This document shows, in pieces, positions 1 to 64,000 of a DNA stretch of 64,000 bases. The DNA is taken from positions 124,001 to 188,000 of the forward strand of contig NZ_FOCX01000003.1 of NCBI RefSeq assembly GCF_900110215.1, given 5' to 3'. The translations under genes were made by a program, and so were the position numbers. This stretch comes from Halorientalis persicus (GTDB lineage: Archaea > Halobacteriota > Halobacteria > Halobacteriales > Haloarculaceae). Within the stretch, counting starts at the first letter, position 1, and each line of letters begins with the position of its first letter. The notes beneath the pieces were generated by a model. That model saw only the letters and a program-made list of their open reading frames with translations. It ran no database searches and had not been told where the DNA came from.

Positions 1-1158
1 CGTCTCACCGGTTCTGTAGGCGTCCAGTACGAGCCCCATCAGCGTCGGGAACAGCGCCGCGCCGGTGAATCCCATCGTGTTGACCGTTCCGGTGGCGACG
101 CCGCTGGCCCCGCTCGCGTGGCGCTCCTTGATGACGGTGTAGCCCAGCGCGTACCCGCCGGCCAGAAAGCCCGCGGCGAAGAAGGCGACGGCGACGACGG
201 GCAAGGGCGGCCGGCCCGTGATCGCGAGCAGGGCGAACGAGCCGGCGAAGGCGGCCTGTGCGGCGACCATCAGCCCCAGTCGCCGACCCAGGCGGTCCGA
301 GAGCCAGCCGACCAGCGGCGGCCCGAGCAGGAGGCCGGCGCTCCCGGCGAGCGTGTACACCGACGCGCCGGTGACGGAGACGCCCTCGTAGGTCTGGACG
401 ACGTAGGGGACACCCCAGAGGCCGAAGACGGTGATGTTGACGCCGGTGCCACAGAACAGGACGGTGCCGACGAGCCAGGTCTCCCGTTCGCGGAGGACGC
501 CCGCGGCGTTGGCGGCCACCGCCGACAGCGAGGGCGTCTTCGCCAGTGGCACGCCCTCGATCTCGGCGAGACCGGCGTCGGCCGGTGAGTCCCGGGCCAG
601 CAGGTAGGCGACGGTCGCCAGCACGAACCCGGCGAGCCCGAGCCCGAACAGCGTCGTCCGCCAGTCGGTCGCCGCGACGACGACCGCCAGTGGCGTGGTC
701 GCGAGGACGCCGCCGAAGCCGGCGGCGGCGATCGTCAGGCCGCTCATGCGGGCGAACTCGGTCGGTCGGAACCAGTTTGCACAGAAGCGAAGGATGGCGA
801 TGAACAGCAGACTGCCGCCGAGGCCGATCAGTGCCCGGGCGAGGAAGGCCACCGGATAGGAGTCCGCGACCGAGAAGGCGAGCGCACCGACGCTCATCAC
901 GACCGTGCCGGCGGTGACGGCACGACGGCTTCCGACTCGATCCGCCACGAAGCCCGCGGGGAGTTGCATCGCCGCGTAGATGTAGAAAAACGAGGCGTGC
1001 AGGGTGCCAAGCGCCGCGCCGGTCGTGTCGAAGGCCGTCGCCAACTGCTCGGCCAGCACCGCCGTCGAGAGTCGGTGGACACTGACCAGAGCGTAGGCCG
1101 CCGCGAGCGCTGTCCAGGCGATCCAGCGACGCTTCGTCGGGTCCGACCAGATGCGCAC
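1..1158 (-). CDS. MFS transporter, C-terminus cut by window edge
   Basis: An open frame of 386 codons runs off the left edge without a stop, so the C-terminus is missing. The protein is very hydrophobic, with repeated membrane helices. It has the major facilitator loop pattern DRVGSRR after helix 2 and the equivalent DRLGRRLG in the second half, plus a long central loop with a charged segment. This is a secondary transporter of the cytoplasmic membrane; the substrate cannot be read. Start chosen: GTG at 1158, giving VRIWSDPTKRR. An AT-rich TATA-like stretch around 1182-1190 lies about 29 bases upstream, which fits a leaderless haloarchaeal transcript. The gene is divergent from the ribosomal genes that begin at 1619. 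No frameshift is visible. Confidence 0.85.
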   Translation of the reverse strand, partial: MRIWSDPTKRRWIAWTALAAAYALVSVHRLSTAVLAEQLATAFDTTGAALGTLHASFFYIYAAMQLPAGFVADRVGSRRAVTAGTVVMSVGALAFSVADSYPVAFLARALIGLGGSLLFIAILRFCANWFRPTEFARMSGLTIAAAGFGGVLATTPLAVVVAATDWRTTLFGLGLAGFVLATVAYLLARDSPADAGLAEIEGVPLAKTPSLSAVAANAAGVLRERETWLVGTVLFCGTGVNITVFGLWGVPYVVQTYEGVSVTGASVYTLAGSAGLLLGPPLVGWLSDRLGRRLGLMVAAQAAFAGSFALLAITGRPPLPVVAVAFFAAGFLAGGYALGYTVIKERHASGASGVATGTVNTMGFTGAALFPTLMGLVLDAYRTGET

Positions 1159-1419
1159 ACGTCCCGGTGGAACCTACGGGCTGTTAAGTATTTGTAGTCG
1201 AGAGGTAGTCAACGTTCATCCTAGCAGTCGTCGACGAAACATTGTTTGGTAGTGTCTGGCAGGGAAGTGTGGCGGGAGGGCGGTCGCCGTGCAGTCGGGC
1301 ACCAGCATCCGCCGAGCAGGATGGGACCGGCGGTCCCGCTTGCAGTCAGATGTCGACGACTTCGCGCCGGCGACGAAGCGAGGCGGTTCGTGGGCAAGTA
1401 TCCGGCGGCCGGCGGTTCA

Positions 1420-1573
1420 CGCGAGCAGCGAAGCCGCTCGCGCCTTTTTCGCCCACGTTCGCGGGAGCATGGCTCCCGCGAGCCCGCCAGAGATCGGAGA
1501 TCTCTGGAGACGTTTTTTGCTCGGGGGGATGCGCTCGCGCTGCTCGCGCACTCCTCCAGGAAAAAGGTGGGGA
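1420..1573. repeat. Composite palindromic intergenic element (copy A)
   Basis: The 460-base gap between the transporter and rpl39e holds three successive hairpins: 1420-1442 (arms CGCGAGC/GCTCGCG), 1460-1480 (9-bp perfect arms, loop ATG) and 1487-1507 (arms CCAGAGATC/GATCTCTGG, loop GGA). After the first hairpin comes CCTTTTTCGCCCACGTT, and the element closes with AGGAAAAAGGTGGGGA. The same spacer and closing sequences appear in elements at 45774-45864, 45927-46018 and 48015-48107, so this is a dispersed family. Nothing coding was found here. The rpl39e promoter (AATTTAAGCGG near 1586-1594) starts just after it. Confidence 0.7.
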
Positions 1574-1618
1574 CGAAAGAACACAAATTTAAGCGGCGGC
1601 GGGGTAGAAGCGGGCACT

Positions 1619-1771
1619 ATGGGTAAGAAGTCGAAGGCCAAGAAAAAGCGCCTCGCCAAGAAGGACCGACAGAACAGCCGAATTCCGGCGTGGGTCATGC
1701 TCAAGACGGACCGCGAGGTCCAGCGCAACCCCAAGCGCCGCAGCTGGCGTAACAGCGACACCGACGAATAA
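1619..1771 (+). CDS. rpl39e: 50S ribosomal protein L39e
   Basis: A 50-residue, strongly basic protein ([19 protein letters not shown] at the start, then [14 protein letters not shown] at the end). This matches the archaeal/eukaryotic large-subunit protein L39e in length and sequence; it is a small rRNA-binding protein lining the exit tunnel. It is one of the few basic proteins in an otherwise acidic proteome, as expected. The ATG lies about 28 bases after AATTTAAGCGG, a good TATA-like box, so it is probably translated leaderless. Its TAA stop overlaps the ATG of rpl31e by one base (TAATG), so the two are co-transcribed. Confidence 0.95.
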
Positions 1772-2046
1772 TGAGCGCGAGTGACTTCGAGGAGCGGGTC
1801 ATCACCGTCCCGCTCCGTGACGTGAACGCGGAACCGAAACACGAACGCGCCGGCAAAGCGATGACGCTGATCCGCGAGCACCTCGCTCAGCACTTCAGCG
1901 TCGACGGTGACGCCGTTCGGCTGGACCCCTCGATCAACGAGGAGATCTGGGAGCGCGGCCAGAAAAAGCCCCCGAGCAAGCTTCGCGTGCGGGCCGCCCG
2001 CTTCGAGGAAGAGGGCGAGGCCGTCGTCGAAGCAGAGACGGCATAG
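1771..2046 (+). CDS. rpl31e: 50S ribosomal protein L31e
   Basis: A 91-residue protein with the L31e signature: the early segment [20 protein letters not shown] followed by the helix [13 protein letters not shown] and the C-terminal segment [14 protein letters not shown]31e is an archaeal/eukaryotic large-subunit protein near the tunnel exit. It starts within the stop codon of rpl39e and is followed 2 bases later by the TTG start of aIF6, so the three genes form one translation operon. Length and acidity are typical of haloarchaea. Confidence 0.95.
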
Positions 2047-2048
2047 CT

Positions 2049-2711
2049 TTGCTCCGCGCGGCCTTCGCCGGTTCGGCGTACGTCGGCGTCTTCGCCCGGG
2101 CCACCGACGACTGTCTGCTCGTTCGCCCCGACGTCGACGACGACCTTCGTGAGGACCTCGCCGACGAACTCGAGGTCCCGGCCGTCCCGACGACGGTCGG
2201 CGGGTCGGGCACCGTCGGTGCGCTGGCGACCGGCAACGAGAACGGCCTGCTGGTCAGCGGCCGCGCTACCGACCGCGAACGCGAGACGATCACCGAGGCC
2301 GTCGACCTGCCAGTCACCGAACTCCCGGGTCGGATCACCGCCGCCGGCAACGTCGTTCTGGCCAACGACACTGGCGCGTACCTCCACCCGGACCTCTCTC
2401 GTGAGGCCGTCCAGACGGTGAAAGACGCCCTGGACGTGCCCGTCGAGCGCGGCACGCTGGCCGGCGTTCGGACCGTGGGCACCGCCGCCGTCGCCACGAA
2501 CCGCGGCGTCCTCTGTCACCCCAAGACCACCGACGAGGAACTGGACTTCCTCGAGGACCTGCTCGACGTGCCGGCCGATATCGGGACGATCAACTACGGC
2601 GGGCCGCTCGTGGGCTCGGGCCTGCTCGCCAACGAGAACGGCTACGTCGTCGGCGAGGACACCACAGGGCCGGAACTGGGCCGGATCGAGGACGCGCTGG
2701 GCTACATCTGA
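2049..2711 (+). CDS. eif6: Translation initiation factor 6 (aIF6)
   Basis: A 220-residue protein made of repeated segments of about 45 residues (for example [17 protein letters not shown] and [16 protein letters not shown]), the pseudo-fivefold propeller of eIF6/aIF6. The factor binds the large ribosomal subunit and blocks premature joining with the small subunit. The start used is TTG at 2049, two bases after the rpl31e stop: no ATG or GTG lies nearer the conserved N-terminus, and close coupling suggests re-initiation. In haloarchaea eif6 is normally followed directly by rpl18a; here rpl18a sits about 18 kb downstream. Confidence 0.92.
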
Positions 2712-2837
2712 CCGCGTCTTGATCGGCGGGCGCTCGACACCCGCACAGTCCCCCCATCGTATGTCGCTCTCCTGGCAGATACGTCGGCGACCGGCGGCGG
2801 CTTCCACGGGGGCCGGGAGCCTGCGAGAGTCTGTGAA

Positions 2838-2867
2838 CGTTTTATACCTCGGCGCATATGCGACAGT
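2838..2867 (+). promoter_or_regulatory. TATA-like promoter of the liv operon
   Basis: TTTATACC at 2841-2848 lies about 24-27 bases before the livH ATG. This is the normal spacing for a leaderless haloarchaeal transcript. No operator-like dyad is obvious between aIF6 and livH. Confidence 0.55.
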
Positions 2868-3964
2868 ATGGCCACAAGTACGGAGACGAACACCGTCGTC
2901 GCGTTCGTCCGCGAGCGAGCGGCCCTCATCGCCCTGGGGCTTTTCCTCGCCTTCCTCGTTGCGGATCTGTTCCGCAAACTCGGGACCGGCGCACTCACGG
3001 CCGCGAGTCTCGCCGGCTTCGTCAAGGACGGTACAGTGCTCGGGTTGTCGCTCGGTCTCGCGGGCATCGGACTGGCGATGACCTACAGCATCCTCAACTT
3101 CGCCAACTTCGCGCACGGCGATTACATCACCGTCGGCGGCGTGGTTGGCTGGATCACCGCGTTCCTCGTCGCCGGATCGGGGTCCGCTAACGTCGAACAG
3201 CTCGTCTTGTTGCGGGCGTCGTCACGGACGCTCGGTATCAGCGTCACGACAGCCCCGGTCGCCATCGTCCTCGGGTTGATCGTCTCGGTGGTGGTGACCG
3301 CCGGGCTCGCGCTCCTGATCGATCGGCTGGTCTTCCGACCGATGCGCGGCCAGCGCGGGATCGCCCTGCTCATCGCGAGCGTCGGCGTCGCCCTCGCGGT
3401 GCGGTATCTGCTGGTGTTCGTGCTCCAGACGGGTCCACGCGGGCTGACCGCCGGGCAGGTCACGCCCTCGTGGGACCTCCCCGTCGGCGGCGGGACGGTG
3501 ACGGTCACCGCCCACGAACTCACGCTCGCCGTGCTGGCGGTGGCGCTGATGCTCGGCACGCACGTCCTCCTGCGGTACACTACGTTCGGCACCGCCATGC
3601 GTGCGATGGCCGACAACGAGGACCTCGCACAGGTCAGCGGCATCCCGACCGAGCGCGTGATCCGCACCACCTGGTTGCTCGGTGCCGGGCTGACGGGCGC
3701 GGCCGGGTTCCTGATCGCGCTCGAACGGGGCGCGCTCACCACGAGTTTCGGGTGGCAACTCCTCCTGCTCGTGTTCGCGGCGGTCATCCTCGGCGGGATC
3801 GGGTCGGTCTACGGCGCGATGGTCGGCGGGCTCGTGATCGGGCTCGCGAGCCGACTCTCGGTCGTGTGGCTCCCCGAGAGTTTCATCATCGCGGCGGCGT
3901 TCGTCGTGATGATCGTCATGTTGCTGGTCCGCCCGAAGGGACTGCTCGGCGGGGTGACGACCGT

Positions 3965-3968
<4 letters not shown>
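2868..3968 (+). CDS. livH: Branched-chain amino acid ABC transporter permease LivH
   Basis: A 366-residue membrane protein with about eight hydrophobic segments and the LivH permease hallmarks: GLALAG-type N-terminal helices leading to TYSILNFANFAHGDY, the cytoplasmic coupling segment TTFGTAMRAMADN, and the C-terminal GGIGSVYGAMVGGLVIG. It forms half of the membrane channel of a HAAT-family importer for branched-chain amino acids, or in some members urea or amides. It is the first gene of livH-livM-livG-livF and its TGA overlaps the livM ATG (ATGA). The N-terminal 35 residues precede the first helix; the ATG at 2868 is preferred because of the promoter spacing. Confidence 0.93.
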
Positions 3969-5274
<1,306 letters not shown>

Positions 5275-5278
<4 letters not shown>

Positions 5279-6117
5279 CGACCACCGCGCCCGACAGCGA
5301 CGGCGCGACCGCCGAAGAATCGGCCGCGACCGGCGACGCGGACGCCGACGACCCGCTGTTGCGGGTCCGGAACCTCGAGAAGACCTTCGGCGGGATCACG
5401 GCCGTCGACGGCGCGACCTTCGACGTGGAACGGGGCACGATTACTGGGCTGATCGGGCCCAACGGGGCGGGCAAATCGACCACCTTCGACCTCGTCACGG
5501 GCGTGCAGACGCCCGACAGCGGGCAGGTGGTGTTCGACGGGACCGACATCACGGGCTGGCGACCCCACCGCGCGGCCAACCGGGGCCTGGTCCGGACGTT
5601 CCAGATCGCCCGCGAACTCGACGAGATGACCGTCCTGGAGAACGCGATGCTCGCGCCACGCGGCCAGGTCGGCGAGAAACTCTGGCGGGCGGTCCTCCCC
5701 GGCGCTCGGAGCGCGGTCGTCCGGCAGGAAGAGCAACTGCGCGAGCAGGCCTGGGAGACCCTGGAGTTCCTCGAACTCGACCACCTCGCCGAGGAGTACG
5801 CCGGCGCGCTCTCGGGCGGCCAGCGCAAACTGCTGGAACTGGCCCGGGTCCTGATGATCGAACCGGAGATGATCCTGCTCGACGAGCCACTGGCCGGCGT
5901 CAACCCCACGCTCGAAGAGAAACTCCTCGACCGGCTCCACGCCCTGCGGGAAGACGGGTACACGTTCCTGCTCGTCGAACACGACATGGACGTCATCATG
6001 AACCACTGTGAGCCGGTGATCGTCCTCCACCAGGGTGAGGTGCTGGTCGAGGGCTCGCCCGAGCAGGTGCAAAACGACGACCGTGTGCTGGAGGCGTACC
6101 TCGGAGGTGAGGTCTGA
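5275..6117 (+). CDS. livG: Branched-chain amino acid ABC transporter ATP-binding protein LivG
   Basis: A 280-residue ABC ATPase. Walker A is GPNGAGKST, the signature is LSGGQRKLLELARVL, Walker B is MILLDEPLAGVNP, and the switch histidine is in LVEHDMD. The AANRGLVRTFQIARELDEMTVLENAM stretch is typical of LivG over LivF. The first 20 residues are an acidic, low-complexity haloarchaeal extension. It drives substrate import through LivHM together with LivF. It starts in the livM stop (ATGA) and ends in the livF start (TGATG overlap). Confidence 0.93.
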
Positions 6118-6821
6118 TGGCGCTGCTGGAGATCCGCGACCTCGACGCCGGGTACGGGGATCTACAGATCCTCGACGGCGTCGACATGAACGTGGACAGC
6201 GAGGAGTACGTCGCCATCGTCGGTCCCAACGGGGCCGGCAAATCGACAGTGATGAAGTCGGTTTTCGGGCTGACCACCTACATGGGTGGCTCGGTCGAGT
6301 TCGACGACGAGGAGATCAGCGGGCTGGGTCCCTCCGAGATCATCACGCGCGGGCTGAGTTACGTCCCGCAGAGCGACAACGTGTTCGCGGGGCTGACGGT
6401 GCGGGAGAACCTGGAGATGGGTGCCTACACACTCGACGGCGTTCCCGAGTCCAGGGTCGAAGCGGTGTTCGAGCGCTTCCCGATTCTCGAAGAGCGCCAG
6501 GGTCAGCGGGCCGGGTCGCTGTCGGGCGGGCAACAGCAGATGCTCGCGATGGGGCGGGCGCTGATGCTCGATCCCGACCTGCTCTTGCTGGACGAACCCA
6601 GCGCGGGGCTGGCCCCGGATCTGGTCGACGAGATGTTCGACCGGATCGACGAGATCAACGACGCGGGGACGGCCGTACTGATCGTCGAGCAAAACGCGAA
6701 GGAGGCCCTCCGTCGGTGTGATCGCGGGTACGTCCTGGTGCAGGGACAGAACCGCCACGAGGACACCGGCAGGGCCCTGCTCGACGACGAGCAGGTCCGT
6801 GCGGACTTCCTCGGGGGGTAA
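6117..6821 (+). CDS. livF: Branched-chain amino acid ABC transporter ATP-binding protein LivF
   Basis: A 234-residue ABC ATPase, the usual LivF length. Walker A GPNGAGKST, LivF-type segment RGLSYVPQSDNVFAGLTV, signature LSGGQQQMLAMGRALM, Walker B LLLLDEPSAGLAP and the H-loop replaced in position by LIVEQNAKEAL, which is standard for LivF. It forms the ATPase pair with LivG. It is the last gene of the operon; its stop codon abuts the stop codon of the convergent livK with no intervening base. Confidence 0.93.
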   Translation: MALLEIRDLDAGYGDLQILDGVDMNVDSEEYVAIVGPNGAGKSTVMKSVFGLTTYMGGSVEFDDEEISGLGPSEIITRGLSYVPQSDNVFAGLTVRENLEMGAYTLDGVPESRVEAVFERFPILEERQGQRAGSLSGGQQQMLAMGRALMLDPDLLLLDEPSAGLAPDLVDEMFDRIDEINDAGTAVLIVEQNAKEALRRCDRGYVLVQGQNRHEDTGRALLDDEQVRADFLGG

Positions 6822-8057
6822 TCAGGGCGTGATCGTCTCGACCGTCTCCACGCCGGAGTCGGTGAACTCGAAGTACTCGTAGGTGGCCGCCGCCAGGTCG
6901 CCGGCCTCGTCGAAGGCTACGGGCCCGGAGACGCCCTGGTAGTTGACGGCGTCGCCGTTGGCGGCCATCTCGATCCCGTCGGCGAGGTTGCCCGGCGTGA
7001 TCTCCTCCCCGTCGCCCTGTGCGACCGTGCGCATATTGTCCCGGACCGCCGCGCCCGAGTTCTCGCCCGCGGCGGCGTTGGCCAGCACCAGCACGGCCGC
7101 GGCGTCGTAGGACTGCCGCGTGAACGGTTTCCCCGACGGATCCCCGTCGTAGACCTGCTGGTACTGCTCCGTGAAGAACTCCACGCCGGGGCCTTCACCG
7201 AGCGGCGCGGTCCCGGTGACGTTGTCCATGCTGCGCCCGACGTTGGCCGGGAGGTCGCCCGACTGGAGTCCGTCCGAGACGAGGATGTCCCGGTCGGCGC
7301 TGTAGTCGTTGTAGTAGTCCCGGAAGATCGTGACCCCGCTCCCGGGGTAGCCGACGACGACCAACACGTCGGGGTCGTCGCTCAGCGCCTGACTCAACTG
7401 CGAACTGTAGGAGTTCTGCCCCTCCGAGTACGACACCGACGCGGTGACGGTCCCGCCGTACTCGTTCTCGAAGGCGTCGACGAACCCGGCCGAGAGCCCG
7501 TTGCCGTAGGCGTTGTTGAGATACAGCGTCGCCGCGCTGCTGTGGCCCTGCCGTTCCGCGGCGATCTGGGCCAGCACCTGCCCCTGAAGGGCGTCGGTCG
7601 GCGGCGTCCGGAAGAAGTAGTCGTCGTCTTCGAGCGTCGTGAAGTCCGGCGCGGTACTGGCCGGCGAACACATCGTGATCCCGTTGGGGATCGCGACCTG
7701 GTTGGCCACCTGCAGGCTGACCTCGGAACTGAGCGCCCCACAGATCATCGGATAGCCGGCGTTGACCAGCGCGTTCCCACCGCTGACACCCTGACTCGCC
7801 GCCGTGGCCGTGTCCTCGAACTGTACGTCGACCTCGAAGTCCGTGTCGGCGTCGTTGACCTGCTGTGGCACCAGCTGGGCCGCGTTGCGGATCGGCGGCC
7901 CCAGGTCGCTCAGCCCGCCGGTGACGCCCATCAACAGGCCCATCCTGATCGTGCGGCCACTGCCGCCGCCGTCGCCGCCGGTACACCCTGCCAGGCCGGC
8001 GACACCGGCGCCTGCGATTCCTCCGAGCACCTCGCGTCTCCGTAGCCGTCTCGTCAT
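6822..8057 (-). CDS. livK: Branched-chain amino acid ABC transporter substrate-binding lipoprotein
   Basis: A 411-residue extracellular binding protein. The N-terminus has a TAT-type RRR motif followed by a hydrophobic stretch and the lipobox LAGC, with Cys25 as the lipid anchor. The rest fits the periplasmic-binding type 1 fold of Leu/Ile/Val receptors, with IRMGLLMGVTGGLSDLG at the start and GALSSEVSLQVANQVAIPNG in the first lobe. It captures the ligand for LivHMGF. Unlike many liv operons, the gene is on the opposite strand, tail to tail with livF, so it has its own promoter and may be made at a different level from the permease. Confidence 0.92.
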   Translation of the reverse strand: MTRRLRRREVLGGIAGAGVAGLAGCTGGDGGGSGRTIRMGLLMGVTGGLSDLGPPIRNAAQLVPQQVNDADTDFEVDVQFEDTATAASQGVSGGNALVNAGYPMICGALSSEVSLQVANQVAIPNGITMCSPASTAPDFTTLEDDDYFFRTPPTDALQGQVLAQIAAERQGHSSAATLYLNNAYGNGLSAGFVDAFENEYGGTVTASVSYSEGQNSYSSQLSQALSDDPDVLVVVGYPGSGVTIFRDYYNDYSADRDILVSDGLQSGDLPANVGRSMDNVTGTAPLGEGPGVEFFTEQYQQVYDGDPSGKPFTRQSYDAAAVLVLANAAAGENSGAAVRDNMRTVAQGDGEEITPGNLADGIEMAANGDAVNYQGVSGPVAFDEAGDLAAATYEYFEFTDSGVETVETITP

Positions 8058-8082
8058 ACGTGGGTGTGGTTACCTCTCATGG

Positions 8083-8090
8083 TATATATA
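8083..8090 (-). promoter_or_regulatory. TATA box of livK
   Basis: The run TATATATA is centred about 30 bases upstream of the livK ATG on the minus strand. It is one of the clearest core promoters in the window and would give a leaderless mRNA. Confidence 0.65.
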
Positions 8091-8134
8091 CTGTTGTGTT
8101 ACCGAACGTGTCCCATGACCCGAACGAGCACCGT

Positions 8135-8605
8135 TCAGTCCGTCACTGCCACCGGGGTCGCGTCGGCCAGGTCGGCCAGTCGCTCGGGATCGACGGGGAA
8201 CACCGTCTGTGGCGTGCCGGCGGCCGCCCACACTTCGTCGTGGTCGAGCAGTGTCTCGTCGATGTAGGTCCGAACGTCCGAGTCGTGACAGAACGGCGGG
8301 ACGCCGCCGATCCCGTAGCCCGTCGCGTCCCGGACGCGGTCGGGGTCGGCCATCTCGACCTCCTCGGCATCGATCTCGTCGGCCAGGTGGGCCTCGTCCA
8401 CGCGGTTGGCCCCGCTGGTCACCACCATGATCGGGTCGCCGTCCGCGGCGAACACGAGGCCGCTGGCGATCTGTGCCACGTCACAGCCGACCACTTCGGC
8501 CGCGTCGGCGGCCGTCTTCGTCCCCTCGTCGAACTCGCGGACGTCGATCTCGATACCGTGGCGGTCGGCGGCCGTCTCGGCGAACTCCTCGGCTCGGGGA
8601 TGCAT
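8135..8605 (-). CDS. YbaK/EbsC-family aminoacyl-tRNA editing protein
   Basis: A 156-residue single-domain protein of the YbaK/ProX/EbsC fold. These enzymes hydrolyse mischarged aminoacyl-tRNA, most often Cys-tRNA(Pro) or Ala-tRNA(Pro). Visible signatures are the CDVAQIASGLVFAADG segment with the usual Ala/Lys region, the ATGYGIGGVPPFCHD loop that lines the active site, and the closing AAGTPQTVFPVDPERL. Start chosen: ATG at 8605, because the conserved domain begins right after it (MHPRAEEFAETA); longer frames upstream overlap the promoter of the next gene. It is divergent from the CNNM-type gene at 8762. Confidence 0.85.
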   Translation of the reverse strand: MHPRAEEFAETAADRHGIEIDVREFDEGTKTAADAAEVVGCDVAQIASGLVFAADGDPIMVVTSGANRVDEAHLADEIDAEEVEMADPDRVRDATGYGIGGVPPFCHDSDVRTYIDETLLDHDEVWAAAGTPQTVFPVDPERLADLADATPVAVTD

Positions 8606-8761
8606 ACCCCCGCTGAGGTGTGGGTGGGACAAAAGCGTCTGGGCTGGGCAACTGCAGCCGCCGACGCTCGCCGGCAGGAACCGGGAGCGTTCGCCAGGGA
8701 ACACACCACCGCGGAAACCAAACAGTAGATTTAGACAGTGGCTGAATAAACCAGTCGGCTG

Positions 8762-9838
8762 ATGACGCTCTCGCTGGTAACGGGGATTCGCTTGCTCGGT
8801 GGCGTCGTGCTCCTGCTTGGCAACGGCTTTTTCGTCACGACCGAGTTCGCGATGACTCGCGTCAGGCAGTTCGAGGAGTCGGAATTCCAGGGCAACGGGC
8901 GCGGGCTCGAACGCGCCTGGAACATGACCGAGCGGCTGGAGATCTTCCTCACGGGCTGTCAGGTCGGGATCACCATCTGCAGCGTCGGCCTGGGTGTCGT
9001 CGCCGAACCGGCCGTCACGGCGGTGATGGGGCCACTGCTGAGTGCGGTCGGTGTCACGGGTGGGCACACGACGCTGTCGGTGATCCTCGCACTGACCGTG
9101 GTCAACCTCTCACACGTCATCGTCGGCGAGCAGGCACCGACGTATCTGGGGATCGAGCGCGCCAAGTTCGTCGCCGGCTACGGCTCGGGGTTGCTGTACG
9201 CCTGGACGAAGCTCATGTACCCGGTGATCCTCGCGGCCGACTGGGTGGCCAAGGCGCTGCTCGGCCTGTTCGGCGTCGAGATCGACCGGTCGTGGACCGA
9301 GGCGGAAGCCGAGGACGGTGTCGCGACCACTCGGGCCGAACTGCGACGCACGATGGGCGAGTCGCTCAACCAGCTCGGCGTCCCCGAGGAACGCCGGACC
9401 GAAGTCATCAACGCACTCGACATCGGCCAGCAGTCCGTCAGCGAGATCATGGTCGACCGCGACGACGTCGTCGCGCTCTCGACGACCGACGACTTCCGGA
9501 CCAACATGGACCGGATCGACGGCGCGCCTTACGTCCGCTTTCCGCTGCTGGAGGGCTCGCTGGACGCGTTCGTGGGCGTCGTCTACGCGCCGACGGTGTT
9601 GCACAACTACGAGGCGCTGGACGCCGGGACCACCTCGCTCGAAGACCTGGCGACCCCGCCGCTGACCGTCCCCGCCGACACGACCGTCAGCGACTTCATC
9701 GACCGGTGCCAGGCCGAAAACCAGGAACTCGCACTGGTGACCGAGGACGACACTGTGGTCGGGCTCTTGACTGCCACAGACGCCTTCGAGGAAATTACCG
9801 GCGAACTCGACGATCCGATGGATCTTGCGTCCCAGTGA
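8762..9838 (+). CDS. CNNM/DUF21 membrane protein with CBS domains
   Basis: A 358-residue protein with an N-terminal DUF21 (CNNM/CorC-type) membrane domain: helix near residues 3-25, FFVTTEFAMTRVRQFEE, then LEIFLTGCQVGITICSVGLG and the HVIVGEQAPTYLGIERA motif. A cytoplasmic tandem CBS pair follows, including ISEIMVDRDDVVALSTTDDF and ELALVTEDDTVVGLLTATDAF. Family members are linked to magnesium or cobalt efflux and ion homeostasis. The usual C-terminal CorC/HlyC transporter-associated domain is missing, so this is a short form. A TATA-like AGATTTAGAC near 8727-8736 lies about 30 bases before the ATG. Confidence 0.85.
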   Translation: MTLSLVTGIRLLGGVVLLLGNGFFVTTEFAMTRVRQFEESEFQGNGRGLERAWNMTERLEIFLTGCQVGITICSVGLGVVAEPAVTAVMGPLLSAVGVTGGHTTLSVILALTVVNLSHVIVGEQAPTYLGIERAKFVAGYGSGLLYAWTKLMYPVILAADWVAKALLGLFGVEIDRSWTEAEAEDGVATTRAELRRTMGESLNQLGVPEERRTEVINALDIGQQSVSEIMVDRDDVVALSTTDDFRTNMDRIDGAPYVRFPLLEGSLDAFVGVVYAPTVLHNYEALDAGTTSLEDLATPPLTVPADTTVSDFIDRCQAENQELALVTEDDTVVGLLTATDAFEEITGELDDPMDLASQ

Positions 9839-10104
9839 CTGCCGACGCTGTCTGTCCGGACGTGACGCGCGCAGCACGGATCGAATGCGCGGTCGTCGAA
9901 CGGCCTCTCGGAGTAATCGGTGTCGACGACTGTTCGATGTTCGACGTCGATACGACGAGGACACCGTGATCCTGCTGTCCGGGTTTCCCAAAGTTACTGG
10001 TCGAAAGACCTGGTGAGTGGACAGATACCGGTGGTTCGCCGTCCGCTTCGTACCGTAACGACCGGGAAATCAAACTTTATTCTGCCTGCATCAAATTTTT
10101 AATC

Positions 10105-10448
10105 ATGGCTGGGGTTGACCAAACTGGCAACTACAGGAAGACTGACGACCGATACTGTACGAATTGCCAGCAGGTCGTGTCCCCGAAACGACGGCTCAGC
10201 TACTTCGGGCTGTTCGGGACGGTGATCGTGTCGATGATGTTTTTCACGTTCGTGAGTGCCAGCCTCCTTCTCGGATTTATCTTGGGGGGCTGTGTGGATA
10301 CCTGGGATACAATGGCTATTCCCGCTCGATGGATGAGCCCACCTGCCCGCTCTGTAATGCCCAGGACCTCGAGCACCCCGAAACCCAAAATAGCGTTACC
10401 GGACGCCGGCAACAGCACAGCGACGAGGAGTGGAACTGGACGGAGTGA
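10105..10448 (+). pseudogene. Small zinc-ribbon membrane protein with a frameshift
   Basis: The first frame codes MAGVDQTGNYRKTDDRYCTN, a CxxC knuckle, then a hydrophobic helix ending LLLGFILGG. It then drifts into a long meaningless frame. The frame shifted by one base continues the same gene: LCGYLGYNGYSRSMDEPTCP, a second CxxC knuckle and an acidic tail, ending at 10448. The break lies on a run of six G at 10284-10289; a seventh G would restore one protein of about 114 residues with CTNC and CPLC zinc knuckles flanking one or two helices. Either a true one-base deletion, a sequencing error in the G run, or slippage during expression is possible. A TATA-like CTTTATTC lies 27 bases before the ATG. 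No function is recognised. Confidence 0.6.
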
Positions 10449-10563
10449 CGCAACTGCGACACGGGGTCGTGTCGCTCGGCGCGGTGTGCGCCTCGCGGCT
10501 CGTTCCTCCCCGCTCGGACGTGCCGAGATGCTCACTACGTTCGCATCTCGCGCCTCACAGAAG

Positions 10564-10655
10564 CGGGCACGGTGGGATTTGAACCGGAGGAAGACGGTCG
10601 GTCTCGCTCCGCTCGACCGCTGCGACTTCCAGGGTTCAAATCCCCTGCGTGCCGG
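10564..10655. repeat. tRNA-Arg 3'-end fragments around a palindrome (att-like remnant)
   Basis: The 22 bases at 10564-10585 (CGGGCACGGTGGGATTTGAA followed by CC) are an exact direct copy of 10684-10705, the 3' end of the neighbouring minus-strand tRNA-Arg gene. At 10632-10655 an imperfect inverted copy of the same tRNA end follows (GGGTTCAAATCCCC then TGCGTGCC). Between the two lies another dyad with arms CGGTCG/CGACCG. The 5' half of a tRNA is absent, so this is not a working tRNA. Duplicated tRNA 3' ends are the usual scar of site-specific integration. Confidence 0.55.
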
Positions 10656-10684
10656 TTCGGTCGTCGCTTCGCTCCTCCCTGCAC

Positions 10685-10790
10685 GGGCACGGTGGGATTT
10701 GAACCCACGACCGTCGGATATCTTCCGTCGGCACCAAGCGGTACCGTCGATAGAAGTCCGACGCTCTAGTCCGGACTGAGCTACGTGCCC
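10685..10790 (-). tRNA. tRNA-Arg (anticodon TCT) with a 31-nt intron
   Basis: Read on the minus strand, the acceptor arms GGGCACG and CGTGCCC pair in full. The D arm is GCTC...GAGC, the anticodon stem is TCGGA/TCCGA, and the T arm is GTGGG/CCCAC around TTCAAAT. The anticodon loop reads CTTCTA before an insertion, giving anticodon TCT at 10754-10752. The insertion at 10750-10720 (31 nt) sits after position 37, the canonical archaeal intron site that is cut by the splicing endonuclease at a bulge-helix-bulge. The CCA end is not encoded. The tRNA reads AGA/AGG codons, which are rare in this GC-rich genome. Confidence 0.9.
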
Positions 10791-10901
10791 TCGGGTTGGA
10801 CTGTACCGTGAGAGACAAAAAGAACCTCGGTTTCGGGGATGGGGTTCGACCGCCACGGCCAGTCACAGCCCTTAAACGCGCTTCGGGACTACCGATGTGC
10901 A

Positions 10902-11462
10902 ATGACCGTTATCGGGACAGTCGGCCTCCCGGGCAGTGGGAAAGGCGAGGCTGCGGAGGTCGCCCGCGAGCTGGGCGTGCCGGTCGTGACGATGGGGGAC
11001 GTGATCCGCCGGGAGTGCCGGGACCGCGGGCTGGACCCGGCCAGCCATCACGGCGAGATCGCCCAGGCACTCCGCGAGGAGAACGGGCCCGCAGCCATCG
11101 CGGAGCGGTCGCTTCCGCTGATCGAGGAGCGACTGGCCGGCGAGGACACCGACACCGTCCTCGTCGACGGCCTGCGCTCGGACGTGGAACTGGACGCGTT
11201 CCGCGACCGATTCGGCGACGACTTCTATCTCGTGAGCATCGAAGCGCCGTTCGAGGTCCGCCGCGAGCGGATCACCGACCGCGGGCGTGACGACACGGAC
11301 GGTGGCGAGAGCCTCCGAGAACGCGACGAGCGCGAACTCGGGTTCGGGATGGGTGAGGCCATGGAGCAGGCCGACGTGACCATCGAGAACACCGACACGC
11401 TCGAACGGTTCCGCAAGCGGATTCGGACGGTCTTCGACGAGGGACCGGAGGCGGTACGATGA
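10902..11462 (+). CDS. UPF0200-family P-loop kinase-like protein
   Basis: A 186-residue nucleotide-binding protein with Walker A GLPGSGKGE at residues 6-14 and an adenylate/dephospho-CoA-kinase-like layout, including the LID-like region RRERITDRGRDDTDGG and VLVDGLRSDVELDAF. UPF0200 proteins are conserved in archaea and usually sit next to UPF0201 genes, as here. The substrate is not established. Start chosen: the ATG at 10902, since the conserved strand TVIGTVGLPGSG follows at once and CCCTTAAACG about 29 bases upstream looks like a TATA box. It overlaps the next gene by four bases. Confidence 0.85.
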   Translation: MTVIGTVGLPGSGKGEAAEVARELGVPVVTMGDVIRRECRDRGLDPASHHGEIAQALREENGPAAIAERSLPLIEERLAGEDTDTVLVDGLRSDVELDAFRDRFGDDFYLVSIEAPFEVRRERITDRGRDDTDGGESLRERDERELGFGMGEAMEQADVTIENTDTLERFRKRIRTVFDEGPEAVR

Positions 11463-11875
11463 TCTACAGCGTCGACGTCCAGATCACCGCGCCCGTCAAC
11501 GACACCGAAGTAACGGACCGGGTGGCGGATGCGATCCACAACCTCTTCCCGGACGCCGAGATCGAGGAGCGGCCGGGGGAGTTGCTGGCCGAGGCCCATA
11601 GTTTAGAAACGCTCTCTGAGGCGCTGCACCGCCAGGAGATCTTAGACGCCGCCCGGAAGGTCTTCTTCGAGAACCGGCAGGGCGATACGTTCAGCTTCGA
11701 CCTGAAGAAACAGCCGGCTTTCGAGGGGGTGGTCACCTTCGCGGTGGGGAATCCGAGCGAACTGGGCGACCTCCACGTTCGCGTACGAGTGGAGGAACCG
11801 TCCGTCGAGGAGTACATCGACCACGTCGCGCCGGCGACCGAGGAGGGGCGGCCGGTCCAGTCCGACGACCGATGA
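11459..11875 (+). CDS. UPF0201-family RNA-binding-domain protein
   Basis: A 138-residue soluble acidic protein of the archaeal UPF0201 family. The sequence starts MIYSVDVQITAPVNDTEVTD and shows the conserved LHRQEILDAARKVFFENRQGD. Family structures resemble the ribosomal L5-like fold, but the role is not known. It is translationally coupled to the UPF0200 gene (ATGA overlap) and to the HAD gene (ATGA overlap). This arrangement in archaea suggests a shared pathway, possibly in nucleotide or cofactor metabolism; that is inference. Confidence 0.85.
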   Translation: MIYSVDVQITAPVNDTEVTDRVADAIHNLFPDAEIEERPGELLAEAHSLETLSEALHRQEILDAARKVFFENRQGDTFSFDLKKQPAFEGVVTFAVGNPSELGDLHVRVRVEEPSVEEYIDHVAPATEEGRPVQSDDR

Positions 11876-12486
11876 CGGCGGCGATCTTCTTTGCCGTCGA
11901 CGGCACGCTGCTCTCTCACACCGCGGACCGGGAGACCGTCGTCGAGCGCGGGCTCGACACGGTGCTGGGCGAGGCCGACCCGGCACTGGTCGAGACCTAC
12001 CTCGACACGCTCGACGAGCGGCGGGCGGCGCTGGATCCGGCGGCCGAGCGGGCGGGGGCCGAAGCGGTCGCGACGGCCGCGGACGCGGACTGCGACCCGG
12101 ACGCCATCGTCGCGGCGGTTCGCGACTCCGAAATCGAGGCGACGACGGTGCCCGAGGCGGCGCGGTCGGCCCTTGCCGGACTCGCCGAGACCGACCACCT
12201 CGGTATCCTCACGAACGGGAGCCGCGACCGACAGACGGCCAAACTGGCGGCCCACGACCTCGACGGGTTCTTCGAGACGGTCGTGACTGCCCCCGAGGCC
12301 GGCGCGGCCAAACCCGATCCGGCGATCTACGCGTACGCCCGCGAACAGGTCGCCGCCGACGAGTACGTGATGGTCGGCGACGACTACGAGGGCGACGTGG
12401 CGGCGGCCCGCGAGGCGGACTTTCTCCCGGTCCGGTACGAGGACGACGGCCCGAGCTTCTGGCGGGCGCTGGACGCCCTAGTCTAG
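11872..12486 (+). CDS. HAD-superfamily protein lacking the nucleophilic aspartate
   Basis: A 204-residue HAD-fold protein. Motif II (ILTNGS), motif III (AAKPDPAIYAYA) and motif IV (MVGDDYEGDV) are all present. Motif I reads FFAVDGTLL, whereas active HAD hydrolases have DxDGT. The first Asp, which forms the phospho-enzyme, is Ala8 (codon GCC, one base from GAC). The second Asp is kept. The cap domain is a short helical C1 type. As read, the protein should not form the aspartyl-phosphate; it may be a binding or regulatory protein, or the change may be recent. It is the third gene of a coupled trio and overlaps the convergent gene at 12478 by nine bases. Confidence 0.85.
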   Translation: MTAAIFFAVDGTLLSHTADRETVVERGLDTVLGEADPALVETYLDTLDERRAALDPAAERAGAEAVATAADADCDPDAIVAAVRDSEIEATTVPEAARSALAGLAETDHLGILTNGSRDRQTAKLAAHDLDGFFETVVTAPEAGAAKPDPAIYAYAREQVAADEYVMVGDDYEGDVAAAREADFLPVRYEDDGPSFWRALDALV

Positions 12487-13599
12487 GCCGCTGACGAAGA
12501 TGGCGACCCACTGGCCCAGATCCTGCCGGTGGGTGACCTCGACGCTGTCGACCCATTTGACCCACTGGAAGCCGCGGCGACCGGGGGCGACCAGTCGGAG
12601 CGGAAAGCCGTGGCCGTGTGCGAGGGGGTCGCCGTCGACGCGGGTCGCCAGCAGTGCGTCCCGGGCCTCCTCGATGGGCAGACTCCAGTAGTAGCCCGTG
12701 ACGGAGCGAACGCGGACCCACGCGGCGTCCTCGGGCGGCTCCACCAGATCCAGCAGGTCGCCGACGCGGACGCCCGCCCAGTCGTGTTCTGAGTACCAGC
12801 CGCTGGTACAGTCCAGGACGGCGCGCTCGCTGGTCGCGTCGATGGGTCCGTCGGTCGCCGATCCGTCGCGTCGGCGCGGTGCCGACCGGGGCTCGGGCGG
12901 CAGGGCGTCGAGATCGAGTTCGAGGGGATCGGCGACCGCGCCGCCGACGGTCAGGGTCCAGTCATCGGGGTCGACCGGGTCGGGATCGTCGGCCACCCAG
13001 CTGGTGACCGGGAAGGCGTTGCCGTCGTCGCTCCCGTCTTCCTTCGAGCCCGTGAACCGGCGGTCCCGGCCCGGGAGCGAGAGGGCGTCGCCGGCGACCT
13101 GCTGGGCCTTCCAGGAGAGTGCGCCAAAGCCCAGCAGCGCCCCGTACTGGAGGGTGGTCCGCCGTCGATCCAGCCCCGCGGTCGAAGGCAGTCGGAACCG
13201 GTGGCGCAGGTGCCACAGGAGGACGGGAACGACGACTGTGCCAAGCACCATGTGGAGAAAGAGGAGGGGCCAGCCGGCGATCCGGACGGGGCCGGACAGC
13301 GTCCAGTAGATGCCGGTGCCGAGGGTCGCGAGCGCGAGCGTCCCGAGCAGGATCGAGACGGGCGTGCCCCCGTCCCAGAGCTTCCGGTCGGTGACACGGC
13401 GGCGGACCCGGCGGAACTTCCAGCCCAGCAGGGCCACCAGCGTGAAGCCGGCCAGCCCGTGGAGGGTGAACAGCCACGCTCCGCTCGGCCGGCCGACGGT
13501 GAGGCTCACCAGTCCGGAGCCGACCTCGAAGCTCACGAGCGCGAGGATCGACCAGTCGACCAGCGACGGCGGCGGTGCCAGTCGGGCGAGGACGCCCAT
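12478..13599 (-). CDS. Membrane-anchored molybdopterin oxidoreductase (cytochrome-b-like plus sulfite-oxidase-like)
   Basis: A 373-residue two-part protein. The first 160 residues form four to five membrane helices with several histidines (FTLHGLAGFTLVALLGWK, LLFLHMVLGTVVVPVLLWHL), like a cytochrome b561/ferric-reductase-type haem domain. The C-terminal 190 residues are a sulfite-oxidase/YedY-type molybdopterin domain, with the expected Mo-ligand cysteine in VLDCTSGWYSEHDW and the PLRLVAPGRRGFQWVKWV end. The fusion would pass electrons between a molybdenum site and the membrane; the active side is probably extracellular. Substrate unknown. Bacterial MsrPQ uses two separate genes for the same two parts, so this is a one-chain analogue. 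Confidence 0.8.
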   Translation of the reverse strand: MGVLARLAPPPSLVDWSILALVSFEVGSGLVSLTVGRPSGAWLFTLHGLAGFTLVALLGWKFRRVRRRVTDRKLWDGGTPVSILLGTLALATLGTGIYWTLSGPVRIAGWPLLFLHMVLGTVVVPVLLWHLRHRFRLPSTAGLDRRRTTLQYGALLGFGALSWKAQQVAGDALSLPGRDRRFTGSKEDGSDDGNAFPVTSWVADDPDPVDPDDWTLTVGGAVADPLELDLDALPPEPRSAPRRRDGSATDGPIDATSERAVLDCTSGWYSEHDWAGVRVGDLLDLVEPPEDAAWVRVRSVTGYYWSLPIEEARDALLATRVDGDPLAHGHGFPLRLVAPGRRGFQWVKWVDSVEVTHRQDLGQWVAIFVSGLD

Positions 13600-13639
13600 A
13601 CCGGGTCACAGGGCTGGACGGGCTTGGATGCTCGGTCGG

Positions 13640-14593
13640 CTAATACCCTCGCCGGGCCATCACGGTCCCGTTCGCGGCCCGCACGGTCACCGCATCGCCG
13701 TCGTTGTTCCAGACGGGACTTCTCTGCCCCCAGTACAGCGTCGTCGCCGTGTCCGTCCCGCTTCCTGTCCGGAGGGTGACCTGCTCGCCCGGGTCGAGAA
13801 CGGTTCCGTCGGGGAACGGATAGGTGTGATCGGCCTCGTCGCTGACGGTCCATCCCGAGAGGTCGAGCGTGGTGTCCCCTCGGTTCTCGACGGCAACGTA
13901 CTCGTCGTTCAGGTTCTCCCGGTCGTCGCCGGCGGCGTCCTCGTGAATCTCGACGATGGCGAGCGCACCCGTGACTGCCCCACCGTCGGTCACGGTCGTT
14001 CCGGTCGCTGTCGGCGGCTCCTCGGTCGCGCAGGCCCACAGTCCGGTGCCGTTCGCGCGGGCCCGCTGTTCGGCGGCGTCGAAGGCCTCGCGTTCGGTGA
14101 ACTGGCTGTCGTAGACGCGGGCGTAGCCCTCGGTCAGGAGCCAGTAGTTGACGTTCTCGCCGTCCTGATAGATATATCCCAGCAGGCGGCCGTAGTAGCC
14201 CCGGCGGTCGCTCTCGGCGTCGACGCCGATGGTAACGGTCTCGCCGAGTAGACGCTGAGTCATCGTGCGGGTCGCGTCGTGGCCGGCCTCGCCGAGGCAG
14301 GACTCGCCAGCCGCGGTTTCGGGGACGCCCTCGAACTCCGCGGGGTCGTTCTCGCCGCCCGTCTCGGGCGTGTCGACGCCGAGCAGGCGGAGGGTGTCTT
14401 GCGTGCCGTTGCGATAGCGGATCTTGACGGTGTCGCCGTCGACCACGGCCGTGACGGTCACCGCGTAACTGTTCGCGAGGTCGGCGTCCGCGGGCGGTGC
14501 GGGCGTCCCAGGTGCGTTCGAGCCGTCCGGCGAGACTCCGAGACAGCCGCTGGCGGCGACGAGGACGACGAGGGCGACGACGGCACGGTCCAT
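13640..14593 (-). CDS. Secreted thermonuclease-like lipoprotein with lamin-tail domain
   Basis: A 317-residue protein beginning with a lipoprotein signal, lipobox ASGC with Cys17. Residues of about 45-190 are a staphylococcal-nuclease (SNase) domain: VVDGDTVKIRY and LRLLGVDTPE carry the calcium and catalytic Asp, Arg and Glu, and YYGRLLGYIY the second catalytic Arg. The C-terminal third, from IVEIHEDAAGDD to the end, is a lamin-tail (LTD) beta-sandwich with DEYVAVENRGDTTLDLSGWT. It should degrade extracellular nucleic acids at the cell surface. SNase plus LTD pairing is common in haloarchaea. The start ATG at 14593 is fixed by the signal peptide. Confidence 0.88.
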   Translation of the reverse strand: MDRAVVALVVLVAASGCLGVSPDGSNAPGTPAPPADADLANSYAVTVTAVVDGDTVKIRYRNGTQDTLRLLGVDTPETGGENDPAEFEGVPETAAGESCLGEAGHDATRTMTQRLLGETVTIGVDAESDRRGYYGRLLGYIYQDGENVNYWLLTEGYARVYDSQFTEREAFDAAEQRARANGTGLWACATEEPPTATGTTVTDGGAVTGALAIVEIHEDAAGDDRENLNDEYVAVENRGDTTLDLSGWTVSDEADHTYPFPDGTVLDPGEQVTLRTGSGTDTATTLYWGQRSPVWNNDGDAVTVRAANGTVMARRGY

Positions 14594-14689
14594 ACCTCGC
14601 CTGTGTGGGCCAGCCACTTGAGCGGCGAGGCCGACCGCTCGGTGAGTCGATCCAAAGGCATAGGGAGAGTGGCCCCGGAGTGCCGACAG

Positions 14690-15631
14690 ATGCTCGTCCC
14701 CGTCACCATCCGCGAGGTAATGAATCCGACAGTCGAGACGATCAGTCCCGACCTCGACGCCGCCGCGGTCGCCGAGTTGCTCCACGGCGAGGATATCGGC
14801 TCGGTCGTCGTCGTCGAAAATGGCGACCCCGTCGGTATCGTCACCGAATCGGACGTGGTCGGACTCGTCGCCGAGGGGCACGACGCCGACACGGTCACCG
14901 CCGCCGACTGTATGTCGACCCCGGTCGTCACCGTCGACGCCGACGAGTCCATCGAGGCGGCCGTCGACCGCTTCCGCGAACACACGATCAAGAAACTCCC
15001 GGTGATCGACGACAGCGAGGCGCGAAGCGCCTCTGGCAGCCGGACACAGTCCGGCGACGGCGACCTCGTCGGCATCGTCACCACGACCGACCTCTCCTAC
15101 TACCTCCCACACCTCTCCCGGCGGACGACCGCCAGCGGTGGCTCGACCGCCGACCACCACCACCGCGAGCGCGTCGACACCGCCTACGAGCGCGACGAGT
15201 GGGAGTTCGAGAGCCTCGGCCCTCACGACGACCGCATCGAGACTGGCGACGTCGTGAAGTTCACCAAGACCCTCTCCCAGGAAGACGTGGAGACCTTCGC
15301 CGAGGCCAGCGGCGACACCAACCGCCTCCACCTCGACGCCGACTACGCGGAAGGGACCCGCTTCGGTCGCCCCATCGCCCACGGGACACTCGTCGGCGGC
15401 GTCGTCAGCGCCGCGCTGGCCCGCCTGCCCGGCCTCATCGTCTACCTCTCGCAGGACACCTCCTTCCTGGGCCCCGTCGACATCGGCAGCGAAGTCACCG
15501 CCGAGTGTGAGGTCGTCGAGGATCTGGGCAACGACCGCTACCGGCTGACGACCAGCGCCCGCGCCGACGGCGACGAGGTGATCGACGGCGAAGCCGTCGT
15601 CATCGCCGATCCGATCCCCGACACGGCCTGA
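14690..15631 (+). CDS. Tandem CBS domain and MaoC-like hydratase fusion
   Basis: A 313-residue fusion. Residues 1-135 are two CBS motifs (IREVMNPTVETISPD; ADCMSTPVVTVDADESIEAA), a nucleotide-sensing pair. From residue 180 a MaoC hotdog domain follows: AEASGDTNRLHLDADYAEGT carries the catalytic Asp/His pair and RFGRPIAHGTLVGG the rest of the hydratase signature. It probably hydrates enoyl-CoA-like substrates under adenylate control; the control is inference. Residues 110-122 (EARSASGSRTQSG) break the second CBS domain and are coded by a 39-bp double hairpin found almost unchanged at 35094. Start: ATG at 14690; the frame remains open upstream but there covers the nuclease promoter. Confidence 0.85.
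   Translation: MLVPVTIREVMNPTVETISPDLDAAAVAELLHGEDIGSVVVVENGDPVGIVTESDVVGLVAEGHDADTVTAADCMSTPVVTVDADESIEAAVDRFREHTIKKLPVIDDSEARSASGSRTQSGDGDLVGIVTTTDLSYYLPHLSRRTTASGGSTADHHHRERVDTAYERDEWEFESLGPHDDRIETGDVVKFTKTLSQEDVETFAEASGDTNRLHLDADYAEGTRFGRPIAHGTLVGGVVSAALARLPGLIVYLSQDTSFLGPVDIGSEVTAECEVVEDLGNDRYRLTTSARADGDEVIDGEAVVIADPIPDTA
15017..15055. repeat. 39-bp in-frame double-hairpin insertion
   Basis: GAGGCGCGAAGCGCCTC (7-bp perfect arms, loop GAA), spacer TGGCA, then arms GCCGGAC/GTCCGGC with loop ACA. The unit is 13 codons and interrupts the linker of the second CBS domain without breaking the frame. It matches 35094-35132 at 38 of 39 positions; the only difference is in a loop. Confidence 0.75.
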
Positions 15632-15795
15632 CCGTCTTCGGCCGAACGCCGCTCCAGTTTTCCGCCGATCCGTCCCCCGGCTGCCGGAAACGCCCCGCCA
15701 GTTCCTCTCAGTTTGCTACTCCGTGCCGTGAGACGGCTCACCACACCTATCAGATGCAAAGAATTAAGGTCGCCGGTAGTCCTTATACAATCATA

Positions 15796-15927
15796 ATGTA
15801 TTGCCCACAGTGCGGGACACGGATGGCTCTGAACGACGAGACGACAAAGTTGAACGAGTACACCTGCAACACCTGCTACAACACCGAAATCGAGACCAAG
15901 CAGCCGGTCGCCGGCCACGCACTCTGA
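15796..15927 (+). CDS. Small two-knuckle zinc-ribbon protein
   Basis: A 43-residue protein starting MYCPQCGTRMALNDETTK, with two CxxC knuckles, CPQC and CNTC, about 27 residues apart. This is a minimal zinc ribbon of the kind frequent among haloarchaeal small proteins; several such proteins affect motility or biofilm in related species, but no function can be assigned here. An AT-rich GAATTAAG around 15762-15769 lies about 30 bases before the ATG and a second one, TTATAC, is nearer. It stands alone between the CBS-MaoC gene and the convergent nucleoside-recognition gene. Confidence 0.75.
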   Translation: MYCPQCGTRMALNDETTKLNEYTCNTCYNTEIETKQPVAGHAL

Positions 15928-15985
15928 GGGCGACGTTTCTCTCCGTTTTGTACAGTCGAGGAGCGGCCGCGCCGCGTGCCGCCGC

Positions 15986-17014
15986 TCAGATCGCCGTCGG
16001 CGCGAGCAAGACGACCAGCGCCACGGCGATGAACACGACTTTCAGCACCGTGTTGACGACGATCACCTTGCTGCCGAACTCGCGGCCCCAGATGCCGTAC
16101 TGGAAGGGGATCGACCGCTTGAACGTCGAGACGGCGAAGGAGACGATCCCGCCCACGAGCATCGTCGCGACGGCTGCCCGCGCAGTGAAGGTCCCGTTCT
16201 CGATCAGCGGGGCGATGAAGATCGCGCCGTTGGTCGTGTCCACCGCGAACACCGCGATGGTCGGGATCGCCGCGCTCGGCAGGCCCAGCGCGCCCGTGAT
16301 TGGGGCGACCGCGCCCGCGATGCCGAGCGCGTCCGGACTGCCCAGGAGTGCGGTGACGATCTCCTCGTAGTAGGCCACCAGCGTCGCGACGATCAGGTAG
16401 ACGACCAGTAGCCGCGGCACGATGTCTCGGATCTTCTCGACGGTGCTCTCGGCAGCGGCCCGGAATTTGGCGCGGCGGTCACGTCCGCTCCCGCTCCCGT
16501 CGGCCTCGACGGCCGCCCCCTCGTCCACGTCGGCTTCCACCGTGGTATCGACGTTTCGCTCCGAGAGCAGGAGTGCGCCGGCCGCGACGCCGGTTCCGGT
16601 AATCGCGAGCGAGATGAGCGCCCGCGCCCCGACGTACATGAGGCCGACCTTCAGGCCGAGGATGGGGATCAATACGGGCGCGTAGAAGGTGAAGATGTGC
16701 TGGGCGAACCCGAAGAAGGTGTTCATCGTCACCGCGACGAGCGTCGCGCGGTCGTCGAGCAGGCCGGCCTCCCGATATTCGGCGAGCATCCCGTACCCGG
16801 CGGTGGGCGAGGCCGTCGTCGCCAGGATCGCCGTCCCAACCTCCGGTGGGAGGTTCGCCGGCTGTGTCAGTGGTCGTGCGAAACCCGCGATGTACTCGAC
16901 CGCGCCGAACTCGACGGCGACGCTGGCCAGGCCGACCCCCAGAGCGATGAAGACGGTGATCGACGCCACGCGGACCAGCACCTCCACCAGCAACGCCGTC
17001 GGCTCCGGTGCCAT
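15986..17014 (-). CDS. Nucleoside-recognition (Gate) domain membrane protein
   Basis: A 342-residue membrane protein with about eight helices, of the Gate/nucleoside-recognition family related to SpmA/SpmB and concentrative nucleoside transporters. Typical pieces are ATTASPTAGYGMLAEYREAGLL, TMNTFFGFAQHIFTFYAPV and, in the second half, AVFAVDTTNGAIFIAPLI. A charged cytoplasmic loop (about residues 160-190, DVDEGAAVEADGSGSGRDRR) separates the halves. The substrate is unknown. ATG at 17014 is chosen over a TTG 27 bases earlier. It is transcribed in the same direction as the two MgtE-type genes upstream of it. Confidence 0.8.
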   Translation of the reverse strand: MAPEPTALLVEVLVRVASITVFIALGVGLASVAVEFGAVEYIAGFARPLTQPANLPPEVGTAILATTASPTAGYGMLAEYREAGLLDDRATLVAVTMNTFFGFAQHIFTFYAPVLIPILGLKVGLMYVGARALISLAITGTGVAAGALLLSERNVDTTVEADVDEGAAVEADGSGSGRDRRAKFRAAAESTVEKIRDIVPRLLVVYLIVATLVAYYEEIVTALLGSPDALGIAGAVAPITGALGLPSAAIPTIAVFAVDTTNGAIFIAPLIENGTFTARAAVATMLVGGIVSFAVSTFKRSIPFQYGIWGREFGSKVIVVNTVLKVVFIAVALVVLLAPTAI

Positions 17015-17068
17015 TGGCGACCCTTGGTATCTGGTGGCCAAAGCCCTGACTATCCCGTCCGCAGTCCC

Positions 17069-17626
17069 TCAGACCACCAGCCGGACCACGGCGAACAGCA
17101 CCACGACGCCCAGCACGTCACAGACGTTCGTGACGACGGGAATCACCACGTCGTCGGGGTCCAGCCCGAACCGGTAGGCGGCGTAAGTCGTCACCAGCGT
17201 CACGAAAACCGCCAGCACCGCGAGCACCGCGCCGCTCCCGAACGCCACCAGGACGACGGTCCCGATCCCGAGCGCGGTCCCGCCTACGAGCGTCTGGGCC
17301 AGCCACGCCCCGGCCCCGACCAGCGGGAACAGCGTCAGTGCCAGCCCAAGCGTCGCAACGGCGTTGCCCAGCAGGTACTCGTCGTCGGGTTCGAAGGAGA
17401 GCAAGCCGAGGTGGACCACCGTCGAGAGCCGCGCGGCGAGGATGCTCCCGAGGTTGCCCGCCATCCCGATGGTGACGGGCACGAGGACGAGCAGCGAGGG
17501 GTACTGAAGTAAGGTGCCCTCGAAGGTATCGAGGACGAACCCGCTGGCGAGTTCGATACAGGTCAGTACCAACAGGATGGGGAGCATCGTGCGCATGATC
17601 GCTCGGGGGGACCAGCGCGTCTCCAT
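17069..17626 (-). CDS. MgtE-type divalent cation transporter half, second gene
   Basis: A 185-residue protein with five membrane helices matching the MgtE integral membrane domain, including LLVLVPVTIGMAGNLGSILAARLST and the C-terminal DVVIPVVTNVCDVLGVVVLF, where the conserved Asn and Asp residues line the ion path. It lacks the N-terminal and CBS cytoplasmic domains of full MgtE. It overlaps the preceding half-MgtE gene by ATGA, so the two are made together and probably pair into one Mg2+ (or Co2+) channel. Confidence 0.85.
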   Translation of the reverse strand: METRWSPRAIMRTMLPILLVLTCIELASGFVLDTFEGTLLQYPSLLVLVPVTIGMAGNLGSILAARLSTVVHLGLLSFEPDDEYLLGNAVATLGLALTLFPLVGAGAWLAQTLVGGTALGIGTVVLVAFGSGAVLAVLAVFVTLVTTYAAYRFGLDPDDVVIPVVTNVCDVLGVVVLFAVVRLVV

Positions 17627-18204
17627 CAGAGGCCACCCAGTCCGAGGACGATTCGCGTGGCGAGCAGGAGTGTGGCGACGCCGACCACGTCGCCGGTGGT
17701 CGTGACGACCGGGCCCGCGAGCGTGTCTGGGTTGTAGCCGCGGCGATACCCGAGGAAAACGACGCCGACGACCGCCGCCGTGAGCAGGAGCCCCGAGATC
17801 AGCCCGGCGATGCCAGCGATGCCGACGAGCGTCCCGAGGGGTGCGACCTGCCGGCCCAGCACCGCGAGGACGACGAACGCGAGGACCGCGGCGAAGAGGC
17901 TGACGAGAACCCCGTTGGCCAGCGCCGCCGCGATCGCCCCTCGCAACCGCTCGTCGTCCAGATTCAGCCGCGGTTCGATCAGCCCCTGGTGGAGCGCGGA
18001 GGCGAGCCGTGCGCCGAGCGACCCGTAGACGTTTCCGCGGGTCGCCAGCAGGGCGGGAACGAGCATCAGGAGGCCGGGGACCGCCTGCAGCTCCGCCTCC
18101 ATCCCGCCGAGGACGACGCCGGCGAACAGGCCACCTACCCCGCTCACGGCGAGCACCGGGAGCGCCTCGCGGTAGGCCTCGGCGGCGACCTCGCGGACGG
18201 TCAT
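17626..18204 (-). CDS. MgtE-type divalent cation transporter half, first gene
   Basis: A 192-residue membrane protein with five helices, again only the MgtE membrane domain: GLLMLVPALLATRGNVYGSLGARLAS and AGPVVTTTGDVVGVATLLLATRI. It is clearly a paralogue of the next gene (same pore motifs). Start ATG at 18204 (MTVREVAAEAYREALP) begins the domain; the frame is open further upstream but covers surE regulatory DNA. As a tandem of two separate half transporters it likely works as a heterodimer. Confidence 0.85.
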   Translation of the reverse strand: MTVREVAAEAYREALPVLAVSGVGGLFAGVVLGGMEAELQAVPGLLMLVPALLATRGNVYGSLGARLASALHQGLIEPRLNLDDERLRGAIAAALANGVLVSLFAAVLAFVVLAVLGRQVAPLGTLVGIAGIAGLISGLLLTAAVVGVVFLGYRRGYNPDTLAGPVVTTTGDVVGVATLLLATRIVLGLGGL

Positions 18205-18325
18205 TGGCGGGCCAACGAACCCCCGAACCAAAAACCCCGGTAGCCCGACCGATAGCCGTGATGCGTGTGGGCAGGGATCATGGCGGGCCCGAAAGACTGA
18301 CGCGTCGGGGCCCCAACCACAGACC

Positions 18326-19210
18326 GTGACTGCCCCCCACGTGCTGTTGACGAACGACGACGGCATCGACGCCCCCGGGCTGGCGGCGCTGTACGAGGAA
18401 CTGACGGGGGTCGCCGAGGTGACCGTCGTCGCACCGACGGACAACCAGAGTGGGACGGGGCGGACCCGGACCCATCGCACCACCCGCGAGGACCACCCCT
18501 GGGGCTACGCGATCGACGGGACGCCCGCCGACTGCGTGGCCTACGGGGTCGGCGGCCTCGACGCCGACTTCGACCTCGTCGTCGCCGGCTGTAACCACGG
18601 CCCCAACGCCGGCAACTACGTCGTCGGCCGCTCCGGGACGGTGGGTGCCTGCGTCGAAGCCGCCTTCCTCGACATCCCGGGCATCGCCATCTCCGCGTAC
18701 CACGCCCAGGATTTCTTCGTCCACCCGCCCGAGGAGTACGACTTCGGCCGCCCCGCGAAGGTGGCCCGGGAACTGCTCGTCCGGAGCCAGAGCGTCCCGG
18801 TGTTCGAGGAGGCCGACGTGTTGAACGTCAACGCGCCCGTCGACGTGCCCGAGTCCTCGATGCGGCTGACCGAACCCCACCACGACTACGCGGTCGACGT
18901 GGAACACGAGGCCACCGACCGCGACGAGGTCGACATCGGCAAGCCCCGCGAGGGCGACATCGCCATCCGCGACGTGGTCTGGCCCAACACCGTCGGCTGG
19001 GAGAGCCCGTTCCCCGCCGACGAGGACCTCCGGGAGCGCTATCCAGAGGGATCGGATCGGCGCGCCCTCGTCGAGGGCGAGGTCAGCGTCTCGCCGTTGA
19101 CCGCGCCCGCCCTCTCGGTCGAGACTGGGTCGCTCCAGCAGGTCGTCGACGGATACAACGACAGCGAGCGCGCCCGAGAGCGCGCCCACGAGGAACAGCG
19201 CCGCGACTGA
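18326..19210 (+). CDS. surE: 5'/3'-nucleotidase SurE
   Basis: A 294-residue SurE-family phosphatase that removes phosphate from nucleoside monophosphates. The metal site LLTNDDGIDAPGL is at residues 7-19, VAPTDNQSGTG holds the conserved Asn-Gln-Ser, and AGCNHGPNAGNYVVGRSGTV is the second active-site loop. The C-terminal half is acidic. The start is GTG at 18326, nine residues before the first beta strand ends. Compared with bacterial SurE (about 250 residues) it has a longer C-terminus. It stands alone, divergent from the MgtE genes. Confidence 0.9.
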   Translation: MTAPHVLLTNDDGIDAPGLAALYEELTGVAEVTVVAPTDNQSGTGRTRTHRTTREDHPWGYAIDGTPADCVAYGVGGLDADFDLVVAGCNHGPNAGNYVVGRSGTVGACVEAAFLDIPGIAISAYHAQDFFVHPPEEYDFGRPAKVARELLVRSQSVPVFEEADVLNVNAPVDVPESSMRLTEPHHDYAVDVEHEATDRDEVDIGKPREGDIAIRDVVWPNTVGWESPFPADEDLRERYPEGSDRRALVEGEVSVSPLTAPALSVETGSLQQVVDGYNDSERARERAHEEQRRD

Positions 19211-19313
19211 CTGACCCGGGCCGGCCGGTCCAGGCCCCATCGTGCCCGCTCTTATATCGCCCGCCTCACGAGGGAGTTGCTTTACCGGACCGGAGCGGTT
19301 CGTCTCCGATAGC

Positions 19314-19379
19314 ATGATTCGACGGGTAGCAGGGGCCAGTACAGAGTCACGACCGACTGTCGCCGGCGGGGTGGCCTGA
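19314..19379 (+). CDS. Possible 21-residue upstream ORF
   Basis: ATG at 19314 opens a 22-codon frame starting MIRRVAGASTES and ending two bases before the GTG of the alcohol dehydrogenase. A TATA-like GCTTTACCG lies about 31 bases upstream and another, CTTATATCG, at 19251. If the transcript starts near 19312 this would be the first, leaderless reading frame and could set re-initiation on the dehydrogenase gene. It shows no recognisable domain and may be chance. Confidence 0.25.
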   Translation: MIRRVAGASTESRPTVAGGVA

Positions 19380-19381
19380 CC

Positions 19382-20392
19382 GTGCGCGCCGCGCGCTTCC
19401 ACGGTCCCGACGAGGGGCTGGTCGTCGAGGAAGTCCCTCGACCCGAACCGGGGCCCGGCGAGGTGCTGATCGACGTGTCCGCCTGCGGGCTCTGTCACTC
19501 CGATCTCCACCTGATGCACGGCGATTTACCGATTCCGACCCCGCGAACGCTGGGGCACGAGGCCGCCGGCGAGGTCGCGGCGACCGGCCCCGGTGTCGAC
19601 CACCTCGATCCGGGCACGAGCGCCGTCGTCTTCGGCGGCTGGGGCTGTGGCCACTGCGAGGTCTGCACGCGCGGTGACGACCAGCTCTGTAACGTGCTGG
19701 AGTGGGCCGGCATCGGCCAGGACGGCGCGCTCGCGGACTTCGTGGTCGTCCCCGACGCCAAGTACGTCCTGCCGACCGAGATCGACCCCGTCGAGGCCGC
19801 GCCGCTGACCGACGCCGCGCTGACGCCCTACCGGGCGGTCCAGCGCGCCCGCGAACACCTCTCCCCGACCGACACCTTGCTCGTCGTCGGGATCGGCGGC
19901 CTCGGCCAGTTCGGCGTCCAGTTCGCCGCCATGACCGGCGCGCAGGTCGTCGCCGCCGACCAGGACGCCGAGAAACTCGCGCTCGCCGAGGAGTTGGGCG
20001 CGGACGTGACCATCGACGTGACCCAGGAGTCGATCCAGAGTGCGATCCGACGCGTCACGGACGACGGGGCCGACGCCGCCATCGACTTCGTCGGCAAAGA
20101 CGAGACCCTGCAGGCCTGCGGGAACGCGCTGGGCACGCAGGGCCGGCTCTACATCGTCGGCATCGGCGGCGGCTCCTTCGAGCTCTCCTTTAACCCCCTC
20201 GTGGGGAGCGAACTCGTCTGTACGAACGTGTTCTGGGGCAGTATCGACCAGCTTCGGGACGTGCTGGACCTGGCCGAGGCCGGCCGACTCAACGTGGGCG
20301 TCGAGCCCGTCGGCTTCGAGGATCTGGCCGCCACCTACGACCGACTGGAGGACGGCGACGTGGATCGACGGGCCGTTCTCGTGCCGGAGTGA
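19382..20392 (+). CDS. Zinc-dependent NAD(P) alcohol dehydrogenase
   Basis: A 336-residue medium-chain dehydrogenase. The catalytic zinc site is CGLCHSDLH plus GHEAAGEV; the structural zinc lobe is GWGCGHCEVCTRGDDQLCN with four cysteines. The nucleotide-binding fold is LLVVGIGGLGQFGVQFAA followed by an acidic residue after strand 2 (VAADQD), favouring NAD. It oxidises a primary or secondary alcohol, or the reverse; the substrate cannot be told. Starts at GTG 19382. Isolated gene. Confidence 0.9.
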   Translation: MRAARFHGPDEGLVVEEVPRPEPGPGEVLIDVSACGLCHSDLHLMHGDLPIPTPRTLGHEAAGEVAATGPGVDHLDPGTSAVVFGGWGCGHCEVCTRGDDQLCNVLEWAGIGQDGALADFVVVPDAKYVLPTEIDPVEAAPLTDAALTPYRAVQRAREHLSPTDTLLVVGIGGLGQFGVQFAAMTGAQVVAADQDAEKLALAEELGADVTIDVTQESIQSAIRRVTDDGADAAIDFVGKDETLQACGNALGTQGRLYIVGIGGGSFELSFNPLVGSELVCTNVFWGSIDQLRDVLDLAEAGRLNVGVEPVGFEDLAATYDRLEDGDVDRRAVLVPE

Positions 20393-20426
20393 CTGAAATT
20401 AAGTCCCCCGCGGCCGATGGGGTCGT

Positions 20427-20636
20427 ATGGTCGAGACAAACGTCGGCGGCACCGACCGGAAAGGCCGCGCACTGTTGGCGGTCGTCCTGACGGTCGTCGC
20501 CGTCGCCACGCTTCGAAAGGGGAACCGGAAGACTGGACTGCTCGCGGGGATCGGCGCGCTCGCGTTCGGATTCAACGCCACGACCTGTTTCTGTGGGCTG
20601 AACGCGGCGCTCGGCATCGACACGTCCGAGGAGTAG
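20427..20636 (+). CDS. Small DUF2892-like membrane protein
   Basis: A 69-residue protein with two short helices. The pattern NVGGTDRKGRALLAV near the start and CGLNAALGIDTSE at the end matches the YgaP/DUF2892 membrane-domain layout (N-G-x-D-R, then Cys and LGIxT). Function unknown; relatives are fused to rhodanese domains. AAATTAAG lies 27 bases before the ATG. Confidence 0.7.
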   Translation: MVETNVGGTDRKGRALLAVVLTVVAVATLRKGNRKTGLLAGIGALAFGFNATTCFCGLNAALGIDTSEE

Positions 20637-20688
20637 GCCAGAGGAGAGGTCGGTACATTCTTCCGCGTCGGTCCCGCACATCCCGAAC

Positions 20689-20862
20689 ATGACCGAGTTT
20701 ACCGTCAGTGGTCGATGGCAGGCCCGAGATGGGTGGGAATCGTTCGAGAAGACCCTCGACGCCGAAAACGAGGACGTCGCGGTCGAACACACCTACGCCG
20801 AGTTCGGCTCCAAGCACGGCCTCAAGCGCACACAGGTCGAAATCAGTGAGGTGGCCCAATGA
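20689..20862 (+). CDS. rpl18a: 50S ribosomal protein L18Ae/LX
   Basis: A 57-residue protein, MTEFTVSGRWQARDGWESFE at the start, then HTYAEFGSKHGLKRTQVEIS: the archaeal LX (L18Ae) protein at its normal length. It is a large-subunit component. It overlaps pfdA by four bases (ATGA), and pfdA-ftsY follow, the standard archaeal order. In most haloarchaea this gene follows eif6 directly; here the two are 18 kb apart. Confidence 0.93.
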   Translation: MTEFTVSGRWQARDGWESFEKTLDAENEDVAVEHTYAEFGSKHGLKRTQVEISEVAQ

Positions 20863-21329
20863 GCCTCGGTGGCGGCGGTGGCGGCGGCGGCCAGCTCCAG
20901 CAGCTCGCCGAAGAGATCCAGGCTCTCGAAGAGGAGAAGGAAGCCCTCGAAGCCGAGATCGAGGATCTCCAGGCCGAACAGACCGAGATTGACGAGGCCA
21001 TCGAGGCCATCCAGACGCTGGACACGGGCGAGACAGTCCAGGTGCCGCTGGGCGGCGACGCGTACGTCCGCGCCGAGATCCAGGACATCGACGAGATCAT
21101 CGTCTCGCTGGGCGGCGGCTACGCGGCCGAGCGCGACCAGAACGACGCCGTCGACACCCTGGAGAACAAGAAAGACACTCTCGACGACCGGATCGAGGAC
21201 ATCCGCGAGGAGATCAGCGAGGTCGAGGCCGAGAGCGACGAACTCGAGGAGAAGGCTCAGCAGATGCAACAACAGCAGATGCAACAGCAGATGGCCCAGA
21301 TGCAAGAGCAGGAAGGCGGCGACGAGTAA
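20859..21329 (+). CDS. pfdA: Prefoldin subunit alpha
   Basis: A 156-residue protein with the class alpha prefoldin layout: N-terminal coiled coil (about residues 12-45, QQLAEEIQALEEEKEALEAE), a central beta hairpin (VQVPLGGDAYVRAEI and DEIIVSLGGGYAAE), and a C-terminal coiled coil. A Gly run (SLGGGGGGGG) begins the protein and a Gln/Met tail (QQMQQQQMQQQMAQM) ends it. With PfdB it makes the hexameric chaperone that hands unfolded protein to the thermosome. It is coupled to rpl18a and sits six bases before ftsY. Confidence 0.93.
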   Translation: MSLGGGGGGGGQLQQLAEEIQALEEEKEALEAEIEDLQAEQTEIDEAIEAIQTLDTGETVQVPLGGDAYVRAEIQDIDEIIVSLGGGYAAERDQNDAVDTLENKKDTLDDRIEDIREEISEVEAESDELEEKAQQMQQQQMQQQMAQMQEQEGGDE

Positions 21330-21335
21330 GGGGCC

Positions 21336-22481
21336 ATGTTCGACGGACTGAAAGACAAGCTCAACAGCTTCAAAGAGAACGTCGAGGAAGAGGCTGAACC
21401 GGTCGAGGAGGCCGAGGACGCCGACGCCGAGACGGAACCCGCGGACGCCGAGGAACCGGCCGAGGAGACCGAAGCGGCCGAACCCGAGACGGATGCAGAG
21501 CCAGCCGACTCCGAGTCCGAGCCCGAATCCGAGGCCGACGCGGACGACAGCGGGAGCGACCGCGGGCTGATGGAGCGAGCGAAACTCGCAGCCACGGGCA
21601 AGGAGGTCATCGAGGAAGACGACCTCGAAGGCCCGCTCGAAGAGCTGGAGCTGGCCCTGCTCTCCTCGGACGTGGAGATGAGCGTCGCCCAGGAGATCCT
21701 GCGGGGCATCCGTGAGAACCTGATCGGCGAGACGCGCTCGAAGGTCAAGACGACGGGGCTGGTCGTCGAGGAGGCGCTGCGTGACGCGCTGATCGACGTG
21801 ATCAGCGTCGGGCAGTTCGACTTCGAGCAGCGAATCGCCGAGGCCGACAAACCCGTCTCGATCATCTTCACGGGCGTCAACGGCGTCGGGAAGACGACGA
21901 CCATCGCCAAGCTTTCCCAGTGGCTCGACGAGCGGGGCTACTCGACGGTGCTGGCCAACGGCGACACCTACCGGGCCGGCGCGAACGAACAGCTCCAGCA
22001 ACACGCCGACGCCCTGGACGAACGGCTGATCTCTCACGAGCAGGGCTCGGACCCGGCGGCGGTCATCTACGACGCCGTCGAGTACGCCGAGGCCAACGAC
22101 GTGGACGTGGTGCTGGGCGATACGGCCGGTCGGCTCCACACCAGCAACGACCTGATGGACCAACTGGAGAAGATCGACCGCGTGATCGACCCGGACATGA
22201 CGATCTTCGTCGACGAGGCGGTGGCGGGACAGGACGCCGTCAACCGCGCCCGGGAGTTCGACGACGCGGCCGCCATCGACGGCGCGGTCCTCACCAAGGC
22301 CGACGCCGACCCGCAGGGTGGTGCGGCCATCTCGATCGCCCAGGTCACGGGCAAACCGATCCTGTTCCTGGGGACCGGGCAGGACTACGACGACCTCGAA
22401 CCGTTCGATCCCGCGGTCATCGTCGACCGCCTGCTCGGCCACGACGACGAGGAACCGGGGCCCGACGAAGCCGCGGCGTAG
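21336..22481 (+). CDS. ftsY: Signal recognition particle receptor FtsY
   Basis: A 381-residue SRP receptor. Residues 1-75 form a very acidic, low-complexity A domain rich in Glu, Asp and Ala, with a first amphipathic stretch (MFDGLKDKLNSFKENVEE) that may touch the membrane. Then come the N domain and the G domain: GVNGVGKTTTIAKLS (G1), DTYRAGANEQL (G2), DTAGRLHTS (G3), TKADADPQGG (G4). It docks the SRP-ribosome complex at the membrane through GTP-dependent pairing with SRP54, coded at 23818. Follows pfdA by six bases. Confidence 0.95.
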   Translation: MFDGLKDKLNSFKENVEEEAEPVEEAEDADAETEPADAEEPAEETEAAEPETDAEPADSESEPESEADADDSGSDRGLMERAKLAATGKEVIEEDDLEGPLEELELALLSSDVEMSVAQEILRGIRENLIGETRSKVKTTGLVVEEALRDALIDVISVGQFDFEQRIAEADKPVSIIFTGVNGVGKTTTIAKLSQWLDERGYSTVLANGDTYRAGANEQLQQHADALDERLISHEQGSDPAAVIYDAVEYAEANDVDVVLGDTAGRLHTSNDLMDQLEKIDRVIDPDMTIFVDEAVAGQDAVNRAREFDDAAAIDGAVLTKADADPQGGAAISIAQVTGKPILFLGTGQDYDDLEPFDPAVIVDRLLGHDDEEPGPDEAAA

Positions 22482-22495
22482 CTGTCCGTTTCTCT

Positions 22496-23011
22496 CTACT
22501 CGCCGGTCGCGGCCGCTGGATCGGCGTCGTGCCGCCAGTACGACAGGAGCGCGTAGCCTCCGGCCGCGAGCAGGAGGCAGCCGCCGAGGCCGAGGACCGC
22601 CAGCCCGGGCTCCAGTTCGACGGTCACGGCGTCGCCCGCCATCTCCGGGCCACTCTCGGCGACACGCCGCTGGATCCGGCTGCGCGTGGCCCGGAACTCC
22701 CTGTAGTCGAGGGCCGCGACGGCGGTGACGAGCGTCCCGGTGAGCGCGGTGACGGCGGCCGTCTTCGGCCCGGGTCGGGACCTGACGGCCGCCGCGACCA
22801 GGACCGCGAGCGCGAGGACCGCGAGGACGAGCGTGATCGTCCCGTCGCCGTCGAGGCCGGTGACCGTCTGCGTCTCGGGGACGTTGGGCAGGTCCGCCAG
22901 CGCCGCGTCGAAACGAACGGTCGCCCACGGAAGGACGGAACCGACCGCGGCGACGACGGCTCCGATACCGGCCAGCAGTACCCAGCGCGGCAACGACACG
23001 TCGGTATCCAT
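22496..23011 (-). CDS. Hypothetical four-helix membrane protein
   Basis: A 171-residue protein with four clear hydrophobic segments (for example WVLLAGIGAVVAAVGSVLPW and ITLVLAVLALAVLVAAAV) and an outside loop of about 40 residues with RSRIQRRVAESGPEMAGD. It ends in a short acidic tail. No domain is recognised. It lies between ftsY and srp54 on the opposite strand, so it separates the two SRP genes without joining their transcript. Confidence 0.6.
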   Translation of the reverse strand: MDTDVSLPRWVLLAGIGAVVAAVGSVLPWATVRFDAALADLPNVPETQTVTGLDGDGTITLVLAVLALAVLVAAAVRSRPGPKTAAVTALTGTLVTAVAALDYREFRATRSRIQRRVAESGPEMAGDAVTVELEPGLAVLGLGGCLLLAAGGYALLSYWRHDADPAAATGE

Positions 23012-23086
23012 ACGCAGGGTCCTGTTTCCGGCGGGTAAAACCGGTTCCGGAACGGTCGATTACGGTCTTCGATACTCTCCCCACCG

Positions 23087-23659
23087 CTACCGACAGGACT
23101 CCTCGAACGTCTCCGCCTGCGCCCGGAGGAAGCCGATCAGTTCGTCAAGTGGATCGGGAATCTCCGCCGTCGGGTCGACCCCGGTCTCGTACGTGGAGCC
23201 GTCGACGGTGAGCGTGACGTGCGGCGTCGGCGTGTCGGTCGGACACGGTTCGTCGCAGTCGTAGTGATCGGCCCACGACGCGGGGTCGGCCGCTGCGACC
23301 AGCCGTTCGAGCCGGTCGGCCTCGGTGCGGGTTAGCGCTCCCTCGCGCGGGCCTCCGCTGGCGGTGTCGGTCAGCAACTGTCCACAGTCGTAGATGTAGG
23401 TGAGGCGGCCGCTCGGGTCGATATCCAGAGTCTCGCCCCGGCCAGTGTAGCCGCTTCCGTACCGGTAGGTCACGGCCACGTCCATCGACACCGACGGCGG
23501 CGCTTCGGTTGCCGACACCGTCGGGGTGGACGATTGGCCGGTCGTGAGCGTGCCGGTCGTCGCAGGCGACCGGTCGGTTCCCGATTCGGTGTCTCCGGCA
23601 CAGCCGGCGGTCAGCGGCAGGACAGCGGCGAGTGCCCCCACGAACGCACGGCGGTTCAT
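23087..23659 (-). CDS. Hypothetical haloarchaeal lipoprotein
   Basis: A 190-residue secreted protein with an Arg pair near the start (MNRRAFVGA) and lipobox LTAGC, anchoring Cys20. A Thr/Ser-rich linker follows, then a soluble domain containing six cysteines (YDCGQLL, HYDCDEPCPTDTPTP, EESC), probably disulfide-linked. No family is recognised. The TATA-like GGCTTTTTTC lies about 28 bases upstream, and a larger motif (23703-23724) similar to sites at 28096 and 46402 sits just before it. Confidence 0.65.
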   Translation of the reverse strand: MNRRAFVGALAAVLPLTAGCAGDTESGTDRSPATTGTLTTGQSSTPTVSATEAPPSVSMDVAVTYRYGSGYTGRGETLDIDPSGRLTYIYDCGQLLTDTASGGPREGALTRTEADRLERLVAAADPASWADHYDCDEPCPTDTPTPHVTLTVDGSTYETGVDPTAEIPDPLDELIGFLRAQAETFEESCR

Positions 23660-23817
23660 GCTCTCACCGAGTCGCGGTGCGAAAAAAGCCGTTGCGGTGG
23701 CTCAAACGTCCCTTTGACTCTCCCGCGGTCGGCGAGCGTGTCCTGACGGTGTGGCGTCGCCGGTGCCCGACAGAAAAAGCCTTTACCGCTTGGCTAGCGT
23801 ACCTCGGGTAACTAACT

Positions 23818-25230
23818 ATGGTACTCGACGATCTGGGGAGTTCGCTCCGGGGGACGCTCGACGACCTCCGGGGGAAGTCCCGCATCGACGAAGCCGACGT
23901 GGAAGACGTCGTCAAGGAGATCCAGCGCTCGCTGTTGCAGGCCGACGTTGACACGAGCCTGGTGATGGAGCTGTCGGACAACATCGAACAGCGGGCGCTG
24001 GAGGAGGAACCGCCGAGCAGTACCTCCGCCCGCGACTGGGTCCTCCGTGTCGTCTACGAGGAGATGGTCGACCTGGTGGGCGACTCCACGGAGTTGCCTC
24101 TCGAAGAGCAGACGATCCTGCTCGCCGGCCTCTACGGGTCGGGGAAGACGACCACGGCCGCCAAGATGGCGTGGTGGTTCTCGAAGAAGGGGCTGCGCCC
24201 CGCGGTCATCCAGACCGACACCGACCGCCCTGGCGCGTACGACCAGGCCAAGCAGATGGCCGACAACGCCGAGGTCGACTTCTACGGCGACCCCGACGAG
24301 GACGATCCGGTCGAGATCGCCCAGGCCGGCCTGGAGGAGACCCAGGAGGCCGACGTGCGCATCGTCGACACCGCCGGTCGTGACGGCCTGAACCAGGAAC
24401 TCATCGAGCAGATCGAGCGCATCGACGACGCCGTCGACCCCGACCGGAACCTGCTCGTGATCGACGCCGCGATGGGCCAGTCCGCGAAGGATCAGGCCCG
24501 CGAGTTCGAGGAGGCCATCGGCATCGACGGCGTCGCCATCACGAAACTCGACGGGACGGCGAAAGGTGGCGGCGCGCTGGCGGCCGTCAACGAGACCGGC
24601 TCGTCGATCGCCTTCCTCGGGACCGGCGAGACGGTGCAGGACATCGAGCGGTTCGAGCCCTCCGGGTTCATCTCCCGCCTGCTCGGGATGGGCGACCTCA
24701 AACAGCTCACCGAGCGCGTCGAGCGCGCGATGGAGGAGACCCAGGACGAGGAGGACTGGGACCCCGAGGACCTGATGGAAGGGGAGTTCACCCTCCGGGA
24801 TATGCGCCACCAGATGAAGGCCATGGACAACATGGGCCCGCTCGATCAGGTGATGGACATGATCCCCGGCATGGGCGGCGGGCTGATGGACCAGTTGCCC
24901 GACAACGCCATGGACGTGACCAAAGACCGGATGCGCTCTTTCGAGGTCATCATGGACTCGATGACCGAGGACGAACTCGAACACCCACGCTCCATCGGCC
25001 AGAGCCAGATCAAACGCATCGCGAAGGGCTCGGGGACCAGCGAGGACCGCGTCCGCGAACTGCTCGAACAGCACAAGATGATGGCCAAGACCCTCAATCA
25101 GTTCCAGGGCATGGGCGACGCCGACATGGAGCGGATGATGAAACAGATGCAACAGGGCGGCGGCGGTCCCGGCGGCCCCGGCGGCGGCATGGGCGGGATG
25201 GGCGGCGGTGGCGGGCCGTTCGGCGACTAA
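23818..25230 (+). CDS. srp54: Signal recognition particle protein SRP54
   Basis: A 470-residue protein in N-G-M order: the N domain (residues 1-95), the G domain with [32 protein letters not shown] and [10 protein letters not shown], and a methionine-rich M domain ([26 protein letters not shown]) that binds 7S RNA and signal peptides. It ends in a Gly/Met-rich tail ([15 protein letters not shown]) of about 35 residues. Length is typical. It recognises nascent membrane and secreted proteins and docks at FtsY. The ATG is preceded by a TATA-like CCTTTACCG. The stop codon is embedded in the start of a palindromic region. Confidence 0.95.
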
Positions 25231-25668
25231 ATTTTTACTGCGGGGGAGTTTCCTCGCTCGCGTCGCTCGCTGCGGGAACCCCCCTTGCAAAAATTTAGTA
25301 CAAAAACCGCCGGACGCGAGCCACCGGCTCGCGTCCGGTACACAGTGCTGGTGTCTCCGCAACCGCAAGTCGCCCTATCCTTCGAACCCGTCCTCCGCGG
25401 CTCGTCCCTCGCCGCTCCAGTTTGAGGCGCTCACTGCGTTCGCGCCTCCCTACTCCTCGCGGGCCACTCCGTTCCCCGCTCGGATTTCCGGAGACACTCC
25501 CTGCGTCGCCGGCGTGGTCCGGGAGAGCGAAGCTCTCTCGTCCTCACCAGAACGCGGAGCGTTCTGGTTAGCAGCCAGATGCCGACGGCGTCTGGCGACA
25601 TCACGAAAGGCGCTTCGCGCCTTTCGAACGACTTCGCGCCGGCTGCCCGAGGGATCTTCGATCCCTCG
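25226..25668. repeat. Palindrome field after srp54 (element E and six hairpins)
   Basis: No gene is seen in 25231-25682. At 25226-25301 ACTAAATTTTTACTGCGGGG and its inverted end TTGCAAAAATTTAGT form a long imperfect palindrome that includes the srp54 stop. Then come perfect hairpins: 25310-25338 (13-bp arms, loop ACC), 25523-25537 (GAGAGC-GAA-GCTCTC), 25547-25567 (CCAGAACGC arm, loop GGA), 25574-25596 (loop GAC), 25604-25626 (CGAAAGGCGC arm, loop TTC), 25648-25668 (CGAGGGATC arm, loop TTC). The first could end srp54 transcription; the rest look like mobile palindromes. Confidence 0.65.
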
Positions 25669-25682
25669 CTGGTCGTGTCTCC

Positions 25683-26771
25683 CTACTCCTCGAACCGGAA
25701 CACACCGTCTTCCTGCACCACGTCCCCGTCCACCTCGATCCGGGAGTCCTCGCTCATGTCGACGATCATGTCGACGTGCTGGGCGCTCTGGTTCTGCGTG
25801 TTGTCCTCGCCGACGGTCTCCTCGTAGGCGCGACCGACGGCCATGTGGACGGTGTCGCCCATCTTCTCGTCGAACAGCATATTGTAGGTGAACTGGTCGA
25901 TGTCGCGGTTCATGCCGATCCCGAGTTCGCCCAGCCGTTTCGCGCCGGGATCCGTTTCGAGGATGGACTCCAGTACTTCCGCGTTCTTCTCGGCGTCGTA
26001 CTCGACGACTTCGCCGTCCTCGAAGACGAGTCGCGCCCCGAGGACCTCCCGGCCGTTCTGGTAGACGGGTTTGTCGAATAGCACTTCGCCCTCGACGGAG
26101 TCGGGGACGGGCGCGGTGAACACCTCACCGCCGGGGATGTTGTGGACGTTCGTGTCGTTCAGGGCGTGGTTGCCCGCGATGGACATGGTCACGTCGGTCG
26201 TCTCGCCCGAGACGATGCGGACTTCCGCGCCGTCTTCGAGGATCTCGACCATGTGTTCCTGAAATTCTTCCTGGGCGTCCCAGTCTTTCAGGACCGCGTC
26301 GTAGACGAAGTTCTCGTAGGCTTCAGTGCTCATCTCGGCCAGTTGGGCGTTGGCTGGCGTGGGGTGCTGGGTGAGCGTCCAGCGGTCGGAGAGTCGTTCG
26401 TTCAGGATTGGGCTGTGGGCCTGCTGGTACTCCGCCGTCGTATCGCTGTCCACGTCGTCCATCTCGGTGACGTTCGCGTTGGCCCGGATGACGACGTGGC
26501 AGTCGGCTTCCTCGACCAGCGCCTGCTCGTGACCGGGCGTCTCGAACTCCACGTCGGCCTGGTCGGCCGAGCGGAGGTAGCCCCGGATGGCGCGGCCGCT
26601 CCGGTTGGTTCGGAGCGTGACGGGGTGGGCACCGCGGTCGCCGGCGAGTTCGTAGAGGGCGACGACCAGGTCGTCGGCGGCCGGCTCGGCCTTGATGACG
26701 AGGTTGTCGCCCCCGTCCAGATCGATGGCGTCTGCGAGCACCTGCGCGTGTTCGCGGATGCGTGGGTCCAT
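25683..26771 (-). CDS. M29-family aminopeptidase
   Basis: A 362-residue cytoplasmic metallopeptidase of the M29 (AmpS/PepS) family. It shows the family arrangement: N-terminal DPRIREHAQVLADAIDLDGG, the central SIAGNHALNDTNVHNIPGGE with metal ligands, GEVLFDKPVYQNG, and the C-terminal GELGIGMNRDIDQFTYNMLFDEKMGDTVHMAVGRAY with the conserved Glu and His. It removes N-terminal residues from peptides. Start: ATG at 26771, as the earlier part of the frame (26837) does not match the family. A short palindrome, GAGGCGCGAGCGCCTC, at 26817-26832 lies upstream. Confidence 0.88.
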   Translation of the reverse strand: MDPRIREHAQVLADAIDLDGGDNLVIKAEPAADDLVVALYELAGDRGAHPVTLRTNRSGRAIRGYLRSADQADVEFETPGHEQALVEEADCHVVIRANANVTEMDDVDSDTTAEYQQAHSPILNERLSDRWTLTQHPTPANAQLAEMSTEAYENFVYDAVLKDWDAQEEFQEHMVEILEDGAEVRIVSGETTDVTMSIAGNHALNDTNVHNIPGGEVFTAPVPDSVEGEVLFDKPVYQNGREVLGARLVFEDGEVVEYDAEKNAEVLESILETDPGAKRLGELGIGMNRDIDQFTYNMLFDEKMGDTVHMAVGRAYEETVGEDNTQNQSAQHVDMIVDMSEDSRIEVDGDVVQEDGVFRFEE

Positions 26772-26953
26772 GCCACGGGGGAGGGCCGGTCGCCGGTAAT
26801 CGGTTTCGAAAGGGGCGAGGCGCGAGCGCCTCGACAATGCGAGCGGGGAGTGTGAGGTCTTCGACCTCGATTCGACCGGGCTACGGCCGCGAGAACGCGC
26901 CGACTCGCGAGGTCGAGGATCCCTCGACAGTCAGCGCGACCAAGCTGGAACGA

Positions 26954-27082
26954 CTACCCGTTCCGTCTCCCTTCGTTCATCCCCTCTTTCACCGCCGTAG
27001 CGGTCCGGCGGAAAAACAGGTAGACGAGGAAGACGAACCCGAGCATGACGGCGACCATCCCCCACAGTACCAGATCGGCCAT
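26954..27082 (-). CDS. 42-residue single-helix membrane protein
   Basis: A short frame starting MADLVLWGMVAVMLGFVFLV and ending FFRRTATAVKEGMNEGRRNG: one membrane helix followed by a basic amphipathic tail, the positive-inside pattern. No family is recognised. It lies in the 416-base gap between the M29 peptidase and the HTH gene, and reads toward the peptidase. Codon use (GC at third positions) fits the neighbours, which supports a real gene. Confidence 0.6.
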   Translation of the reverse strand: MADLVLWGMVAVMLGFVFLVYLFFRRTATAVKEGMNEGRRNG

Positions 27083-27187
27083 GTCGCCACGTAGCTCACG
27101 CGGCGGCAAAGCCCTTTTCCTCGACCCGGCTCACAGCCGGGAAGACGTAACAAAGTTGATGCCCGATGCTATCGTAGCCGGCGAACG

Positions 27188-28033
27188 ATGTCGCTGTTGC
27201 CCTCCGAACCCGACACGTCCGCGGCCGAGGAGGCCGAGCCCCGCGTCATCGGCGTCGACTCAGAGGACGCCGACGACGTGCTGTCGGCGCTGACCTCCGA
27301 GACGGCCCGGGAAGTCCTGTCGGAACTCCACGACGACCCCGCCCCGCCCGCCGCCCTCTCCGATCGGGTCGACACCTCCCTCCAGAACGTCCAGTATCAC
27401 CTCAACAATCTGGAAGACGCCGGCGCGATCGAGGTGATCGACACGATCTACTCCGAGAAGGGCCGCGAGATGAACGTCTACGCCCCCGCCGACCGCCCGC
27501 TGGTCATCATGGCCGGCGGCGACGACGACGACAAGTCCACCCTCCGGAGCGCCCTCTCGCGCTTTCTCGGCAGTCTCAGCATCGTCGCCCTCGGAAGCCT
27601 CGCGATCCAGGCGACCGTCGGCGACGGCGGGTTCCTGAACCCGACCGGGAGTCGAGATTCCGCTGGCTCCGAACCAGGGGCCGCCCCGCCCGCCGGCAAC
27701 GACACCGGGACCGCGACGGGGACACCCGGAGCGGAGAGCTATCGCTCGACCGACGGCGGCGGCGGTGGTGGCATGGAAGCCGCCGACGTGTCCAGCCAGA
27801 ACGCCACCGAGACACCCGTAGCCACCCGCCCGGAGACAGCCAGACCCGAGGCCACCGACGGTGGTACCTTCGATACCGCCACCGAAGCCGCGCGAACGGC
27901 GACCGAGACGGCGGCGTCGGGGGCCGGCGACGCCGTGGCCGGCGCGCTCTCGCTCCCGCCGGGGCTGCTCTTTTTCCTCGGCGGGGTGACCGCGCTGGCC
28001 GTCGTCGCGGGCGTCTGGTACCTCACGGACTGA
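27188..28033 (+). CDS. Membrane-anchored ArsR-type transcription regulator
   Basis: A 281-residue protein. Residues 25-105 form a winged helix-turn-helix domain (DVLSALTSETAREVLSELHD, then TSLQNVQYHLNNLEDAGAIEV and an AKGREMNVY-like wing, here SEKGREMNVYAPADRPL). Helices follow near residue 125 (LGSLSIVALGSLAIQ) and at the C-terminus (GLLFFLGGVTALAVVAGVWYL), with a long Thr/Gly-rich linker between them that is probably extracellular. The DNA-binding domain is thus tied to the membrane, a common haloarchaeal one-component sensor layout. Its target and signal are unknown. Confidence 0.8.
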   Translation: MSLLPSEPDTSAAEEAEPRVIGVDSEDADDVLSALTSETAREVLSELHDDPAPPAALSDRVDTSLQNVQYHLNNLEDAGAIEVIDTIYSEKGREMNVYAPADRPLVIMAGGDDDDKSTLRSALSRFLGSLSIVALGSLAIQATVGDGGFLNPTGSRDSAGSEPGAAPPAGNDTGTATGTPGAESYRSTDGGGGGGMEAADVSSQNATETPVATRPETARPEATDGGTFDTATEAARTATETAASGAGDAVAGALSLPPGLLFFLGGVTALAVVAGVWYLTD

Positions 28034-28240
28034 CCGCACCGAATCGCCGGTTCGGTGGGCGATCCGGCCGCCCGCTCTTGCTTTCCACCGTAGCTAAAAC
28101 GGTCGTTTGACCTTCCGCTGGCTACATTTAAGTGGGGTCTGTAGTGTGTGGTGCGCCCGCTCGCTTCGGCCCTCCCGAGACCTGACTCGTCTCCGACCCC
28201 CTCTCCGAAGCTCTGGACTCGTTCGGGCGCATCGCCCTTC

Positions 28241-28744
28241 TCAGATCGTAAACGTCTCGAAGACGGTGCCGTCCGGGTCGACCAGTCGGCCCTCGACCGC
28301 GTCGCCGTCGGGTTCCAGTTCCGCGTGGGCCGGCCGGTACCGGCGGGGCTGGGCGTGACTGCCGGGGTTCAGCAGCGTCACGCCGTCGCCCTCGTGGACG
28401 CCGGGGCGGTGGGAGTGGCCGAAGACCACGAGATCGGCGGCTTCCTGCCGACCCAGCAGTGAGAGGGCGGTGTCGGTGTGTTCGTGGCCGTGGACGACCA
28501 CCAGTCGGAGCCCCTCGTGTTCGACCACTCGCTGGGTCGGCAGGCGGTCCCGCACGGCGGGTCGGTCGTTGTTGCCGACGACGCCGTACAGCCGAGAAGC
28601 TTCGGCCTGGAAGGCGTCCAGCACCGACTCGGTCATGAAGTCCCCGGCGTGGACGACGGCGTCGGCCTCGCGGACGGCCTCGCGGGTTCGGCCCGTCAGC
28701 CGGTGGCCCTCGCGGCTGTGCGTGTCGGAGACGACGGTGAGCAT
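28241..28744 (-). CDS. MJ0936/YfcE-type metallophosphoesterase
   Basis: A 167-residue calcineurin-like phosphodiesterase. Metal ligands are visible in the order VSDTHS, VHAGD, VVGNND, VVHGH and FGHSHRPG. Relatives hydrolyse cyclic nucleotides or other phosphodiesters with Mn2+ or Ni2+. Full family length; ATG at 28744 begins the first beta strand. It is divergent from the CDF transporter at 28849. Confidence 0.9.
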   Translation of the reverse strand: MLTVVSDTHSREGHRLTGRTREAVREADAVVHAGDFMTESVLDAFQAEASRLYGVVGNNDRPAVRDRLPTQRVVEHEGLRLVVVHGHEHTDTALSLLGRQEAADLVVFGHSHRPGVHEGDGVTLLNPGSHAQPRRYRPAHAELEPDGDAVEGRLVDPDGTVFETFTI

Positions 28745-28848
28745 GCACGCGCGTACGACGGGGCCGGGTAAACCTCCGACGGATCGCGGTGGTGGGGAAC
28801 TAGTCGGTTCCAGAACAGCTTTGGGTCTGCCGGGGGAGCCGTTCGGTA

Positions 28849-29805
28849 ATGGCAGGCAACAGCAAGGGGGTCGTCATCGCCGCGCTGATCGCCAACGGGG
28901 CGATCGCGATACTGAAATTCTTTGGGTATCTGCTGACGCTCAGCCCGGCGATGCTCTCGGAGACGTATCACTCGATCTCCGACACGGGCAACCAGGTGTT
29001 CCTGCTGATCGGCATCCGCTACGGGGCACAGGACGCCGATCGTCGCCACCCCTTCGGCTACGGGAAGGCGCAGTTTTTCTACAGCTTCCTCGTCTCCGTC
29101 CTCCTCTTTGGCATCGCCGGCTGGGAGTCGGCCAAACACGGCTACGACGCCCTGATGCACGGCACCCACGAGGCCGCTCGCCAGCCGACGATCCCGCTCA
29201 CCGACATCACGCTCACCTTTCCGCCAGTCTACGTCAACTACGCCGTCTTGATCGGGGCCATCGTCTTCGAGACCTACGCGTTCATCAAGGCCCGCAAGGA
29301 ACTCAAGCGTCAGATCGACGTGCACGACTGGAGCGGGTACAAGGAGGCCTTCCGGAAGACCTCCGACGTGACTACCCTCACGGCGTTTACCGAGGACTTC
29401 ATCGCACTCGCGGGCGCGGGCATCGCGCTCTTTGGCATCTACCTCTCGCGGGCGACCGGGAATCCGGTCTTCGACGCGGGCTCGGCGCTCATCATCGGGC
29501 TCATGCTGATGGGCTTTGCCATCGCGCTGGCCTGGGAGAACAAACGACTCCTGCTCGGCGAGAGCATGCCGAAAGACGACGAGGCGGAACTCCGCGACCT
29601 CATCGCCGGCTGGGACGGCGTCGACGAACTCGTCGACTTTCGGACTGTGTACTTCGGGCCGGGTGAGGTGATGGTCGCCACCGAGGTGGCCTTCGCCGAC
29701 TCGCTCACTGCCGACGTGCGCCCTGACGTGATCGACGACATCGAGGCTGCCATCCGCGAGGCCGAACCCCACGCCAACCGGATCTACGTCGAACCGGTCG
29801 ACTGA
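28849..29805 (+). CDS. Cation diffusion facilitator (CDF) family transporter
   Basis: A 318-residue membrane protein of the CDF/ZnT type. The helices include SETYHSISDTGNQVFLLIGI, carrying the conserved His/Asp metal site of helix 2, and RRHPFGYGKAQFFYSF after it; the second metal site is in TAFTEDFIALAGAGIAL. The cytoplasmic C-terminal domain (from about residue 235) has the ferredoxin-like fold seen in YiiP. It exports Zn2+, Mn2+, Fe2+ or a similar ion by proton exchange. A long loop (residues 100-125) between helices 3 and 4 is larger than in bacterial members. Confidence 0.88.
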   Translation: MAGNSKGVVIAALIANGAIAILKFFGYLLTLSPAMLSETYHSISDTGNQVFLLIGIRYGAQDADRRHPFGYGKAQFFYSFLVSVLLFGIAGWESAKHGYDALMHGTHEAARQPTIPLTDITLTFPPVYVNYAVLIGAIVFETYAFIKARKELKRQIDVHDWSGYKEAFRKTSDVTTLTAFTEDFIALAGAGIALFGIYLSRATGNPVFDAGSALIIGLMLMGFAIALAWENKRLLLGESMPKDDEAELRDLIAGWDGVDELVDFRTVYFGPGEVMVATEVAFADSLTADVRPDVIDDIEAAIREAEPHANRIYVEPVD

Positions 29806-29806
29806 G

Positions 29807-31039
29807 CTACCGGAACGCCGCGTACCACGTTTCTGCGTGCATCACTGCGACGACCAGCCGGTCGGCCGTCGGATCGGAGAGCGTCGGACGGAGCGTTTGC
29901 TCGGGGCCGCCGCCAGAACTGTACCTGACCGGTGGCCCGCGGCTGGCGACGGCGACCTTTGCGTCTGTGTCCAGTGAGGTGTTTAGCGGTAGGTAGGTCT
30001 GCAGTGACTCGTTGTAGACGAACACGGCGAGGCCCTGCTCGCTGGCTCCGCCCGGAAGCGCGGCGGAGTCGTAGCCGACCCTGACGGTCGCGTTCGTGAC
30101 CTGCCCCTCGATATCCAGGTCGATCAGCGCTGACGCCCGCGACTCGTCGACGTGGTCGCTCCCGACGACCGCGTCGTTCGTGACGGCCTCGACGCTCGCG
30201 TCCACGTCGGTCCCGGTCACGCGAAACCGCGTGTCGAGGGCCGCGTGTTCGACGACGACCGTCTCCAGGCCGTCCGATTCGGTCGTCCGGAGGTCGGTCA
30301 GCCAGTCGGGCTCGTCGACTGTCGTCTCCCCGACGTTCGAGAGGTCGAACCAGCGCGAGACCAGCAGGCCCTCACCGGGCCGGTCGCTCTCCGGCGGGAC
30401 GTACTCCCCGCTCGTGTAGTTGTGGATCTGGCCGCGCTCGTCCACGACTGCCCGACGATAGGGGAGCGTCTGGTCGGCAGTCTCGTAGTCGTAGCCGGTG
30501 GTGAGGACGTATCGGGTCTCGCCGTCCCGCTGGATCGTGTCCGTCACCGTCAGCGATTCGACACCGACCAGCGCCTGCCGGCCCGTGGGCACCGCGGTCC
30601 GGTTGGGCTGGGCGACCGTCTTCGTCACCGGCCCGTCCTCGAACCGGACGTACTCGCGACCCTCGCGGGCGTACAGCGCCGCGGCCTCGCCGCGGCGCGG
30701 GTGGTACTGGAAGCGTTCGATCTCGAACAGTCCGTCGTCGGCCCGGAGGCGCGTCGAGGCCTGCTCGCGTGCGCCGGAGGCCAGTCCGTAGCCCGACCGG
30801 AACGCGTAGCTCTCGTTCGCCAGCGCGGTCTCGTGGGCCCGCACCAGCGCGGACGCCTCGACCTCCGCGCCGACCGACAGGGTTAGGTTCGTCGTCTCGG
30901 TCGGTTCGCCGTCGCCATTCGCGGGTGTCGCCGTCGGGGTTCCATCCTCGGCCGTCGGTGTCGGGCCGCCCGGGCCGCCCGAACAGCCCGCCAGCGCGAC
31001 CAGCGCCAGACAGCACGCGACCAGCAGTCTCCGGTCCAT
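29807..31039 (-). CDS. Hypothetical haloarchaeal lipoprotein
   Basis: A 410-residue secreted protein with signal peptide and lipobox LAGC (Cys19), a Thr/Pro/Asp-rich linker (about residues 22-55), and a large beta-rich extracellular domain. It has ALVRAHETALANESYAFRSG near the start of that domain, as in a haloarchaeal family of outer-surface lipoproteins of unknown function. No catalytic motif is visible. The stop is one base from the convergent CDF stop. Confidence 0.65.
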   Translation of the reverse strand: MDRRLLVACCLALVALAGCSGGPGGPTPTAEDGTPTATPANGDGEPTETTNLTLSVGAEVEASALVRAHETALANESYAFRSGYGLASGAREQASTRLRADDGLFEIERFQYHPRRGEAAALYAREGREYVRFEDGPVTKTVAQPNRTAVPTGRQALVGVESLTVTDTIQRDGETRYVLTTGYDYETADQTLPYRRAVVDERGQIHNYTSGEYVPPESDRPGEGLLVSRWFDLSNVGETTVDEPDWLTDLRTTESDGLETVVVEHAALDTRFRVTGTDVDASVEAVTNDAVVGSDHVDESRASALIDLDIEGQVTNATVRVGYDSAALPGGASEQGLAVFVYNESLQTYLPLNTSLDTDAKVAVASRGPPVRYSSGGGPEQTLRPTLSDPTADRLVVAVMHAETWYAAFR

Positions 31040-31117
31040 GGACTGTCACAACGAGCACGGGAAAATCAGTGCTGTGGACGGCGAGACTTTTTGTCCGGGA
31101 ACGAACAAGGGGGCAGT

Positions 31118-33319
31118 GTGTCGAGCGACGGAGACGACGCTGGCTACGTCCGGTTTTTCCCCTACGAGGAGCCCTACGACCACCAGCGCGACGCGATGGA
31201 CCGCATCTACGACGCGCTGGGCGAGGGGTCGGACGTGCTCTTCGAGGGGGCGACCGGAACGGGCAAGACCCTGGCCGCGCTGGTGCCGGCCCTGGAGTAC
31301 GCCCGCGAGGAAGACAAGACGGTCGTCATCACGACGAACGTCCACCAGCAGATGCGCCAGTTCGTCCACGAGGCCCGCGCTATCACCGAACAGGAGCCGA
31401 TCCGAGCGGTCGTCTTCCGCGGGAAGGGCTCGATGTGTCACATCGACGTGGGCTACGAGGAGTGTCAGGCGTTGCGGGACACCACCCGCGAAATCGTCGA
31501 CAAAGAGCAGGATCTGGCCGAACTGAACGAACGCGAGGAGACCCTGCTGGCGGACAGTCAGGCCGGGAGCGACGAGGCCGCCGAGGCCCGCGGGGCAGTG
31601 CTGGAGGAACTCGAGGGCGTAGAGGACGAACTCGAAGACCTTCGCGAGACGGGCAACACCTGCGACTACTACTATCAGAACCTCACCGGAAACACGGACG
31701 AGTTCTACCAGTGGTTGTTCGCGGACGTACGCGACCCCGACGACATCTACGAGTACGCCGAGATGGAGGGCTTTTGCGGGTACGAACTCCTCAAGGAGGG
31801 GATGGAGGGCGTCGACCTGGTGGTCTGTAACTACCACCACTTGCTCGATCCGGGCATCCGCGAGCACTTCTTCCGGTGGCTCGGGCGTGACCCCGAGGAC
31901 GTGATCACGGTCTTCGACGAGGCCCACAACGTCGAGGACGCGGCCCGGGACCACGCGACCCGCACACTGACCGAGACCACGCTCGACAGCGCGCTGGACG
32001 AACTGGCCGAACAGGACGACCCCGCGGCCGAGGCCGCACAGAACGTCGTCCGGGCGTTCCGATCCGCACTGGTCGAGACCTACGACGACGCGCTGGGCTT
32101 TGGCGAACGCGAGCGGATCGAGGAGAACTGGGCGGACCTATCAATCACCAACGAGGACGGCCGCGACGATCTGACGATCAACTTCCTGCAGGCCTACACC
32201 GGACCGGGCTACGACGTGGACCTCCAGGCCGCGCTGAAGTTCGGCCGGGCCTTAGACGAGCAGTACGAGGAGGCCTACAAGAACGGCGAGGCCAGCACGC
32301 GACAGGAGTGCCAGACCCTGCAGGCCGTGCAGTTCGTCACCGCCTGGATGGACGAGGGCGACACGCAGGGTCACTACCCGGTCGTGAGCGTCCGCCGGGA
32401 CGAGCAACGCGGCGACGTGTACGGTCGGGCGGAACTCTACCGGTGTATCCCCCAGGAGGTGACCCGCTCGCTGTTCGACGAACTCCACGCCAGCGTCCTG
32501 ATGAGTGCGACCCTGCGCCCCTTCGAGGTCACCGAGGACGTGCTGGGGCTCGACGACCCCGAGACGATGGCCTACGGCGCGCAGTTCCCCGAGGAGCGTC
32601 GGCGGACCTACGCCGTCGAAGCGCCCGCGCTGTTTTCGAGCGAGCGCGACGACCCCGCGGTGCAGAACACCGTGACGGACGTGCTGGAGGACGCCATCAG
32701 GTTCACGCCGGGCAACACGCTCGCGTTCTTCCCGAGCTACAGCGAGGCCGAGCGCTACCACGACCGGGTCCAGGCCGACGCCGAGTGGTTCCTCGATAAA
32801 CCCGCCACGAGCGCCAAAGAGCTCCGCGAAGCGTTTACCGACAGCGAGAACGGCGTCCTCTTCACCTCGCTGTGGGGCACGCTCACTGAAGGAGTGAGCT
32901 TCGACGACGGCGACGCTCGGACGGTGGTCGTCGTGGGCGTGCCCTATCCCCACCTCGACGACCGGATGGACGCCGTACAGGAGGCCTACGACCGGACCTT
33001 CGGCGATGGCGGTGGCGAGTGGATGGGTACGGAGGACGCGGGCTGGGCCTACGCCGTCGAGATTCCGACCGTTCGCAAGACCCGGCAGGCCCTGGGCCGG
33101 GTGGTACGCTCGCCCGAAGATTTCGGCGCGCGCGTGCTGGTGGACAAACGCTACACGATGGTCGGTGAGCAGGAACTGGGTAACTACACGGTCCGGGAGA
33201 CGTTTCCGCCGGAGGAGCGGGCGGAGATGATCGACATCGGCCCCGAGAAGCTGAAGTTCTCGATGCTGAACTTCTACGGCGACATGGACGCCTGGGACGG
33301 GGCGCCGCCGAAACCGTAG
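31118..33319 (+). CDS. XPD/Rad3-family Fe-S DNA helicase
   Basis: A superfamily 2 helicase of about 733 residues. Motif I is FEGATGTGKT, motif II is VFDEAHN, and the C-terminal motifs include MSATLRP, SLWGTLTEGVSF and QALGRVVRSPEDFG (motif VI). Four cysteines lie between motifs I and II (GSMCHID, YEECQAL, NTCDYYY, GFCGYE), the right number and spacing for the XPD 4Fe-4S domain. A Glu-rich coiled insertion (about residues 140-190) separates the second and third cysteines. It likely unwinds DNA 5'-3' in repair. The GTG at 31118 is preferred, with TATA-like CTTTTTG about 30 bases upstream and AGGGGG just before it; a TTG at 31091 is an alternative. Confidence 0.9.
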   Translation: MSSDGDDAGYVRFFPYEEPYDHQRDAMDRIYDALGEGSDVLFEGATGTGKTLAALVPALEYAREEDKTVVITTNVHQQMRQFVHEARAITEQEPIRAVVFRGKGSMCHIDVGYEECQALRDTTREIVDKEQDLAELNEREETLLADSQAGSDEAAEARGAVLEELEGVEDELEDLRETGNTCDYYYQNLTGNTDEFYQWLFADVRDPDDIYEYAEMEGFCGYELLKEGMEGVDLVVCNYHHLLDPGIREHFFRWLGRDPEDVITVFDEAHNVEDAARDHATRTLTETTLDSALDELAEQDDPAAEAAQNVVRAFRSALVETYDDALGFGERERIEENWADLSITNEDGRDDLTINFLQAYTGPGYDVDLQAALKFGRALDEQYEEAYKNGEASTRQECQTLQAVQFVTAWMDEGDTQGHYPVVSVRRDEQRGDVYGRAELYRCIPQEVTRSLFDELHASVLMSATLRPFEVTEDVLGLDDPETMAYGAQFPEERRRTYAVEAPALFSSERDDPAVQNTVTDVLEDAIRFTPGNTLAFFPSYSEAERYHDRVQADAEWFLDKPATSAKELREAFTDSENGVLFTSLWGTLTEGVSFDDGDARTVVVVGVPYPHLDDRMDAVQEAYDRTFGDGGGEWMGTEDAGWAYAVEIPTVRKTRQALGRVVRSPEDFGARVLVDKRYTMVGEQELGNYTVRETFPPEERAEMIDIGPEKLKFSMLNFYGDMDAWDGAPPKP

Positions 33320-33374
33320 TGTGGCGACGAACACGTCGGTTTAATGCTCTCCAGCGTCAAGGTCTCGCAATCGG

Positions 33375-35183
33375 ATGACTGACGACCGTGACGCCGATCG
33401 GGCGCTGTTCGCCGCCGCGCCGGACGGTATGGCCGTGGTGGACCCCGAGACTGGCCAGTTCCGCGACGCGAACGAGCGGTTCTGCGAGTTGCACGGCTAC
33501 GCGCGGTCGTCGCTACTCGACCGCTCCGTCGGCGTGCTCACCGCGTCCGACCGGTCGTCACCCGACGACTTGCTGGATCGGCTCCGGGAGGCGGACGACG
33601 GCGAGCGGTTCGCCTGGCGGACCGAACACGCCGACGGGACGGCGATGCCGGTCGAGGTGGCGGTCGCACGTGTCGGGGACGACGAGCGGTTGCTCGTTCG
33701 CGTGGCCGAACGGACCGACGCCCGGGACCAGCAGGCGGAACTCGACGTGAAGACCCGGGCGATGGACGAGGCCCCGGTCGGGATCACGATCACCGGGCCC
33801 GTCGACGCGGACACCCCGCTGATCTACGTCAACGACGAGTTCCTTGACCTCACGGGCTATGAACGGTCAGAGGTGCTCGGTCGGAACTGCCGGTTTCTGC
33901 AGGGCGAGGGCACGACCGAGGAACCCGTCGCCAGGCTCCGCGAGGCGATCGACGCCGAGGAGCCGGTGACTGTCGAGCTCCGCAACTACCGCCGCGACGG
34001 CGAGCGGTTCTGGAACCGCGTCACCGTCGCGCCCGTCCGGGACGACGGGGTCGTCACTAACTACGTCGGTTTCCAGCAGGACATCACCGAACGCAAGCGA
34101 CAGGAACGCGAACTGGAGCGGTACCGGCGGCTGTTCGACCGGCTTCCGGTCGGCGTCTTCCGGGCCAGAGACGGCGGCGAGGGCGCGTTCGTCGACGCAA
34201 ACGCGGCGCTCGTGTCGATGTTTCGGGCGGAATCGAAAGACGACCTGCTCGGTCGGTCGGTGGACGAACTGTACCTCGACTCCGCGGAACAGACTGCCCT
34301 CGCCGAGCAACTCCGCGAGACCGGCGAAGTCGTCGAGCAGGAGTTGCAGTTCCGCCGACTGGACGGCGAGCGGTTCTGGGGTGCCGTCACCGCCGTGCTG
34401 GTCGAGGAGGGTGACGAGGTCTATCTGGACGGTGTCGTCCACGACATCACGAGACGCAAACGGTACCGCCGCCGCCTCGAAGACCAGCGCGACGGGCTCG
34501 AGATCCTGAACGAGGTCGTCCGGCACGACATCCGGAACGATCTGCAGTTGATAATCGGGCACGCCGAACGCCTCGAAGCGTCTCTCGACGAGGAGGACGT
34601 TCCGGGCCTGTCGGCTATCATCGGGAGCGCCAACAACGCCGTCTCACTCACGCGCACGGCGCGTGTCCTCGCCGAGACGATGCTCCGGACGGACGCGGAG
34701 CCCGAACCCATCGCGCTCCGCCCGCTACTGGAAGACCAGGTCGCGGAGGCCGCATCGGCACACGAGGCGGCGTCGATCTCCGTCGAGGGCGACGTTCCGG
34801 ACGTTCGAGTCCTCGCCGACGAGATGCTCGCGTCCGTGTTCCGGAACCTGCTGAACAACGCGGTCCAGCACAACGACACCGACAGCCCGACGGTGACGGT
34901 GTCGATAACCGAGACGGCCGACCGGGTCCGCGTCCACGTCGCGGACGACGGCCCCGGTGTTCCCGACGACCGCAAGGACACAGTCTTCGGCAAGGGCGAG
35001 AAGGGGCTCGACAGCAACGGGACCGGCATCGGGCTGTACCTGGTCTACACGCTGGTCGACCAGTACGGCGGCGAGGTTCGGATCGACGACCGCGAGGCGC
35101 GAAGCGCCTCTGGCAGCCGGACGCAGTCCGGCGACGCCGACCCGCGGGGTGCCGTGTTCACCGTCGAACTCCCGCTGGCGTAG
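33375..35183 (+). CDS. PAS-LOV-PAS histidine kinase (putative blue-light sensor)
   Basis: A 602-residue soluble sensor kinase. PAS domain 1 is about residues 8-115. The second, about 130-240, is a LOV domain: VNDEFLDLTGYERSEVLGRN, then CRFLQGEGT with the photoactive cysteine at residue 172, and the flavin-contact segments ELRNYRRDGERFWNRVTVAP and TNYVGFQQDITE. A third PAS is about 250-365. The H-box is EVVRHDIRNDLQLI (His384); the ATPase domain has FRNLLNNAVQHN (N box) and ADDGPGVPDD, then NGTGIGLYLV. There is no membrane helix or adjacent response regulator. Residues 574-586, EARSASGSRTQSG, are a 39-bp hairpin insertion in the last loop of the ATPase. TATA-like GTTTAATG lies 31 bases upstream. 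Confidence 0.88.
   Translation: MTDDRDADRALFAAAPDGMAVVDPETGQFRDANERFCELHGYARSSLLDRSVGVLTASDRSSPDDLLDRLREADDGERFAWRTEHADGTAMPVEVAVARVGDDERLLVRVAERTDARDQQAELDVKTRAMDEAPVGITITGPVDADTPLIYVNDEFLDLTGYERSEVLGRNCRFLQGEGTTEEPVARLREAIDAEEPVTVELRNYRRDGERFWNRVTVAPVRDDGVVTNYVGFQQDITERKRQERELERYRRLFDRLPVGVFRARDGGEGAFVDANAALVSMFRAESKDDLLGRSVDELYLDSAEQTALAEQLRETGEVVEQELQFRRLDGERFWGAVTAVLVEEGDEVYLDGVVHDITRRKRYRRRLEDQRDGLEILNEVVRHDIRNDLQLIIGHAERLEASLDEEDVPGLSAIIGSANNAVSLTRTARVLAETMLRTDAEPEPIALRPLLEDQVAEAASAHEAASISVEGDVPDVRVLADEMLASVFRNLLNNAVQHNDTDSPTVTVSITETADRVRVHVADDGPGVPDDRKDTVFGKGEKGLDSNGTGIGLYLVYTLVDQYGGEVRIDDREARSASGSRTQSGDADPRGAVFTVELPLA
35094..35132. repeat. 39-bp in-frame double-hairpin insertion, second copy
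   Basis: Same unit as at 15017-15055: GAGGCGCGAAGCGCCTC, spacer TGGCA, arms GCCGGAC/GTCCGGC with loop GCA instead of ACA. It codes EARSASGSRTQSG near the C-terminus of the LOV kinase. Both copies are preceded by ATCGACGAC plus three bases and followed by GACGSCGACC. Confidence 0.75.
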
Positions 35184-35705
35184 CTACGCCGGCAAGGAGA
35201 CGCCGCTGACCTGTGTGATGCGCTCGGAGTCCCAGAAAACGAGCTCGTCGACGGTCCACTCGATGGGGTCGATCTCCCGGGCCTGCAGTTGCTCGGCGGC
35301 AACCGGGTCACCGCCGCGGGCGATGGTGACGTGAGGGCTGTAGCCCTCCCCTTCGATGTCGTCGACGGGGTCGAACACCGCACAGAGGTCCTCGTGGAGC
35401 GCCCGGAGGCCGGGGCTCTCGACGTTCAGGTAGACCACGGGGGAGCTACCGACGGGTGCCTCCTCGAAGATCTCGATCCCGGTGATCCGGGCGTCGAACG
35501 GTGTCGTGCCGGCGAGTGCCTCCCGCGTCCGGGCTTCGAGGCGGGCGTACTCGCTCGGGCCGTCGCCGCCGAGTCGCTTGACGCCCAGCGTGTGCCGACC
35601 GCGGTCGCGGGTGTGTGCGGTCGGCAGTTCCGTCGCTAGCTCGCCCGCGAGGGCGGCGACCGACGACGGGACCGGAACGTTCAGACTGTACACGTGTGTC
35701 TCCAC
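35184..35705 (-). CDS. 2'-5' RNA ligase/cyclic phosphodiesterase family protein
   Basis: A 173-residue protein of the 2H phosphoesterase superfamily. The two HxT-type motifs are RHTLGVKRL and SPHVTIARG, about 90 residues apart as expected for LigT/ThpR. Such enzymes hydrolyse 2',3'-cyclic phosphates or ligate tRNA halves with a 2'-5' bond. Its stop abuts the stop of the convergent LOV kinase with no gap. Confidence 0.82.
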   Translation of the reverse strand: METHVYSLNVPVPSSVAALAGELATELPTAHTRDRGRHTLGVKRLGGDGPSEYARLEARTREALAGTTPFDARITGIEIFEEAPVGSSPVVYLNVESPGLRALHEDLCAVFDPVDDIEGEGYSPHVTIARGGDPVAAEQLQAREIDPIEWTVDELVFWDSERITQVSGVSLPA

Positions 35706-35745
35706 TGATTGTCCAGGCGGTCAAAGGACTGCTGGTCGCGACCGC

Positions 35746-35961
35746 TCAGAAGTTCGCGATGAACAACAGTCCGCCCGCGACGAACCCCAGCAGGATCAAC
35801 AACAGCGGAAACACCGGAATCTTGATCCCCCAGTAGCCAGCCAACCCCTGGAAGATGACCATCAACTGGAGTAACCCCAGCCCCAGGAAGATAAAGAGGT
35901 TTCTGACCTTCGTCGCCGTGACTCGGCCCTCGCTGGCCGTCGTAACTTGCCCCTCGCCCAT
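35746..35961 (-). CDS. 71-residue two-helix membrane protein
   Basis: After a 20-residue hydrophilic start (MGEGQVTTASEGRVTATKVR) come two helices, LFIFLGLGLLQLMVIFQGL and a second, FPLLLILLGFVAGGLLFIAN, reaching the C-terminus. No family is recognised. It lies upstream of the 2'-5' ligase gene on the same strand, 40 bases away, so the two may be co-transcribed. Confidence 0.65.
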   Translation of the reverse strand: MGEGQVTTASEGRVTATKVRNLFIFLGLGLLQLMVIFQGLAGYWGIKIPVFPLLLILLGFVAGGLLFIANF

Positions 35962-36024
35962 ATCGGTGATATCTACCGGTTTCAGCTTAAAACCAATGGT
36001 TCGACAGGCGACAGGCCCGGTCGG

Positions 36025-36207
36025 TCAGATGCGGTCGAGCAGAAAGAGGACGATGAGAGCGAGGATCACGAGCGCGAGCAGGGGGCCGAGCAGGCCGAAG
36101 ACGAAGCCGACGACTTCTTCGACGAGTTCGACGGCCAGCAAGACGATCACGAGCACCAGTACGATCTTGAGCAGGTCGTCGGTGTCGAGCGCGGCACGGA
36201 GGTTCAT
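36025..36207 (-). CDS. 60-residue membrane protein
   Basis: The protein starts MNLRAALDTDDLLKIVLVLV, and nearly all of the rest is hydrophobic with a short EEV break, ending LFLLDRI: two helices. The motif D-T-D-D-L-L-K-I before the first helix is also found in small haloarchaeal proteins of unknown role. ATG at 36207 is preferred over a longer frame because the upstream part is not hydrophobic and crosses the argG upstream region. Confidence 0.65.
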   Translation of the reverse strand: MNLRAALDTDDLLKIVLVLVIVLLAVELVEEVVGFVFGLLGPLLALVILALIVLFLLDRI

Positions 36208-36336
36208 GTCAGGGACTGCGCGCGACGGCGGCAAAGGGGTTGTGGCCGTCCCAGCCCGGTGGCATCCGACGAGCGGTCGCGCGCCGGCGTCCCCGAGATG
36301 TGTCATCGCGGGTCACGGGAACGGAATCTCGGAAGG

Positions 36337-36344
36337 TTTTAATA
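36337..36344 (+). promoter_or_regulatory. TATA box before the argG leader
   Basis: TTTTAATA is centred about 28 bases upstream of the ATG at 36369, so transcription should start at or next to that ATG and not at the argG start 200 bases further on. Confidence 0.6.
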
Positions 36345-36368
36345 CGAATCTCCGGTAGTGGCGGGTAC

Positions 36369-36467
36369 ATGACACGGACCTGCGGAACCGGTTCGCCTGC
36401 GTGCGGGACCGGCGGGTCCGTTCACCGTTTCCCGCGACCGCGATTTTTCCGACGACGGGGCCGTTAG
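36369..36467 (+). CDS. Arginine-rich 32-residue leader ORF upstream of argG
   Basis: A leaderless 32-codon frame, starting MTRTCGTGSPACGTGG and ending RFPRPRFFRRRGR. Eight of 32 residues are Arg, seven of them in the last 13. It ends 100 bases before argG on the same transcript (promoter 36337-36344). The CGTG motif appears twice. Between the stop and argG, arms ACCGCCC/GGGCGGT (near 36510-36540) can form a hairpin. An Arg-rich peptide before the first gene of the arginine pathway has the layout of an attenuation leader, where slow reading of Arg codons reports low charged tRNA-Arg. This role is inferred; a chance ORF cannot be excluded. Confidence 0.45.
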   Translation: MTRTCGTGSPACGTGGSVHRFPRPRFFRRRGR

Positions 36468-36567
36468 GCCCACCTCATTCCCACTTCACTCTACGGTCGT
36501 TTCGTCTCGAACCGCCCACTGACTGGTTCCGGGCGGTCCGCACTACACCGCGATTCACACCACACAC

Positions 36568-37872
36568 ATGCCAGAACCCGACGACACCGAAGGAACGGTC
36601 GCGCTCGCCTTCTCGGGCGGGCTCGACACGACAGTCTGTGTACCGCTGCTGAAAGAAGAGTACGGCTACGACGACGTGATCGGCGTCACCGTCGACGTGG
36701 GCCAACCCGCCGAGGAGTTCGAGGAGGCCGAAGAGACCGCCGATGCGCTCGGTCTCGATCACTACGTGGTCGACGCGAAAGCCGAGTTCGCCGACCTCTG
36801 TCTGGACGCCGTCAAGGCCAACGCGACGTATCAGGGCTACCCCCTGGGGACCGCGCTGGCGCGCCCGGTCATCGCCACGGCGATCCTCGAAGTCGCCGAG
36901 GAGCAGGGCTGTACCGCGCTGGCCCACGGCTGTACCGGCAAGGGCAACGACCAGCTCCGCTTCGAGACGGTCTGGCGCGACTCGGATCTGAACGTCCACG
37001 CGCCCGTTCGCGAACTCGGCCTCACCCGCGAGTGGGAACAGGAGTACGCGAAGGAGAAGGACCTGCCTGTCGAGGGCGGCGACGGCGGCCGCTGGAGCAT
37101 CGACACGAACCTCTGGAGCCGCTCGGTCGAGGGCTCGGAACTGGAAGACCCCAGTCACGTCCCCGGCGACGAGATCTACGACTGGACAGAGAGTCCCAGC
37201 GGCAAAGAGGCCGAACTGGTCGACATCGAGTTCGAGCAGGGCGAGGTCGTCGCCGTCGACGGCGAGGAGCTGAATCCCGTCGAGATCATCGAACAGCTGA
37301 ACGAGCAGGCCGGCGCGCACGGCATCGGTCGTACGGACACGATGGAAGACCGGATGCTCGGCCTGAAAGTGCGGGAAAACTACGAACACCCCGCGGCCAC
37401 CGTCCTGCTGGCGGCCCACGAGGCGCTCGAAGGACTGGTGCTCACCAAGGAAGAACGCAGTTTCAAGCAAGGCATCGATCAGGAGTGGGCCGAGAAGGGC
37501 TACCAGGGCCTCGTCAAGGCACCGCTCTTCCGCGCGCTCGAAGGCTTCATCGAGGAGACCCAGACACGCGTCACCGGCACCGTCACGGTGAAACTCGAAG
37601 GCGGGCAGGCCCGCCCGGTCGCTCGCGAGAGCGAGTACGCCTGCTACGCGGAAGGACAGGCATCCTTCAACACGGAAGCGGTCACCGACGACATCGAACA
37701 GGCCGACGCCACCGGCGTCGCGAAGTACCACGGCTTCCAGGAGCGCCTGGCGAACAAGGTCAGCGAGTCCGTCGACAGCGCGGCCGCCGAGGCCGTGACG
37801 GACGGGGGTCCCGCGAGCGACGCGAGTGGGACGTCGTCGGACGGAAGCGGCGAGACAGAGACCGACGAGTAA
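36568..37872 (+). CDS. argG: Argininosuccinate synthase
   Basis: A 434-residue enzyme joining citrulline and aspartate with ATP. The N-type ATP pyrophosphatase loop AFSGGLDTTVCV is at residues 13-24; HGCTGKGNDQLRFE and DTNLWSRSVEGSELEDP are the substrate regions. The last 40 residues (AAEAVTDGGPASDASGTSSD, then GSGETETDE) are a low-complexity tail beyond the normal end, coded in part by an imperfect palindrome. First gene of argG-argH, four bases before argH. Confidence 0.94.
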   Translation: MPEPDDTEGTVALAFSGGLDTTVCVPLLKEEYGYDDVIGVTVDVGQPAEEFEEAEETADALGLDHYVVDAKAEFADLCLDAVKANATYQGYPLGTALARPVIATAILEVAEEQGCTALAHGCTGKGNDQLRFETVWRDSDLNVHAPVRELGLTREWEQEYAKEKDLPVEGGDGGRWSIDTNLWSRSVEGSELEDPSHVPGDEIYDWTESPSGKEAELVDIEFEQGEVVAVDGEELNPVEIIEQLNEQAGAHGIGRTDTMEDRMLGLKVRENYEHPAATVLLAAHEALEGLVLTKEERSFKQGIDQEWAEKGYQGLVKAPLFRALEGFIEETQTRVTGTVTVKLEGGQARPVARESEYACYAEGQASFNTEAVTDDIEQADATGVAKYHGFQERLANKVSESVDSAAAEAVTDGGPASDASGTSSDGSGETETDE

Positions 37873-37876
37873 ACCC

Positions 37877-39409
37877 ATGACCGAGGAACCCACCGACGAC
37901 GCGAACGCCGACGCTTCCGGCGACACCGTCGGAGCAAGCTCCGACGAGCCCCCGGTCGCTGACGCTCCCGGGGATGTCGTCCGTCGGGACCGCTTCAGCG
38001 GCGGCCCCGCCCGTGGGTTCCTCTCCTCGCTCGCCGCGGACGAGCGCATCTTCGCCGCGGACCTCGCCGTGGATCGCGCCCACGTCGTGATGCTCGCCGA
38101 GCAGGGCATAATCGACGCCGACGACGCGGGTGCGATCCTCACGGCGCTCGACGAGATCGAGGACGCGGGCCACGCCGCACTGCCCGAGGGGGAGGACGTG
38201 CACGCCGCCATCGAGACGGCAGTGATCGAGCGCGTCGGCCCCGAGGGCGGGCGGATGCACACCGCGCGCTCGCGCAACGACGAGGTGGCGGCCTGTATCC
38301 GTTACCGCCTGCGCGAGGATCTGCTCGACGCCGTCGAGACCGTCGTCGGGGCCCGCGAGCAACTGCTCGACGCGGCCGACGAGCACGCGGAGACGCTGAT
38401 GCCCGGGTTCACCCACCTCCAGTACGCCCAGCCGACGACGGTGGGCCACTACCTGCTCTCCTACGAGCGGGCGCTGGCCCGTGACACCGAGCGGTTGCTC
38501 GACGCCTACGCGCGGACGAACCGCTCGCCGCTGGGCGGGGCGGCCTTCGCCGGGACGCCCTTCGACATCGACCGCGAGCGGACCGCGGAGTTGCTGGGGT
38601 TCGATTCAGTACTCGGGAACTCGATGGACGCGGCGTCGGCGCGGGACAACCTGTTGGAGGCGACGACGGCGCTGGCGAACCTGGCGACGACGCTGTCGGG
38701 CCTTTCCGAGGATCTCGTGATCTTCGCCAACGACGGGTACGTCGACCTCTCGGACGATTACTCCTCGACATCGTCGATCATGCCCCAGAAGAAGAACCCG
38801 GACACGCTGGAACTGGTCCGCGCTCGCGCGGGCGACGCCCACAGCGCGGTGTCGGGCCTGTTGACGACGCTGAAGGGGCTCCCTCGCGCGTACAACCGCG
38901 ACCTCCAGCGGGCGGGGCAGTACGGCTGGGAGTCGGTCGACGCGGTGATCGAGGCCACCGAAGTCGCGGCCGGTGCGGTCGCCACGGCGGAGTGGAACGC
39001 GGACCTGCTGGCCGCGGAGGCCGGTGCGGGCTTCTCGACGGCGACGGGCGTCGCGGACCTGCTGGCGATGGAAGGACTGCCCTTCCGGACGGCCCACGAA
39101 CTCGTGGCCCACGCCGCGGAGCAGGCCGCCGACCCCGACTACGAGACGCTGGACGCGGCGGCCGAGGCGGTGCTTGGCGATTCGCTGTCGGCCTACGTCG
39201 ATCGCGCGGCCGTCGAGGACGCCCTCGATCCCGCGGCGAGCGTGGCGAGCCGGGACTCGGTCGGCGGCCCCGCGCCCGCGGCGGTGGCCGACCAACTGGA
39301 ATCGGCGCGGGGCGACCTCGACGCCGACCGCGAGGCACTGGCCGACGAGCGGACTGCGCTGGCCGACGCCGACGACCGACTCCGCGCGGAGGTGGCCGGC
39401 TATGTCTGA
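37877..39409 (+). CDS. argH: Argininosuccinate lyase
   Basis: A 510-residue lyase of the fumarase/aspartase superfamily that splits argininosuccinate into arginine and fumarate. Markers are RMHTARSRNDEVAACIRYRL, HLQYAQPTTVGHYLLSYERA, and the catalytic loop SSIMPQKKNPDTLELVRA. The first 35 residues are a variable acidic extension in which codons 18-24 (VGASSDE region) are coded by a 20-bp palindrome, arms CGTCGGAGC/GCTCCGACG at 37927-37946. The ATG lies four bases after the argG stop. Confidence 0.94.
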   Translation: MTEEPTDDANADASGDTVGASSDEPPVADAPGDVVRRDRFSGGPARGFLSSLAADERIFAADLAVDRAHVVMLAEQGIIDADDAGAILTALDEIEDAGHAALPEGEDVHAAIETAVIERVGPEGGRMHTARSRNDEVAACIRYRLREDLLDAVETVVGAREQLLDAADEHAETLMPGFTHLQYAQPTTVGHYLLSYERALARDTERLLDAYARTNRSPLGGAAFAGTPFDIDRERTAELLGFDSVLGNSMDAASARDNLLEATTALANLATTLSGLSEDLVIFANDGYVDLSDDYSSTSSIMPQKKNPDTLELVRARAGDAHSAVSGLLTTLKGLPRAYNRDLQRAGQYGWESVDAVIEATEVAAGAVATAEWNADLLAAEAGAGFSTATGVADLLAMEGLPFRTAHELVAHAAEQAADPDYETLDAAAEAVLGDSLSAYVDRAAVEDALDPAASVASRDSVGGPAPAAVADQLESARGDLDADREALADERTALADADDRLRAEVAGYV

Positions 39410-39557
39410 GTCCCGACCCGTTCGGCTGCGACGCGAACACCCGCGAGGCCGGGGCACAGCGGCCCCCGCACCGCGACCGCGATCCCCGCGAGGGGACGAA
39501 TTACCAGAACCATGATACAGGATTCATGAAATGCCGCAAAAGTCGACCTTTCCACGG

Positions 39558-39610
39558 TTAGACGGCACTTTACGTCGTTAATTCTTCCCGACAAGTCCGA
39601 AGGTTTTAAG
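39558..39610 (+). promoter_or_regulatory. Promoter region of lysW with a possible operator dyad
   Basis: GGTTTTAAG at 39602-39610 is about 30 bases before the lysW ATG. Upstream, 39558-39581 reads TTAGACG...CGTCGTTAA, a dyad of GACG/CGTC arms with TTA flanks that could bind a regulator. The 229-base gap between argH and lysW has no other gene; an 11-codon frame at 39526-39561 (MKCRKSRPFHG) is noted but unsupported. Confidence 0.4.
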
Positions 39611-39638
39611 TGGTAACGAGCGTGACTTGCAGGTACCA

Positions 39639-39803
39639 ATGACGGAATGCATCGAGTGTGGGGCCGAGGTTACCCTGCACGACGACCTGGAAGTGGGAGA
39701 GATCGTCGACTGTTCGACCTGCGGTGCGGAACTGGAAGTCGTCGACACCGACCCCGTCGAGCTGGACTCGGCACCCGAGCTCGAAGAGGACTGGGGCGAG
39801 TGA
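39639..39803 (+). CDS. lysW: Amino-group carrier protein LysW
   Basis: A 54-residue acidic protein with a zinc ribbon, CIECGAEV and CSTCGAELEVV, and the diagnostic C-terminal EDWGE. The alpha-amino group of glutamate (or aminoadipate) is linked to its C-terminal Glu, protecting it while the side chain is modified by ArgX, ArgB, ArgC and ArgD, and is freed by ArgE. Normal length. It begins the second arg transcript. Confidence 0.95.
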   Translation: MTECIECGAEVTLHDDLEVGEIVDCSTCGAELEVVDTDPVELDSAPELEEDWGE

Positions 39804-39849
39804 GTCAGCGTTCGGCCGCGCGGCGGGCCCGTCGCCGGCCGGTGATACC

Positions 39850-40710
39850 ATGAATTTCGGCATACTCTACTCGCGCATCCGCAAAGACGAGAAACTCCTC
39901 CTCTCGGAGCTTCGCGACCGGGATCACGAGGTCACGAAGATCGACGTCCGCAAACAGCAGTTCGGACTGTCCGAGCCGCCTGCCGACTTCGAGGGCGTCG
40001 ACCTCGTGGTCGATCGGTGTCTCGCGACCAGCCGGAGCGTCTACGCCACGCAGTTCGTGGACGCCTACGATATCCCCGTCGTCAACCACCCCGACACCGC
40101 CGGGGTGTGCGCCGACAAGGCCAAAAACAGCCTCGCGCTGGTCGAGAACGCGGTCCCCACGCCCGAGACGACCGTCGCGTTCACCAAGGACGCGGCCATG
40201 GAGGCCATCGAGGAGTTCGGCTACCCCTGCGTCCTCAAGCCCGTCGTGGGCTCGTGGGGTCGCCTGATGGCCAAGATCGACAGCCGGACGGCCGCCGAGG
40301 CCATCCTCGAACACAAGGAGACGCTGGGTCACTACGAGCACAAGGTGTTCTACGTCCAGGAGTACGTCGAGAAGGGCGGCGAGGACATCCGTGTGCTCGC
40401 GACCGACGGTGAACCCGTCGCCGCGATGGTCCGCTCGTCGGACCACTGGATCACCAACGCCGCCAAGGGGGCCGAAACCGACCAGTTCGGCCTCGACGAC
40501 GAGGCGCTCGACCTGGTCGAACGCGCCTCCGACGCCGTGGGCGGCGGCCTGCTCGGCGTCGACCTCATGGGGACTGGCGAGGGGTACACCGTCCACGAGG
40601 TCAACCACAACGTCGAGTTCAAGGCTTTGAACGAGGCGACCGACGTGGACGTGCCCGCCCGCGTCGTGGACTGGCTGGAGACGAAGGCACAACAGGAGGT
40701 GAGCGCCTGA
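39850..40710 (+). CDS. argX: Glutamate--LysW ligase ArgX
   Basis: A 286-residue ATP-grasp ligase of the LysX/ArgX family, which attaches glutamate to LysW. Marks are ADKAKNSLALVENAVPTPET, PCVLKPVVGSWGRLMAKI (ATP lysine), VQEYVEKGGEDIRV and the Mg-binding VDLMGTGEGYTVHEVNHNVEF. The NHNVEFK end is of the type seen in both LysX and ArgX, so the glutamate specificity is inferred from the neighbouring argGHF. Coupled to argC by TGATG. Confidence 0.92.
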   Translation: MNFGILYSRIRKDEKLLLSELRDRDHEVTKIDVRKQQFGLSEPPADFEGVDLVVDRCLATSRSVYATQFVDAYDIPVVNHPDTAGVCADKAKNSLALVENAVPTPETTVAFTKDAAMEAIEEFGYPCVLKPVVGSWGRLMAKIDSRTAAEAILEHKETLGHYEHKVFYVQEYVEKGGEDIRVLATDGEPVAAMVRSSDHWITNAAKGAETDQFGLDDEALDLVERASDAVGGGLLGVDLMGTGEGYTVHEVNHNVEFKALNEATDVDVPARVVDWLETKAQQEVSA

Positions 40711-41759
40711 TGAGTACGGATGCCTCCCTCACTGCGTCGGTCGTCGGCGGCACCGGCTTCACCGGCGGGGAACTCCTGCGGTTGCTCGCAGGCCACCCCG
40801 AGTTCGAGATCGTTCAGGCGACGAGTCGCTCGAAGACCAACAAGACGGTCGGCCACCAGCACCCGAACCTGCGGGACCTGGACCTGCGCTTCTCCGAGCC
40901 CGACGACCTCGAATCGGTCGACGTGCTGTTCGCCGCGACGCCCCACGGCGTCACGATGGAGCGGATCGACGAGTTCCGCGACGCCGCCGGGACCGTCGTC
41001 GACCTGTCGGCGGACTTCCGGCTCGACACCGAAGCCCAGTACGAGGAGTGGTACGACGGTCACAGTCGGCCCGAACTCCTCGAAAAGGCCGAGTACGCCC
41101 TGCCCGAGTTGAACCGTGAGAACCTCGAAGGAGCCGAAATCGTCGCCTCCGGCGGCTGTAACGCCACCGCGACGATCCTCGGACTCCTGCCCCTGTTCGA
41201 GCAAGGGGTACTGGACGGCGACGAGCAGATCGTCGTCGACGTGAAGGTCGGGTCCTCGGAGGGCGGTGCCGGCGGCGGGGAGGCCTCCAGCCACCCCGAG
41301 CGCTCCGGCGTCGTCCGCCCCTACGCGCCCACCGGTCACCGCCACGAGGCCGAGATCCAGCAGTTCCTCGGCGTCGACGTGTCCTTCACCGTCCACGCGG
41401 TGGAGATGATCCGCGGCGCGAGCGCGACCTGTCACGTGTTCCCCAACGGCCCCATCTCGAAGGGCGATCTGTGGGGAGCGTACCGCAGCCAGTACGAGGA
41501 CGAACCGTTCGTCGAACTCGTCGCGGGCGGCGGTGGCGTCTATCGCTACCCCGAGCCCAAGGCCGTCGCGGGGACGAACAAGGCCGAAGTCGGCTTCGAA
41601 CTCGACCCCGGAAACAAACGGCTGGTCGTGTTCTCGGCCATCGACAATATGATGAAGGGGTCGGCCGGTCAGGCCGTCCACGCCGCAAACGTCGCCCTGG
41701 GGCTGGAGGAGACGGCGGGCCTCGACATTCGGGGTCTGCACCCCGTGGGCTCCCCGTAG
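40710..41759 (+). CDS. argC: LysW-gamma-glutamyl-phosphate reductase
   Basis: A 349-residue reductase (ArgC/LysY). The NADP fold VVGGTGFTGGELLRLLAGHP is at the N-terminus; the catalytic Cys is in VASGGCNATATILGL; later motifs are VKVGSSEGGAGGGEASSHPE and PTGHRHEAEI. It reduces the acyl phosphate made by ArgB. The ATG overlaps the argX stop and argB follows after 22 bases. Confidence 0.93.
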   Translation: MSTDASLTASVVGGTGFTGGELLRLLAGHPEFEIVQATSRSKTNKTVGHQHPNLRDLDLRFSEPDDLESVDVLFAATPHGVTMERIDEFRDAAGTVVDLSADFRLDTEAQYEEWYDGHSRPELLEKAEYALPELNRENLEGAEIVASGGCNATATILGLLPLFEQGVLDGDEQIVVDVKVGSSEGGAGGGEASSHPERSGVVRPYAPTGHRHEAEIQQFLGVDVSFTVHAVEMIRGASATCHVFPNGPISKGDLWGAYRSQYEDEPFVELVAGGGGVYRYPEPKAVAGTNKAEVGFELDPGNKRLVVFSAIDNMMKGSAGQAVHAANVALGLEETAGLDIRGLHPVGSP

Positions 41760-41781
41760 CAACTGGAGAGGTATTTTCGTA

Positions 41782-42660
41782 ATGACTACAGTTATCAAAG
41801 TCGGCGGCGCTCGCGCGGTCGATCCCGCGGGTGCCCTTTCGGATATCGCAACGCTCGACGACGACGGCGAGGACGTGGCGGTCGTCCACGGCGGGTCGAC
41901 CGCCGTCGACGACACGCTGGAGCGACTCGGCATCGAACCGGAGTACGTCGAGACGCCCAGCGGTGTGGTCGGTCGGTTCACCGACGCGGAGACGATGGAG
42001 GTGTTCGAGATGGTCTTTGGCCACCTCAACACCCAACTGGTCGCGGGCCTGCAGAGCCTCGACGTGGACGCCGTCGGTCTCAACGGCGTCGACGGAAAGC
42101 TCCTGTACGGCCCCCGGAAGTCGGCGGTCCGTGTCGTCGAGGACGGCAAGAAGAAGATCAAACGGGGCGACCACTCCGGGACCATCAAGCAGGTCAACGG
42201 CGACCTGCTCGAATCGCTCCTGCGTGATGGATACGTTCCGGTTGCCGCGCCGCCGATGGCCGGCGCAGACGAGGGGCGCGAGGCGCGGAGTGCGTCGGAC
42301 AGCGCGAGCGGCGACGAGCCGGGAGCGGAGATCGTTCCCGTCAACACCGACGCCGACCGCTCGGCGGCGGCGATTTCGGGCGAACTCGGCGGAACGCTCG
42401 TCCTGCTGACCGACGTGGAAGGCGTCTACGAGGATCCCGACGACCCCGAGTCGCTGATCGAGGCCGTCGAGACGAGCGAGGAGTGGACGGCACTGGAAGA
42501 CGCCGCCGAGGGCTTCATGGGTCGGAAGATCATGGCGGCCGAGGAGGCGCTGGACGCGGGGGCCGACGAGGTCGTGATCGCGGACGCCAACGCCGACGAG
42601 CCGATCCTCTCGGCGCTGGACGGCGGCGGGACACACCTGTATCAGGAGGCACTACAATGA
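41782..42660 (+). CDS. argB: [LysW]-glutamate kinase
   Basis: A 292-residue amino-acid kinase. IKVGGARAVDP is the ATP-binding start, VVHGGSTAVDD binds substrate, and the end has GFMGRKIMAAEEALDAG. Between GADEG and EIVPVNTDAD, from about residue 167, sits an inserted stretch, EARSASDSASGDEPG, that resembles the hairpin-coded EARSASGSRTQSG of two other proteins here but with diverged codons. The insertion is in the loop before the Asn-Thr-Asp motif, away from the active centre. Overlaps argD by ATGA. Confidence 0.92.
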   Translation: MTTVIKVGGARAVDPAGALSDIATLDDDGEDVAVVHGGSTAVDDTLERLGIEPEYVETPSGVVGRFTDAETMEVFEMVFGHLNTQLVAGLQSLDVDAVGLNGVDGKLLYGPRKSAVRVVEDGKKKIKRGDHSGTIKQVNGDLLESLLRDGYVPVAAPPMAGADEGREARSASDSASGDEPGAEIVPVNTDADRSAAAISGELGGTLVLLTDVEGVYEDPDDPESLIEAVETSEEWTALEDAAEGFMGRKIMAAEEALDAGADEVVIADANADEPILSALDGGGTHLYQEALQ

Positions 42661-43796
42661 CTGGATTCGTCTTCAACGAGAAACCCATACAGATCGAACG
42701 CGGCGAGGGAGCGTACCTCTACGGATCGGACGGCACCGAGTACCTCGACATGGGGGCCAGTTACGCCTGCGTCCCGCTGGGGCACGACCACCCGGCGGTC
42801 CAGTCGGCCGTCCGCGACCAGTTGGACGACCTGACCTACGTGCAGGCGTCCTATCCCGTCGAGACCCGGACGCGGCTGTACGACCTGCTGGCCGAGACTG
42901 CGCCCGGCGACATCGACTACACGTGGCTCTGTAACTCGGGCACGGAGGCCAACGAGGCGGCGCTGAAGTTCGCCCGCTCGGCCACCGGCGACTCGAAGAT
43001 CGTCGCGACGATGCAGGGCTTCCACGGCCGGACGATGGGCGCGCTGGCGACCACGTGGAAGGACAAGTACAAGAAACCCTACGAGCCCCTGATCGGCGAC
43101 GTGGAGTTCGTGCCCTACGACGACCCCGAGGCGATGGCCGAGGCCGTCGACGAGGAGACGGCGGCGGTCATCGTCGAACCCGTCCAGGGCGAGGGCGGGA
43201 TCAACCCCGCCAGCGACGCGTTCCTCCAGCGGACCCGCGAGGTCACCGCCGACGCCGGTGCGGCGCTGATCTTCGACGAGGTCCAGACCGGGATGGGCCG
43301 CACGGGCAGCCTGTGGGCCTCGGCGGAGGCCGACGTGGTGCCCGACATGATAACGAGCGCCAAGGGGCTCGGGAACGGCCTCCCCATCGGCGCGACGCTG
43401 TGTCGCGAGTGGATCGCCGAGAACTACGGCTCCCACGCTTCGACGTTCTCGGGTGGCCCCGTGATCTCGGCGGCCGCCGAGGCGACCGTCGAGACGATCC
43501 TCGACGACGGGGTCACCGAGAACGCGGCCCGTATCGGCTCGTACATCCAGGATCGGCTCGACGACGAACTCGGCGACGACGTGCGCGAGGTCCGGGGCGA
43601 GGGCCTGATGATCGGCGTCGAGGTCGGCCGCGGGGCCAACCGCGTGCTCAAAGAGTTGGCGCTGAACCACGGTGTGCTGGCGCTGCCGGCGGGACGGACG
43701 GTCGTACGGCTGCTCCCGCCGCTGACGATCACCGAGGACCACGCCGACGAGGTGGTCGACGCGCTCGTCGCCACCATCGGGGAGGGCGACGCATGA
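42657..43796 (+). CDS. argD: [LysW]-glutamate-semialdehyde aminotransferase
   Basis: A 379-residue class III PLP aminotransferase (ArgD/LysJ). LCNSGTEANEAALKFAR binds the cofactor phosphate, GFHGRTMGALATT is typical, FDEVQTGMGRTG is the PLP-Asp region and TSAKGLGNGLPIGA holds the Schiff-base lysine. Makes LysW-ornithine. Start at ATG 42657 inside the argB stop; ends in the argE start (ATGA). Confidence 0.94.
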   Translation: MTGFVFNEKPIQIERGEGAYLYGSDGTEYLDMGASYACVPLGHDHPAVQSAVRDQLDDLTYVQASYPVETRTRLYDLLAETAPGDIDYTWLCNSGTEANEAALKFARSATGDSKIVATMQGFHGRTMGALATTWKDKYKKPYEPLIGDVEFVPYDDPEAMAEAVDEETAAVIVEPVQGEGGINPASDAFLQRTREVTADAGAALIFDEVQTGMGRTGSLWASAEADVVPDMITSAKGLGNGLPIGATLCREWIAENYGSHASTFSGGPVISAAAEATVETILDDGVTENAARIGSYIQDRLDDELGDDVREVRGEGLMIGVEVGRGANRVLKELALNHGVLALPAGRTVVRLLPPLTITEDHADEVVDALVATIGEGDA

Positions 43797-44878
43797 GTGG
43801 CACCCAGTTCACCAGCCAGAGCAGTATCGACGTGGACGGGGAGGCCCGGCAGTTGCTCGTCGACCTCGTTTCGACGCCGTCGGTGTCGGGCGAGGAGCGC
43901 CGCTGTGCGGAGGTGCTGGTCTCCTATTTCGAGGGCCACGACCGCGAGGCCTGGATCGACGAGGTGGGCAACGTCCGTGCGCCCGCCGCCGACGGCGTCC
44001 TCCTGACCTCACACATCGACACCGTCCCCGGCGACATCCCCGTCGAGATTAGCGGGGCCGAAGCCGGCGACGAGGAGGCCCTCTGGGGTCGGGGTAGCGT
44101 CGACGCGAAGGGGCCGCTGGCGGCGATGGCCGTGGCCGCGGTCCGGACCGGAGCCTCGTTCGTCGGCGTCGTCGGCGAGGAGGTCGACTCTCGTGGCAGC
44201 CGCTACCTGATCGAGGACCGGGAGTCGGCACCCGACGCCGTGATCAACGGCGAACCCTCCGGCTGGGAGGGGATCACGCTCGGCTACCGCGGTCTGGTGG
44301 CCGGCACCTACGTGGCGACCAGCGAGTCGGGCCACACCTCCCGCCCGGAGAACAACGCCGTGCAGGACGCGATCGCCTGGTGGAGCAACGTCGAGGACGA
44401 GTTCGCCACCGACGAGTGGGAGGCCGTCTTCGAGCGCGTGACTCCCAAACCCACGAAGATCGAGGGTGGACTCACCGACGACGGGCTCTCGGTCGAGGCG
44501 ACGATGGAAGTGCAGTTGCGCGTGCCGCCGAGCATGAACACCGCCGAGGTCATCGAAATCACCGAGGGACATCTGGACGTGGCCGACCGGGTCCACTGGA
44601 AGGACAAGGTCGAGCCCGTGATGATGTCGCCCCGGACGGACGTGGCGCGGGCGTTCCGTGCGGCCATCCGACAGACGGGGGGTGATCCCCGTCTGCTCCG
44701 GAAGACCGGCACAAGCGATATGAACGTGTACGCACAGGCGTGGGACTGTCCCATGGTTACCTACGGTCCCGGCGACTCCGACCTCGATCACGCGCCCAAC
44801 GAACACCTCGAACTCGCGGAGTACGACCGCTCGGTCGAGGTACTGGAGACGGTCGCCCAGCGGCTGATGGAGGAGTAG
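43793..44878 (+). CDS. argE: [LysW]-ornithine hydrolase
   Basis: A 361-residue M20-family zinc carboxypeptidase (ArgE/LysK). Metal ligands are visible in LLTSHIDTVPGD, WGRGSVDAKGPLAAMA and VGVVGEEVDSRG; the C-terminal ligand His is in DLDHAPNEHLE. It releases ornithine from LysW, recycling the carrier. The first 10 residues are variable. Two bases separate it from argF. Confidence 0.93.
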   Translation: MSGTQFTSQSSIDVDGEARQLLVDLVSTPSVSGEERRCAEVLVSYFEGHDREAWIDEVGNVRAPAADGVLLTSHIDTVPGDIPVEISGAEAGDEEALWGRGSVDAKGPLAAMAVAAVRTGASFVGVVGEEVDSRGSRYLIEDRESAPDAVINGEPSGWEGITLGYRGLVAGTYVATSESGHTSRPENNAVQDAIAWWSNVEDEFATDEWEAVFERVTPKPTKIEGGLTDDGLSVEATMEVQLRVPPSMNTAEVIEITEGHLDVADRVHWKDKVEPVMMSPRTDVARAFRAAIRQTGGDPRLLRKTGTSDMNVYAQAWDCPMVTYGPGDSDLDHAPNEHLELAEYDRSVEVLETVAQRLMEE

Positions 44879-44880
44879 AC

Positions 44881-45771
44881 ATGGTGCGCGCACTTCTGGA
44901 CGTCGACGACCTGACCGGCGACGAACTGACGACGGTTCTCGACCGGGCCGCAGAGCTGAAGGCGGCCGACGACGGCCGGCAACCGCTGGTCGATCAGACG
45001 CTGGGTATGATCTTCGAGAAACCATCGACCCGGACGCGGGTCTCCTTCGAGACCGGGATGACACAGCTCGGGGGCCACGCCATCTTCCTGGGGCCGGACG
45101 ACATCCACCTCGGGCACGGTGAGCCGATCAAGGACACGGCCCGCGCGGTCTCGCGGTACGTCGATTTCATCATGGCGCGGGTGTTCGATCACGCGGACGT
45201 GGTGGAACTGGGCGAGTTCGCTACCGTCCCGGTGATAAACGGGTTGACCGACGACGCCCACCCCTGCCAGACGCTGGCGGATCTGCTGACGATCCGCGAG
45301 CGGTTCGGCGGGTTCGACGTGGACGTGGCCTGGGTCGGCGACGGCAACAACGTCGCCCAGTCGTTCGTCCTCGGCGCGGCGATGGCCGGTATCGACCTGA
45401 CCGTCGCCACGCCCGAGGGCTACGGCATCGACGACGACGTGCTAAAGCGGGCGGCGGGACTCGGCAGCGAACCCGAGACCACCCACGACCCCGAGGCGGC
45501 CGTCGAAGACGCCGATGTGGTCTACACCGACGTGTGGGTGAGCATGGGTCAGGAAGACCGGCGCGAGCAGAAACTGGCCGACTTCGAGGGGTTCCAGGTG
45601 ACCACCGACCTGCTCGGGGACCGGCCGCTGATGCACTGCCTGCCAGCCCATCGCGGCGAGGAGGTCACGGACGAAGCGCTGGAGAGCGAGAATTCGATCG
45701 TCTGGGATCAGGCGGAGAATCGGATGCACGCCCAGAACGGCCTGCTGGTGTGGCTTGGTGAGCAAGCGTAG
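44881..45771 (+). CDS. argF: Ornithine carbamoyltransferase
   Basis: A 296-residue transferase that makes citrulline. The carbamoyl-phosphate loop FEKPSTRTRVSFE is at residues 45-57, HPCQTLADLLTI and the ornithine loop VWVSMGQE follow, then MHCLPAHRGEEV. It ends NRMHAQNGLLVWLGEQA. The DNA for this last stretch, from 45712, is repeated twice more downstream, with each extra copy ending in its own stop. The enzyme itself is intact. Last gene of the arginine operon. Confidence 0.94.
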   Translation: MVRALLDVDDLTGDELTTVLDRAAELKAADDGRQPLVDQTLGMIFEKPSTRTRVSFETGMTQLGGHAIFLGPDDIHLGHGEPIKDTARAVSRYVDFIMARVFDHADVVELGEFATVPVINGLTDDAHPCQTLADLLTIRERFGGFDVDVAWVGDGNNVAQSFVLGAAMAGIDLTVATPEGYGIDDDVLKRAAGLGSEPETTHDPEAAVEDADVVYTDVWVSMGQEDRREQKLADFEGFQVTTDLLGDRPLMHCLPAHRGEEVTDEALESENSIVWDQAENRMHAQNGLLVWLGEQA

Positions 45772-46080
45772 CAGCGGCCACGAACGGAGTGAGTGGCCGC
45801 TTTTTCGCCCACGTTTTTGCGGCGAGTGGTGCGCGCAGCGCACCCGAGGCGGAAAAAGGTGGAGGCGGAGAACCGGATGCACGCCCAGAACGGGCTGTTG
45901 GTGTGGCTGTCCGAGCAAGGATAGCATCGGCCACGAGCGGAGCGAGTGGCCGCTTTTTCGCCCACGTTTTTCAAGGAGTGGTCGCGCGAAGCGCGACCCG
46001 ACGCAGAAAAAGGTGGAGGTGGCGAACCGGATGCACGCCCAGAACGGCCTGCTGGTGTGGCTTGGTGAGCAAGCGTAGCA
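45712..46080 (+). repeat. Threefold argF 3'-end repeat with two palindromic elements
   Basis: Three 62-bp copies of the argF tail lie at 45712-45773, 45865-45926 and 46019-46080. Each codes NRMHAQNGLLVWL and ends in TAG. Copies 1 and 3 differ by only a few bases; copy 2 has synonymous changes (GGGCTGTTG for GGCCTGCTG) and ends SEQG. The spacers, 45774-45864 (91 bp) and 45927-46018 (92 bp), are related palindromic elements: hairpin with arms GGCCAC/GTGGCC, TTTTTCGCCCACGTTTTT, a second hairpin (GGTGCGC-GCA-GCGCACC or GTCGCGC-GAA-GCGCGAC), then GAAAAAGGTGGAG. The layout is tail-element-tail-element-tail. Confidence 0.85.
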
Positions 46081-46357
46081 CCGGCGAGTGACTGGCGGAA
46101 ACGCCGCTTTCCCTGAATCGGTATTCGGACGTGCGGGATCGGAGCGGCCGCACTACACCAACCCACGAGACGAACAGGAGCATGAAGATGAGTTCGACGC
46201 TCGGGAGCGACACGAGGGCGACCCGTCCAGTCCAGATCAGCCAATCGAGTGCGCCGGCCGCCGTGAGTACGAAGAGTGCGACGGGAACGGGCCCCGGTGC
46301 AGGGATGTCGGTTACCCGCGGGACCATGCCGCCAGTTCGTGTCGAACGGATCATCAA
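45971..46357 (-). CDS. Two-helix membrane protein with a tail read from antisense argF repeat
   Basis: A frame of 128 codons. Residues 1-75 are plausible protein: a short N-terminus, then helices VPVALFVLTAAGALDWLIW and VELIFMLLFVSWVGVV and a basic end. From 46080 on, the frame runs through antisense of the third argF tail and its palindrome (LLTKPHQQAVLGVHPV), which is not natural sequence for it. The original stop seems to have been lost when the repeat arrived, so the mature C-terminus is doubtful. ATG at 46357, with another in-frame at 46327. The motif CAAACGACCGTTTGAC lies 45 bases upstream. Confidence 0.45.
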   Translation of the reverse strand: MMIRSTRTGGMVPRVTDIPAPGPVPVALFVLTAAGALDWLIWTGRVALVSLPSVELIFMLLFVSWVGVVRPLRSRTSEYRFRESGVSASHSPVLRLLTKPHQQAVLGVHPVRHLHLFLRRVALRATTP

Positions 46358-46559
46358 TCTGGCGTCCCAGCCCGTCGATGGGCGGATCGGGGATCGAGAC
46401 TCAAACGACCGTTTGACTCTCCGGTAGCACTGTTATCCCGCGGTGCCAAGGAACGAGTGGGTGGCCCACCACCCGCACACCACCCTGCCTGCCCCTGCGG
46501 CCCCGCTGCCCTCCCGCCCCGTCTCTCATGGAGGAGTTCCGGGGACACGCTCTCCGTTT

Positions 46560-46784
46560 TCACTCGTGATCGCTCGCGGTCGTCTCGACGTCCACCTCCG
46601 GGTGGAACACGTCCTCGACCGGACACTCGAAGAACGCGGCGAGTTTGAACACGAGTTCGACGGAGGGGTCGTACCTGTTGCCCTCGACGGCATTTATGGT
46701 CTGGCGCGTGACGCCGACGTGTTCGGCCAGTTCGCGCTGGCTCAGTCCGTACCGTTCCCGGTACGCCTGCAGTGAGTTTTTCAT
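46560..46784 (-). CDS. XRE-family transcription regulator
   Basis: A 74-residue single-domain HTH protein, MKNSLQAYRERYGLSQRELA then EHVGVTRQTINAVEGNRYDP: helices 2 and 3 are complete and QRELAEHVGVTRQTINAVE is the classical XRE pattern. The C-terminus PVEDVFHPEVDVETTASDHE is acidic. Such regulators commonly follow a DUF2178 membrane gene, as here (overlap with the previous gene), and likely control their own operon through the dyads at 47305-47369. Confidence 0.85.
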   Translation of the reverse strand: MKNSLQAYRERYGLSQRELAEHVGVTRQTINAVEGNRYDPSVELVFKLAAFFECPVEDVFHPEVDVETTASDHE

Positions 46785-47182
46785 GCTGATCGCTTCCGTC
46801 CCAGCGCGAACGCGAGCGCCCCGTAGGTGAGGTACAACACCGCGACGAACAGTGCGATAGCCACGCTCCAGAGTGGCCACTCGAAGATACCGAGCCCCCA
46901 CGCGACCGTCAGCGCGGGGAACACGCCCGCGGAGGCCCAGCCGAAGATGGCGAGTGTCCAGTTCGCGGCGTCCCGGGAGATGGCCTCGTCCCGTTCGTCG
47001 AAGACGGGGACCTCGGCGGTCGCCTGGAGCCCCACTGCGCCCGCCAGCGCGACCGCGTAGACGCCGACGGCGACGAACGGCCGGTTCAGCACCGTAAACG
47101 CCGCGAGGCCGAGGCCGGAGACGGCCGCCAGGCCCGCGACCGCCGAGCGAATCCGACCGGCGCGCTCGAACACTCCCGTCAC
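46781..47182 (-). CDS. DUF2178-like membrane protein
   Basis: A 133-residue protein with four helices arranged in two pairs, separated by a loop with the conserved EVPVFDERDEAISRDAANWT, a mark of the DUF2178 family, whose members are paired with XRE regulators. Start is GTG at 47182, overlapping the stop of the 36-residue ORF upstream (GTGA). Possibly a membrane signal partner of the regulator; no activity is known. Confidence 0.75.
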   Translation of the reverse strand: MTGVFERAGRIRSAVAGLAAVSGLGLAAFTVLNRPFVAVGVYAVALAGAVGLQATAEVPVFDERDEAISRDAANWTLAIFGWASAGVFPALTVAWGLGIFEWPLWSVAIALFVAVLYLTYGALAFALGRKRSA

Positions 47183-47289
47183 GTCTCGATCCCCCGGACC
47201 AGTCGTCGAAACCGGATCGGTACAGCGCCGAACGGGAGGTCAGCGCCGATCTGTGCGTTCGCGTCGCGGGTTCGCCGTGTTCGTTCCAT
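47179..47289 (-). CDS. 36-residue basic ORF opening the DUF2178-XRE operon
   Basis: A 36-codon frame beginning MERTRRTRDANAQIGADLPF and rich in Arg. The ATG lies about 30 bases after CTCTTTACG within the promoter dyad, so it would be the leaderless first cistron, and its TGA overlaps the DUF2178 GTG start. Translational coupling supports it; no family is recognised. Confidence 0.4.
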   Translation of the reverse strand: MERTRRTRDANAQIGADLPFGAVPIRFRRLVRGIET

Positions 47290-47304
47290 GCGTGCCACCT
47301 CGTC

Positions 47305-47369
47305 AAACGCTCTTGTCGTAAAGAGCGTTTTACAGTAAAACACATTTGACGTAGTAAAATAAGTTTTAC
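47305..47369 (-). promoter_or_regulatory. Promoter with three operator-like dyads
   Basis: Three inverted repeats lie in 65 bases upstream of the DUF2178-XRE operon: 47305-47330 (perfect arms AAACGCTCTT/AAGAGCGTTT, six-base centre), 47327-47341 (GTTTTACAGTAAAAC, perfect) and 47354-47369 (GTAAAATAAGTTTTAC). The last two share GTAAAA/TTTTAC half-sites. The first overlaps the likely TATA box. They are the natural candidates for binding by the XRE protein of this operon. Confidence 0.55.
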
Positions 47370-47509
47370 GCCCCGTGGGTTAGACGGGCCTGAACGGCAG
47401 TACAGTCGGTCTCTGGGTCGATTGCCGGCGTCGCGTTCGACGCCGCATCCGTAGGGCCGCGTTCCTGCCGCGCCGTCTCGCTTTTGCACTCGGGTGCCGA
47501 CGCACTACC

Positions 47510-47953
47510 ATGGCGACGATCACGGAGACGTACATCGAGAACAGGGAGCGGATCCAGCCCAACGACACCAACAACTACGGGGCCGCACACGGCGGCAACA
47601 TCATGCGGTGGATGGACGAGGTCGGTGCGCTGAGCGCGATGCGACACGCCGGCGAGGCGTGTGTCACCGCCCACGTCAGCGATCTCAACTTCGAGCGCCC
47701 GGTGCCGCAGGGCGACACCTGCGTCGTCACCGCTTACGCCTACGCGACCGGGCGAACGAGCGTCCGCGTCCGGTTGCAGGCGTTCCACGAAGCGCCCCGA
47801 ACCGGGGAGCGCGAGCAGACAACCGACTCCTACTTCGTCTTCGTCGCGGTCGACGAGGCGGGCGATCCGACGCCGGTCCCCGAACTCACCGCCGAGACCG
47901 AGCGCGGCGAACGCCTGCGGGAGACGGCTCTCGCCGACGAGTCCAGCGAGTAG
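47510..47953 (+). CDS. Acyl-CoA thioesterase, hotdog fold
   Basis: A 147-residue protein of the YciA/BACH-type thioesterase family. NYGAAHGGNIMRWMDEVGAL carries the conserved Asn-His-Gly-Gly and catalytic Asp, AHVSDLNFERPVPQGD the second half. It hydrolyses acyl-CoA to free acid and CoA. Full length, ATG at 47510. Convergent with radA, with a palindromic element between. Confidence 0.88.
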   Translation: MATITETYIENRERIQPNDTNNYGAAHGGNIMRWMDEVGALSAMRHAGEACVTAHVSDLNFERPVPQGDTCVVTAYAYATGRTSVRVRLQAFHEAPRTGEREQTTDSYFVFVAVDEAGDPTPVPELTAETERGERLRETALADESSE

Positions 47954-48014
47954 GGAAGACCGGCGAGGTGCGGTTGCGGTTCCGGTGCTGTACGGTCACC
48001 ACACCGCGTCGTAC

Positions 48015-48107
48015 CGAGCGCGCGCCGGCGGCGCGCGCTCGGCCTTTTTCCCCAAGTTTTTGCGCAGGGGGGTGCGCCCCGCGCACCCCCCTGACGGAAA
48101 AAGTGGG
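48015..48107. repeat. Composite palindromic element (copy D)
   Basis: Hairpin 48015-48041 (arms CGAGCGCGCGCC/GGCGCGCGCTCG), then CCTTTTTCCCCAAGTTTTT, hairpin 48065-48093 (arms CAGGGGGGTGCG/CGCACCCCCCTG plus centre) and GGAAAAAGTGGG. Same order and spacer sequence as the elements at 1420 and 45774. It fills the space between two convergent stop codons and its T runs could serve as terminators on both strands. Confidence 0.7.
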
Positions 48108-48110
48108 CGG

Positions 48111-49148
48111 TTACTCGTCCATCAGGCCGCCTTCCTCGACGCGCATGACGCCCTCACCGTCGGGGAGGTTGGGGGCGTCGACGAGTTTGACGATCCGCTT
48201 GTCGCCCTTGGATTTCCGGAGGTAGATGCGGAACGTGGAGGTGTGGCCCAGGATGTTGCCCCCGATGGGCTGGGTAGGGTCGCCGAAGAACGAATCGGGG
48301 TTGGAGGCGACCTGGTTGGTGACGACGACGGCGGTGTTGTTGAGGTCGCCGACGCGCATCAGGTCGTGGAGGTGCTTGTTGAGCTTCTGCTGGCGCTCGG
48401 CGAGTTCGCCACGACCGACGTACTCGGCGCGGAAGTGCGCGGTCAGGGAGTCGACACAGAGCAGGCGGACGGGGAACTCGTCGTCCTGGCTCTCGCTGGC
48501 GATCTCCTTCGCTTTCTCCGCGAGCAGGATCTGGTGGTTTGAGTTGAACGCCTTCGCGACGTGGATGTTGTCGAGGAACCGCTCGACCAGTACCTCCAGG
48601 TCGTCCTCGTTATCGACACTGGCGTCTTCCATCCCGAACAGTTCCATCGTGTCCTGGAGTACGTCGTCGTCGTGTCCGCGGACCATCTGGTCGATCCGCT
48701 CGGGGCGGAAGGTGTCCTCGCTGTCGACGAAGATCGCACTGCCTTCGAGGCCGCCGTGTTCCTTGGGGAGCTGGACGTTGACCGCGAGCTGGTGGGTGAC
48801 CTGGGACTTCCCGGCCCCGAACTCGCCGTACACCTCGGTGATCGACTGGGTCTCGACGCCGCCGCCGAGCAACTCGTCGACCTCCTCGACGCCCCAGGTG
48901 AGCTTCCCGATCTGTTCACGGCGTTCCAGAACTGCGGCACCGGACTCGAAGCCGCCGATGTCGGCGGCCTCGCGGGCGGCCTGGATGATGTCGGCGGCGC
49001 TCGATTCGCCGATGTCGGCGGTGTTGGACAGCTCCCCGGGGCTGGCGACCGCGATACCCTGATAGCCGTCGAATCCGTTCTCTTTCAGCTTCTCCGCTGT
49101 CGCCGGTCCCACACCCGGCAGCTCTTCGAGGTCTTCGTTCGTTGCCAT
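48111..49148 (-). CDS. radA: DNA repair and recombination protein RadA
   Basis: A 345-residue archaeal RecA/Rad51 recombinase. The N-terminal helix-hairpin-helix domain is [20 protein letters not shown]; Walker A is GEFGAGKSQ, Walker B is [15 protein letters not shown] with the [16 protein letters not shown] helix, and DNA-binding loop 2 includes [19 protein letters not shown]. Forms filaments for strand exchange. No intein is present. ATG at 49148; TATA-like CATAAAC on the other strand lies 29 bases upstream. Confidence 0.96.
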
Positions 49149-49341
49149 ACGCTGCCCTTCTGCCCCCTCCCACATAAACCCCCGTTAACACCGTGGTGAA
49201 AGTGAAACTGCCGGCCTGCGGCGGGTCGATCTCGACTCCTGTCCGAGGGCTTAACTATCAGATGCTGTGGGGGTAATTCGCATAGCAATTGCAATCTTTA
49301 TATATGAGTGTCCGTTGATACTCTCCAACGGGGGATTCGGT

Positions 49342-50013
49342 GTGGAATTTACAGTATACACGATACCGCTGTGGATCGTCGCGGTCGTCGGGACCGGCCT
49401 GGCGGCGCTGACGGGGTACAATCACGAACAGAAGGGCGCGTACGAACTGTTTGCCGTGTTCATCGGGGCCGTGTTCTGGGCTGGCGGATACGCCATGGAG
49501 ATGAGTTCCCAGCCCGGACAGACGGCGATTTTCTGGTACAAGATCCACTTCATCGGGAGCGCGATCGTGCCGACGGCGATCCTGCTTCTGGCGTTTCGGT
49601 TCACCGGCCGGGACGACCTGATCAACGCCCGGAACGTGGCCGCGCTGGCCGTGATCCCGGTCGTGACGACCGTGATGATCGTCGTGAGCCACGGGCTCTG
49701 GGTGGCAGGTCCCTTCCTGGCGAACAGCGAGAGCGCGATACTCCCGCTGACCTACCAGTTCGGGCCGTGGTTCCCGCTCTACGCGTACTACTCGCTGGGG
49801 ATCGCGGTGGCCGCGATCGCGCTGTTCGGGCAGGCGGTGCTCGATCGCCTCGACGAAGGGGTCATAAACACGAGCACGGCGTTTCTGGTCGCCACGATTT
49901 TGCCGACGGTCGGCACCGGCATCTACGTGATCGGGGGCACGACGATCGACTACGGTCCCTTCGGCTTCCTGGTCTCGGGGGTCTGTATCATGGCCGCGAT
50001 GTTTTACCTCTAA
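49342..50013 (+). CDS. Orphan 7TM sensor domain (histidine-kinase N-terminal type)
   Basis: A protein of 223 residues made only of about seven membrane helices, of the N-terminal 7TM type found at the front of haloarchaeal histidine kinases (IFWYKIHFIGSAIVPTAILL is the typical centre). No kinase, PAS or GAF domain follows; the frame ends at a stop and a convergent gene begins. GTG at 49342 is preferred, as the TATA box TTTATATA at 49295-49302 lies inside the longer frame that begins at 49267. It may be a truncated kinase or a partner of the kinase at 50746. Confidence 0.7.
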   Translation: MEFTVYTIPLWIVAVVGTGLAALTGYNHEQKGAYELFAVFIGAVFWAGGYAMEMSSQPGQTAIFWYKIHFIGSAIVPTAILLLAFRFTGRDDLINARNVAALAVIPVVTTVMIVVSHGLWVAGPFLANSESAILPLTYQFGPWFPLYAYYSLGIAVAAIALFGQAVLDRLDEGVINTSTAFLVATILPTVGTGIYVIGGTTIDYGPFGFLVSGVCIMAAMFYL

Positions 50014-50642
50014 TCCCAGGGGTGACCGCTGGCTGACTCGGGCCAGAGCGGATACCAGTAGCTTTCGTCGTCCTCCACGTCGAGTTCGCCGTCGAGGACG
50101 CTCGCGAGTTTGAACTCGGTCGTGTCGTCGCGCTCGTGCTCGCCCGCCGGCGCGAACGGGTAGTACGCGCCCCGTCGGAACGAGTACACCCAGTACAACG
50201 GGCGGTCGGCGGTGTCGCCGGCGAGCGCGGTCTCGGTCCGTTCGAAGGCGAAGAGTGCCGCGAGGAGTCGGGAGCCGTAGCCCCGTTCGACGAGGGTGTC
50301 GGCGGCGAAGTGGAGGCTCGTCAGGAGGTCTTCCACGTCGTCGTCTTCGAGGACGATCCAGTCGTAGCCGTGCCGATCCGCGCGGAACGCCGCGGCGGTG
50401 CCGGTCTCGGCCTCGCCGGCGTCGAGGATGGCCGCGACCTCGTCGACGGCGTCGGTGAAGTCCGCGCTGTCGACGCTGGAAAAACAGAGTGCAGCGACGC
50501 CCGCCGACTCGAACCCCAGATCGGCCGCCATCGTGACGTAGGCGGTGCTCATCCCGAACAGGTCTTCGGGGTCGGCCGGCCGGGTGGCGGCGGCTTCGGC
50601 CTCGGTCCCGAGGACCCGCCGGAGTCGGTCGAACAGTCCCAT
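50010..50642 (-). CDS. PspA-associated protein PspAB-like
   Basis: A 210-residue soluble acidic protein, start MGLFDRLRRVLGTEAEAAAT. The sequence (STAYVTMAADLGFESAGVAA, then DYDWIVLEDDDVEDLLTSLH-like segment and LLAALFAFER) agrees with the haloarchaeal PspAB family, which occurs next to htpX and is associated with PspA membrane-stress systems. htpX lies 2.7 kb downstream in the same direction. The family identity is from memory and should be checked by profile search. It overlaps the convergent 7TM gene by four bases. Confidence 0.6.
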   Translation of the reverse strand: MGLFDRLRRVLGTEAEAAATRPADPEDLFGMSTAYVTMAADLGFESAGVAALCFSSVDSADFTDAVDEVAAILDAGEAETGTAAAFRADRHGYDWIVLEDDDVEDLLTSLHFAADTLVERGYGSRLLAALFAFERTETALAGDTADRPLYWVYSFRRGAYYPFAPAGEHERDDTTEFKLASVLDGELDVEDDESYWYPLWPESASGHPWD

Positions 50643-50745
50643 ACCCACACCGTGGGAGCGGACGCTCTTGGCTCTGCTCACTGTCGTTTCGACTGTCGTT
50701 TCTCGACCCGGATTTAAGCCCCGTCAGTGCCGGAGTGTTGACACC

Positions 50746-52596
50746 ATGGCTGTCCAGAGCGTGCCGGCAGTGACGGCGCTGTCCGTGTCCAGTGCCGTCG
50801 CGTTCGCGGCCGTCGCGGTCTGGGTCACTCGCCGTCGCCCGGGGGCCGGGGCACACTGGTTCGCGGCGACGCTCGGATTGCTGGCCGTCGGAGCGGTCGG
50901 GTCCGGCGTGGCCTACTATCTGGTGGGGACGGTCAGCCTGGCCACGGGCATCTACCCCCTGATCGTCGTCGTGATGCCGGTCGTGTGGGCCCGCTTTGCC
51001 TTCGAGTACTACGGCCTCTTCGAGTTCACCTCCCGGCGGCGGACGGTGGCGCTGATTTCGCCCGCCGTCGTCGCCGCGCTGGCCGGCACGTGGGTGGGGC
51101 TCGTCGAGGCTGGTTTCTTCCAGACCGTCTCGGAAACCTTCGCACTCAGTGTCTACAGCGGCTACGTCGCGATGCACTTCTACTCGGCGACCGTCCTGCT
51201 CGTCGCGGTCGGCCTGCTCGTCCGGACGGGGCTACGCCGGGATCACCTCGGGCCGTCGCTGGGGGCCGCGCTGGCGCTGATCGTCGTCGCGCCCTGGGTC
51301 GGGAACTTCATCCACGGCGCGCTCCGGGTCACCGACACCTCCGTGCCGGGCGTCGCCGACGAGATGGTCCGTGCCGGCGCGATCGCCATCGGTGCCGTCG
51401 CCGCCGTCGCCGCCGTTGCCCGGTACCGCCTGTTCGAGGGGTTGCCCGCGGCCGGGACCATCGGTCCCGAGACCGTCCTCGAAGAGATGGACGACCTCGT
51501 GATCGTCACCGACAGCACCGGGCGGGTCGTCCGGCTCAACGAACGGGCGCGCCAGACGTTCGCCGACGACGGCGAACCCGTCGGTCGGACCGCCGACGAC
51601 GTGCTGGGGACCTCGGTCGACGCCCTGGCCGACCGGGACGGCGTGCGCCTCGACACCGCTACCGGTCCCCGCCAGTTCGACCCGTCGGTGTCCGAACTCA
51701 CCAACGAGCAGGGCCACTGCATCGGACACACGCTCGTCCTCCGCGACGTGACCGAGCGGTACACCCGCCGCCAGCGGCTCTCGGTGCTCAACCGCGTCCT
51801 GCGGCACAACCTCCGCAACGAGACCGCGACCATCGTCACCCGCGCGGAGGTGATCGCCGAACGGGTCGACGACGACGTCGCCGAGATCGCCGACGAGGTC
51901 GTCGACACTGCACTGTCGATCGCCGAGACCGGCGACAAGGCCCGCCGGATCGAGCGGATGATGGCCGTCCCAGTGACCCCCGATCCCCGGACCGACGTGA
52001 CCAGGATCGTACAGGATGCCGTCGACACGATCCGGGAGGAGACGGGCTGTGACATCTCCCGGTCGGCCCCCGACACCGTCGTCGCTCGGGCCGACCACCG
52101 TGTCCTCCACCCCGTCATCGAAGATCTCGTCGAAAACGCCGTCGAACATGGTTCGACGGGCCCTCGGTCGCAGGCTCCCGATGACGCCGTGGAGCACGAC
52201 GAGTCGGCCGACCCGACCGTCGACGTGTCCGTCACCGTCGACCCCAAGGCCGATCTCCCGGTCGAGATCACCGTCACCGACGAGGGCCCCGGCATCCCCG
52301 AGTCCGAGCGCTCGCCGGTCGTCGCCGGCGACGAGGCCCCGCTCGAACACGGGAGCGGCCTGGGGCTCTGGGGCGTCAAGTGGGGTGTCACCCGAATGGG
52401 CGGCTCGCTCAGCTTCGAGGACAACGAACCCCACGGGACGATCGTTCGCGTCCGCATCCCGACGCCCGCCGATACGGACGACGCGGCGGCCGTCGACGAG
52501 GCGGCCGCGGCGACCGAAGTCCCGCCACGGACGCCGCCGGCAGTTCCGCCCGGTACCATCCGCGACCTGGACACCTCGACGGGCGGATCGCCGTAG
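50746..52596 (+). CDS. Membrane histidine kinase (7TM-PAS-kinase)
   Basis: A 616-residue sensor kinase. Residues 1-230 hold seven helices of the N-terminal 7TM type, related in layout to the orphan protein at 49342. A PAS-like domain (about 245-340, MDDLVIVTDSTGRVVRLNER) follows, then the H-box RVLRHNLRNETATIV and an ATPase domain with DLVENAVEHGS, TDEGPGIPESE and HGSGLGLWGVKWG. A 20-residue acidic insertion (GPRSQAPDDAVEHDESADP) splits the ATPase after the N box. The C-terminus is an Ala/Pro-rich tail. GATTTAAG is 30 bases before the ATG. No receiver gene is adjacent. Confidence 0.88.
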   Translation: MAVQSVPAVTALSVSSAVAFAAVAVWVTRRRPGAGAHWFAATLGLLAVGAVGSGVAYYLVGTVSLATGIYPLIVVVMPVVWARFAFEYYGLFEFTSRRRTVALISPAVVAALAGTWVGLVEAGFFQTVSETFALSVYSGYVAMHFYSATVLLVAVGLLVRTGLRRDHLGPSLGAALALIVVAPWVGNFIHGALRVTDTSVPGVADEMVRAGAIAIGAVAAVAAVARYRLFEGLPAAGTIGPETVLEEMDDLVIVTDSTGRVVRLNERARQTFADDGEPVGRTADDVLGTSVDALADRDGVRLDTATGPRQFDPSVSELTNEQGHCIGHTLVLRDVTERYTRRQRLSVLNRVLRHNLRNETATIVTRAEVIAERVDDDVAEIADEVVDTALSIAETGDKARRIERMMAVPVTPDPRTDVTRIVQDAVDTIREETGCDISRSAPDTVVARADHRVLHPVIEDLVENAVEHGSTGPRSQAPDDAVEHDESADPTVDVSVTVDPKADLPVEITVTDEGPGIPESERSPVVAGDEAPLEHGSGLGLWGVKWGVTRMGGSLSFEDNEPHGTIVRVRIPTPADTDDAAAVDEAAAATEVPPRTPPAVPPGTIRDLDTSTGGSP

Positions 52597-52599
52597 CTC

Positions 52600-53222
52600 T
52601 TACTCGTCTTTCCGGTCGCCGGCCTTCCCGCGTTCCTGCAGTTCCCCTTTCGCTTTCCGACTTCGCGGCCAGAACGCGACGGCCAACAGCGCGATCGCGA
52701 GGGCGGCGACGCTCGCGACGACGAGTCGCCCCGGCAGGCCGAAGACGGCGGCGGACGCGAACGGATCGCCGCCCGGTGCGACGAGCAGTATCCGGACGAC
52801 CCAGGCGGCGAGGACGACGAGGAAAAGCGGGAGGGAGACCCGCCGTAGCCGACGGGTATACGCCTCGGCGAACGCGATCTTGTGTGCGGGGTCGCGCAGG
52901 TCCTCCTCGACCAGTCGCACGCGAGACCGCCGGGCGTCGTCGGCCCGGTAGCGCCGCGTCTCGACGACGTGGAGCAGGCCCAACACGAGGATGCCCACGA
53001 GCAGGACGTGTGTGGCTGGTCGCCGCTGGAGAAGACGAGTGCCAGGATCGCGGCGAGCAGCGTGATCGCCCAGTTGGTCGTCCGGTCGATCCGATTCTGT
53101 TCGGTGTTCGTCCGATCCAACTCGCCGCGGTAGTAGTGACCCATCAGCGAGGTGGCCGTCTCGATGTCGTCGCTCACCCGCTCGCCCACGTCTGGCGGAT
53201 CGGTGTCTGTCGCGTCGCACAT
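52600..53222 (-). pseudogene. DUF2270 membrane protein with a frameshift
   Basis: From the ATG at 53222 one frame codes an N-terminus of the DUF2270 type: SLMGHYYRGELDRTN, then TTNWAITLLAAILALVFSSG. Near 53005-53012 the reading moves to another frame that carries the rest: LLVGILVLGLLHVVETRRYR, a charged region and two further helices, down to the stop at 52600. One missing base in CACACACGTCC explains it. The total is 623 bases, one short of a multiple of three. It may be a pseudogene or an assembly error; both halves are well conserved in type. With the base restored the protein would have about 207 residues. Confidence 0.65.
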
Positions 53223-53301
53223 ACGGGCGTTTCGAACGCCGCCGCACTGCCGATTGTCGGCAGGTGCAACCGCGGGAAGCGCTACCGGGTAGCCGCCACG
53301 G

Positions 53302-54171
53302 TCACCGTCCCGCCAGTTCGCGTTCGAGCGCCTGGAGCCGCTCGATCCGGCGCTCGGTCGCGGGGTGGGTACGGGCGAACTTCCCGATGAACCCCCGCGT
53401 GATGGGGATCACGAAGAAGGCGTTCATCTCCGCCTGCTCGCGCAGATCCTCCGTGGGGGCGCGGTCCATCCGGCCGTCGATGGTCGAAAGCGCCGAGGCT
53501 AGCGCGGCGGGGTTGCCCGTGATGAGCGCGCCGCCGCGGTCGGCCGCGAACTCCCGATACCGCGAGAGGGCCCGGATCAACAGGAACGAGACGACCCAGA
53601 CGACGAGCGAGATGGCGATGGCGACGACGACGCCCCCGCCGCGGCGGTTGCGACCCCCGAACAGCCATCCCCACCGGACGATCAGGAAGGCGATGGTCGA
53701 CAGGAACGATGCGATGGTCATCACCGCCACGTCGCGGTTCTTGATGTGGGCGAGTTCGTGAGCCAACACGCCGTCGAGTTCGTCGGCCGAAAGCGTCGCC
53801 AGCAGGCCGGTGGTTACGCAGACGGTCGCGGTCTGCTGGGACCGCCCGGTCGCGAAGGCGTTGGGCACGTCCGAGTCGGCGACGGCAACCGTCGGCATCG
53901 GCAGGTCCGCCTGCTGGGAGAGTCGGCGAACCGACCGGTAGAGGTCGGGGTATTCGGACTCGCCGACTTCGCTCGCGCCCATGCTCTTCAGCGCCAGTTT
54001 GTCGCTGAAGAAAAACTGTGCGCCCATGAACGCGCCCATCACGAGCAAGATGGGGAGAATGCCCTGGAAGTACAGCGAGAGGACGCCGATGAACAGGACG
54101 TAGAGGCCGCCGAGCAACAGCATGGTCACCAGCATACGGCCCCGGAGCCCCCAGTCTGTCTGCCACTCCAT
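53302..54171 (-). CDS. htpX: Membrane zinc protease HtpX
   Basis: A 289-residue M48 peptidase. Two helices open the protein (MLVTMLLLGGLYVLFIGVLS), the zinc motif HELAH sits in DGVLAHELAHIKNRDVAVM, two more helices follow, and SRYREFAADRGGALITGNP carries the third zinc ligand Glu. It degrades damaged membrane proteins in the cytoplasmic membrane. ATG at 54171 rather than 24 bases earlier, since MEWQTDWGLRGRM is the family start. Genes for a PspAB-like protein and membrane sensors lie just downstream. Confidence 0.93.
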   Translation of the reverse strand: MEWQTDWGLRGRMLVTMLLLGGLYVLFIGVLSLYFQGILPILLVMGAFMGAQFFFSDKLALKSMGASEVGESEYPDLYRSVRRLSQQADLPMPTVAVADSDVPNAFATGRSQQTATVCVTTGLLATLSADELDGVLAHELAHIKNRDVAVMTIASFLSTIAFLIVRWGWLFGGRNRRGGGVVVAIAISLVVWVVSFLLIRALSRYREFAADRGGALITGNPAALASALSTIDGRMDRAPTEDLREQAEMNAFFVIPITRGFIGKFARTHPATERRIERLQALERELAGR

Positions 54172-54282
54172 GCGTCCCGTAGGGGCCGCGTCCAATTAAG
54201 GACCGCGTGGGCCGCGACAGCGTGGCGGGGCCTGCGACCGAGAGCGCGAGGCTTAACCGGCCGAATCGAGTACGAGGGGCCA

Positions 54283-55419
54283 ATGAGCGAGTCACGCGAG
54301 TTCTGTCCGCGCTGCGGGGAGACTATCCCGGAGCGGCCGGAACCCAGGCCCGGCGAACCCAGAGATCCGGATCGCGTGCTCTGTAACGACTGTTACTTCG
54401 AGGAGTTCGACCTCGTTGACGCGCCGGATCGTATCGAGATCCGCGTCTGTGCCCAGTGTGGCGCGGTCCACCGCGGCAACCGCTGGGTCGACGTGGGAGC
54501 CGACGACTACGTCGACGTGGCCGTCGAGGAGGTCAGCGAGGCGCTGGCGGTCCACCTGGAGGCCGAGGCCGTCGACTGGGAGGTCGCCCCCGAACAGGTC
54601 GACGCGACGACGATCAAGATGCACTGCCGCTTTTCGGGTGTCGTCCGGGACACGCCCGTCGTCGAGGAGGTGCTCGTGCCCGTGAAGATCTCGCGGGAGA
54701 CCTGCAAGCGCTGTGGCCGGATCGCCGGCGGGTCCTACGCCGCCATCGTACAGGTGCGGGCCGACGAGCGTGACCCCAGCGACGGCGAACTGGACGAAGC
54801 CGAGCGGATCGCCCGGGAGTACGTCGCCGGTCGCGAGGACGACGGCGACCGCGAAGCGTTCGTCACCGAAGCCAAACGGACCGAGGGCGGCCTGAATATG
54901 CGGCTCTCGACGACGAAACTCGGGAAGGCCGTCGCCGACCGGATCGTCCGCCAGCTGGGCGGCAGCTACACCTCGAACGAGACCCTCGTCACCGAGGACA
55001 GCGACGGCAACGAGGTCTACCGGGTGACCTACGCCATCCGCCTGCCCCGCTACCGCCCCGGCGAGATCATCGATCCCGAAGACGACGACGGGCCCGTCCT
55101 CGTTCGCAGCGTCAGGGGCAACCTCAAGGGACGGCGCGTCACGACCGGCGAGTCCTTCGAGGCCAGTTTCGAGGACGAGAACGCCCCGGACGCCCGGCGG
55201 CTGGGCACCCGCGAGGAGGCCGACGAGACGACCCTCGTCGCCGTCGAGGACGACCACGCCGTGCAAGTGCTGGACCCCGAGACCTACGAGGCCAAGACCG
55301 TCGCCCGGCCGGACTATCTCGACCCCGATGCGGACAGCGTGCCCGTGCTCAAGAGTCGCGCCGGTCTGCACGTGCTGCCCGAGGACGACGAGAACGACGG
55401 CGAGGACGACGAGGCATGA
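54283..55419 (+). CDS. nmd3: NMD3-family ribosomal export/assembly protein
   Basis: A 378-residue protein with zinc-binding N-terminal knuckles, FCPRCGETIP, LCNDCYFEEF, VCAQCGAVHRG and TCKRCGRIAGG, followed by the mixed eIF5A-like and C-terminal domains of Nmd3. In eukaryotes Nmd3 carries the 60S subunit; in archaea it likely acts in large-subunit maturation, which fits the aIF6 gene in the same window. GCTTAACC lies about 30 bases before the ATG. Coupled with the next gene by ATGA. Confidence 0.9.
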   Translation: MSESREFCPRCGETIPERPEPRPGEPRDPDRVLCNDCYFEEFDLVDAPDRIEIRVCAQCGAVHRGNRWVDVGADDYVDVAVEEVSEALAVHLEAEAVDWEVAPEQVDATTIKMHCRFSGVVRDTPVVEEVLVPVKISRETCKRCGRIAGGSYAAIVQVRADERDPSDGELDEAERIAREYVAGREDDGDREAFVTEAKRTEGGLNMRLSTTKLGKAVADRIVRQLGGSYTSNETLVTEDSDGNEVYRVTYAIRLPRYRPGEIIDPEDDDGPVLVRSVRGNLKGRRVTTGESFEASFEDENAPDARRLGTREEADETTLVAVEDDHAVQVLDPETYEAKTVARPDYLDPDADSVPVLKSRAGLHVLPEDDENDGEDDEA

Positions 55420-56438
55420 CCGACGAGACCGACGACGCCGACCCCCTCGCTGCGGTCGTCGCCCGCGGTCGCACCGAGACGGCAGCCGACGCGCTCCGAG
55501 CGGAGGGCGTCTACGACGACGACCGCAGCGTCAGACCGTTCGGCGAGGACGCTGTCGCGCTCCCGGTGACGGCCCCGCCCGAGGAAACCGCGATCCGAGA
55601 GATCGTCCGGCAGGAAGCCGAGCCCCGCCTCCGGAATCTGGACGATCACCTCCGGGAACGGGGCTGGACCGAGGCCGAACGCGAGCGAGCGCCGGGGTCG
55701 TGGGCGGTCATCGGCACCGTCGTCCTCGTGGACATCGGCGACGCGCCCCGTCCCGACGAGGTGGGCGAGGCGTTGCTCGACCTCCACGCCAACGCCGACA
55801 CTGTGCTGGCGCGCCACGGCATCGACGGCGAGCAACGGCGTCCCGACGTGGAGGTGATCGCGGGTGCGGGCGACACCGAGACGATTCATACTGAGCACGG
55901 GACCCGGTACGCGCTCGATCTGGCCGACGTGATGTTCTCGCCGGGGAACAAGGCCGAACGCAAACGGATGGGTGAGGCAGTCGAAGCCGATGACCGCGTC
56001 TTCGATATGTTCGCCGGCGTCGGCTACTTCACGCTCCCGATGGCCCGGGCCGGCGCGCGGGTCACGGCCGCCGAGATCAACCCCGCCTCCTTCCGCTATC
56101 TGCTGGAGAACGCCAAACTCAACGACGTTCACGAGCGGGTCGACCTCTACCGGGCGGACTGCCGGGACGTGGCCGATGGCGTCGAGGCCGACCGGGTAGT
56201 GATGGGCTACTACGAGGCCCACGAGTACCTCGACGCGGCCCTCGATGCCCTCGTTCCCGGTGGTATCGTCCATCTGCACGAGGCCACGCCCGAGACGCTG
56301 GTGTACGACCGCCCCGTCGAACGACTCACCGAGGCCGCCGCCGAGCGCGGCCGGGCGGTGGAGATTCTGGACCGTCGCAAGGTCAAAGGGTACAGCGAGG
56401 GGGTCGCCCACGTCGTCGTTGACGCGCGGGTCGCGTAA
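55416..56438 (+). CDS. Trm5/Taw2-family tRNA modification enzyme
   Basis: A 340-residue class I SAM enzyme of the Trm5/TYW2 group, which act on G37 of tRNA. SAM motifs are VFDMFAGVGYFTLPMARAG and VTAAEINPASFRYLLENAKLN. The motif after the last strand reads DRVVMGYYEAHEYLDAALDA, then GIVHLHEATP; the MGY and H pattern is closer to archaeal Taw2 (aminocarboxypropyl transfer in wyosine synthesis) than to the NLP motif of Trm5. The choice between the two is an inference. The N-terminal third is a divergent acidic domain. Confidence 0.75.
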   Translation: MTDETDDADPLAAVVARGRTETAADALRAEGVYDDDRSVRPFGEDAVALPVTAPPEETAIREIVRQEAEPRLRNLDDHLRERGWTEAERERAPGSWAVIGTVVLVDIGDAPRPDEVGEALLDLHANADTVLARHGIDGEQRRPDVEVIAGAGDTETIHTEHGTRYALDLADVMFSPGNKAERKRMGEAVEADDRVFDMFAGVGYFTLPMARAGARVTAAEINPASFRYLLENAKLNDVHERVDLYRADCRDVADGVEADRVVMGYYEAHEYLDAALDALVPGGIVHLHEATPETLVYDRPVERLTEAAAERGRAVEILDRRKVKGYSEGVAHVVVDARVA

Positions 56439-56484
56439 TCTGGGAGTGCGAAAACCCTAATTCCCGTGGTACCGAAGGGCGGGT

Positions 56485-56571
56485 ATGGACCGAAAACAGA
56501 TCATTGCGATCATCTTCGTGATCCTGATGATCGGCTCACCGATCGCCTACGCGACGGTGTCGTTCTTCTAG
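56485..56571 (+). CDS. 28-residue single-helix protein
   Basis: A short frame starting MDRKQIIAIIFVILMIGSPI and ending AYATVSFF: a charged start and one membrane helix filling the rest. It ends over the stop of the convergent helicase. Codon choice fits the genome. Function unknown. Confidence 0.55.
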   Translation: MDRKQIIAIIFVILMIGSPIAYATVSFF

Positions 56572-58310
56572 CTGTCCCAGACGTCCGACAGGGGGTGGGA
56601 ACCGTCGGAGTCACGGGTCGACGAGCGACGCGATCGTGAGCGCGACCGGGACCGACTCCGCCCGCTGGATTCGCCGACCGCCGCGCCCGAATCGAGCGCC
56701 GGCAGGTCGGGCGTCGACATCCGGTCGACCTGTTCGGCGAACCAGTCGGGCATATCGGTGCGAGCGCGCTCGAAGAGGTCGAGCAACGAGGAATCTCCCA
56801 GATACGTCGCCCCGTAGTCGTCCGGTGCCCGGACCACGCGGCCACAGGCCTGGATCACCGTCCGGAGCGCCGCCCGGTAGTACCAGCCCCACTGGCCGTC
56901 CTCCAGCCGCTGAGCGACCCGCGAGTCCCGCGTGTTGGGGTAGGGCGCTTTACAGAGCAACTGCCAGCGCGCCAGGTCGCCCTCCAGATCAAGCGCCTCC
57001 TCCATCTTCACGGACAGAAAGACCTCGTTGCCGTCGCTTCGCTTCCACGTCGAGAGGACGGCGTCGCGGTTCTCACGGTCGTGGACGCGGACGCGCTCGT
57101 CGACACCGTACTCGCTGAGCAGGTCGACCAGTCGCTCCTGAATCCCGTAGGAGTGGCAGTGGACGAGCCCCTTCTCGTCGGGATGGGCCTGCATGATCCG
57201 CACCAGCGTTTCGGCCATGCGGGGGAGGGTCCGGTCGCGCTCCTCGTAGGTCATCTTCCCCTGTGTCACGTCGTACAGCGGCCGGTTCTCGACGGGGAAG
57301 GTGTGGTCGACCTCCACGAGCGCCACCCGGGACGGGTCCAGTCCCGCGCCGGCACAGAACGCGTCCTTGCTGAGGATGGTCGCCGACAGCAGGGCGAACT
57401 TCTGGCCGCGGTCCCAGACGGTGTGTTTCAGATAGCGCTCGGGGTTCATCGGCTTGATCGTCACCGCCGTCCCCGCGCCGTCGGGCTGGTCGACGACCCA
57501 CGTCGTCGCGCTGTCGGGGTCCCGGTAGTCCTCGAGGAACCACTGGAGTTCCGAGATCAACTCGGTCAGTCGGTCGCGTTCGGCCACCTCGTCGGGGTCG
57601 AGTTCGGCGTTGCCCCGCAACTCCTCCTGGCGGCGCGAGGCGATCCGCATCACTTTCTCGGCGTACCCCTCGGCGTCGTCGGGGCCGTCGATGTCGGGCG
57701 GTTGCACGTCACCCCAGACCGGGACGCGGCGGGGCGACAGATCGATGGTCGCGTACATCTCGGCCCACTCGGCGAGGCCGTGGGCCTCGTCGATGACGAC
57801 CACGTCGCGCTGGCCGAACACGTCAGAGCCGGCGGTCTGCATGAAATAGGCCAGCGTCATCGCGGCGATGGGACGGTTGGCGGCGATCGATCGATCGGAA
57901 AAGTACGGACAGCGGTGTTTGACCTGGCAGTCGAACATCCGCTCGCGGTTGCAGGGGGCCTGATCGACGGGGGTATCGGTCTCGCCCGGCAGGATACAGG
58001 AGTAGTTGTTCTTCCCGCGGATGATCTCCAGGTCTTCCAGCAGGTCGTCGGATGCCACGTCGTCGAGCTGTGAGACCTGGGGTGTGGTGTAGTACGCGCC
58101 GATGGGCTCGTTGGCCTCGGCTTCCCCGGCGGTGCGGGCTGCCCCAGCGATGGATCGCGCGAGCAGGGACTTGCCGCTCCCGGTCGGGGCGCGCACCAGC
58201 ACCACGTCGTTGCCGGCCTCGAACGCGGCGCGGATGTCCGCCAGCGCCTGCTCCTGGTTGCCGCGATAGGCGGGCGCGGGAAACTCCGTCTCGATCCGGG
58301 CGGGGTTCAC
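56568..58310 (-). CDS. Second XPD/DinG-like Fe-S helicase
   Basis: A 580-residue superfamily 2 helicase. Motif I is VRAPTGSGKSLLARS, motif II VIDEAHG, later motifs are LLSATIL, HCHSYGI and TVIQACGRVVRAPDDYG. Four cysteines between motifs I and II (YSCILPG, APCNRE, FDCQVK, HRCPYF) form a probable 4Fe-4S site. It is shorter than the helicase at 31118 and only distantly similar. The last 40 residues after the motor carry GRSRSRSRSRSRRSS, an Arg-Ser repeat unusual in an acidic proteome. Role in repair or nucleic-acid processing is assumed from the family. Confidence 0.85.
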   Translation of the reverse strand: MNPARIETEFPAPAYRGNQEQALADIRAAFEAGNDVVLVRAPTGSGKSLLARSIAGAARTAGEAEANEPIGAYYTTPQVSQLDDVASDDLLEDLEIIRGKNNYSCILPGETDTPVDQAPCNRERMFDCQVKHRCPYFSDRSIAANRPIAAMTLAYFMQTAGSDVFGQRDVVVIDEAHGLAEWAEMYATIDLSPRRVPVWGDVQPPDIDGPDDAEGYAEKVMRIASRRQEELRGNAELDPDEVAERDRLTELISELQWFLEDYRDPDSATTWVVDQPDGAGTAVTIKPMNPERYLKHTVWDRGQKFALLSATILSKDAFCAGAGLDPSRVALVEVDHTFPVENRPLYDVTQGKMTYEERDRTLPRMAETLVRIMQAHPDEKGLVHCHSYGIQERLVDLLSEYGVDERVRVHDRENRDAVLSTWKRSDGNEVFLSVKMEEALDLEGDLARWQLLCKAPYPNTRDSRVAQRLEDGQWGWYYRAALRTVIQACGRVVRAPDDYGATYLGDSSLLDLFERARTDMPDWFAEQVDRMSTPDLPALDSGAAVGESSGRSRSRSRSRSRRSSTRDSDGSHPLSDVWDS

Positions 58311-58396
58311 GTCATCAGTTCCACGCGTCCGGGGCTAAAGTCGTTCGGCTCGCAGGACCCCCGGAGTTAAGTTACAGCTAATCGTCACGTTCGCGC

Positions 58397-59677
58397 ATGG
58401 ACGAGTCCCCGCGCCGTCGCGTCCTCCGGACGGGCGGCACCCTCCTCGCCGGCGGCCTGGCGGTAGGCCTCGGCGGTTGTCTGCAGAACGACGGCACCGG
58501 CACACCGACCGACGACGGCGACGACGGCGGCGACGGTGGCGACGACCTGCCCGCCTACACCGACTGGTTGCCCGCGCCCGCGGCGTTCGGACGCGATCAC
58601 TACCAGTTCAGGGCAGCCACCGTCGCCACCCTCCGTGACCACCGATCCGCCGTCGAGGGAACTCGGTTCGAGAGCTTGCTCTCGGCCGCCGGGCAGTACT
58701 TGAGCATCGACGCGAGTGATGTCACGTCGATGATCGACGCCCAGCTCGCCTGGGTCGTACTCGGCGATTTCGGTGAGTACGCGTCCGCTCTCGAGTCGGA
58801 GGGTGCCGCGGTGACCGAGACGTACCACGGGTACGATATCTACGACGGCGCGGTCGCCGTCGGGGACGGCGCGATCGCCTTCCCGCGAAACCGAGAGGCT
58901 GGAGACCTCTCCGGGCTGAAGGCGGCGATCGACGCGAAACGCGGGACAGCCGACCGGTACGTCGAGGTCGACGACGACTGCCGGCGGCTCGTGGCGGCGC
59001 TCGGTGACGCGGCGCTCCTGTTCGGCCGGCCCCACCCCGGCACGTCCGGGATCGACGGCGTCGTCGCCTACGGCGGAGCCTGGACCGTCGAGGGCAAGCG
59101 GACGACGCTCGCCGCGCCGCTGGTCTTCGAGAACCGGGACGTGGTCGCCGTCGACGCGGTCGAGTCGGCGGTCGCCGACGCCGACTTCTTCGACCCCGCG
59201 TCGTCGACGAGCGTCACGCGCCGGGGGCGAAGCGTCGTCGTCACGGCCACGTTTCCGACGGACACCGTCGAGTACCTCTCGCCGCCGTACCTGTACGGTG
59301 GCCGACAGCAACAGCAGGTCCCGAAGGCCGCGTTCTCGTGGGACTACGAGCGCCGGGGCGACGACGCGGGCGTCCTCACGATCCAGCACGACGGGGGCGA
59401 CTCGATCAAGGCGACCGAACTGTTCCTCCGCGGGAGCGGGATCGTGGCCGCCGACGAGATTCCCGACACCGAGCCCGCCGATCTGGACGTGAGCGAACCC
59501 GGCGCTCGGTGGCCGAACGACGCGGCATCGGGACAGGTCGGCGACGCGCCCGGGGTCGTCGGTGGCGACGAAGTGCGGATCGGCGTCGCCAGCGATTACA
59601 AGATTTCGGTCGTCTGGGAACCCGTCGACGGTGCCACGTCGGCGACGCTCGGTGATGGCGCGGGTCCGGACGCCTGA
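58397..59677 (+). CDS. TAT-exported lipoprotein, first of a tandem pair
   Basis: A 426-residue protein with a TAT signal (SPRRRVLRTGG) and lipobox LGGC, Cys28, then an Asp/Gly-rich linker and a domain of about 360 residues. It has repeated substructures such as YHGYDIYDGAVAVGDGAIAF and ends with FLRGSGIVAADEIP. No catalytic residue pattern is seen. The next gene is a paralogue. GTTAAGTTAC lies about 29 bases upstream. Surface protein of unknown role. Confidence 0.75.
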   Translation: MDESPRRRVLRTGGTLLAGGLAVGLGGCLQNDGTGTPTDDGDDGGDGGDDLPAYTDWLPAPAAFGRDHYQFRAATVATLRDHRSAVEGTRFESLLSAAGQYLSIDASDVTSMIDAQLAWVVLGDFGEYASALESEGAAVTETYHGYDIYDGAVAVGDGAIAFPRNREAGDLSGLKAAIDAKRGTADRYVEVDDDCRRLVAALGDAALLFGRPHPGTSGIDGVVAYGGAWTVEGKRTTLAAPLVFENRDVVAVDAVESAVADADFFDPASSTSVTRRGRSVVVTATFPTDTVEYLSPPYLYGGRQQQQVPKAAFSWDYERRGDDAGVLTIQHDGGDSIKATELFLRGSGIVAADEIPDTEPADLDVSEPGARWPNDAASGQVGDAPGVVGGDEVRIGVASDYKISVVWEPVDGATSATLGDGAGPDA

Positions 59678-59740
59678 GAACGCACGAGCGATCCCCCGTC
59701 CGGTGGAACTAAGTATTTTCTCGTCGTCATGTCTGTTACT

Positions 59741-61048
59741 ATGAACGATACCCCGCGCCGTCGCGTCCTCCGGACGGGCGGTACTCTCCTCGCCGGCGGC
59801 CTCACGGTGGGCCTCGGCGGCTGTCTGCAGAGCGACGGCACCGACACACCGACCGACGACGGTGACGACGGCGACGACGGTGGCGGTGGCGGTGACGCGT
59901 CGGTCCCGGCCTTCGCCGACTGGCTGCCCGCGCCGGCCGCGCTGGGCACCGACCACTACGAGTTCACCGCGGCCGATCCCGGCGCGATCTACGACCACGA
60001 GTCGGCAGTCCAGGGAAGCGCGTTCGGTGGCCTGACGCGAGCGACGGAACAACTGGACGGCATCACGCTGTCGGATCTCTCCGGCCTGTACCTGATCGAC
60101 GGCGGGATGGTGTTGACCGGCGACATCGACGCCGACGCGTTCCGGTCGTTCCTCTCGGCGAACGGCTACACCGAGGGGCAGTCGTACCACGGCTACACGT
60201 TCTACACGGGCGGGCCGGGCGGGACCGCCGCCGTCTCGTCGGACACGGCGATCCGGGCCGGGACCCTCGGTGACGCCGCGGGGACGGTCGAAACTCTCAT
60301 CGACGCCAAGCAGGGCGCGGCCGACCGCTACGCCGACGCGAACCCCGACTGCCGGACGCTGTTGTCCCGGCTCGGCTCGGGGGCGGTCGCCGGCGGGCGG
60401 ACCCACGCGGCGGCCGCGTTCCTCGACGGTGTGGTCGCCGACGGCTTCCGCTGGCGGCTGGATGGAAGCACCGCTTCCTTCACGGGCACGTTCGTGTTCG
60501 AGAGCCAGTCGGCAGTCGACACTGCAGCGGTCGAGCGTCTCGTCGCCGACAACGCCGTGTTCGACCCGCTCTCCTCCCCGTCTGTCAGCGCGGCCGGCCG
60601 GACCGCCGTCGTCGAAGGGACGGCCGACACCAGCTCGGTCAGCCGGCTCGGGCCCCGGTACGGCTCCTCGGGCGATGGAACCGATCGCCCGCCACAGGTC
60701 GCGGTCTCCTTCGACTACGAGAGCCTGGGCGACGGCGTGGGCGTCATGACCGTCTCCCACGACGGCGGCGACTCCGTCAAGGCGAGCGAACTCGTCTTCC
60801 GCGGGAGCGGGATCGTCGATGCCGATTCGATCCCCGAGACGGCGGCCGGTGACCTGGACGTGACCGAGAGCGGCGGGCAGTGGCCCACGGCGAATGCCGA
60901 TGGCGAAATAGGTGGTGACGCCGCCGTCGTCGCGGGCAACCAGGCTCGACTCGGCGTCACCAGCGACGCCGAGATCTCGCTGGTCTGGGAGTCCGAAGAC
61001 AGCGACACGTCGGCGACGCTGGCGTCGTACCAGGGCCCGGACGCCTAG
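59741..61048 (+). CDS. TAT-exported lipoprotein, second of a tandem pair
   Basis: A 435-residue paralogue of the preceding gene. The signal peptide is almost the same at DNA level (PRRRVLRTGGTLLAGGL, lipobox LGGC with Cys28), while the mature domain has drifted; YHGYTFYTGG, VSHDGGDSVKASELVFRGSG and the closing YQGPDA mark the alignment. ATG at 59741 is chosen by alignment with the first copy; an in-frame ATG lies 12 bases earlier. The near-identical signal region may reflect gene conversion or selection. Ends overlapping the convergent zinc gene. Confidence 0.75.
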   Translation: MNDTPRRRVLRTGGTLLAGGLTVGLGGCLQSDGTDTPTDDGDDGDDGGGGGDASVPAFADWLPAPAALGTDHYEFTAADPGAIYDHESAVQGSAFGGLTRATEQLDGITLSDLSGLYLIDGGMVLTGDIDADAFRSFLSANGYTEGQSYHGYTFYTGGPGGTAAVSSDTAIRAGTLGDAAGTVETLIDAKQGAADRYADANPDCRTLLSRLGSGAVAGGRTHAAAAFLDGVVADGFRWRLDGSTASFTGTFVFESQSAVDTAAVERLVADNAVFDPLSSPSVSAAGRTAVVEGTADTSSVSRLGPRYGSSGDGTDRPPQVAVSFDYESLGDGVGVMTVSHDGGDSVKASELVFRGSGIVDADSIPETAAGDLDVTESGGQWPTANADGEIGGDAAVVAGNQARLGVTSDAEISLVWESEDSDTSATLASYQGPDA

Positions 61049-61248
61049 AGGGCCTCCACGTCTTCGGCCGTCGCGTCGCGATCGTCGGGCAACCGCTCGA
61101 TACAGTCCGCACAGAGGAGCCACTCCGAGCCGTCGGCCAGTTCTAGCGCCAGTCCCGCGGCACGGTCGCCGCCGAACGACCAGATGTCGGCGATGCCGCC
61201 GGCGACCTCGACGCGCTCCCCACAGCCGTCACAGGGCTCGTGTGCCAT
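61045..61248 (-). CDS. Small zinc-knuckle protein
   Basis: A 67-residue protein, start MAHEPCDGCGERVEVAGGIA, with a CDGC knuckle and a second CADC 40 residues on: a treble-clef or zinc-ribbon fold. Between lie WSFGGDRAAGLALELADGSE. Haloarchaea-type small protein; function unknown. It overlaps the stop of the TAT lipoprotein gene by four bases. Confidence 0.7.
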   Translation of the reverse strand: MAHEPCDGCGERVEVAGGIADIWSFGGDRAAGLALELADGSEWLLCADCIERLPDDRDATAEDVEAL

Positions 61249-61293
61249 ACCGGCCGTTGGGTCGCCCGCGGTTTGGCGGTTCCGGCCTCGAAC

Positions 61294-62013
61294 TCAGAGC
61301 AACCCTTCGTCGGGGAAGTCCAGTCCCAGATCGGTGTCAAGCACCCGCTCGACGGCGGCCGCGACCGCGGGCGCGAACTCGGTGTCGGGGTCGGCCGAGA
61401 CCGGCAGGTCCGCGACCGTCCGCACGTCGCTCTCCGGAATCGTGGCGTCGGCGGGGTCGACGGCCCCGTCTGCTCGGGTCGCGATCACGGCGTCGCTCGT
61501 CGCGCCGAGGTCGCGGAGCCGGTCACGCATCGTCGGGACCCGGTCCAGCCCGCGTTCGGTGGCGGGGACGACGAGCGCCACGCGGTCGGCGCTGGTGACG
61601 GCCGCGACAGCCTGGTTGGCCGCCACCGGCGGCGTGTCCACGAGGACGTGATCGAACCGGGCGGCCGCCGAGTCGAGCAGACTCTCGAACCGCCGGGCCG
61701 CTTCGGGGGTTTTCGCTCGCGCCAGCCGTTCGAACGGGGCGCGAGCGGGGCAGGCGGCCAACCGGCCCGGTACGTCCACGGGGAGGTCGACGAGCCCGTC
61801 GCGTAACTCCCCCGAGCCAATACAGAGGGCGGTCAGGTCCGGGTCGATACGCCCGGGGACGTGTGCTGCAAGGCCCTGTGTGGCGAGAGCGGCGTCCAGC
61901 AGGGCCACGTCCCGGCCGGCGCGCGCGAGGGTCGCGCCGAACTCCACGGTCGTCCGCGTCGTGCCCGCGCCGCCGACCACGCCGGCCAGCGCGAGCGTCG
62001 ATCCGCTGGTCAC
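61294..62013 (-). CDS. MinD/ParA-like protein with degenerate Walker A
   Basis: A 239-residue protein with the fold pattern of MinD/ParA ATPases: LALAGVVGGAGTTRTTVEFG at the N-terminus, then LARAGRDVALLDAALATQGL (switch I position), FDHVLVDTPPVAANQAVAAV (Walker B) and the later beta strands. The deviant Walker A should read KGGxGKTT; here residues 12-22 are VVGGAGTTRTT, without either lysine. ATP hydrolysis is thus doubtful. The GTG at 62013 is used. Gene neighbours give no clue. Confidence 0.7.
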   Translation of the reverse strand: MTSGSTLALAGVVGGAGTTRTTVEFGATLARAGRDVALLDAALATQGLAAHVPGRIDPDLTALCIGSGELRDGLVDLPVDVPGRLAACPARAPFERLARAKTPEAARRFESLLDSAAARFDHVLVDTPPVAANQAVAAVTSADRVALVVPATERGLDRVPTMRDRLRDLGATSDAVIATRADGAVDPADATIPESDVRTVADLPVSADPDTEFAPAVAAAVERVLDTDLGLDFPDEGLL

Positions 62014-62068
62014 AGCCCGGTCTGGCCCCCTTTTCGGATAAAAACCTACGGGTGCGGGAGCGACCGTC

Positions 62069-62497
62069 TCAGTCGTGTGCGGCCGCGATGTCCGCGGCGA
62101 TGTCGGCCAGTTCGTCGTCGGCCAGATCCGGTGCCGCACCGCCGACGGCGTGGATGGGACTGCCGCCGTCGTCGGCGAAGCGCGGGATCACGTGGCCGTG
62201 GACGTGAGGCACCTCCTGGCCGCTCTCTTCGCCGTTGTTGAACCCGACGTTGCTCGCCGGGGCGTCGACGGCGGCCTCGGCGGCCGGCACGAGGTCGTGG
62301 AGTGCGGCGTAGAGCGCGTCCGCGGTGTCCTCGGGCAGGTCGTTCAGTCGCTCGTGGTGGGCCTTCGGGATGACCAGTGTGTGACCCGGCGCGAGCGGAT
62401 TCACGTCGAGGAAGGCGAACACGTGGTCGTCCTCGTAGACGGTGTGGCTCGGGATCTCCCCTGCGACGATCTGACAGAAGATACAGTCGTCTGGCAT
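62069..62497 (-). CDS. HIT-family nucleotide hydrolase
   Basis: A 142-residue HIT protein. CIFCQIVAGEIPSHTVYEDD starts it, with the zinc-type cysteines CxxC; the His triad is PHVHGHVIPRF. Members cut AMP from adenosine phosphoramidates or dinucleotides. Its C-terminal tail is acidic. Same strand as the MinD-like gene, 55 bases upstream of it. Confidence 0.9.
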   Translation of the reverse strand: MPDDCIFCQIVAGEIPSHTVYEDDHVFAFLDVNPLAPGHTLVIPKAHHERLNDLPEDTADALYAALHDLVPAAEAAVDAPASNVGFNNGEESGQEVPHVHGHVIPRFADDGGSPIHAVGGAAPDLADDELADIAADIAAAHD

Positions 62498-62559
62498 CGC
62501 CCGGGTGTTCGACCGCCGCCCTCAAAAAGCGTACGCGCTGGCGGGGGCGAGACGGTGGC

Positions 62560-62937
62560 TCACCCGAACAGCAGGGTAGCGTTGACTACCGACGCACCGA
62601 GCCACGGGAGCGCGAGTCCCAGGGGGACGACGGCGCGCTCGCGGTCGGGCATCGCGCGCCAGGCGGTCAGACCCAAACTGACCGCACCGACCTTCAGCGC
62701 GCCCAGCATCCCGATGCCGGCGTCGGCGACGGCCGCTCTGACCACCGGGTTGCCCTCGGTCAGTCCCCGGACGAGCCCCCGGTGTGTCAGCACGATGTCG
62801 GCCAGCAAGGTGACGGCGACCAGCGCCCACAGCCACCGCTCGCGGCGACTGGCCGCCAGCACGATCCGTTCGACGTAGCCACTGTGCGACCGCTGTCCGT
62901 CGGGTACCCCACCCGTGTCGTAGGCGTCTGTTGCCAT
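62560..62937 (-). CDS. DUF5658-like membrane protein
   Basis: A 125-residue protein with three to four helices. LLADIVLTHRGLVRGLTEGN followed by PVVR has the D-x-x-x-T...G-x-x-E-x-N-P pattern of DUF5658 proteins; the ends are WLWALVAVTLL and LPWLGASVVNATLLFG. The first 25 residues are hydrophilic. Function unknown. Divergent from the gene at 63134. Confidence 0.65.
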   Translation of the reverse strand: MATDAYDTGGVPDGQRSHSGYVERIVLAASRRERWLWALVAVTLLADIVLTHRGLVRGLTEGNPVVRAAVADAGIGMLGALKVGAVSLGLTAWRAMPDRERAVVPLGLALPWLGASVVNATLLFG

Positions 62938-63133
62938 GTCCGTCGACCCCACCACGTCGCCGGGCCCACCCCACCAGCGCGGACCGCGGCGTCGGGTGTC
63001 GTGTTCGTTCCTTGCCGAACTGGCGGAAATAAGCTTTCGATCCGCCACACGGGGTCGGAGGGCGTCGTTTCCGCTCCCAGTCGTGTTCACCGTGCCGGGG
63101 CAAACAGTTAATAGCAATTCGTCTGAAAACTGC

Positions 63134-63562
63134 ATGAGAATGACTCGCATTGCTGGTCGTCCGACACGGACGGCCGCCCTCGGACTCGGACTGCTCTGGG
63201 TCGCAAGTGTCGCGTTCACGGCGCCCGCACTGGCACAGAGCGGGGGCGCAGGGTCGGGCGGCCCCGGCTTCTGGTACGCGACGAGCCTCATCGCACAGGT
63301 GATGCTCTCGATCGGTGCGGTCGGGTTCGTCGTCCAGGCCGCCCGGGCCTACGGCGGCGAAATCGGGAAAGCGCTCTACGTCGCTGGCGGCGGCGTCATC
63401 GTCTTCGCCGTCTGGCGACTGCTCGACGGCGCGGTCAAGATTCTGGACCTCCAGAGTCCCGGCGAGAGCATCGAGAGCACCGTGTATCTCGTGACGACGG
63501 CACTGTTGCTGGCCGGCTTCTATATGCTCTGGGAGACGATGAGCGAACACAGTCCGGCCTGA
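63134..63562 (+). CDS. Hypothetical membrane protein with signal sequence
   Basis: A 142-residue protein. The N-terminus (MRMTRIAGRPTRTAALGLGL, then an APALAQS site) looks like a cleavable signal; three helices follow. GTTAATAG about 28 bases before the ATG is the TATA box. It stops one base before the next gene (TGAAATG), so the two are co-transcribed. No family recognised. Confidence 0.65.
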   Translation: MRMTRIAGRPTRTAALGLGLLWVASVAFTAPALAQSGGAGSGGPGFWYATSLIAQVMLSIGAVGFVVQAARAYGGEIGKALYVAGGGVIVFAVWRLLDGAVKILDLQSPGESIESTVYLVTTALLLAGFYMLWETMSEHSPA

Positions 63563-63563
63563 A

Positions 63564-64000
63564 ATGACCAGCTACGAACGCCTCGCCGAGCGACTGATCG
63601 AGACCCAGCGGACCATGATCGGCAAGCGCGCCGTCGACATCGCCCGCTCGGTCGACGGACTCTCGATCACCGACGACGGCGCGGTCGAGGACGTGGCCGA
63701 CGACGACCGCACAGTACTGGACGATCTGGTCCGATCATACGTCGACGTGATGGGTGACTCCGCCCGTACCAGACTCACCGACGTGGCCAGCGAGTACGAG
63801 GACCTCACCCTCCCGGCGACGCTGGGCGGACCACCAGCGGGGGAGACGGCGGATGGCGACCAGACGACCGGCGAGTCGGCGGACGCGGCCACCGCCGCCG
63901 AGGTCGACGACGCCGTCGCTGCCGCCGAGGACGACACGGCCGGAGGGGACGTAGTCACGGACATCTGGGGCGACGACGTGGCGACCGAAACCGAGGCGGA
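63564..64000 (+). CDS. Hypothetical acidic protein, cut by window edge
   Basis: The first 145 codons of a frame that leaves the window. MTSYERLAERLIETQRTMIG begins an acidic, helical, soluble protein, with an Ala/Asp-rich stretch from residue 90 (AAEVDDAVAAAEDD). It follows the membrane protein after one base and is probably its partner. No domain is recognised. Confidence 0.6.
   Translation, partial: MTSYERLAERLIETQRTMIGKRAVDIARSVDGLSITDDGAVEDVADDDRTVLDDLVRSYVDVMGDSARTRLTDVASEYEDLTLPATLGGPPAGETADGDQTTGESADAATAAEVDDAVAAAEDDTAGGDVVTDIWGDDVATETEA

What the first reader, a model, noticed from the sequence alone, without database searches (positions are those of the whole stretch)
15017..35132. 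39-bp in-frame double hairpin inserted in two unrelated proteins
Seen: 15017-15055 (CBS-MaoC protein) and 35094-35132 (LOV kinase) share 38 of 39 bases, GAGGCGCGAAGCGCCTC plus a second hairpin, both read in the same frame as EARSASGSRTQSG and both in surface loops. Both sites have similar flanks (ATCGACGAC before, GACGSCGACC after). Known precedent: Rickettsia palindromic elements insert in frame into genes. The size (13 codons, no stop in the used frame) allows this. Recent spread is implied by near identity.
Basis: partly seen in the sequence, partly recalled or inferred. Interest (0 to 1): 0.8.

Follow-up and report, generated by a model that had tools for sequence, protein, structure and literature searches.

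The report
Mobile hairpin DNA inside archaeal proteins
Salt-loving archaea carry a tiny (45-base) DNA element that folds into two hairpins and has been inserted, always in the same reading frame, into dozens of unrelated genes including a ribosomal protein and the chaperone DnaK, so that the proteins gain 15 extra residues and apparently still work.

Summary
The two copies are real (38 of 39 bases), and they belong to a large, apparently undescribed family in Halobacteria. The unit is 45 nt: AGC-[7-bp stem, 3-nt loop]-TGGCA-[7-bp stem, 3-nt loop]-GAC. It sits directly after a C, usually GAC. At least one copy was found in 320 of 392 genomes of the order and in none of 163 other genomes of the phylum; the best genomes hold about 40-90 copies.

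Orthologues lacking the insert show a clean 45-nt insertion. Aligned to solved Haloarcula uL2 (1s72), Halomicrobium katesii uL2 has a 15-residue gap. Stems vary by compensatory base changes, so DNA/RNA structure is conserved rather than peptide. Of 63 copies with coding DNA on both sides, 61 scored as sense, codon-boundary. Intragenic lengths are 45, 48 or 51 nt with no stops. Extragenic copies are often 47 or 49 nt, or carry TAG. Targets other than GAC keep GAC at the right end, so no 3-bp duplication is made. Tandem arrays of different subtypes occur.

Best reading: a mobile palindromic element, a REP/PATE-like analogue of Rickettsia palindromic elements, tolerated because it is translated as a hydrophilic loop. 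The mobilising enzyme is unknown: two genomes with 40-48 copies lack a detectable Y1 transposase. Recent spread is not shown.

The parts
15014..15058 (+). Element copy 1, 45 nt, encodes SEARSASGSRTQSGD inside the second CBS domain of a CBS-MaoC protein
   Evidence: exact 45-nt insert; 22 homologues lack a matching insert
15017..15033 (+). Hairpin 1 of copy 1 (GAGGCGC-GAA-GCGCCTC)
15034..15038 (+). Linker TGGCA of copy 1
   Evidence: conserved NNGCA linker
15039..15055 (+). Hairpin 2 of copy 1 (GCCGGAC-ACA-GTCCGGC)
15011..15013 (+). Target triplet GAC (Asp codon) just before copy 1
35091..35135 (+). Element copy 2, 45 nt (first triplet CGC instead of AGC), encodes REARSASGSRTQSGD in the HATPase C-terminal loop of a PAS/LOV histidine kinase
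35094..35110 (+). Hairpin 1 of copy 2
35116..35132 (+). Hairpin 2 of copy 2 (GCCGGAC-GCA-GTCCGGC)
25540..25602 (+). Diverged, longer-stemmed extragenic relative between ffh/SRP54 and an aminopeptidase gene (weak model match)
   Evidence: (E 0.0044)
25630..25676 (-). Second diverged extragenic relative in the same intergenic array (AGC-GAGGGATC-GAA-GATCCCTC-GGGCAGCC)
   Evidence: (E 0.00047)
14735..15631 (+). Host gene 1, CBS-MaoC protein (start codon chosen by homology)
33375..35183 (+). Host gene 2, PAS/LOV histidine kinase

Best explanation
The 45-nt sequence is a non-autonomous mobile palindromic element of Halobacteria. Shown: it has two hairpins whose pairing is conserved by compensatory change; it lies after a C (best GAC) and itself ends in GAC; orthologues lacking it show a clean 45-nt gap; copies sit in many unrelated genes, in extragenic DNA, in the terminal hairpins of IS605/PATE-like remnants, and in tandem behind one another. 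Inferred: it inserts 3' of a short target as a single-stranded hairpin DNA, in the manner of IS200/IS605-type (Y1) transposition or REP mobilisation, without target duplication, and because its end recreates the target it can stack in tandem. Inferred from frame use: intragenic copies are translated. Insertions survive only where length is a multiple of 3, no stop is read, and the hydrophilic frame (S/R-E-x-R/Q-S-x-S-G-S-R-T-Q-S-G/D-D) is added to a tolerant loop. The element has no evident benefit for the host protein and is best seen as selfish DNA made harmless by its own coding frame. The confidence given is for the mobile, translated palindromic element; the Y1-type step alone is put at about 0.4.
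For: Compensatory pairs on 59 diverse copies: 98.5% of cells paired, 134 double-changed cells against 36 in shuffles, 0 of 500 shuffles reach it. The same holds in a set not chosen for hairpin 1: 26 of 35 pattern hits form all 7 pairs, and inner pairs vary CG/GC/AT. Structural scan: 181 hits against 5 in the reversed-sequence control. Empty sites: CBS-MaoC filled in 3 species of one genus and absent elsewhere; HATPase loop; uL2 against PDB 1s72; DnaK. Frame: 61 of 63 copies with coding flanks on both sides are sense, codon boundary, against an expected 45% if only GAC targeting acted, P about 3e-19. Lengths that are not a multiple of 3: 0 of 65 intragenic, 14 of 35 extragenic; stops: 0 of 63 against 9 of 20. 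Target C at -1 in 85 of 87 intragenic first copies and 30 of 33 others; GAC in 61 of 87 against 8.5% of codons. Tandem arrays with 45-nt spacing and mixed subtypes. Insertions in IS605/PATE terminal hairpins. Distribution: 320 of 392 genomes of the order; 0 of 163 outside it.
Against: No transposition was observed and no strain-level polymorphism could be examined. G071 (40 copies) and G109 (48 copies) have no Y1_Tnp hit, while several genomes without copies have one, so no mobilising enzyme is identified. Some sites (DUF309, DUF302, uL2, RNase J-like, PolX) are filled in several genera, so many insertions are old or repeatedly replaced. Translation is inferred, not measured. The structural scan requires paired stems, which inflates the pairing percentage.
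Confidence: 0.82

Rival explanations
1. Mobilisation is by a resident IS200/IS605 or RAYT-type Y1 transposase acting in trans; the element is a minimal PATE/REP made of two fused terminal hairpins.
For: Two hairpins, no 3-bp target duplication, insertion 3' of a short target, right end equal to the target, nesting in IS605/PATE ends. Terminal-only PATEs of 52 bp with possible mobility are described in Haloquadratum (PMC3119063).
Against: Two copy-rich, nearly complete genomes lack Y1_Tnp hits and several copy-free genomes have them. No IS with these exact ends was found.
Confidence: 0.4
2. Spread by a transposase-free route: ectopic template switching or gene conversion between hairpins during replication or repair, with subtype replacement at old sites.
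For: Copy-rich genomes without Y1 transposase; the same site carries different subtypes in different lineages (DUF7095, RNase J-like).
Against: New empty-to-filled sites with sharp 45-nt boundaries and a strict C target point to an end-recognising enzyme.
Confidence: 0.25
3. Classical DDE-type MITE with a 3-bp GAC target duplication and a 42-nt element.
For: In the window and most copies GAC stands on both sides.
Against: With targets TTC, ATC, AAC, GGC, AGC the right end is still GAC, so the GAC belongs to the element; no terminal inverted repeats.
Confidence: 0.04
4. An RNA-level element removed by splicing or skipped by the ribosome (like mitochondrial byp elements), not translated.
For: Hairpins are stable as RNA or DNA; it sits in essential genes such as uL2, DnaK and LeuRS.
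Against: Intragenic copies are always 3n long and stop-free while extragenic ones are not; the frame is exclusive. None of this would be needed if it were removed.
Confidence: 0.06
5. An ancestral protein segment or convergent low-complexity linker, not an insertion.
For: Some sites are shared by several genera.
Against: Unrelated hosts, empty orthologues, paired nonsynonymous changes that keep stems, identical units in extragenic DNA.
Confidence: 0.02

Closest known systems
Rickettsia palindromic elements (RPE; incl. RPE-4 and RPE-6)
   Same: Palindromic repeats inserted in frame in many unrelated, functional genes and also outside genes (PMC10969869, PMC3733652).
   Different: Archaeal, 45 nt rather than about 150 bp for the first RPE family, always a double 7-bp/3-nt hairpin, one frame only, strict C target, tandem stacking, spread over a whole order. 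No sequence comparison with RPE was made.
PATEs (palindrome-associated transposable elements) of haloarchaea
   Same: Haloarchaeal, no terminal inverted repeats, palindromes near both ends, no target duplication, too short for a gene; terminal-only forms of 52 bp exist (PMC3119063).
   Different: PATE palindromes resemble IS605 ends; the 45-mer is itself found inserted inside such ends and lives mainly in coding sequence in one frame.
GTAG/CGTC-tagged REPs and REP doublets
   Same: Short hairpins, high copy number, occasional in-frame intragenic copies; CGTC families also lack a dedicated transposase (PMC3733652). Read on the other strand the unit begins GTC-stem-TGCCA, like CGTC-stem-CCA.
   Different: 7-bp G+C-rich stems with 3-nt loops instead of 8-9 bp stems with A-T at the first two pairs and 4-5 nt loops; the fixed unit is a two-hairpin element.
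SMR-A small mobile repeats of Haloquadratum
   Same: Target the hairpins of IS605/PATE elements without target duplication (PMC3119063); six of our copies do so.
   Different: SMR-A are about 110 bp with terminal inverted repeats.

Membership tests
Rickettsia palindromic elements (as a kind: protein-coding palindromes) | Palindromic repeat inserted in frame in unrelated genes, orthologues without it exist | tested here: met
Rickettsia palindromic elements | Sequence homology to an RPE family | not tested
   No RPE sequence was compared; length and host domain differ
PATE | No terminal inverted repeats, palindromes near both ends, too short to encode a transposase | tested here: met
PATE | No target duplication | tested here: met
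   Non-GAC targets keep GAC only at the right end; a 1-bp duplication of C cannot be excluded
PATE | Terminal palindromes homologous to IS605-type transposon ends | tested here: inconclusive
   Element found inserted inside IS605/PATE-like ends but no IS with its own hairpins was found; ends were not searched systematically
IS200/IS605 Y1-transposase-mobilised element | A Y1 transposase in the carrier genome | tested here: not met
   G071 and G109: 40 and 48 copies, no PF01797 hit; met in most other carriers
IS200/IS605 Y1-transposase-mobilised element | Cleavage and joining of the element by TnpA next to the target | not testable with these tools
   needs biochemistry
CGTC-tagged REP | CGTC end, 8-9 bp stem with A-T at first two pairs, 4-5 nt loop, CCA tail | tested here: not met
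   7-bp stems that do not start with two A-T pairs, 3-nt loops; only the GTC end and TGCCA linker resemble it
SMR-A | About 110 bp with terminal inverted repeats | tested here: not met
   45-51 nt in genes; no terminal inverted repeat
Rfam RNA families | Match to any described RNA family | tested here: not met
   no match

The most novel reading that the evidence does not exclude
An order-wide archaeal family of self-targeting, protein-tolerated mobile hairpins that moves without a Y1 transposase (an unknown enzyme or replication-linked route), regularly remodels conserved proteins including uL2, DnaK and LeuRS, and by tandem stacking and subtype exchange acts as a source of ready-made 15-residue loops.
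Probability: 0.3. Interest if true: 0.9.

Novelty: new variant of a known kind. Interest (0 to 1): 0.77.

Why it matters
Protein-coding mobile palindromes have been described in Rickettsia and a few other bacteria; in the papers searched none is described in archaea. Here one compact 45-nt family occurs across an order of archaea with hundreds of genomes, defined ends, a target rule, tandem arrays and insertions in the ribosome and in DnaK. Several hosts (Halorubrum, Halomicrobium, Halorientalis) are culturable, so tolerance of the peptide, the mobilising enzyme and the rate of gain can be tested directly. It also matters for annotation: phylogenies and structure models of haloarchaeal proteins contain these inserts unrecognised.

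Tried and rejected
Rfam: no match. Viral contigs: no match to TCNGGCAGNCGGACNCAGTCCG, so no evidence of viral carriage. PDB: no solved chain contains the peptide; the hits are designed ankyrins with chance similarity. First codon model could not tell the sense frame from its exact antisense; retrained with non-overlapping genes and six frame models (held-out windows 44 of 53 right, 7 called antisense phase 0). Y1 transposase as a simple cause: presence does not track copy number. 3-bp target duplication: rejected because non-GAC targets keep GAC on the right. Hairpin in the empty target as a general rule: only 11 of 138 sites, mostly weak, except the IS605/PATE ends. Structure prediction was not run, because the useful alignment would hold sequences from genome-search loci that the tool may not accept; that the inserts lie in surface loops is therefore judged from homologues and domain positions, not from a model. 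Literature: ten searches, none describing this element; peptide and DNA strings gave no paper, but subscription papers are not held.

Full report
OBSERVATION. The 39-mers at 15017-15055 and 35094-35132 exist as described and differ by one base. Each forms two hairpins of 7 bp with 3-nt loops; as single-stranded DNA the 45-mer folds 4 sd better than its shuffles. Two more copies were found in the same genome by pattern search and ten model matches in all. The window also holds two diverged, longer-stemmed extragenic relatives at about 25540-25676; these are weak model matches. Contig lengths and shared loci place the window's genus as Halorientalis (inference).

DISTRIBUTION. An exact pattern that leaves most of hairpin 1 free gave 35 hits in 84,980 species genomes, all Halobacteria, in many genera. 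All 35 read in the same strand and frame in an open frame; two of these are weakly supported as genes (L078 intergenic by context, L057 apparently a gene fragment). A covariance model from 15 copies matched 320 of 392 genomes of the order. In a phylum-wide sample it matched 26 of 33 genomes of the order but none of 163 other genomes. With deeper scoring, single genomes hold up to 88, 79 and 64 matches.

THE UNIT. Head-to-tail arrays without spacer (L155, L158, L167, L185, L274) and 45-nt spacing in genomes define the unit as AGC-HP1-TGGCA-HP2-GAC, 45 nt. An independent grammar scan (hairpin, NNGNA linker, hairpin, GAC) gave 181 hits in 2.1 Mb (both strands counted) against 5 in reversed sequence, and 119 of 147 non-redundant hits are 45 nt. 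A few hits of other lengths are chance matches and were removed by hand before (138 kept).

STRUCTURE IS CONSERVED, NOT PEPTIDE. On 59 diverse copies 10 of 14 pairs show double changes. One pair occurs as AU 21, CG 17, GC 16 and UA 3. Residues 3 and 6 therefore change together (A-A, E-S, G-P, V-T). The scan demands pairing, which biases the percentage, but the pattern hits, which did not demand it in hairpin 1, form all 7 pairs in 26 of 35 and 6 in another 7.

INSERTION. In the CBS-MaoC protein three species of the genus carry exactly 45 extra nt between LPVxDD and GDLVGI; 22 homologues lack a matching insert, two or three of them with unrelated longer loops. My query for that search had the insert left out. 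In the kinase the insert lies in the HATPase C-terminal loop, where homologues read VED-NDPEGAVF; a homologue in another species of the genus carries a different subtype in the same loop (L263). Halomicrobium katesii uL2 aligns to Haloarcula marismortui uL2 (1s72) with one 15-residue gap, VEFED-[SEGQSPSGSRTQSGD]-GDRRL. A 48-nt variant sits in DnaK. Other hosts by Pfam include aconitase (two sites), mercuric reductase, PEP synthase, PolX, leucyl-tRNA synthetase (tandem), CobN, M32 peptidase, molybdopterin oxidoreductase, metallo-beta-lactamase-fold proteins, histidine kinases and DUF7095.

TARGET AND ENDS. The base before the unit is C in 85 of 87 intragenic first copies (background 53% of third positions) and 30 of 33 others; the triplet is GAC in 61 of 87 (background 8.5%). 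Where the target is TTC, ATC, AAC, AGC or GGC, the right end is still GAC, so there is no 3-bp duplication. As the unit ends in GAC it recreates its best target, which explains arrays of different subtypes (L274: GAGGCGC, GAGGGAC, GAGCCGC in a row).

FRAME. With a six-frame codon model (held-out accuracy 44 of 53), 61 of 63 copies of 45 nt with coding DNA on both sides are sense at a codon boundary; the two others disagree on one flank only, within the error rate. If only GAC targeting acted, 45% would be expected. Non-3n lengths: 0 of 65 intragenic against 14 of 35 extragenic; in-frame stops: 0 of 63 against 9 of 20. All six frames of the commonest unit are open, but only the used one is hydrophilic (2 hydrophobic residues, against 5-10 in the others). 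The simplest cause is selection against insertions that damage proteins, which also implies that the insert is translated. This is an inference.

AGE. At shared sites the element differs by 4-19% while 4-fold sites of the host differ by 30-53%. Some sites carry different subtypes in different lineages. So many insertions are not recent; constraint or repeated replacement keeps them alike.

MECHANISM. Shared with IS200/IS605 logic: subterminal hairpins, insertion 3' of a short target, no duplication, end related to target. Six extragenic copies lie inside the right-end hairpin of IS605/PATE-like remnants after GTAAAC or GTGAAC, which recalls SMR-A behaviour in Haloquadratum (PMC3119063). Against a resident Y1 enzyme: two carriers with 40-48 copies have no PF01797 hit. 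Haloquadratum IS605-type elements and PATEs also show strain-specific insertions although the IS200-type genes of one strain are all pseudogenes (PMC3119063). I put a Y1-type enzyme at about 0.4.

KNOWN KINDS. It works like Rickettsia palindromic elements and like rare intragenic bacterial REPs (PMC3733652, PMC10969869), and its anatomy is close to PATEs. It fails the stem/loop definition of CGTC REPs and the size and end definition of SMR-A. I therefore call it a new variant of a known kind, the first in archaea as far as the searched papers show.

Noticed in passing
L279 (G166:C1, about 166486-166629), L266 (G243:C1, about 143114): Histidine kinases with tandem units at the N-box: the element's hairpin 1 (GTGGAAC-ACG-GTTCCAC) encodes SVEHGST, the same residues as the native NSVEHG motif, repeated two or three times. 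Element and host motif may have been tuned to each other.
   Followed up: partly
L177, L265, L271, L272, L283, L284: Copies inserted in the loop of the right-end hairpin of IS605/PATE-like remnants (TGACATCCTCC..CGTAAAC|element|GGCG..TTCC); two of them in the window's own genome (contigs C109 and C64).
   Followed up: partly
L144, L161, L013, L078, L155-L158, L180, L261: A roughly 300-nt intergenic repeat, apparently of Halorubrum, with the unit (one to three in tandem, either orientation) at its centre, followed by GAGGCTGGGGAGGCGTGAGG and ending near CTTTGGAGGTGTTC.
   Followed up: no
window 25520-25680: Intergenic array of several perfect 9-10 bp hairpins between ffh/SRP54 and an aminopeptidase gene, looking like nested, diverged relatives of the element.
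   Followed up: partly
window 45710-46125: Three imperfect tandem copies (153-154 nt apart) of the 3' end of an ORF (GGAGAANCGGATGCACGCCCAGAACGG...TGGCTTGGTGAGCAAGCGTAGC) plus a hairpin.
   Followed up: no
L253 (G056:C1:1214933-1215031): Tandem units of different subtypes inside a leucyl-tRNA synthetase gene.
   Followed up: partly

Follow-up and report, generated by a model that had tools for sequence, protein, structure and literature searches.

A conserved arginine-codon leader before argGH in haloarchaea, a candidate ribosome-mediated arginine sensor

Attenuators that work through a leader peptide are familiar from bacteria; trpL, hisL, ilvL, pheL, and pheM of Escherichia coli are examples. 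As a mode of control, leader-peptide attenuation is not established in archaea so far, and we found no prior description of it from archaea in the literature that we searched. Short upstream ORFs (uORFs) have been reported from Haloferax volcanii, where dRNA-seq identified a transcription start site and a uORF of 26 amino acids (2772 Da) in the 5'UTR of pheS (Babski et al. 2016, PMC4983044, Table 2). The same table has a uORF of 23 amino acids (2743 Da) before a Trp-tRNA ligase (HVO_A0127), and the high mean residue mass of this peptide would fit a Trp-rich leader. These uORFs are treated as small proteins in the searched part of that paper (PMC4983044), which does not discuss attenuation, the Phe content of the uORF, or leaders of argG or ilvB.

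We analyzed the region before argG in a 64,000-nucleotide stretch of DNA from Halorientalis persicus ("the window"; features are listed in Table 1). The original prediction was that a TATA box and a 32-codon ORF with eight Arg codons, ending 100 nt before the ATG of argG, together with a hairpin between this ORF and argG, form an arginine attenuator. All of the coordinates proved to be right. The hairpin was right in part: hairpin 2 does lie between the ORF and argG, but hairpin 1 overlaps the end of the ORF.

Table 1. Positions of the leader elements and of argG and argH in the window.
Feature	Positions	Strand	Role and basis
TATA box TTTTAATA	36337-36344	+	Leader promoter; sequence
Leader-peptide ORF (MTRTCGTGSPACGTGGSVHRFPRPRFFRRRGR, then TAG, included), predicted leaderless	36369-36467	+	Conservation, kept frame
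Arg-codon stretch before the stop, CGA CGA CGG GGC CGT (RRRGR), first codon at 36450	36450-36464	+	CGA enrichment, phase test
Hairpin 1, GGGCC-GTTA-GGCCC, with the stop in its loop/3' arm	36458-36471	+	Compensatory pair changes across haloarchaea
Pyrimidine/A-rich stretch almost without G, 3' of hairpin 1	36472-36492	+	Base counts in 70 leaders
Candidate anti-Arg segment CGGTCGTTTCG	36494-36504	+	Complements the Arg-codon stretch; duplex test
Hairpin 2, 5' of argG (arms ACCGCCC, 36511-36517, and GGGCGGT, 36531-36537)	36511-36537	+	Haloarculaceae-type leaders; exchanges in alignment, by eye
argG, argininosuccinate synthase	36568-37872	+	Proposed controlled gene; TIGR00032 and NF010392 above cut-off
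argH, argininosuccinate lyase (start approximate)	37874-39409	+	Second in unit; TIGR00838

The argG leader in the window and in other haloarchaea

The leader mRNA should be leaderless because the ORF starts only 28-32 nt past the TATA box. On its two strands, the window has 278 ATG-initiated small ORFs (sORFs) of 15-60 amino acids. Three of these have a correctly spaced TATA box, and the argG leader is the sole one of the three whose end is also Arg-rich and whose stop codon coincides with a hairpin. The TAG stop codon (36465-36467) takes up part of the loop of hairpin 1 and the first base of its 3' arm. When folded as a single sequence, the leader as a whole was not unusually stable compared with shuffled sequences (z = -0.64), and an Rfam search of the leader gave no real match (one microRNA match was at chance level, far below the threshold).

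Family models confirmed the identities of argG, argH, argX, argC, argB, argD, and argE; the argW-like and argF-like ORFs were assigned by eye from their translations. The window's argG is 96% identical to argG of H. regularis. A TATA box (TTTTAAG) is found about 35 nt upstream of the ATG of argW (39604-39641 in the window), and the rest of the arg cluster, from argW on, probably has its own leaderless promoter. Because argW has this separate TATA box, the leader probably serves mainly argG and argH.

Comparison with close relatives left the original prediction standing. Among the upstream regions of 88 haloarchaeal argG loci (some species are counted twice), 84 carry the leader element, and these represent many haloarchaeal families. 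As for the other four, one region is interrupted by a contig end (L034) and one belongs to a second copy of argG (L075); the same species has the leader at its other copy (L074). In the last two (L050 and L072), argG is immediately downstream of another gene (nucleotidyltransferase-like, by reading) and has no leader. These two are natural losses of the leader and are useful controls.

Most of the leader peptides have 23-51 amino acids, and their N-terminal part varies in both sequence and length. The constant features are an Arg-rich C-terminus (for example, RRPRRPGR before the stop) and, immediately after it, a short hairpin. The stop codon is TAG or TGA and is usually within the loop or the 3' arm of the hairpin; in some Natronomonas and relatives, it is up to about 9 nt past the hairpin. 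In three Natronorubrum loci (L016, L017, and L018), a one-base difference means that the Arg frame reads through the hairpin with no stop inside it; these loci still keep the Arg-codon run and the hairpin.

A conserved ORF with a basic end might encode a small basic protein that is co-transcribed with argG and functions in trans. We consider this highly unlikely because the N-terminal half and the length vary freely, because the CGA codons and the hairpin are conserved rather than the peptide beyond its Arg residues, because the peptide has no match in Pfam or NCBIfam, and because the ilv and phe versions (described below) are alike in layout but not in sequence.

The lineages differ in whether argG has another promoter. 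We saw no second promoter before argG in Haloarculaceae and Halobacteriaceae. Natrialbaceae, Haloferacaceae, and their relatives have a second TATA box about 30-35 nt upstream of argG (L015-L018, L020, L021, L023, L024, L027, L030, L033, L038-L040, L046, L052, L058, L065-L067, L069, L074, L078, and L081), so the leader cannot be the sole control of argG in these groups, and argG is probably also made there as a leaderless mRNA. The second TATA box is preceded by T-rich stretches, which could be leader terminators or parts of the promoter.

Reading frame, codon choice, and RNA structure

For the frame test, the start was defined as the ATG at 28-35 nt past the start of the TATA box, and ORFs were not selected by their Arg content. 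At 68 loci, there is an ATG 29-35 nt after the TATA start, and the 24 nt upstream of the hairpin contain 210 CGA triplets in total, of which 208 are in the frame of this ATG. The distance from the ATG to the hairpin takes 24 distinct values, and all 24 agree in frame (binomial p = 3.5e-12, each distance counted once). None of the 68 TATA-defined loci has an in-frame stop, and insertions preserve the frame (for example, 51 nt in L003/L085). We take this result as strong support for translation of the sORF. Both its translation and a role in cis are strongly supported by these sequence patterns.

Among the ten codons at the end of the leader, 46% encode Arg, as compared to 4.7% of the codons of argG. 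Within these last ten codons, 66% of the Arg codons are CGA, versus 2.6% in argG and 4% in the genes of the window. A rare cognate codon is the choice that we would expect of a sensor of tRNA charging. Alternatively, the Arg-rich nascent peptide could itself sense free arginine within the ribosome and cause arrest, like the fungal arginine attenuator peptide, and the Arg-rich end does adjoin the stop codon. However, the peptide sequence other than Arg is not conserved, and the choice of rare codons and the analogous leaders of ilv and phe suggest that tRNA charging is sensed instead. We therefore view arrest by the nascent peptide as improbable.

Across haloarchaea, hairpin 1 retains its pairing despite changes on both sides at three of its five pairs: the arms are GGGCC/GGCCC, GGCCC/GGGCC, or GGGGT/ACCCC. 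The site is also a palindrome in the DNA (GGGCCNNTAGGCCC) that is near the promoter and is kept before argG, as might be expected if it were an operator bound by an arginine repressor and the ORF were incidental. But 208 of 210 CGA triplets share one frame over 24 different distances between ATG and hairpin; the sequence of the palindrome and its loop length vary by clade while the pairing and the frame are constant; and the position of the palindrome tracks the Arg codons, not the promoter. These observations make an operator very improbable. An arginine repressor site at a fixed distance from the promoter was considered and rejected, given the 24 distances and the arms that change with pairing kept.

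Downstream of the hairpin, across 70 leaders, the G content is 2% at positions +1 to +10 and 10% at +11 to +20. A segment that typically starts about 15-25 nt past the hairpin is complementary to the Arg-codon segment. Relative to mononucleotide shuffles, this duplex had z < -2 in 32 of 81 leaders (mean z of -1.43), and it reaches 17 bp in Halorubrum; in the window's leader itself, it is weak (z = -0.93). For hairpin 2, exchanges of GCC/GGC for GTC/GAC are visible by eye in an alignment of Haloarculaceae-type leaders, and the hairpin is not retained in all families. RNAalifold, run on 34 leaders, gave two G-C pairs only and recovered neither hairpin 2 nor the alternative pairing; it gave only two pairs because the lengths of loops and linkers vary. 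Judging from these sequences, switching between leader RNA structures is plausible. A strict trp-like scheme of 1:2, 2:3, and 3:4 pairing looked suggestive by eye in some Haloarculaceae, and its conservation is too low for us to claim it.

Related leaders before ilvB and pheS

Across the order, ilvB is preceded by the same leader layout. At 31 of 37 loci, the peptide ends in IVG(A/V), and examples of the ends are IIVGA, RIVGAL, and IIVGV, each followed by the stop. The stop is within a GTAGGGG..CCCCTAC hairpin, and a TATA box is 30-33 nt upstream. Leu, Ile, and Val together make up 49% of the last ten codons of the leader versus 19% of the codons in ilvB. In addition, GTA and ATT stand in for GTC and ATC: these rare codons reach 67% (GTA) and 70% (ATT) in the leader, as compared to 2.7% and 8.9% in ilvB. 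In one example (L122, with the ilvB match at 1501), the ATG is at -289 and the stop is at -208; others are in L123-L159.

A Phe-rich leader, with GFGFFFA before the stop, is found upstream of pheS in 18 of 30 genomes, among them the genome that the window comes from. In that genome, the leader (L307) starts 788 nt before the pheS match; the 17 others are in L302-L329. Most of the pheS leaders do not have their stop in a hairpin. They are followed by conserved CGGTGGA..GAAACCG motifs. The pheS leader peptides of 26 amino acids weigh 2744-2851 Da.

We also searched for the combination of an sORF, a TATA box, and a stop in a hairpin. Run on control sequence that totals 0.70 Mb when both strands are counted, this detector found ilv leaders only. 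In 1.6 Mb of one relative's chromosome, which was searched in stretches, there were five matches: argG, ilvB, and three that seem to be unrelated. Within the genus, no leaders were seen before trpC, trpD, hisG, thrC, leuA/cimA, carA, or pheA. Immediately before or at the start of trpC, GTCAATGTACAGTAATGGACG is strongly conserved (L106-L113); it is operator-like and has no leader peptide.

The kinship of the argG leader with other amino-acid leaders of the same archaea is strongly supported. We broaden the idea of an arginine attenuator to a likely class of haloarchaeal leader peptides. It is probable that these archaea have a general attenuation system for at least Arg (argGH), Ile/Val/Leu (the ilvB operon), and Phe (pheS), in which leaderless ORFs with rare cognate codons would sense tRNA charging and exert control once transcription is under way.

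Proposed mechanism and comparison with known attenuators

Our main reading, to which we give a probability of roughly 0.7, is that a cis-acting, ribosome-mediated arginine sensor lies before argGH, with termination as its most likely readout. RNA polymerase would start at or beside the AUG of the short leaderless ORF, and the trailing ribosome would meet a series of Arg codons, most of which are the rare CGA, directly upstream of the hairpin. If Arg-tRNA were scarce, then the ribosome would stall at CGA, with the hairpin covered or unfolded, and would keep the Arg-codon RNA from pairing downstream, so that argGH would be expressed. If Arg-tRNA were plentiful, then the ribosome would reach the stop inside the hairpin and depart, and the hairpin and the downstream structures would form. 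Expression of argG would then be lowered, most likely by premature termination in the untranslated, G-poor RNA, and the termination factor may be FttA/aCPSF1 or similar. FttA/aCPSF1 prefers U-rich RNA (PMC11616081), and FttA has been proposed to gain access to archaeal RNA that is not translated (PMC11616081, PMC8116511).

The conservation of the leader, its frame, its leaderless placement, its rare cognate codons, the covariation of the hairpin, and the recurrence at ilvB and pheS are strongly supported. What became of the predicted attenuator is a conserved, translated-looking, leaderless Arg leader, from which we infer stalling, regulation by arginine, and a readout through termination. Termination is favored by analogy to bacterial attenuation and because of the proposals about FttA at untranslated RNA.

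The main rival explanation has the same sensor with another readout: the stalled ribosome would alter the downstream structure and so affect translation of argG or the stability of its mRNA, with no premature termination. In Haloarculaceae, the window's lineage, we found no conserved U-tract terminator between the leader and argG (U-rich stretches were found only in lineages that also have the second argG promoter), and hairpin 2 sits in this interval. Also, argG has no Shine-Dalgarno match in Haloarculaceae, so its initiation may depend on structure, and ilvB has GGAGG before its start. All of these fit a translational readout, while the absence of hairpin 2 from some families and the probable leaderless argG mRNA in second-promoter lineages do not. 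We regard a readout at the level of translation or mRNA stability as possible but doubtful.

If haloarchaea do have such a general attenuation system, these leaders would be the first class of amino-acid attenuators in Archaea, and they would operate without Rho and without bacterial-type terminators. A conserved class would show that Archaea, with a different termination machinery, make regulatory use of the coupling of transcription and translation (or of coupling to downstream translation). Genetically tractable haloarchaea would then allow direct tests of archaeal coupling and of the function of FttA, and amino-acid regulation in archaea would gain a sensor of tRNA charging.

Judged by its sequence features, the leader resembles bacterial attenuation as a working principle, and we do not claim that it belongs to the same family. 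As in the E. coli attenuators, a short leader ORF in which codons for the pathway's product are abundant is followed by potential alternative RNA structures, and the targets are genes for biosynthesis or aminoacyl-tRNA synthetases (arg, ilv, and pheS here; ilv and pheST in E. coli). On the haloarchaeal side, in contrast, the AUG is at the 5' end (leaderless), the stop is inside the first hairpin, the rare codons are CGA, GTA, and ATT, and there is no conserved terminator made of a hairpin plus a U-run. As in the Rho-dependent tnaC of E. coli, a ribosome stalled near the stop could keep a termination factor off RNA that is unstructured and poor in G. To our knowledge, archaea do not have Rho, and FttA/aCPSF1 would need to replace it. 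Finally, the fungal arginine attenuator peptide (the uORF of arg-2/CPA1) is likewise encoded by a uORF that controls an arginine gene. There, a conserved peptide acts on translation, whereas the haloarchaeal leader conserves its codons and its RNA.

Follow-up and report, generated by a model that had tools for sequence, protein, structure and literature searches.

Hairpin elements behind haloarchaeal genes and the repeated gene ends that accompany them

The hairpin structures of about 90 bp that lie behind argF in Halorientalis persicus are probably non-autonomous elements that insert at gene 3' ends with a long and variable duplication of the gene tail, and that are spread and reshuffled by homologous recombination in these tails. 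As a rule, a mobile element either carries an enzyme or imitates an element that carries one. This structure appears to spread across an archaeal order by keeping a spare end of its target gene on either side. We analyzed a stretch of 64,000 nucleotides (contig NZ_FOCX01000003.1, positions 124,001 to 188,000; hereafter the window) and compared its elements with those in other genomes of the order.

The repeated tail in the window comes from an ornithine carbamoyltransferase-type ORF, which, following a preliminary description of the sequence, we take to be argF. Behind this gene, three 62-bp tails alternate with two palindromic elements of 91 and 92 bp in the order T1-E1-T2-E2-T3, with a period of 153/154 bp (Table 1), in agreement with the preliminary description. 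The first and third copies, described there as nearly identical, have 3 differing sites, all within the first 11 bases. Between T1 and T2 there are 9 differences in 62 bases, of which 5 fall on third codon positions; the translation of T2 is NRMHAQNGLLVWLSEQG followed by a stop. T3 is composed of a T2-like first part (AACCGG) and a T1-like remainder. The closest argF gene body to that of the window is found in genome G003 (559/599), the argF tail of which is identical to T2 at 58/59 positions and to T1 at 53/59, and E2 is identical at 89/91 aligned bases to the final element of the H. regularis argF array. By these comparisons, the window array is a mosaic, as expected of an array recombining with the gene of another lineage through the tails.

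Table 1. Positions of argF, its tails and the hairpin elements in the window
Feature	Position	Strand	Basis
argF, ornithine carbamoyltransferase-type ORF, source of the repeated tail	44881-45771	+	ORF and translation
T1, functional argF tail with stop	45710-45771	+	sequence comparison
E1, element, 91 bp	45772-45862	+	fold, H2 core model, dispersed copies
E1 hairpin H1	45773-45801	+	fold; T-run between H1 and H2
E1 hairpin H2, terminal inverted repeat CCCACGTTTTT/AAAAAGGTGG	45809-45862	+	fold, H2 core model
T2, second argF tail with its own stop, haplotype near other Halorientalis tails	45863-45924	+	
E2, element, 92 bp	45925-46016	+	fold, match to H. regularis element
T3, third argF tail, mosaic	46017-46078	+	sequence comparison
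Further H2 element copy, without detectable tail repeat	48045-48105	+	

Each element in the window consists of a hairpin directly behind the stop codon (H1), a T-run (CTTTTTCGC) and a second hairpin (H2) with the arms CCCACGTTTTT and AAAAAGGTGG. E1 and E2 fold far better than shuffled DNA (z of -5.6 and -4.0, respectively). Compensatory changes were found across the H2 copies, with both sides changed in 7 of 17 pairs; covariation between subfamilies is also seen in the terminal arms (CTAAATTTT..AAAATTTAG and CCGAGCTTTTT..AAAAAGGTCG). The right end of the element is fixed exactly at GGTGG, and its total length is about 90 bp. H1 is followed by TTTTT, and the median distance from the stop codon to the T-run is 31 bp. 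The repeated part includes H1 at some loci, which makes it uncertain where the mobile unit ends on the left. With 91 bp and no coding capacity, the element is too small to encode its own enzyme, a point which the preliminary description had already made. A search of Rfam assigned the element to no family, the single chance match being far below its threshold. The T-runs behind stop codons make it plausible that the element acts as a transcription terminator; a simple terminator scan, the loop limit of which is shorter than the H1 loop, gave no match. At three loci (L164, L251, and L111), other palindromes are nested in or beside H2 and enlarge the element to 150-250 bp.

Copies of the element are dispersed, which together with the folding shows that the pattern did not arise by chance. 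BLAST located it at 26 places in the window genome, a covariance model built from 40 copies detected about 62 distinct copies there, and at least one match (E 1e-5) was present in 95 of the 117 sampled genomes of the order, the richest carriers being Haloarculaceae. To see how general the tail repeat is, 109 copies with the canonical core and right end were surveyed by matching the 260 bp that precede the element against the 160 bp that follow it and counting direct matches scoring at least 30; the copies were picked by an exact pattern, and the survey therefore favours canonical copies. The upstream gene tail was directly repeated behind 48 of the 109 elements, against none in the inverted control and about 2 matches expected from wrong pairings, some of which paired homologous loci. 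In the window genome, where the sample is free of the canonical-pattern bias, a tail repeat was found at 13/62 copies (10 loci), with 0.7 expected. Other families of the order also have it (9/15 in f6, a count including L274, which is probably a paralogous alignment, and 3/5 in f10). The tail repeat at L125 proved to be an alignment of paralogous genes and was dropped. About half of the element copies are without a tail repeat. Where it exists, the repeat starts 0-11 bp behind GGTGG and extends over a variable length of 26-100 bp (median, 58 bp) to its stop, and in the scored cases a same-strand reading frame ends shortly before the element. Tail repeats occur at about 30 gene families, including argF, gyrA, and hisH, and several of these families have them in two or more genera, the tail being the local one in every case. 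The expectation that the palindrome accompanies gene tails generally, in this genome and in other haloarchaea, was thus borne out, and an element specific to argF was rejected.

The same arrangement is present in complete genomes, for example at argF of Salinibaculum litoreum and Halosimplex aquaticum and in an array of 10.5 perfect 171-bp tail-plus-element units behind one gene of S. litoreum (L219, 1192-2994). Misassembly, which the preliminary description wished to see excluded, is therefore unlikely and was discarded as the cause of the pattern. The ortholog of the S. litoreum gene in the window genome (C62:105128) has a T-E-T-E-T array, and argF of H. regularis has a T-E-T-E-T-E array. 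The hisH array of the window genome, T-E-T-E-T, is split over two contig ends (C82:149107, L009, and C65:94583, L010), so that L009 and L010 are one array. The split is caused by an insertion sequence inside the middle tail, the haplotype of which is that of H. regularis. Apparent repeated tRNA 3' ends in the window genome have a variant element, CCCAAGTTTTT..AAAAAGTGGG, next to them (L182, C77:8943-9004), but this locus is ambiguous because an inverted match is also present.

The junctions behind the element bear on how it reaches a new gene. At 11 of the 17 independent junctions whose recognisable copy begins 4 bases in, three source bases are followed by one extra pyrimidine (8 C and 3 T). 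The three-base match at the right junctions has a p value of 1.5e-16, and the extra pyrimidine is a frameshift in the right copy at 11 independent loci. No microhomology between GGTGG and the target was seen at the junctions (mean of 1.8/5 matches, about 1.5 expected). As read from the junction sequences, this fingerprint resembles the product of a specific joining step that adds one untemplated base more than that of chance end joining.

We propose that the element of H1 and H2 inserts just behind the stop codon of a gene in one orientation, so that the last 26-100 bp of the gene, including its stop, would flank it left and right (gene-T1-E-T2-flank). A new gene would first be joined by a reaction at the foot of H2. 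The tails would then serve as homology arms. Recombination in them could amplify or remove the element and homogenise the tails, and T1-E together with the 5' part of T2 could enter alleles of this gene that lack the element in other species. The invaded gene would thereby gain a foreign tail, and its native tail would be displaced behind the element, so that the hairpin and the gene end appear to pass between species together. A more far-reaching version, which we put forward tentatively, is that of a new minimal element, the hairpin of which joins gene 3' ends by a dedicated reaction, homes via the duplicated-tail arms into the corresponding gene of other species through ordinary recombination, and swaps the tail of that gene in the process. 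The dedicated reaction refers here to the exact element end, the three copied bases and the one untemplated pyrimidine.

An alternative is ordinary transposition in which a host or IS enzyme works in trans and makes very long and variable target duplications, all mosaic tails being produced by later general recombination. The terminal inverted repeats that covary between subfamilies, the fixed right end, the direct repeats, the empty sites described below, and the junction fingerprint are all compatible with this explanation. However, to our knowledge, target duplications varying between 26 and 100 bp are not known for prokaryotic transposases, and the window genome has only two matches to Y1 transposases. 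Among the 24 candidate left ends lacking a near right end in the fetched loci, there was no full-size relative with the same ends, and the sole same-ends match in those loci (L062, 136 bp) is only slightly longer than the element. We consider transposition in trans somewhat unlikely, although it is the strongest competitor. A viral vector was set aside, as the viral contigs of IMG/VR gave no exact match to the canonical element pattern.

Comparison with relatives shows what the loci look like when the element is absent. At L020 and at L026, two other Halorientalis genomes in each case have the gene followed directly by the native flank, without the element or the second tail, and at the Haloarcula loci L070, L103, L115, L096, and L136 several species are empty. 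These clean empty sites mean that the element and the second tail are an insertion, at least at those loci, and the sister species suggest that the element-free alleles at L020 and L026 are ancestral. At L236/L265 (G070), an element-linked gene end is followed by a short remnant of the element flank and the last bases of the native tail, which looks like an imprecise loss of the element.

The codon signature of the two tails was examined over 47 comparisons, some of them from related loci. Differences between T1 and T2 fall 22/24/94 on the three codon positions, so that the third position holds 94 of 140. This share of 0.67 compares with 0.445 expected under neutral decay of T2 (T1 evolving only silently and T2 freely), with a p value of 6e-8 that is only a guide because of the related loci. 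The right copy keeps a stop in 38 of the 47 comparisons (counted before one false alignment was removed), and in 12 it has a different stop codon. The third-position excess and the stop codons that were swapped yet kept mean that both tails derive from working genes, which upholds the earlier view that copy 2 had evolved as a working tail.

Local tandem duplication, in which polymerase slippage or unequal crossing-over at the hairpins copies T-E in place and T2 is a decaying relic, is improbable as the general explanation. Hairpins promote slippage, and S. litoreum and H. regularis have perfect arrays; local amplification also occurs, and the arrays are not all made by insertion. However, relatives have the order x-T-flank without the element, T2 runs into the native flank with no trailing element, and neither the third-position excess nor the two-step stop swaps are expected of decay in place. 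In addition, T2 of the gyrA-type gene in Haloarcula sebkhae has the native end of another species. The preliminary description had named simple local duplication as the finding that would speak against it; this process is seen in some arrays, but as a purely local event it was rejected for the loci with empty sites.

Which of the tails is foreign differs between loci. The clearest case is a gene of Haloarcula that is, judged by its C-terminal sequence, presumably gyrA. Five carriers have the common junction GGTGG/AAGC (GTGG/AGC in G076), and their left tails are related, mostly ending in VVPA.TE or a close variant. The identity of T1 averages 0.90 between carriers, compared with about 0.80 between carriers and empty species, and reaches 0.987 between H. 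sebkhae and G070, whereas in every pair the gene body (the preceding 400 bp) has an identity of 0.90-0.96. The right tails vary from species to species, and the 3' end of T2 in H. sebkhae is identical at 32/32 positions to the native gene end of an empty species (G012). These identities indicate that the functional tail travels with the element and that the native tail lies behind it. In H. sebkhae, this gene has an odd left (functional) copy and a more native right one, the reverse of the preliminary reading of copy 2 as the arrival, and weaker signs at L103, L096, and in the window point the same way.

The other loci are more varied. At L103, L115, L096, and in the window, most relatives resemble T2 more closely than T1; at L026 the situation is reversed, T1 being the more native copy, and L070, L136, and L020 show no clear difference between T1 and T2 in closeness to relatives. 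An etfA-like gene has local, nearly identical copies on both sides and a junction common to three species, and both tails are likewise local and nearly identical at L020, L136, and argF of H. regularis. Foreign import is therefore not general. Of the earlier suggestion that the palindrome brings a foreign tail along, it stands that tails of different lineages end up together, but the copies are each gene's own tail. Crossovers at different points of the tails account for the patterns at gyrA, at L103, L096, and the window, at L026, at the loci without a difference, and at the etfA-like gene. The hairpins themselves are about as alike for the same gene across species (0.696) as for different genes of one genome (0.688), so that orthologous spread is not visible in the hairpin itself, and gene-specific hairpin lineages were rejected for want of a signal in this comparison.

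Two further explanations fare worse. A Campbell-type integration, in which a tyrosine recombinase would insert a small circle of element and tail with the tail as the att site, would have the same outcome as integrases acting at gene 3' ends, the incoming tail restoring the gene and displacing the native one (PMC8371274). However, integrases are site-specific, whereas about 30 unrelated targets are used here, the tails have no common core sequence, and the 91 bp have no coding capacity; we regard this origin as very improbable. That T2 was retained for a function of its own (as a reserve tail, decoy, or antisense target), as its third-position bias and kept stops might suggest, is hardly credible, since T2 lacks the context of a start codon, is often frameshifted after 3 nt, varies in length, is missing in sister species, and looks recently exchanged, not old.

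If insertion followed by recombination in the tails is the true course of events, small palindromes have a way to move from one species to another that does not call for a transposase every time. The native tails behind the elements would then be fossils, a readable record of interspecies recombination, and conserved genes, gyrA and argF among them, would exchange their C-termini as units. There would also be practical interest in enzymes able to join the ends of hairpins to chosen positions in genes.

We compared the element with the known small palindromic repeats and with elements that integrate at gene ends. SPRITE repeats of Streptococcus pneumoniae are likewise small and non-coding, consist of a hairpin and a T-rich tract, and are enriched at gene 3' ends, but they belong to a bacterium, have another sequence, and have no described tail duplication (PMC3049150); target duplication could not be established for them (PMC3049150). 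The haloarchaeal element has the same shape, with a stem and then a T-rich tract near gene 3' ends. REP, BIME, and REPIN sequences with RAYT are also abundant extragenic palindromes in tandem and mosaic arrangements; REPs differ in their 5' GT(A/G)G head, the associated RAYT gene, and the lack of a described repeated gene tail (PMC2817692). The 5' GTAG/GTGG head is absent from our element, which has GGTGG at its 3' foot and the reverse strand of which begins with CCACC. The PATEs and SMRs of Haloquadratum are, like it, haloarchaeal, transposase-free, and palindromic, but PATEs are without terminal repeats in inverted orientation, and no target duplications arise from either PATEs or SMRs (PMC3119063). 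The element has both inverted repeats and tail duplication, and so departs from the PATE/IS605 type.

MITEs share the terminal inverted repeats, the flanking direct repeats, and the absence of a gene, but the direct repeats of the element are long, variable gene tails (PMC10969869). It is short and non-coding with terminal inverted repeats, CCCACGTTTTT/AAAAAGGTGG and also CTAAATTTT/AAAATTTAG, while its tail copies of 26-100 bp are not a short target duplication of fixed length. The RYYYAAC and GTTRRRY motifs of integron attC sites were absent from E1 and E2 on inspection by eye. Integrase-borne elements at gene 3' ends have the same outcome, an intact gene with a copy of the gene end on the other side, but they encode an integrase and use one specific target, whereas the hairpin element has 91 bp and is found at dozens of genes (PMC8371274). 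The resemblance to such elements drawn in the preliminary description holds for the tail on both sides and the restored functional gene; the element has no integrase of its own, and its targets span about 30 families.

In the open-access literature, to which the search was confined, we found no described equivalent of the tail-duplicating element. As at least one defining feature of REPs, PATEs, MITEs, and integrative elements is lacking in each case, we place it as a variant among the small palindromic mobile repeats, although there is a fair chance that it merits a class of its own. By shape, it is nearest to SPRITE, REP, PATE/SMR, and MITE sequences, and by outcome, to the integrase-borne elements that restore the gene.
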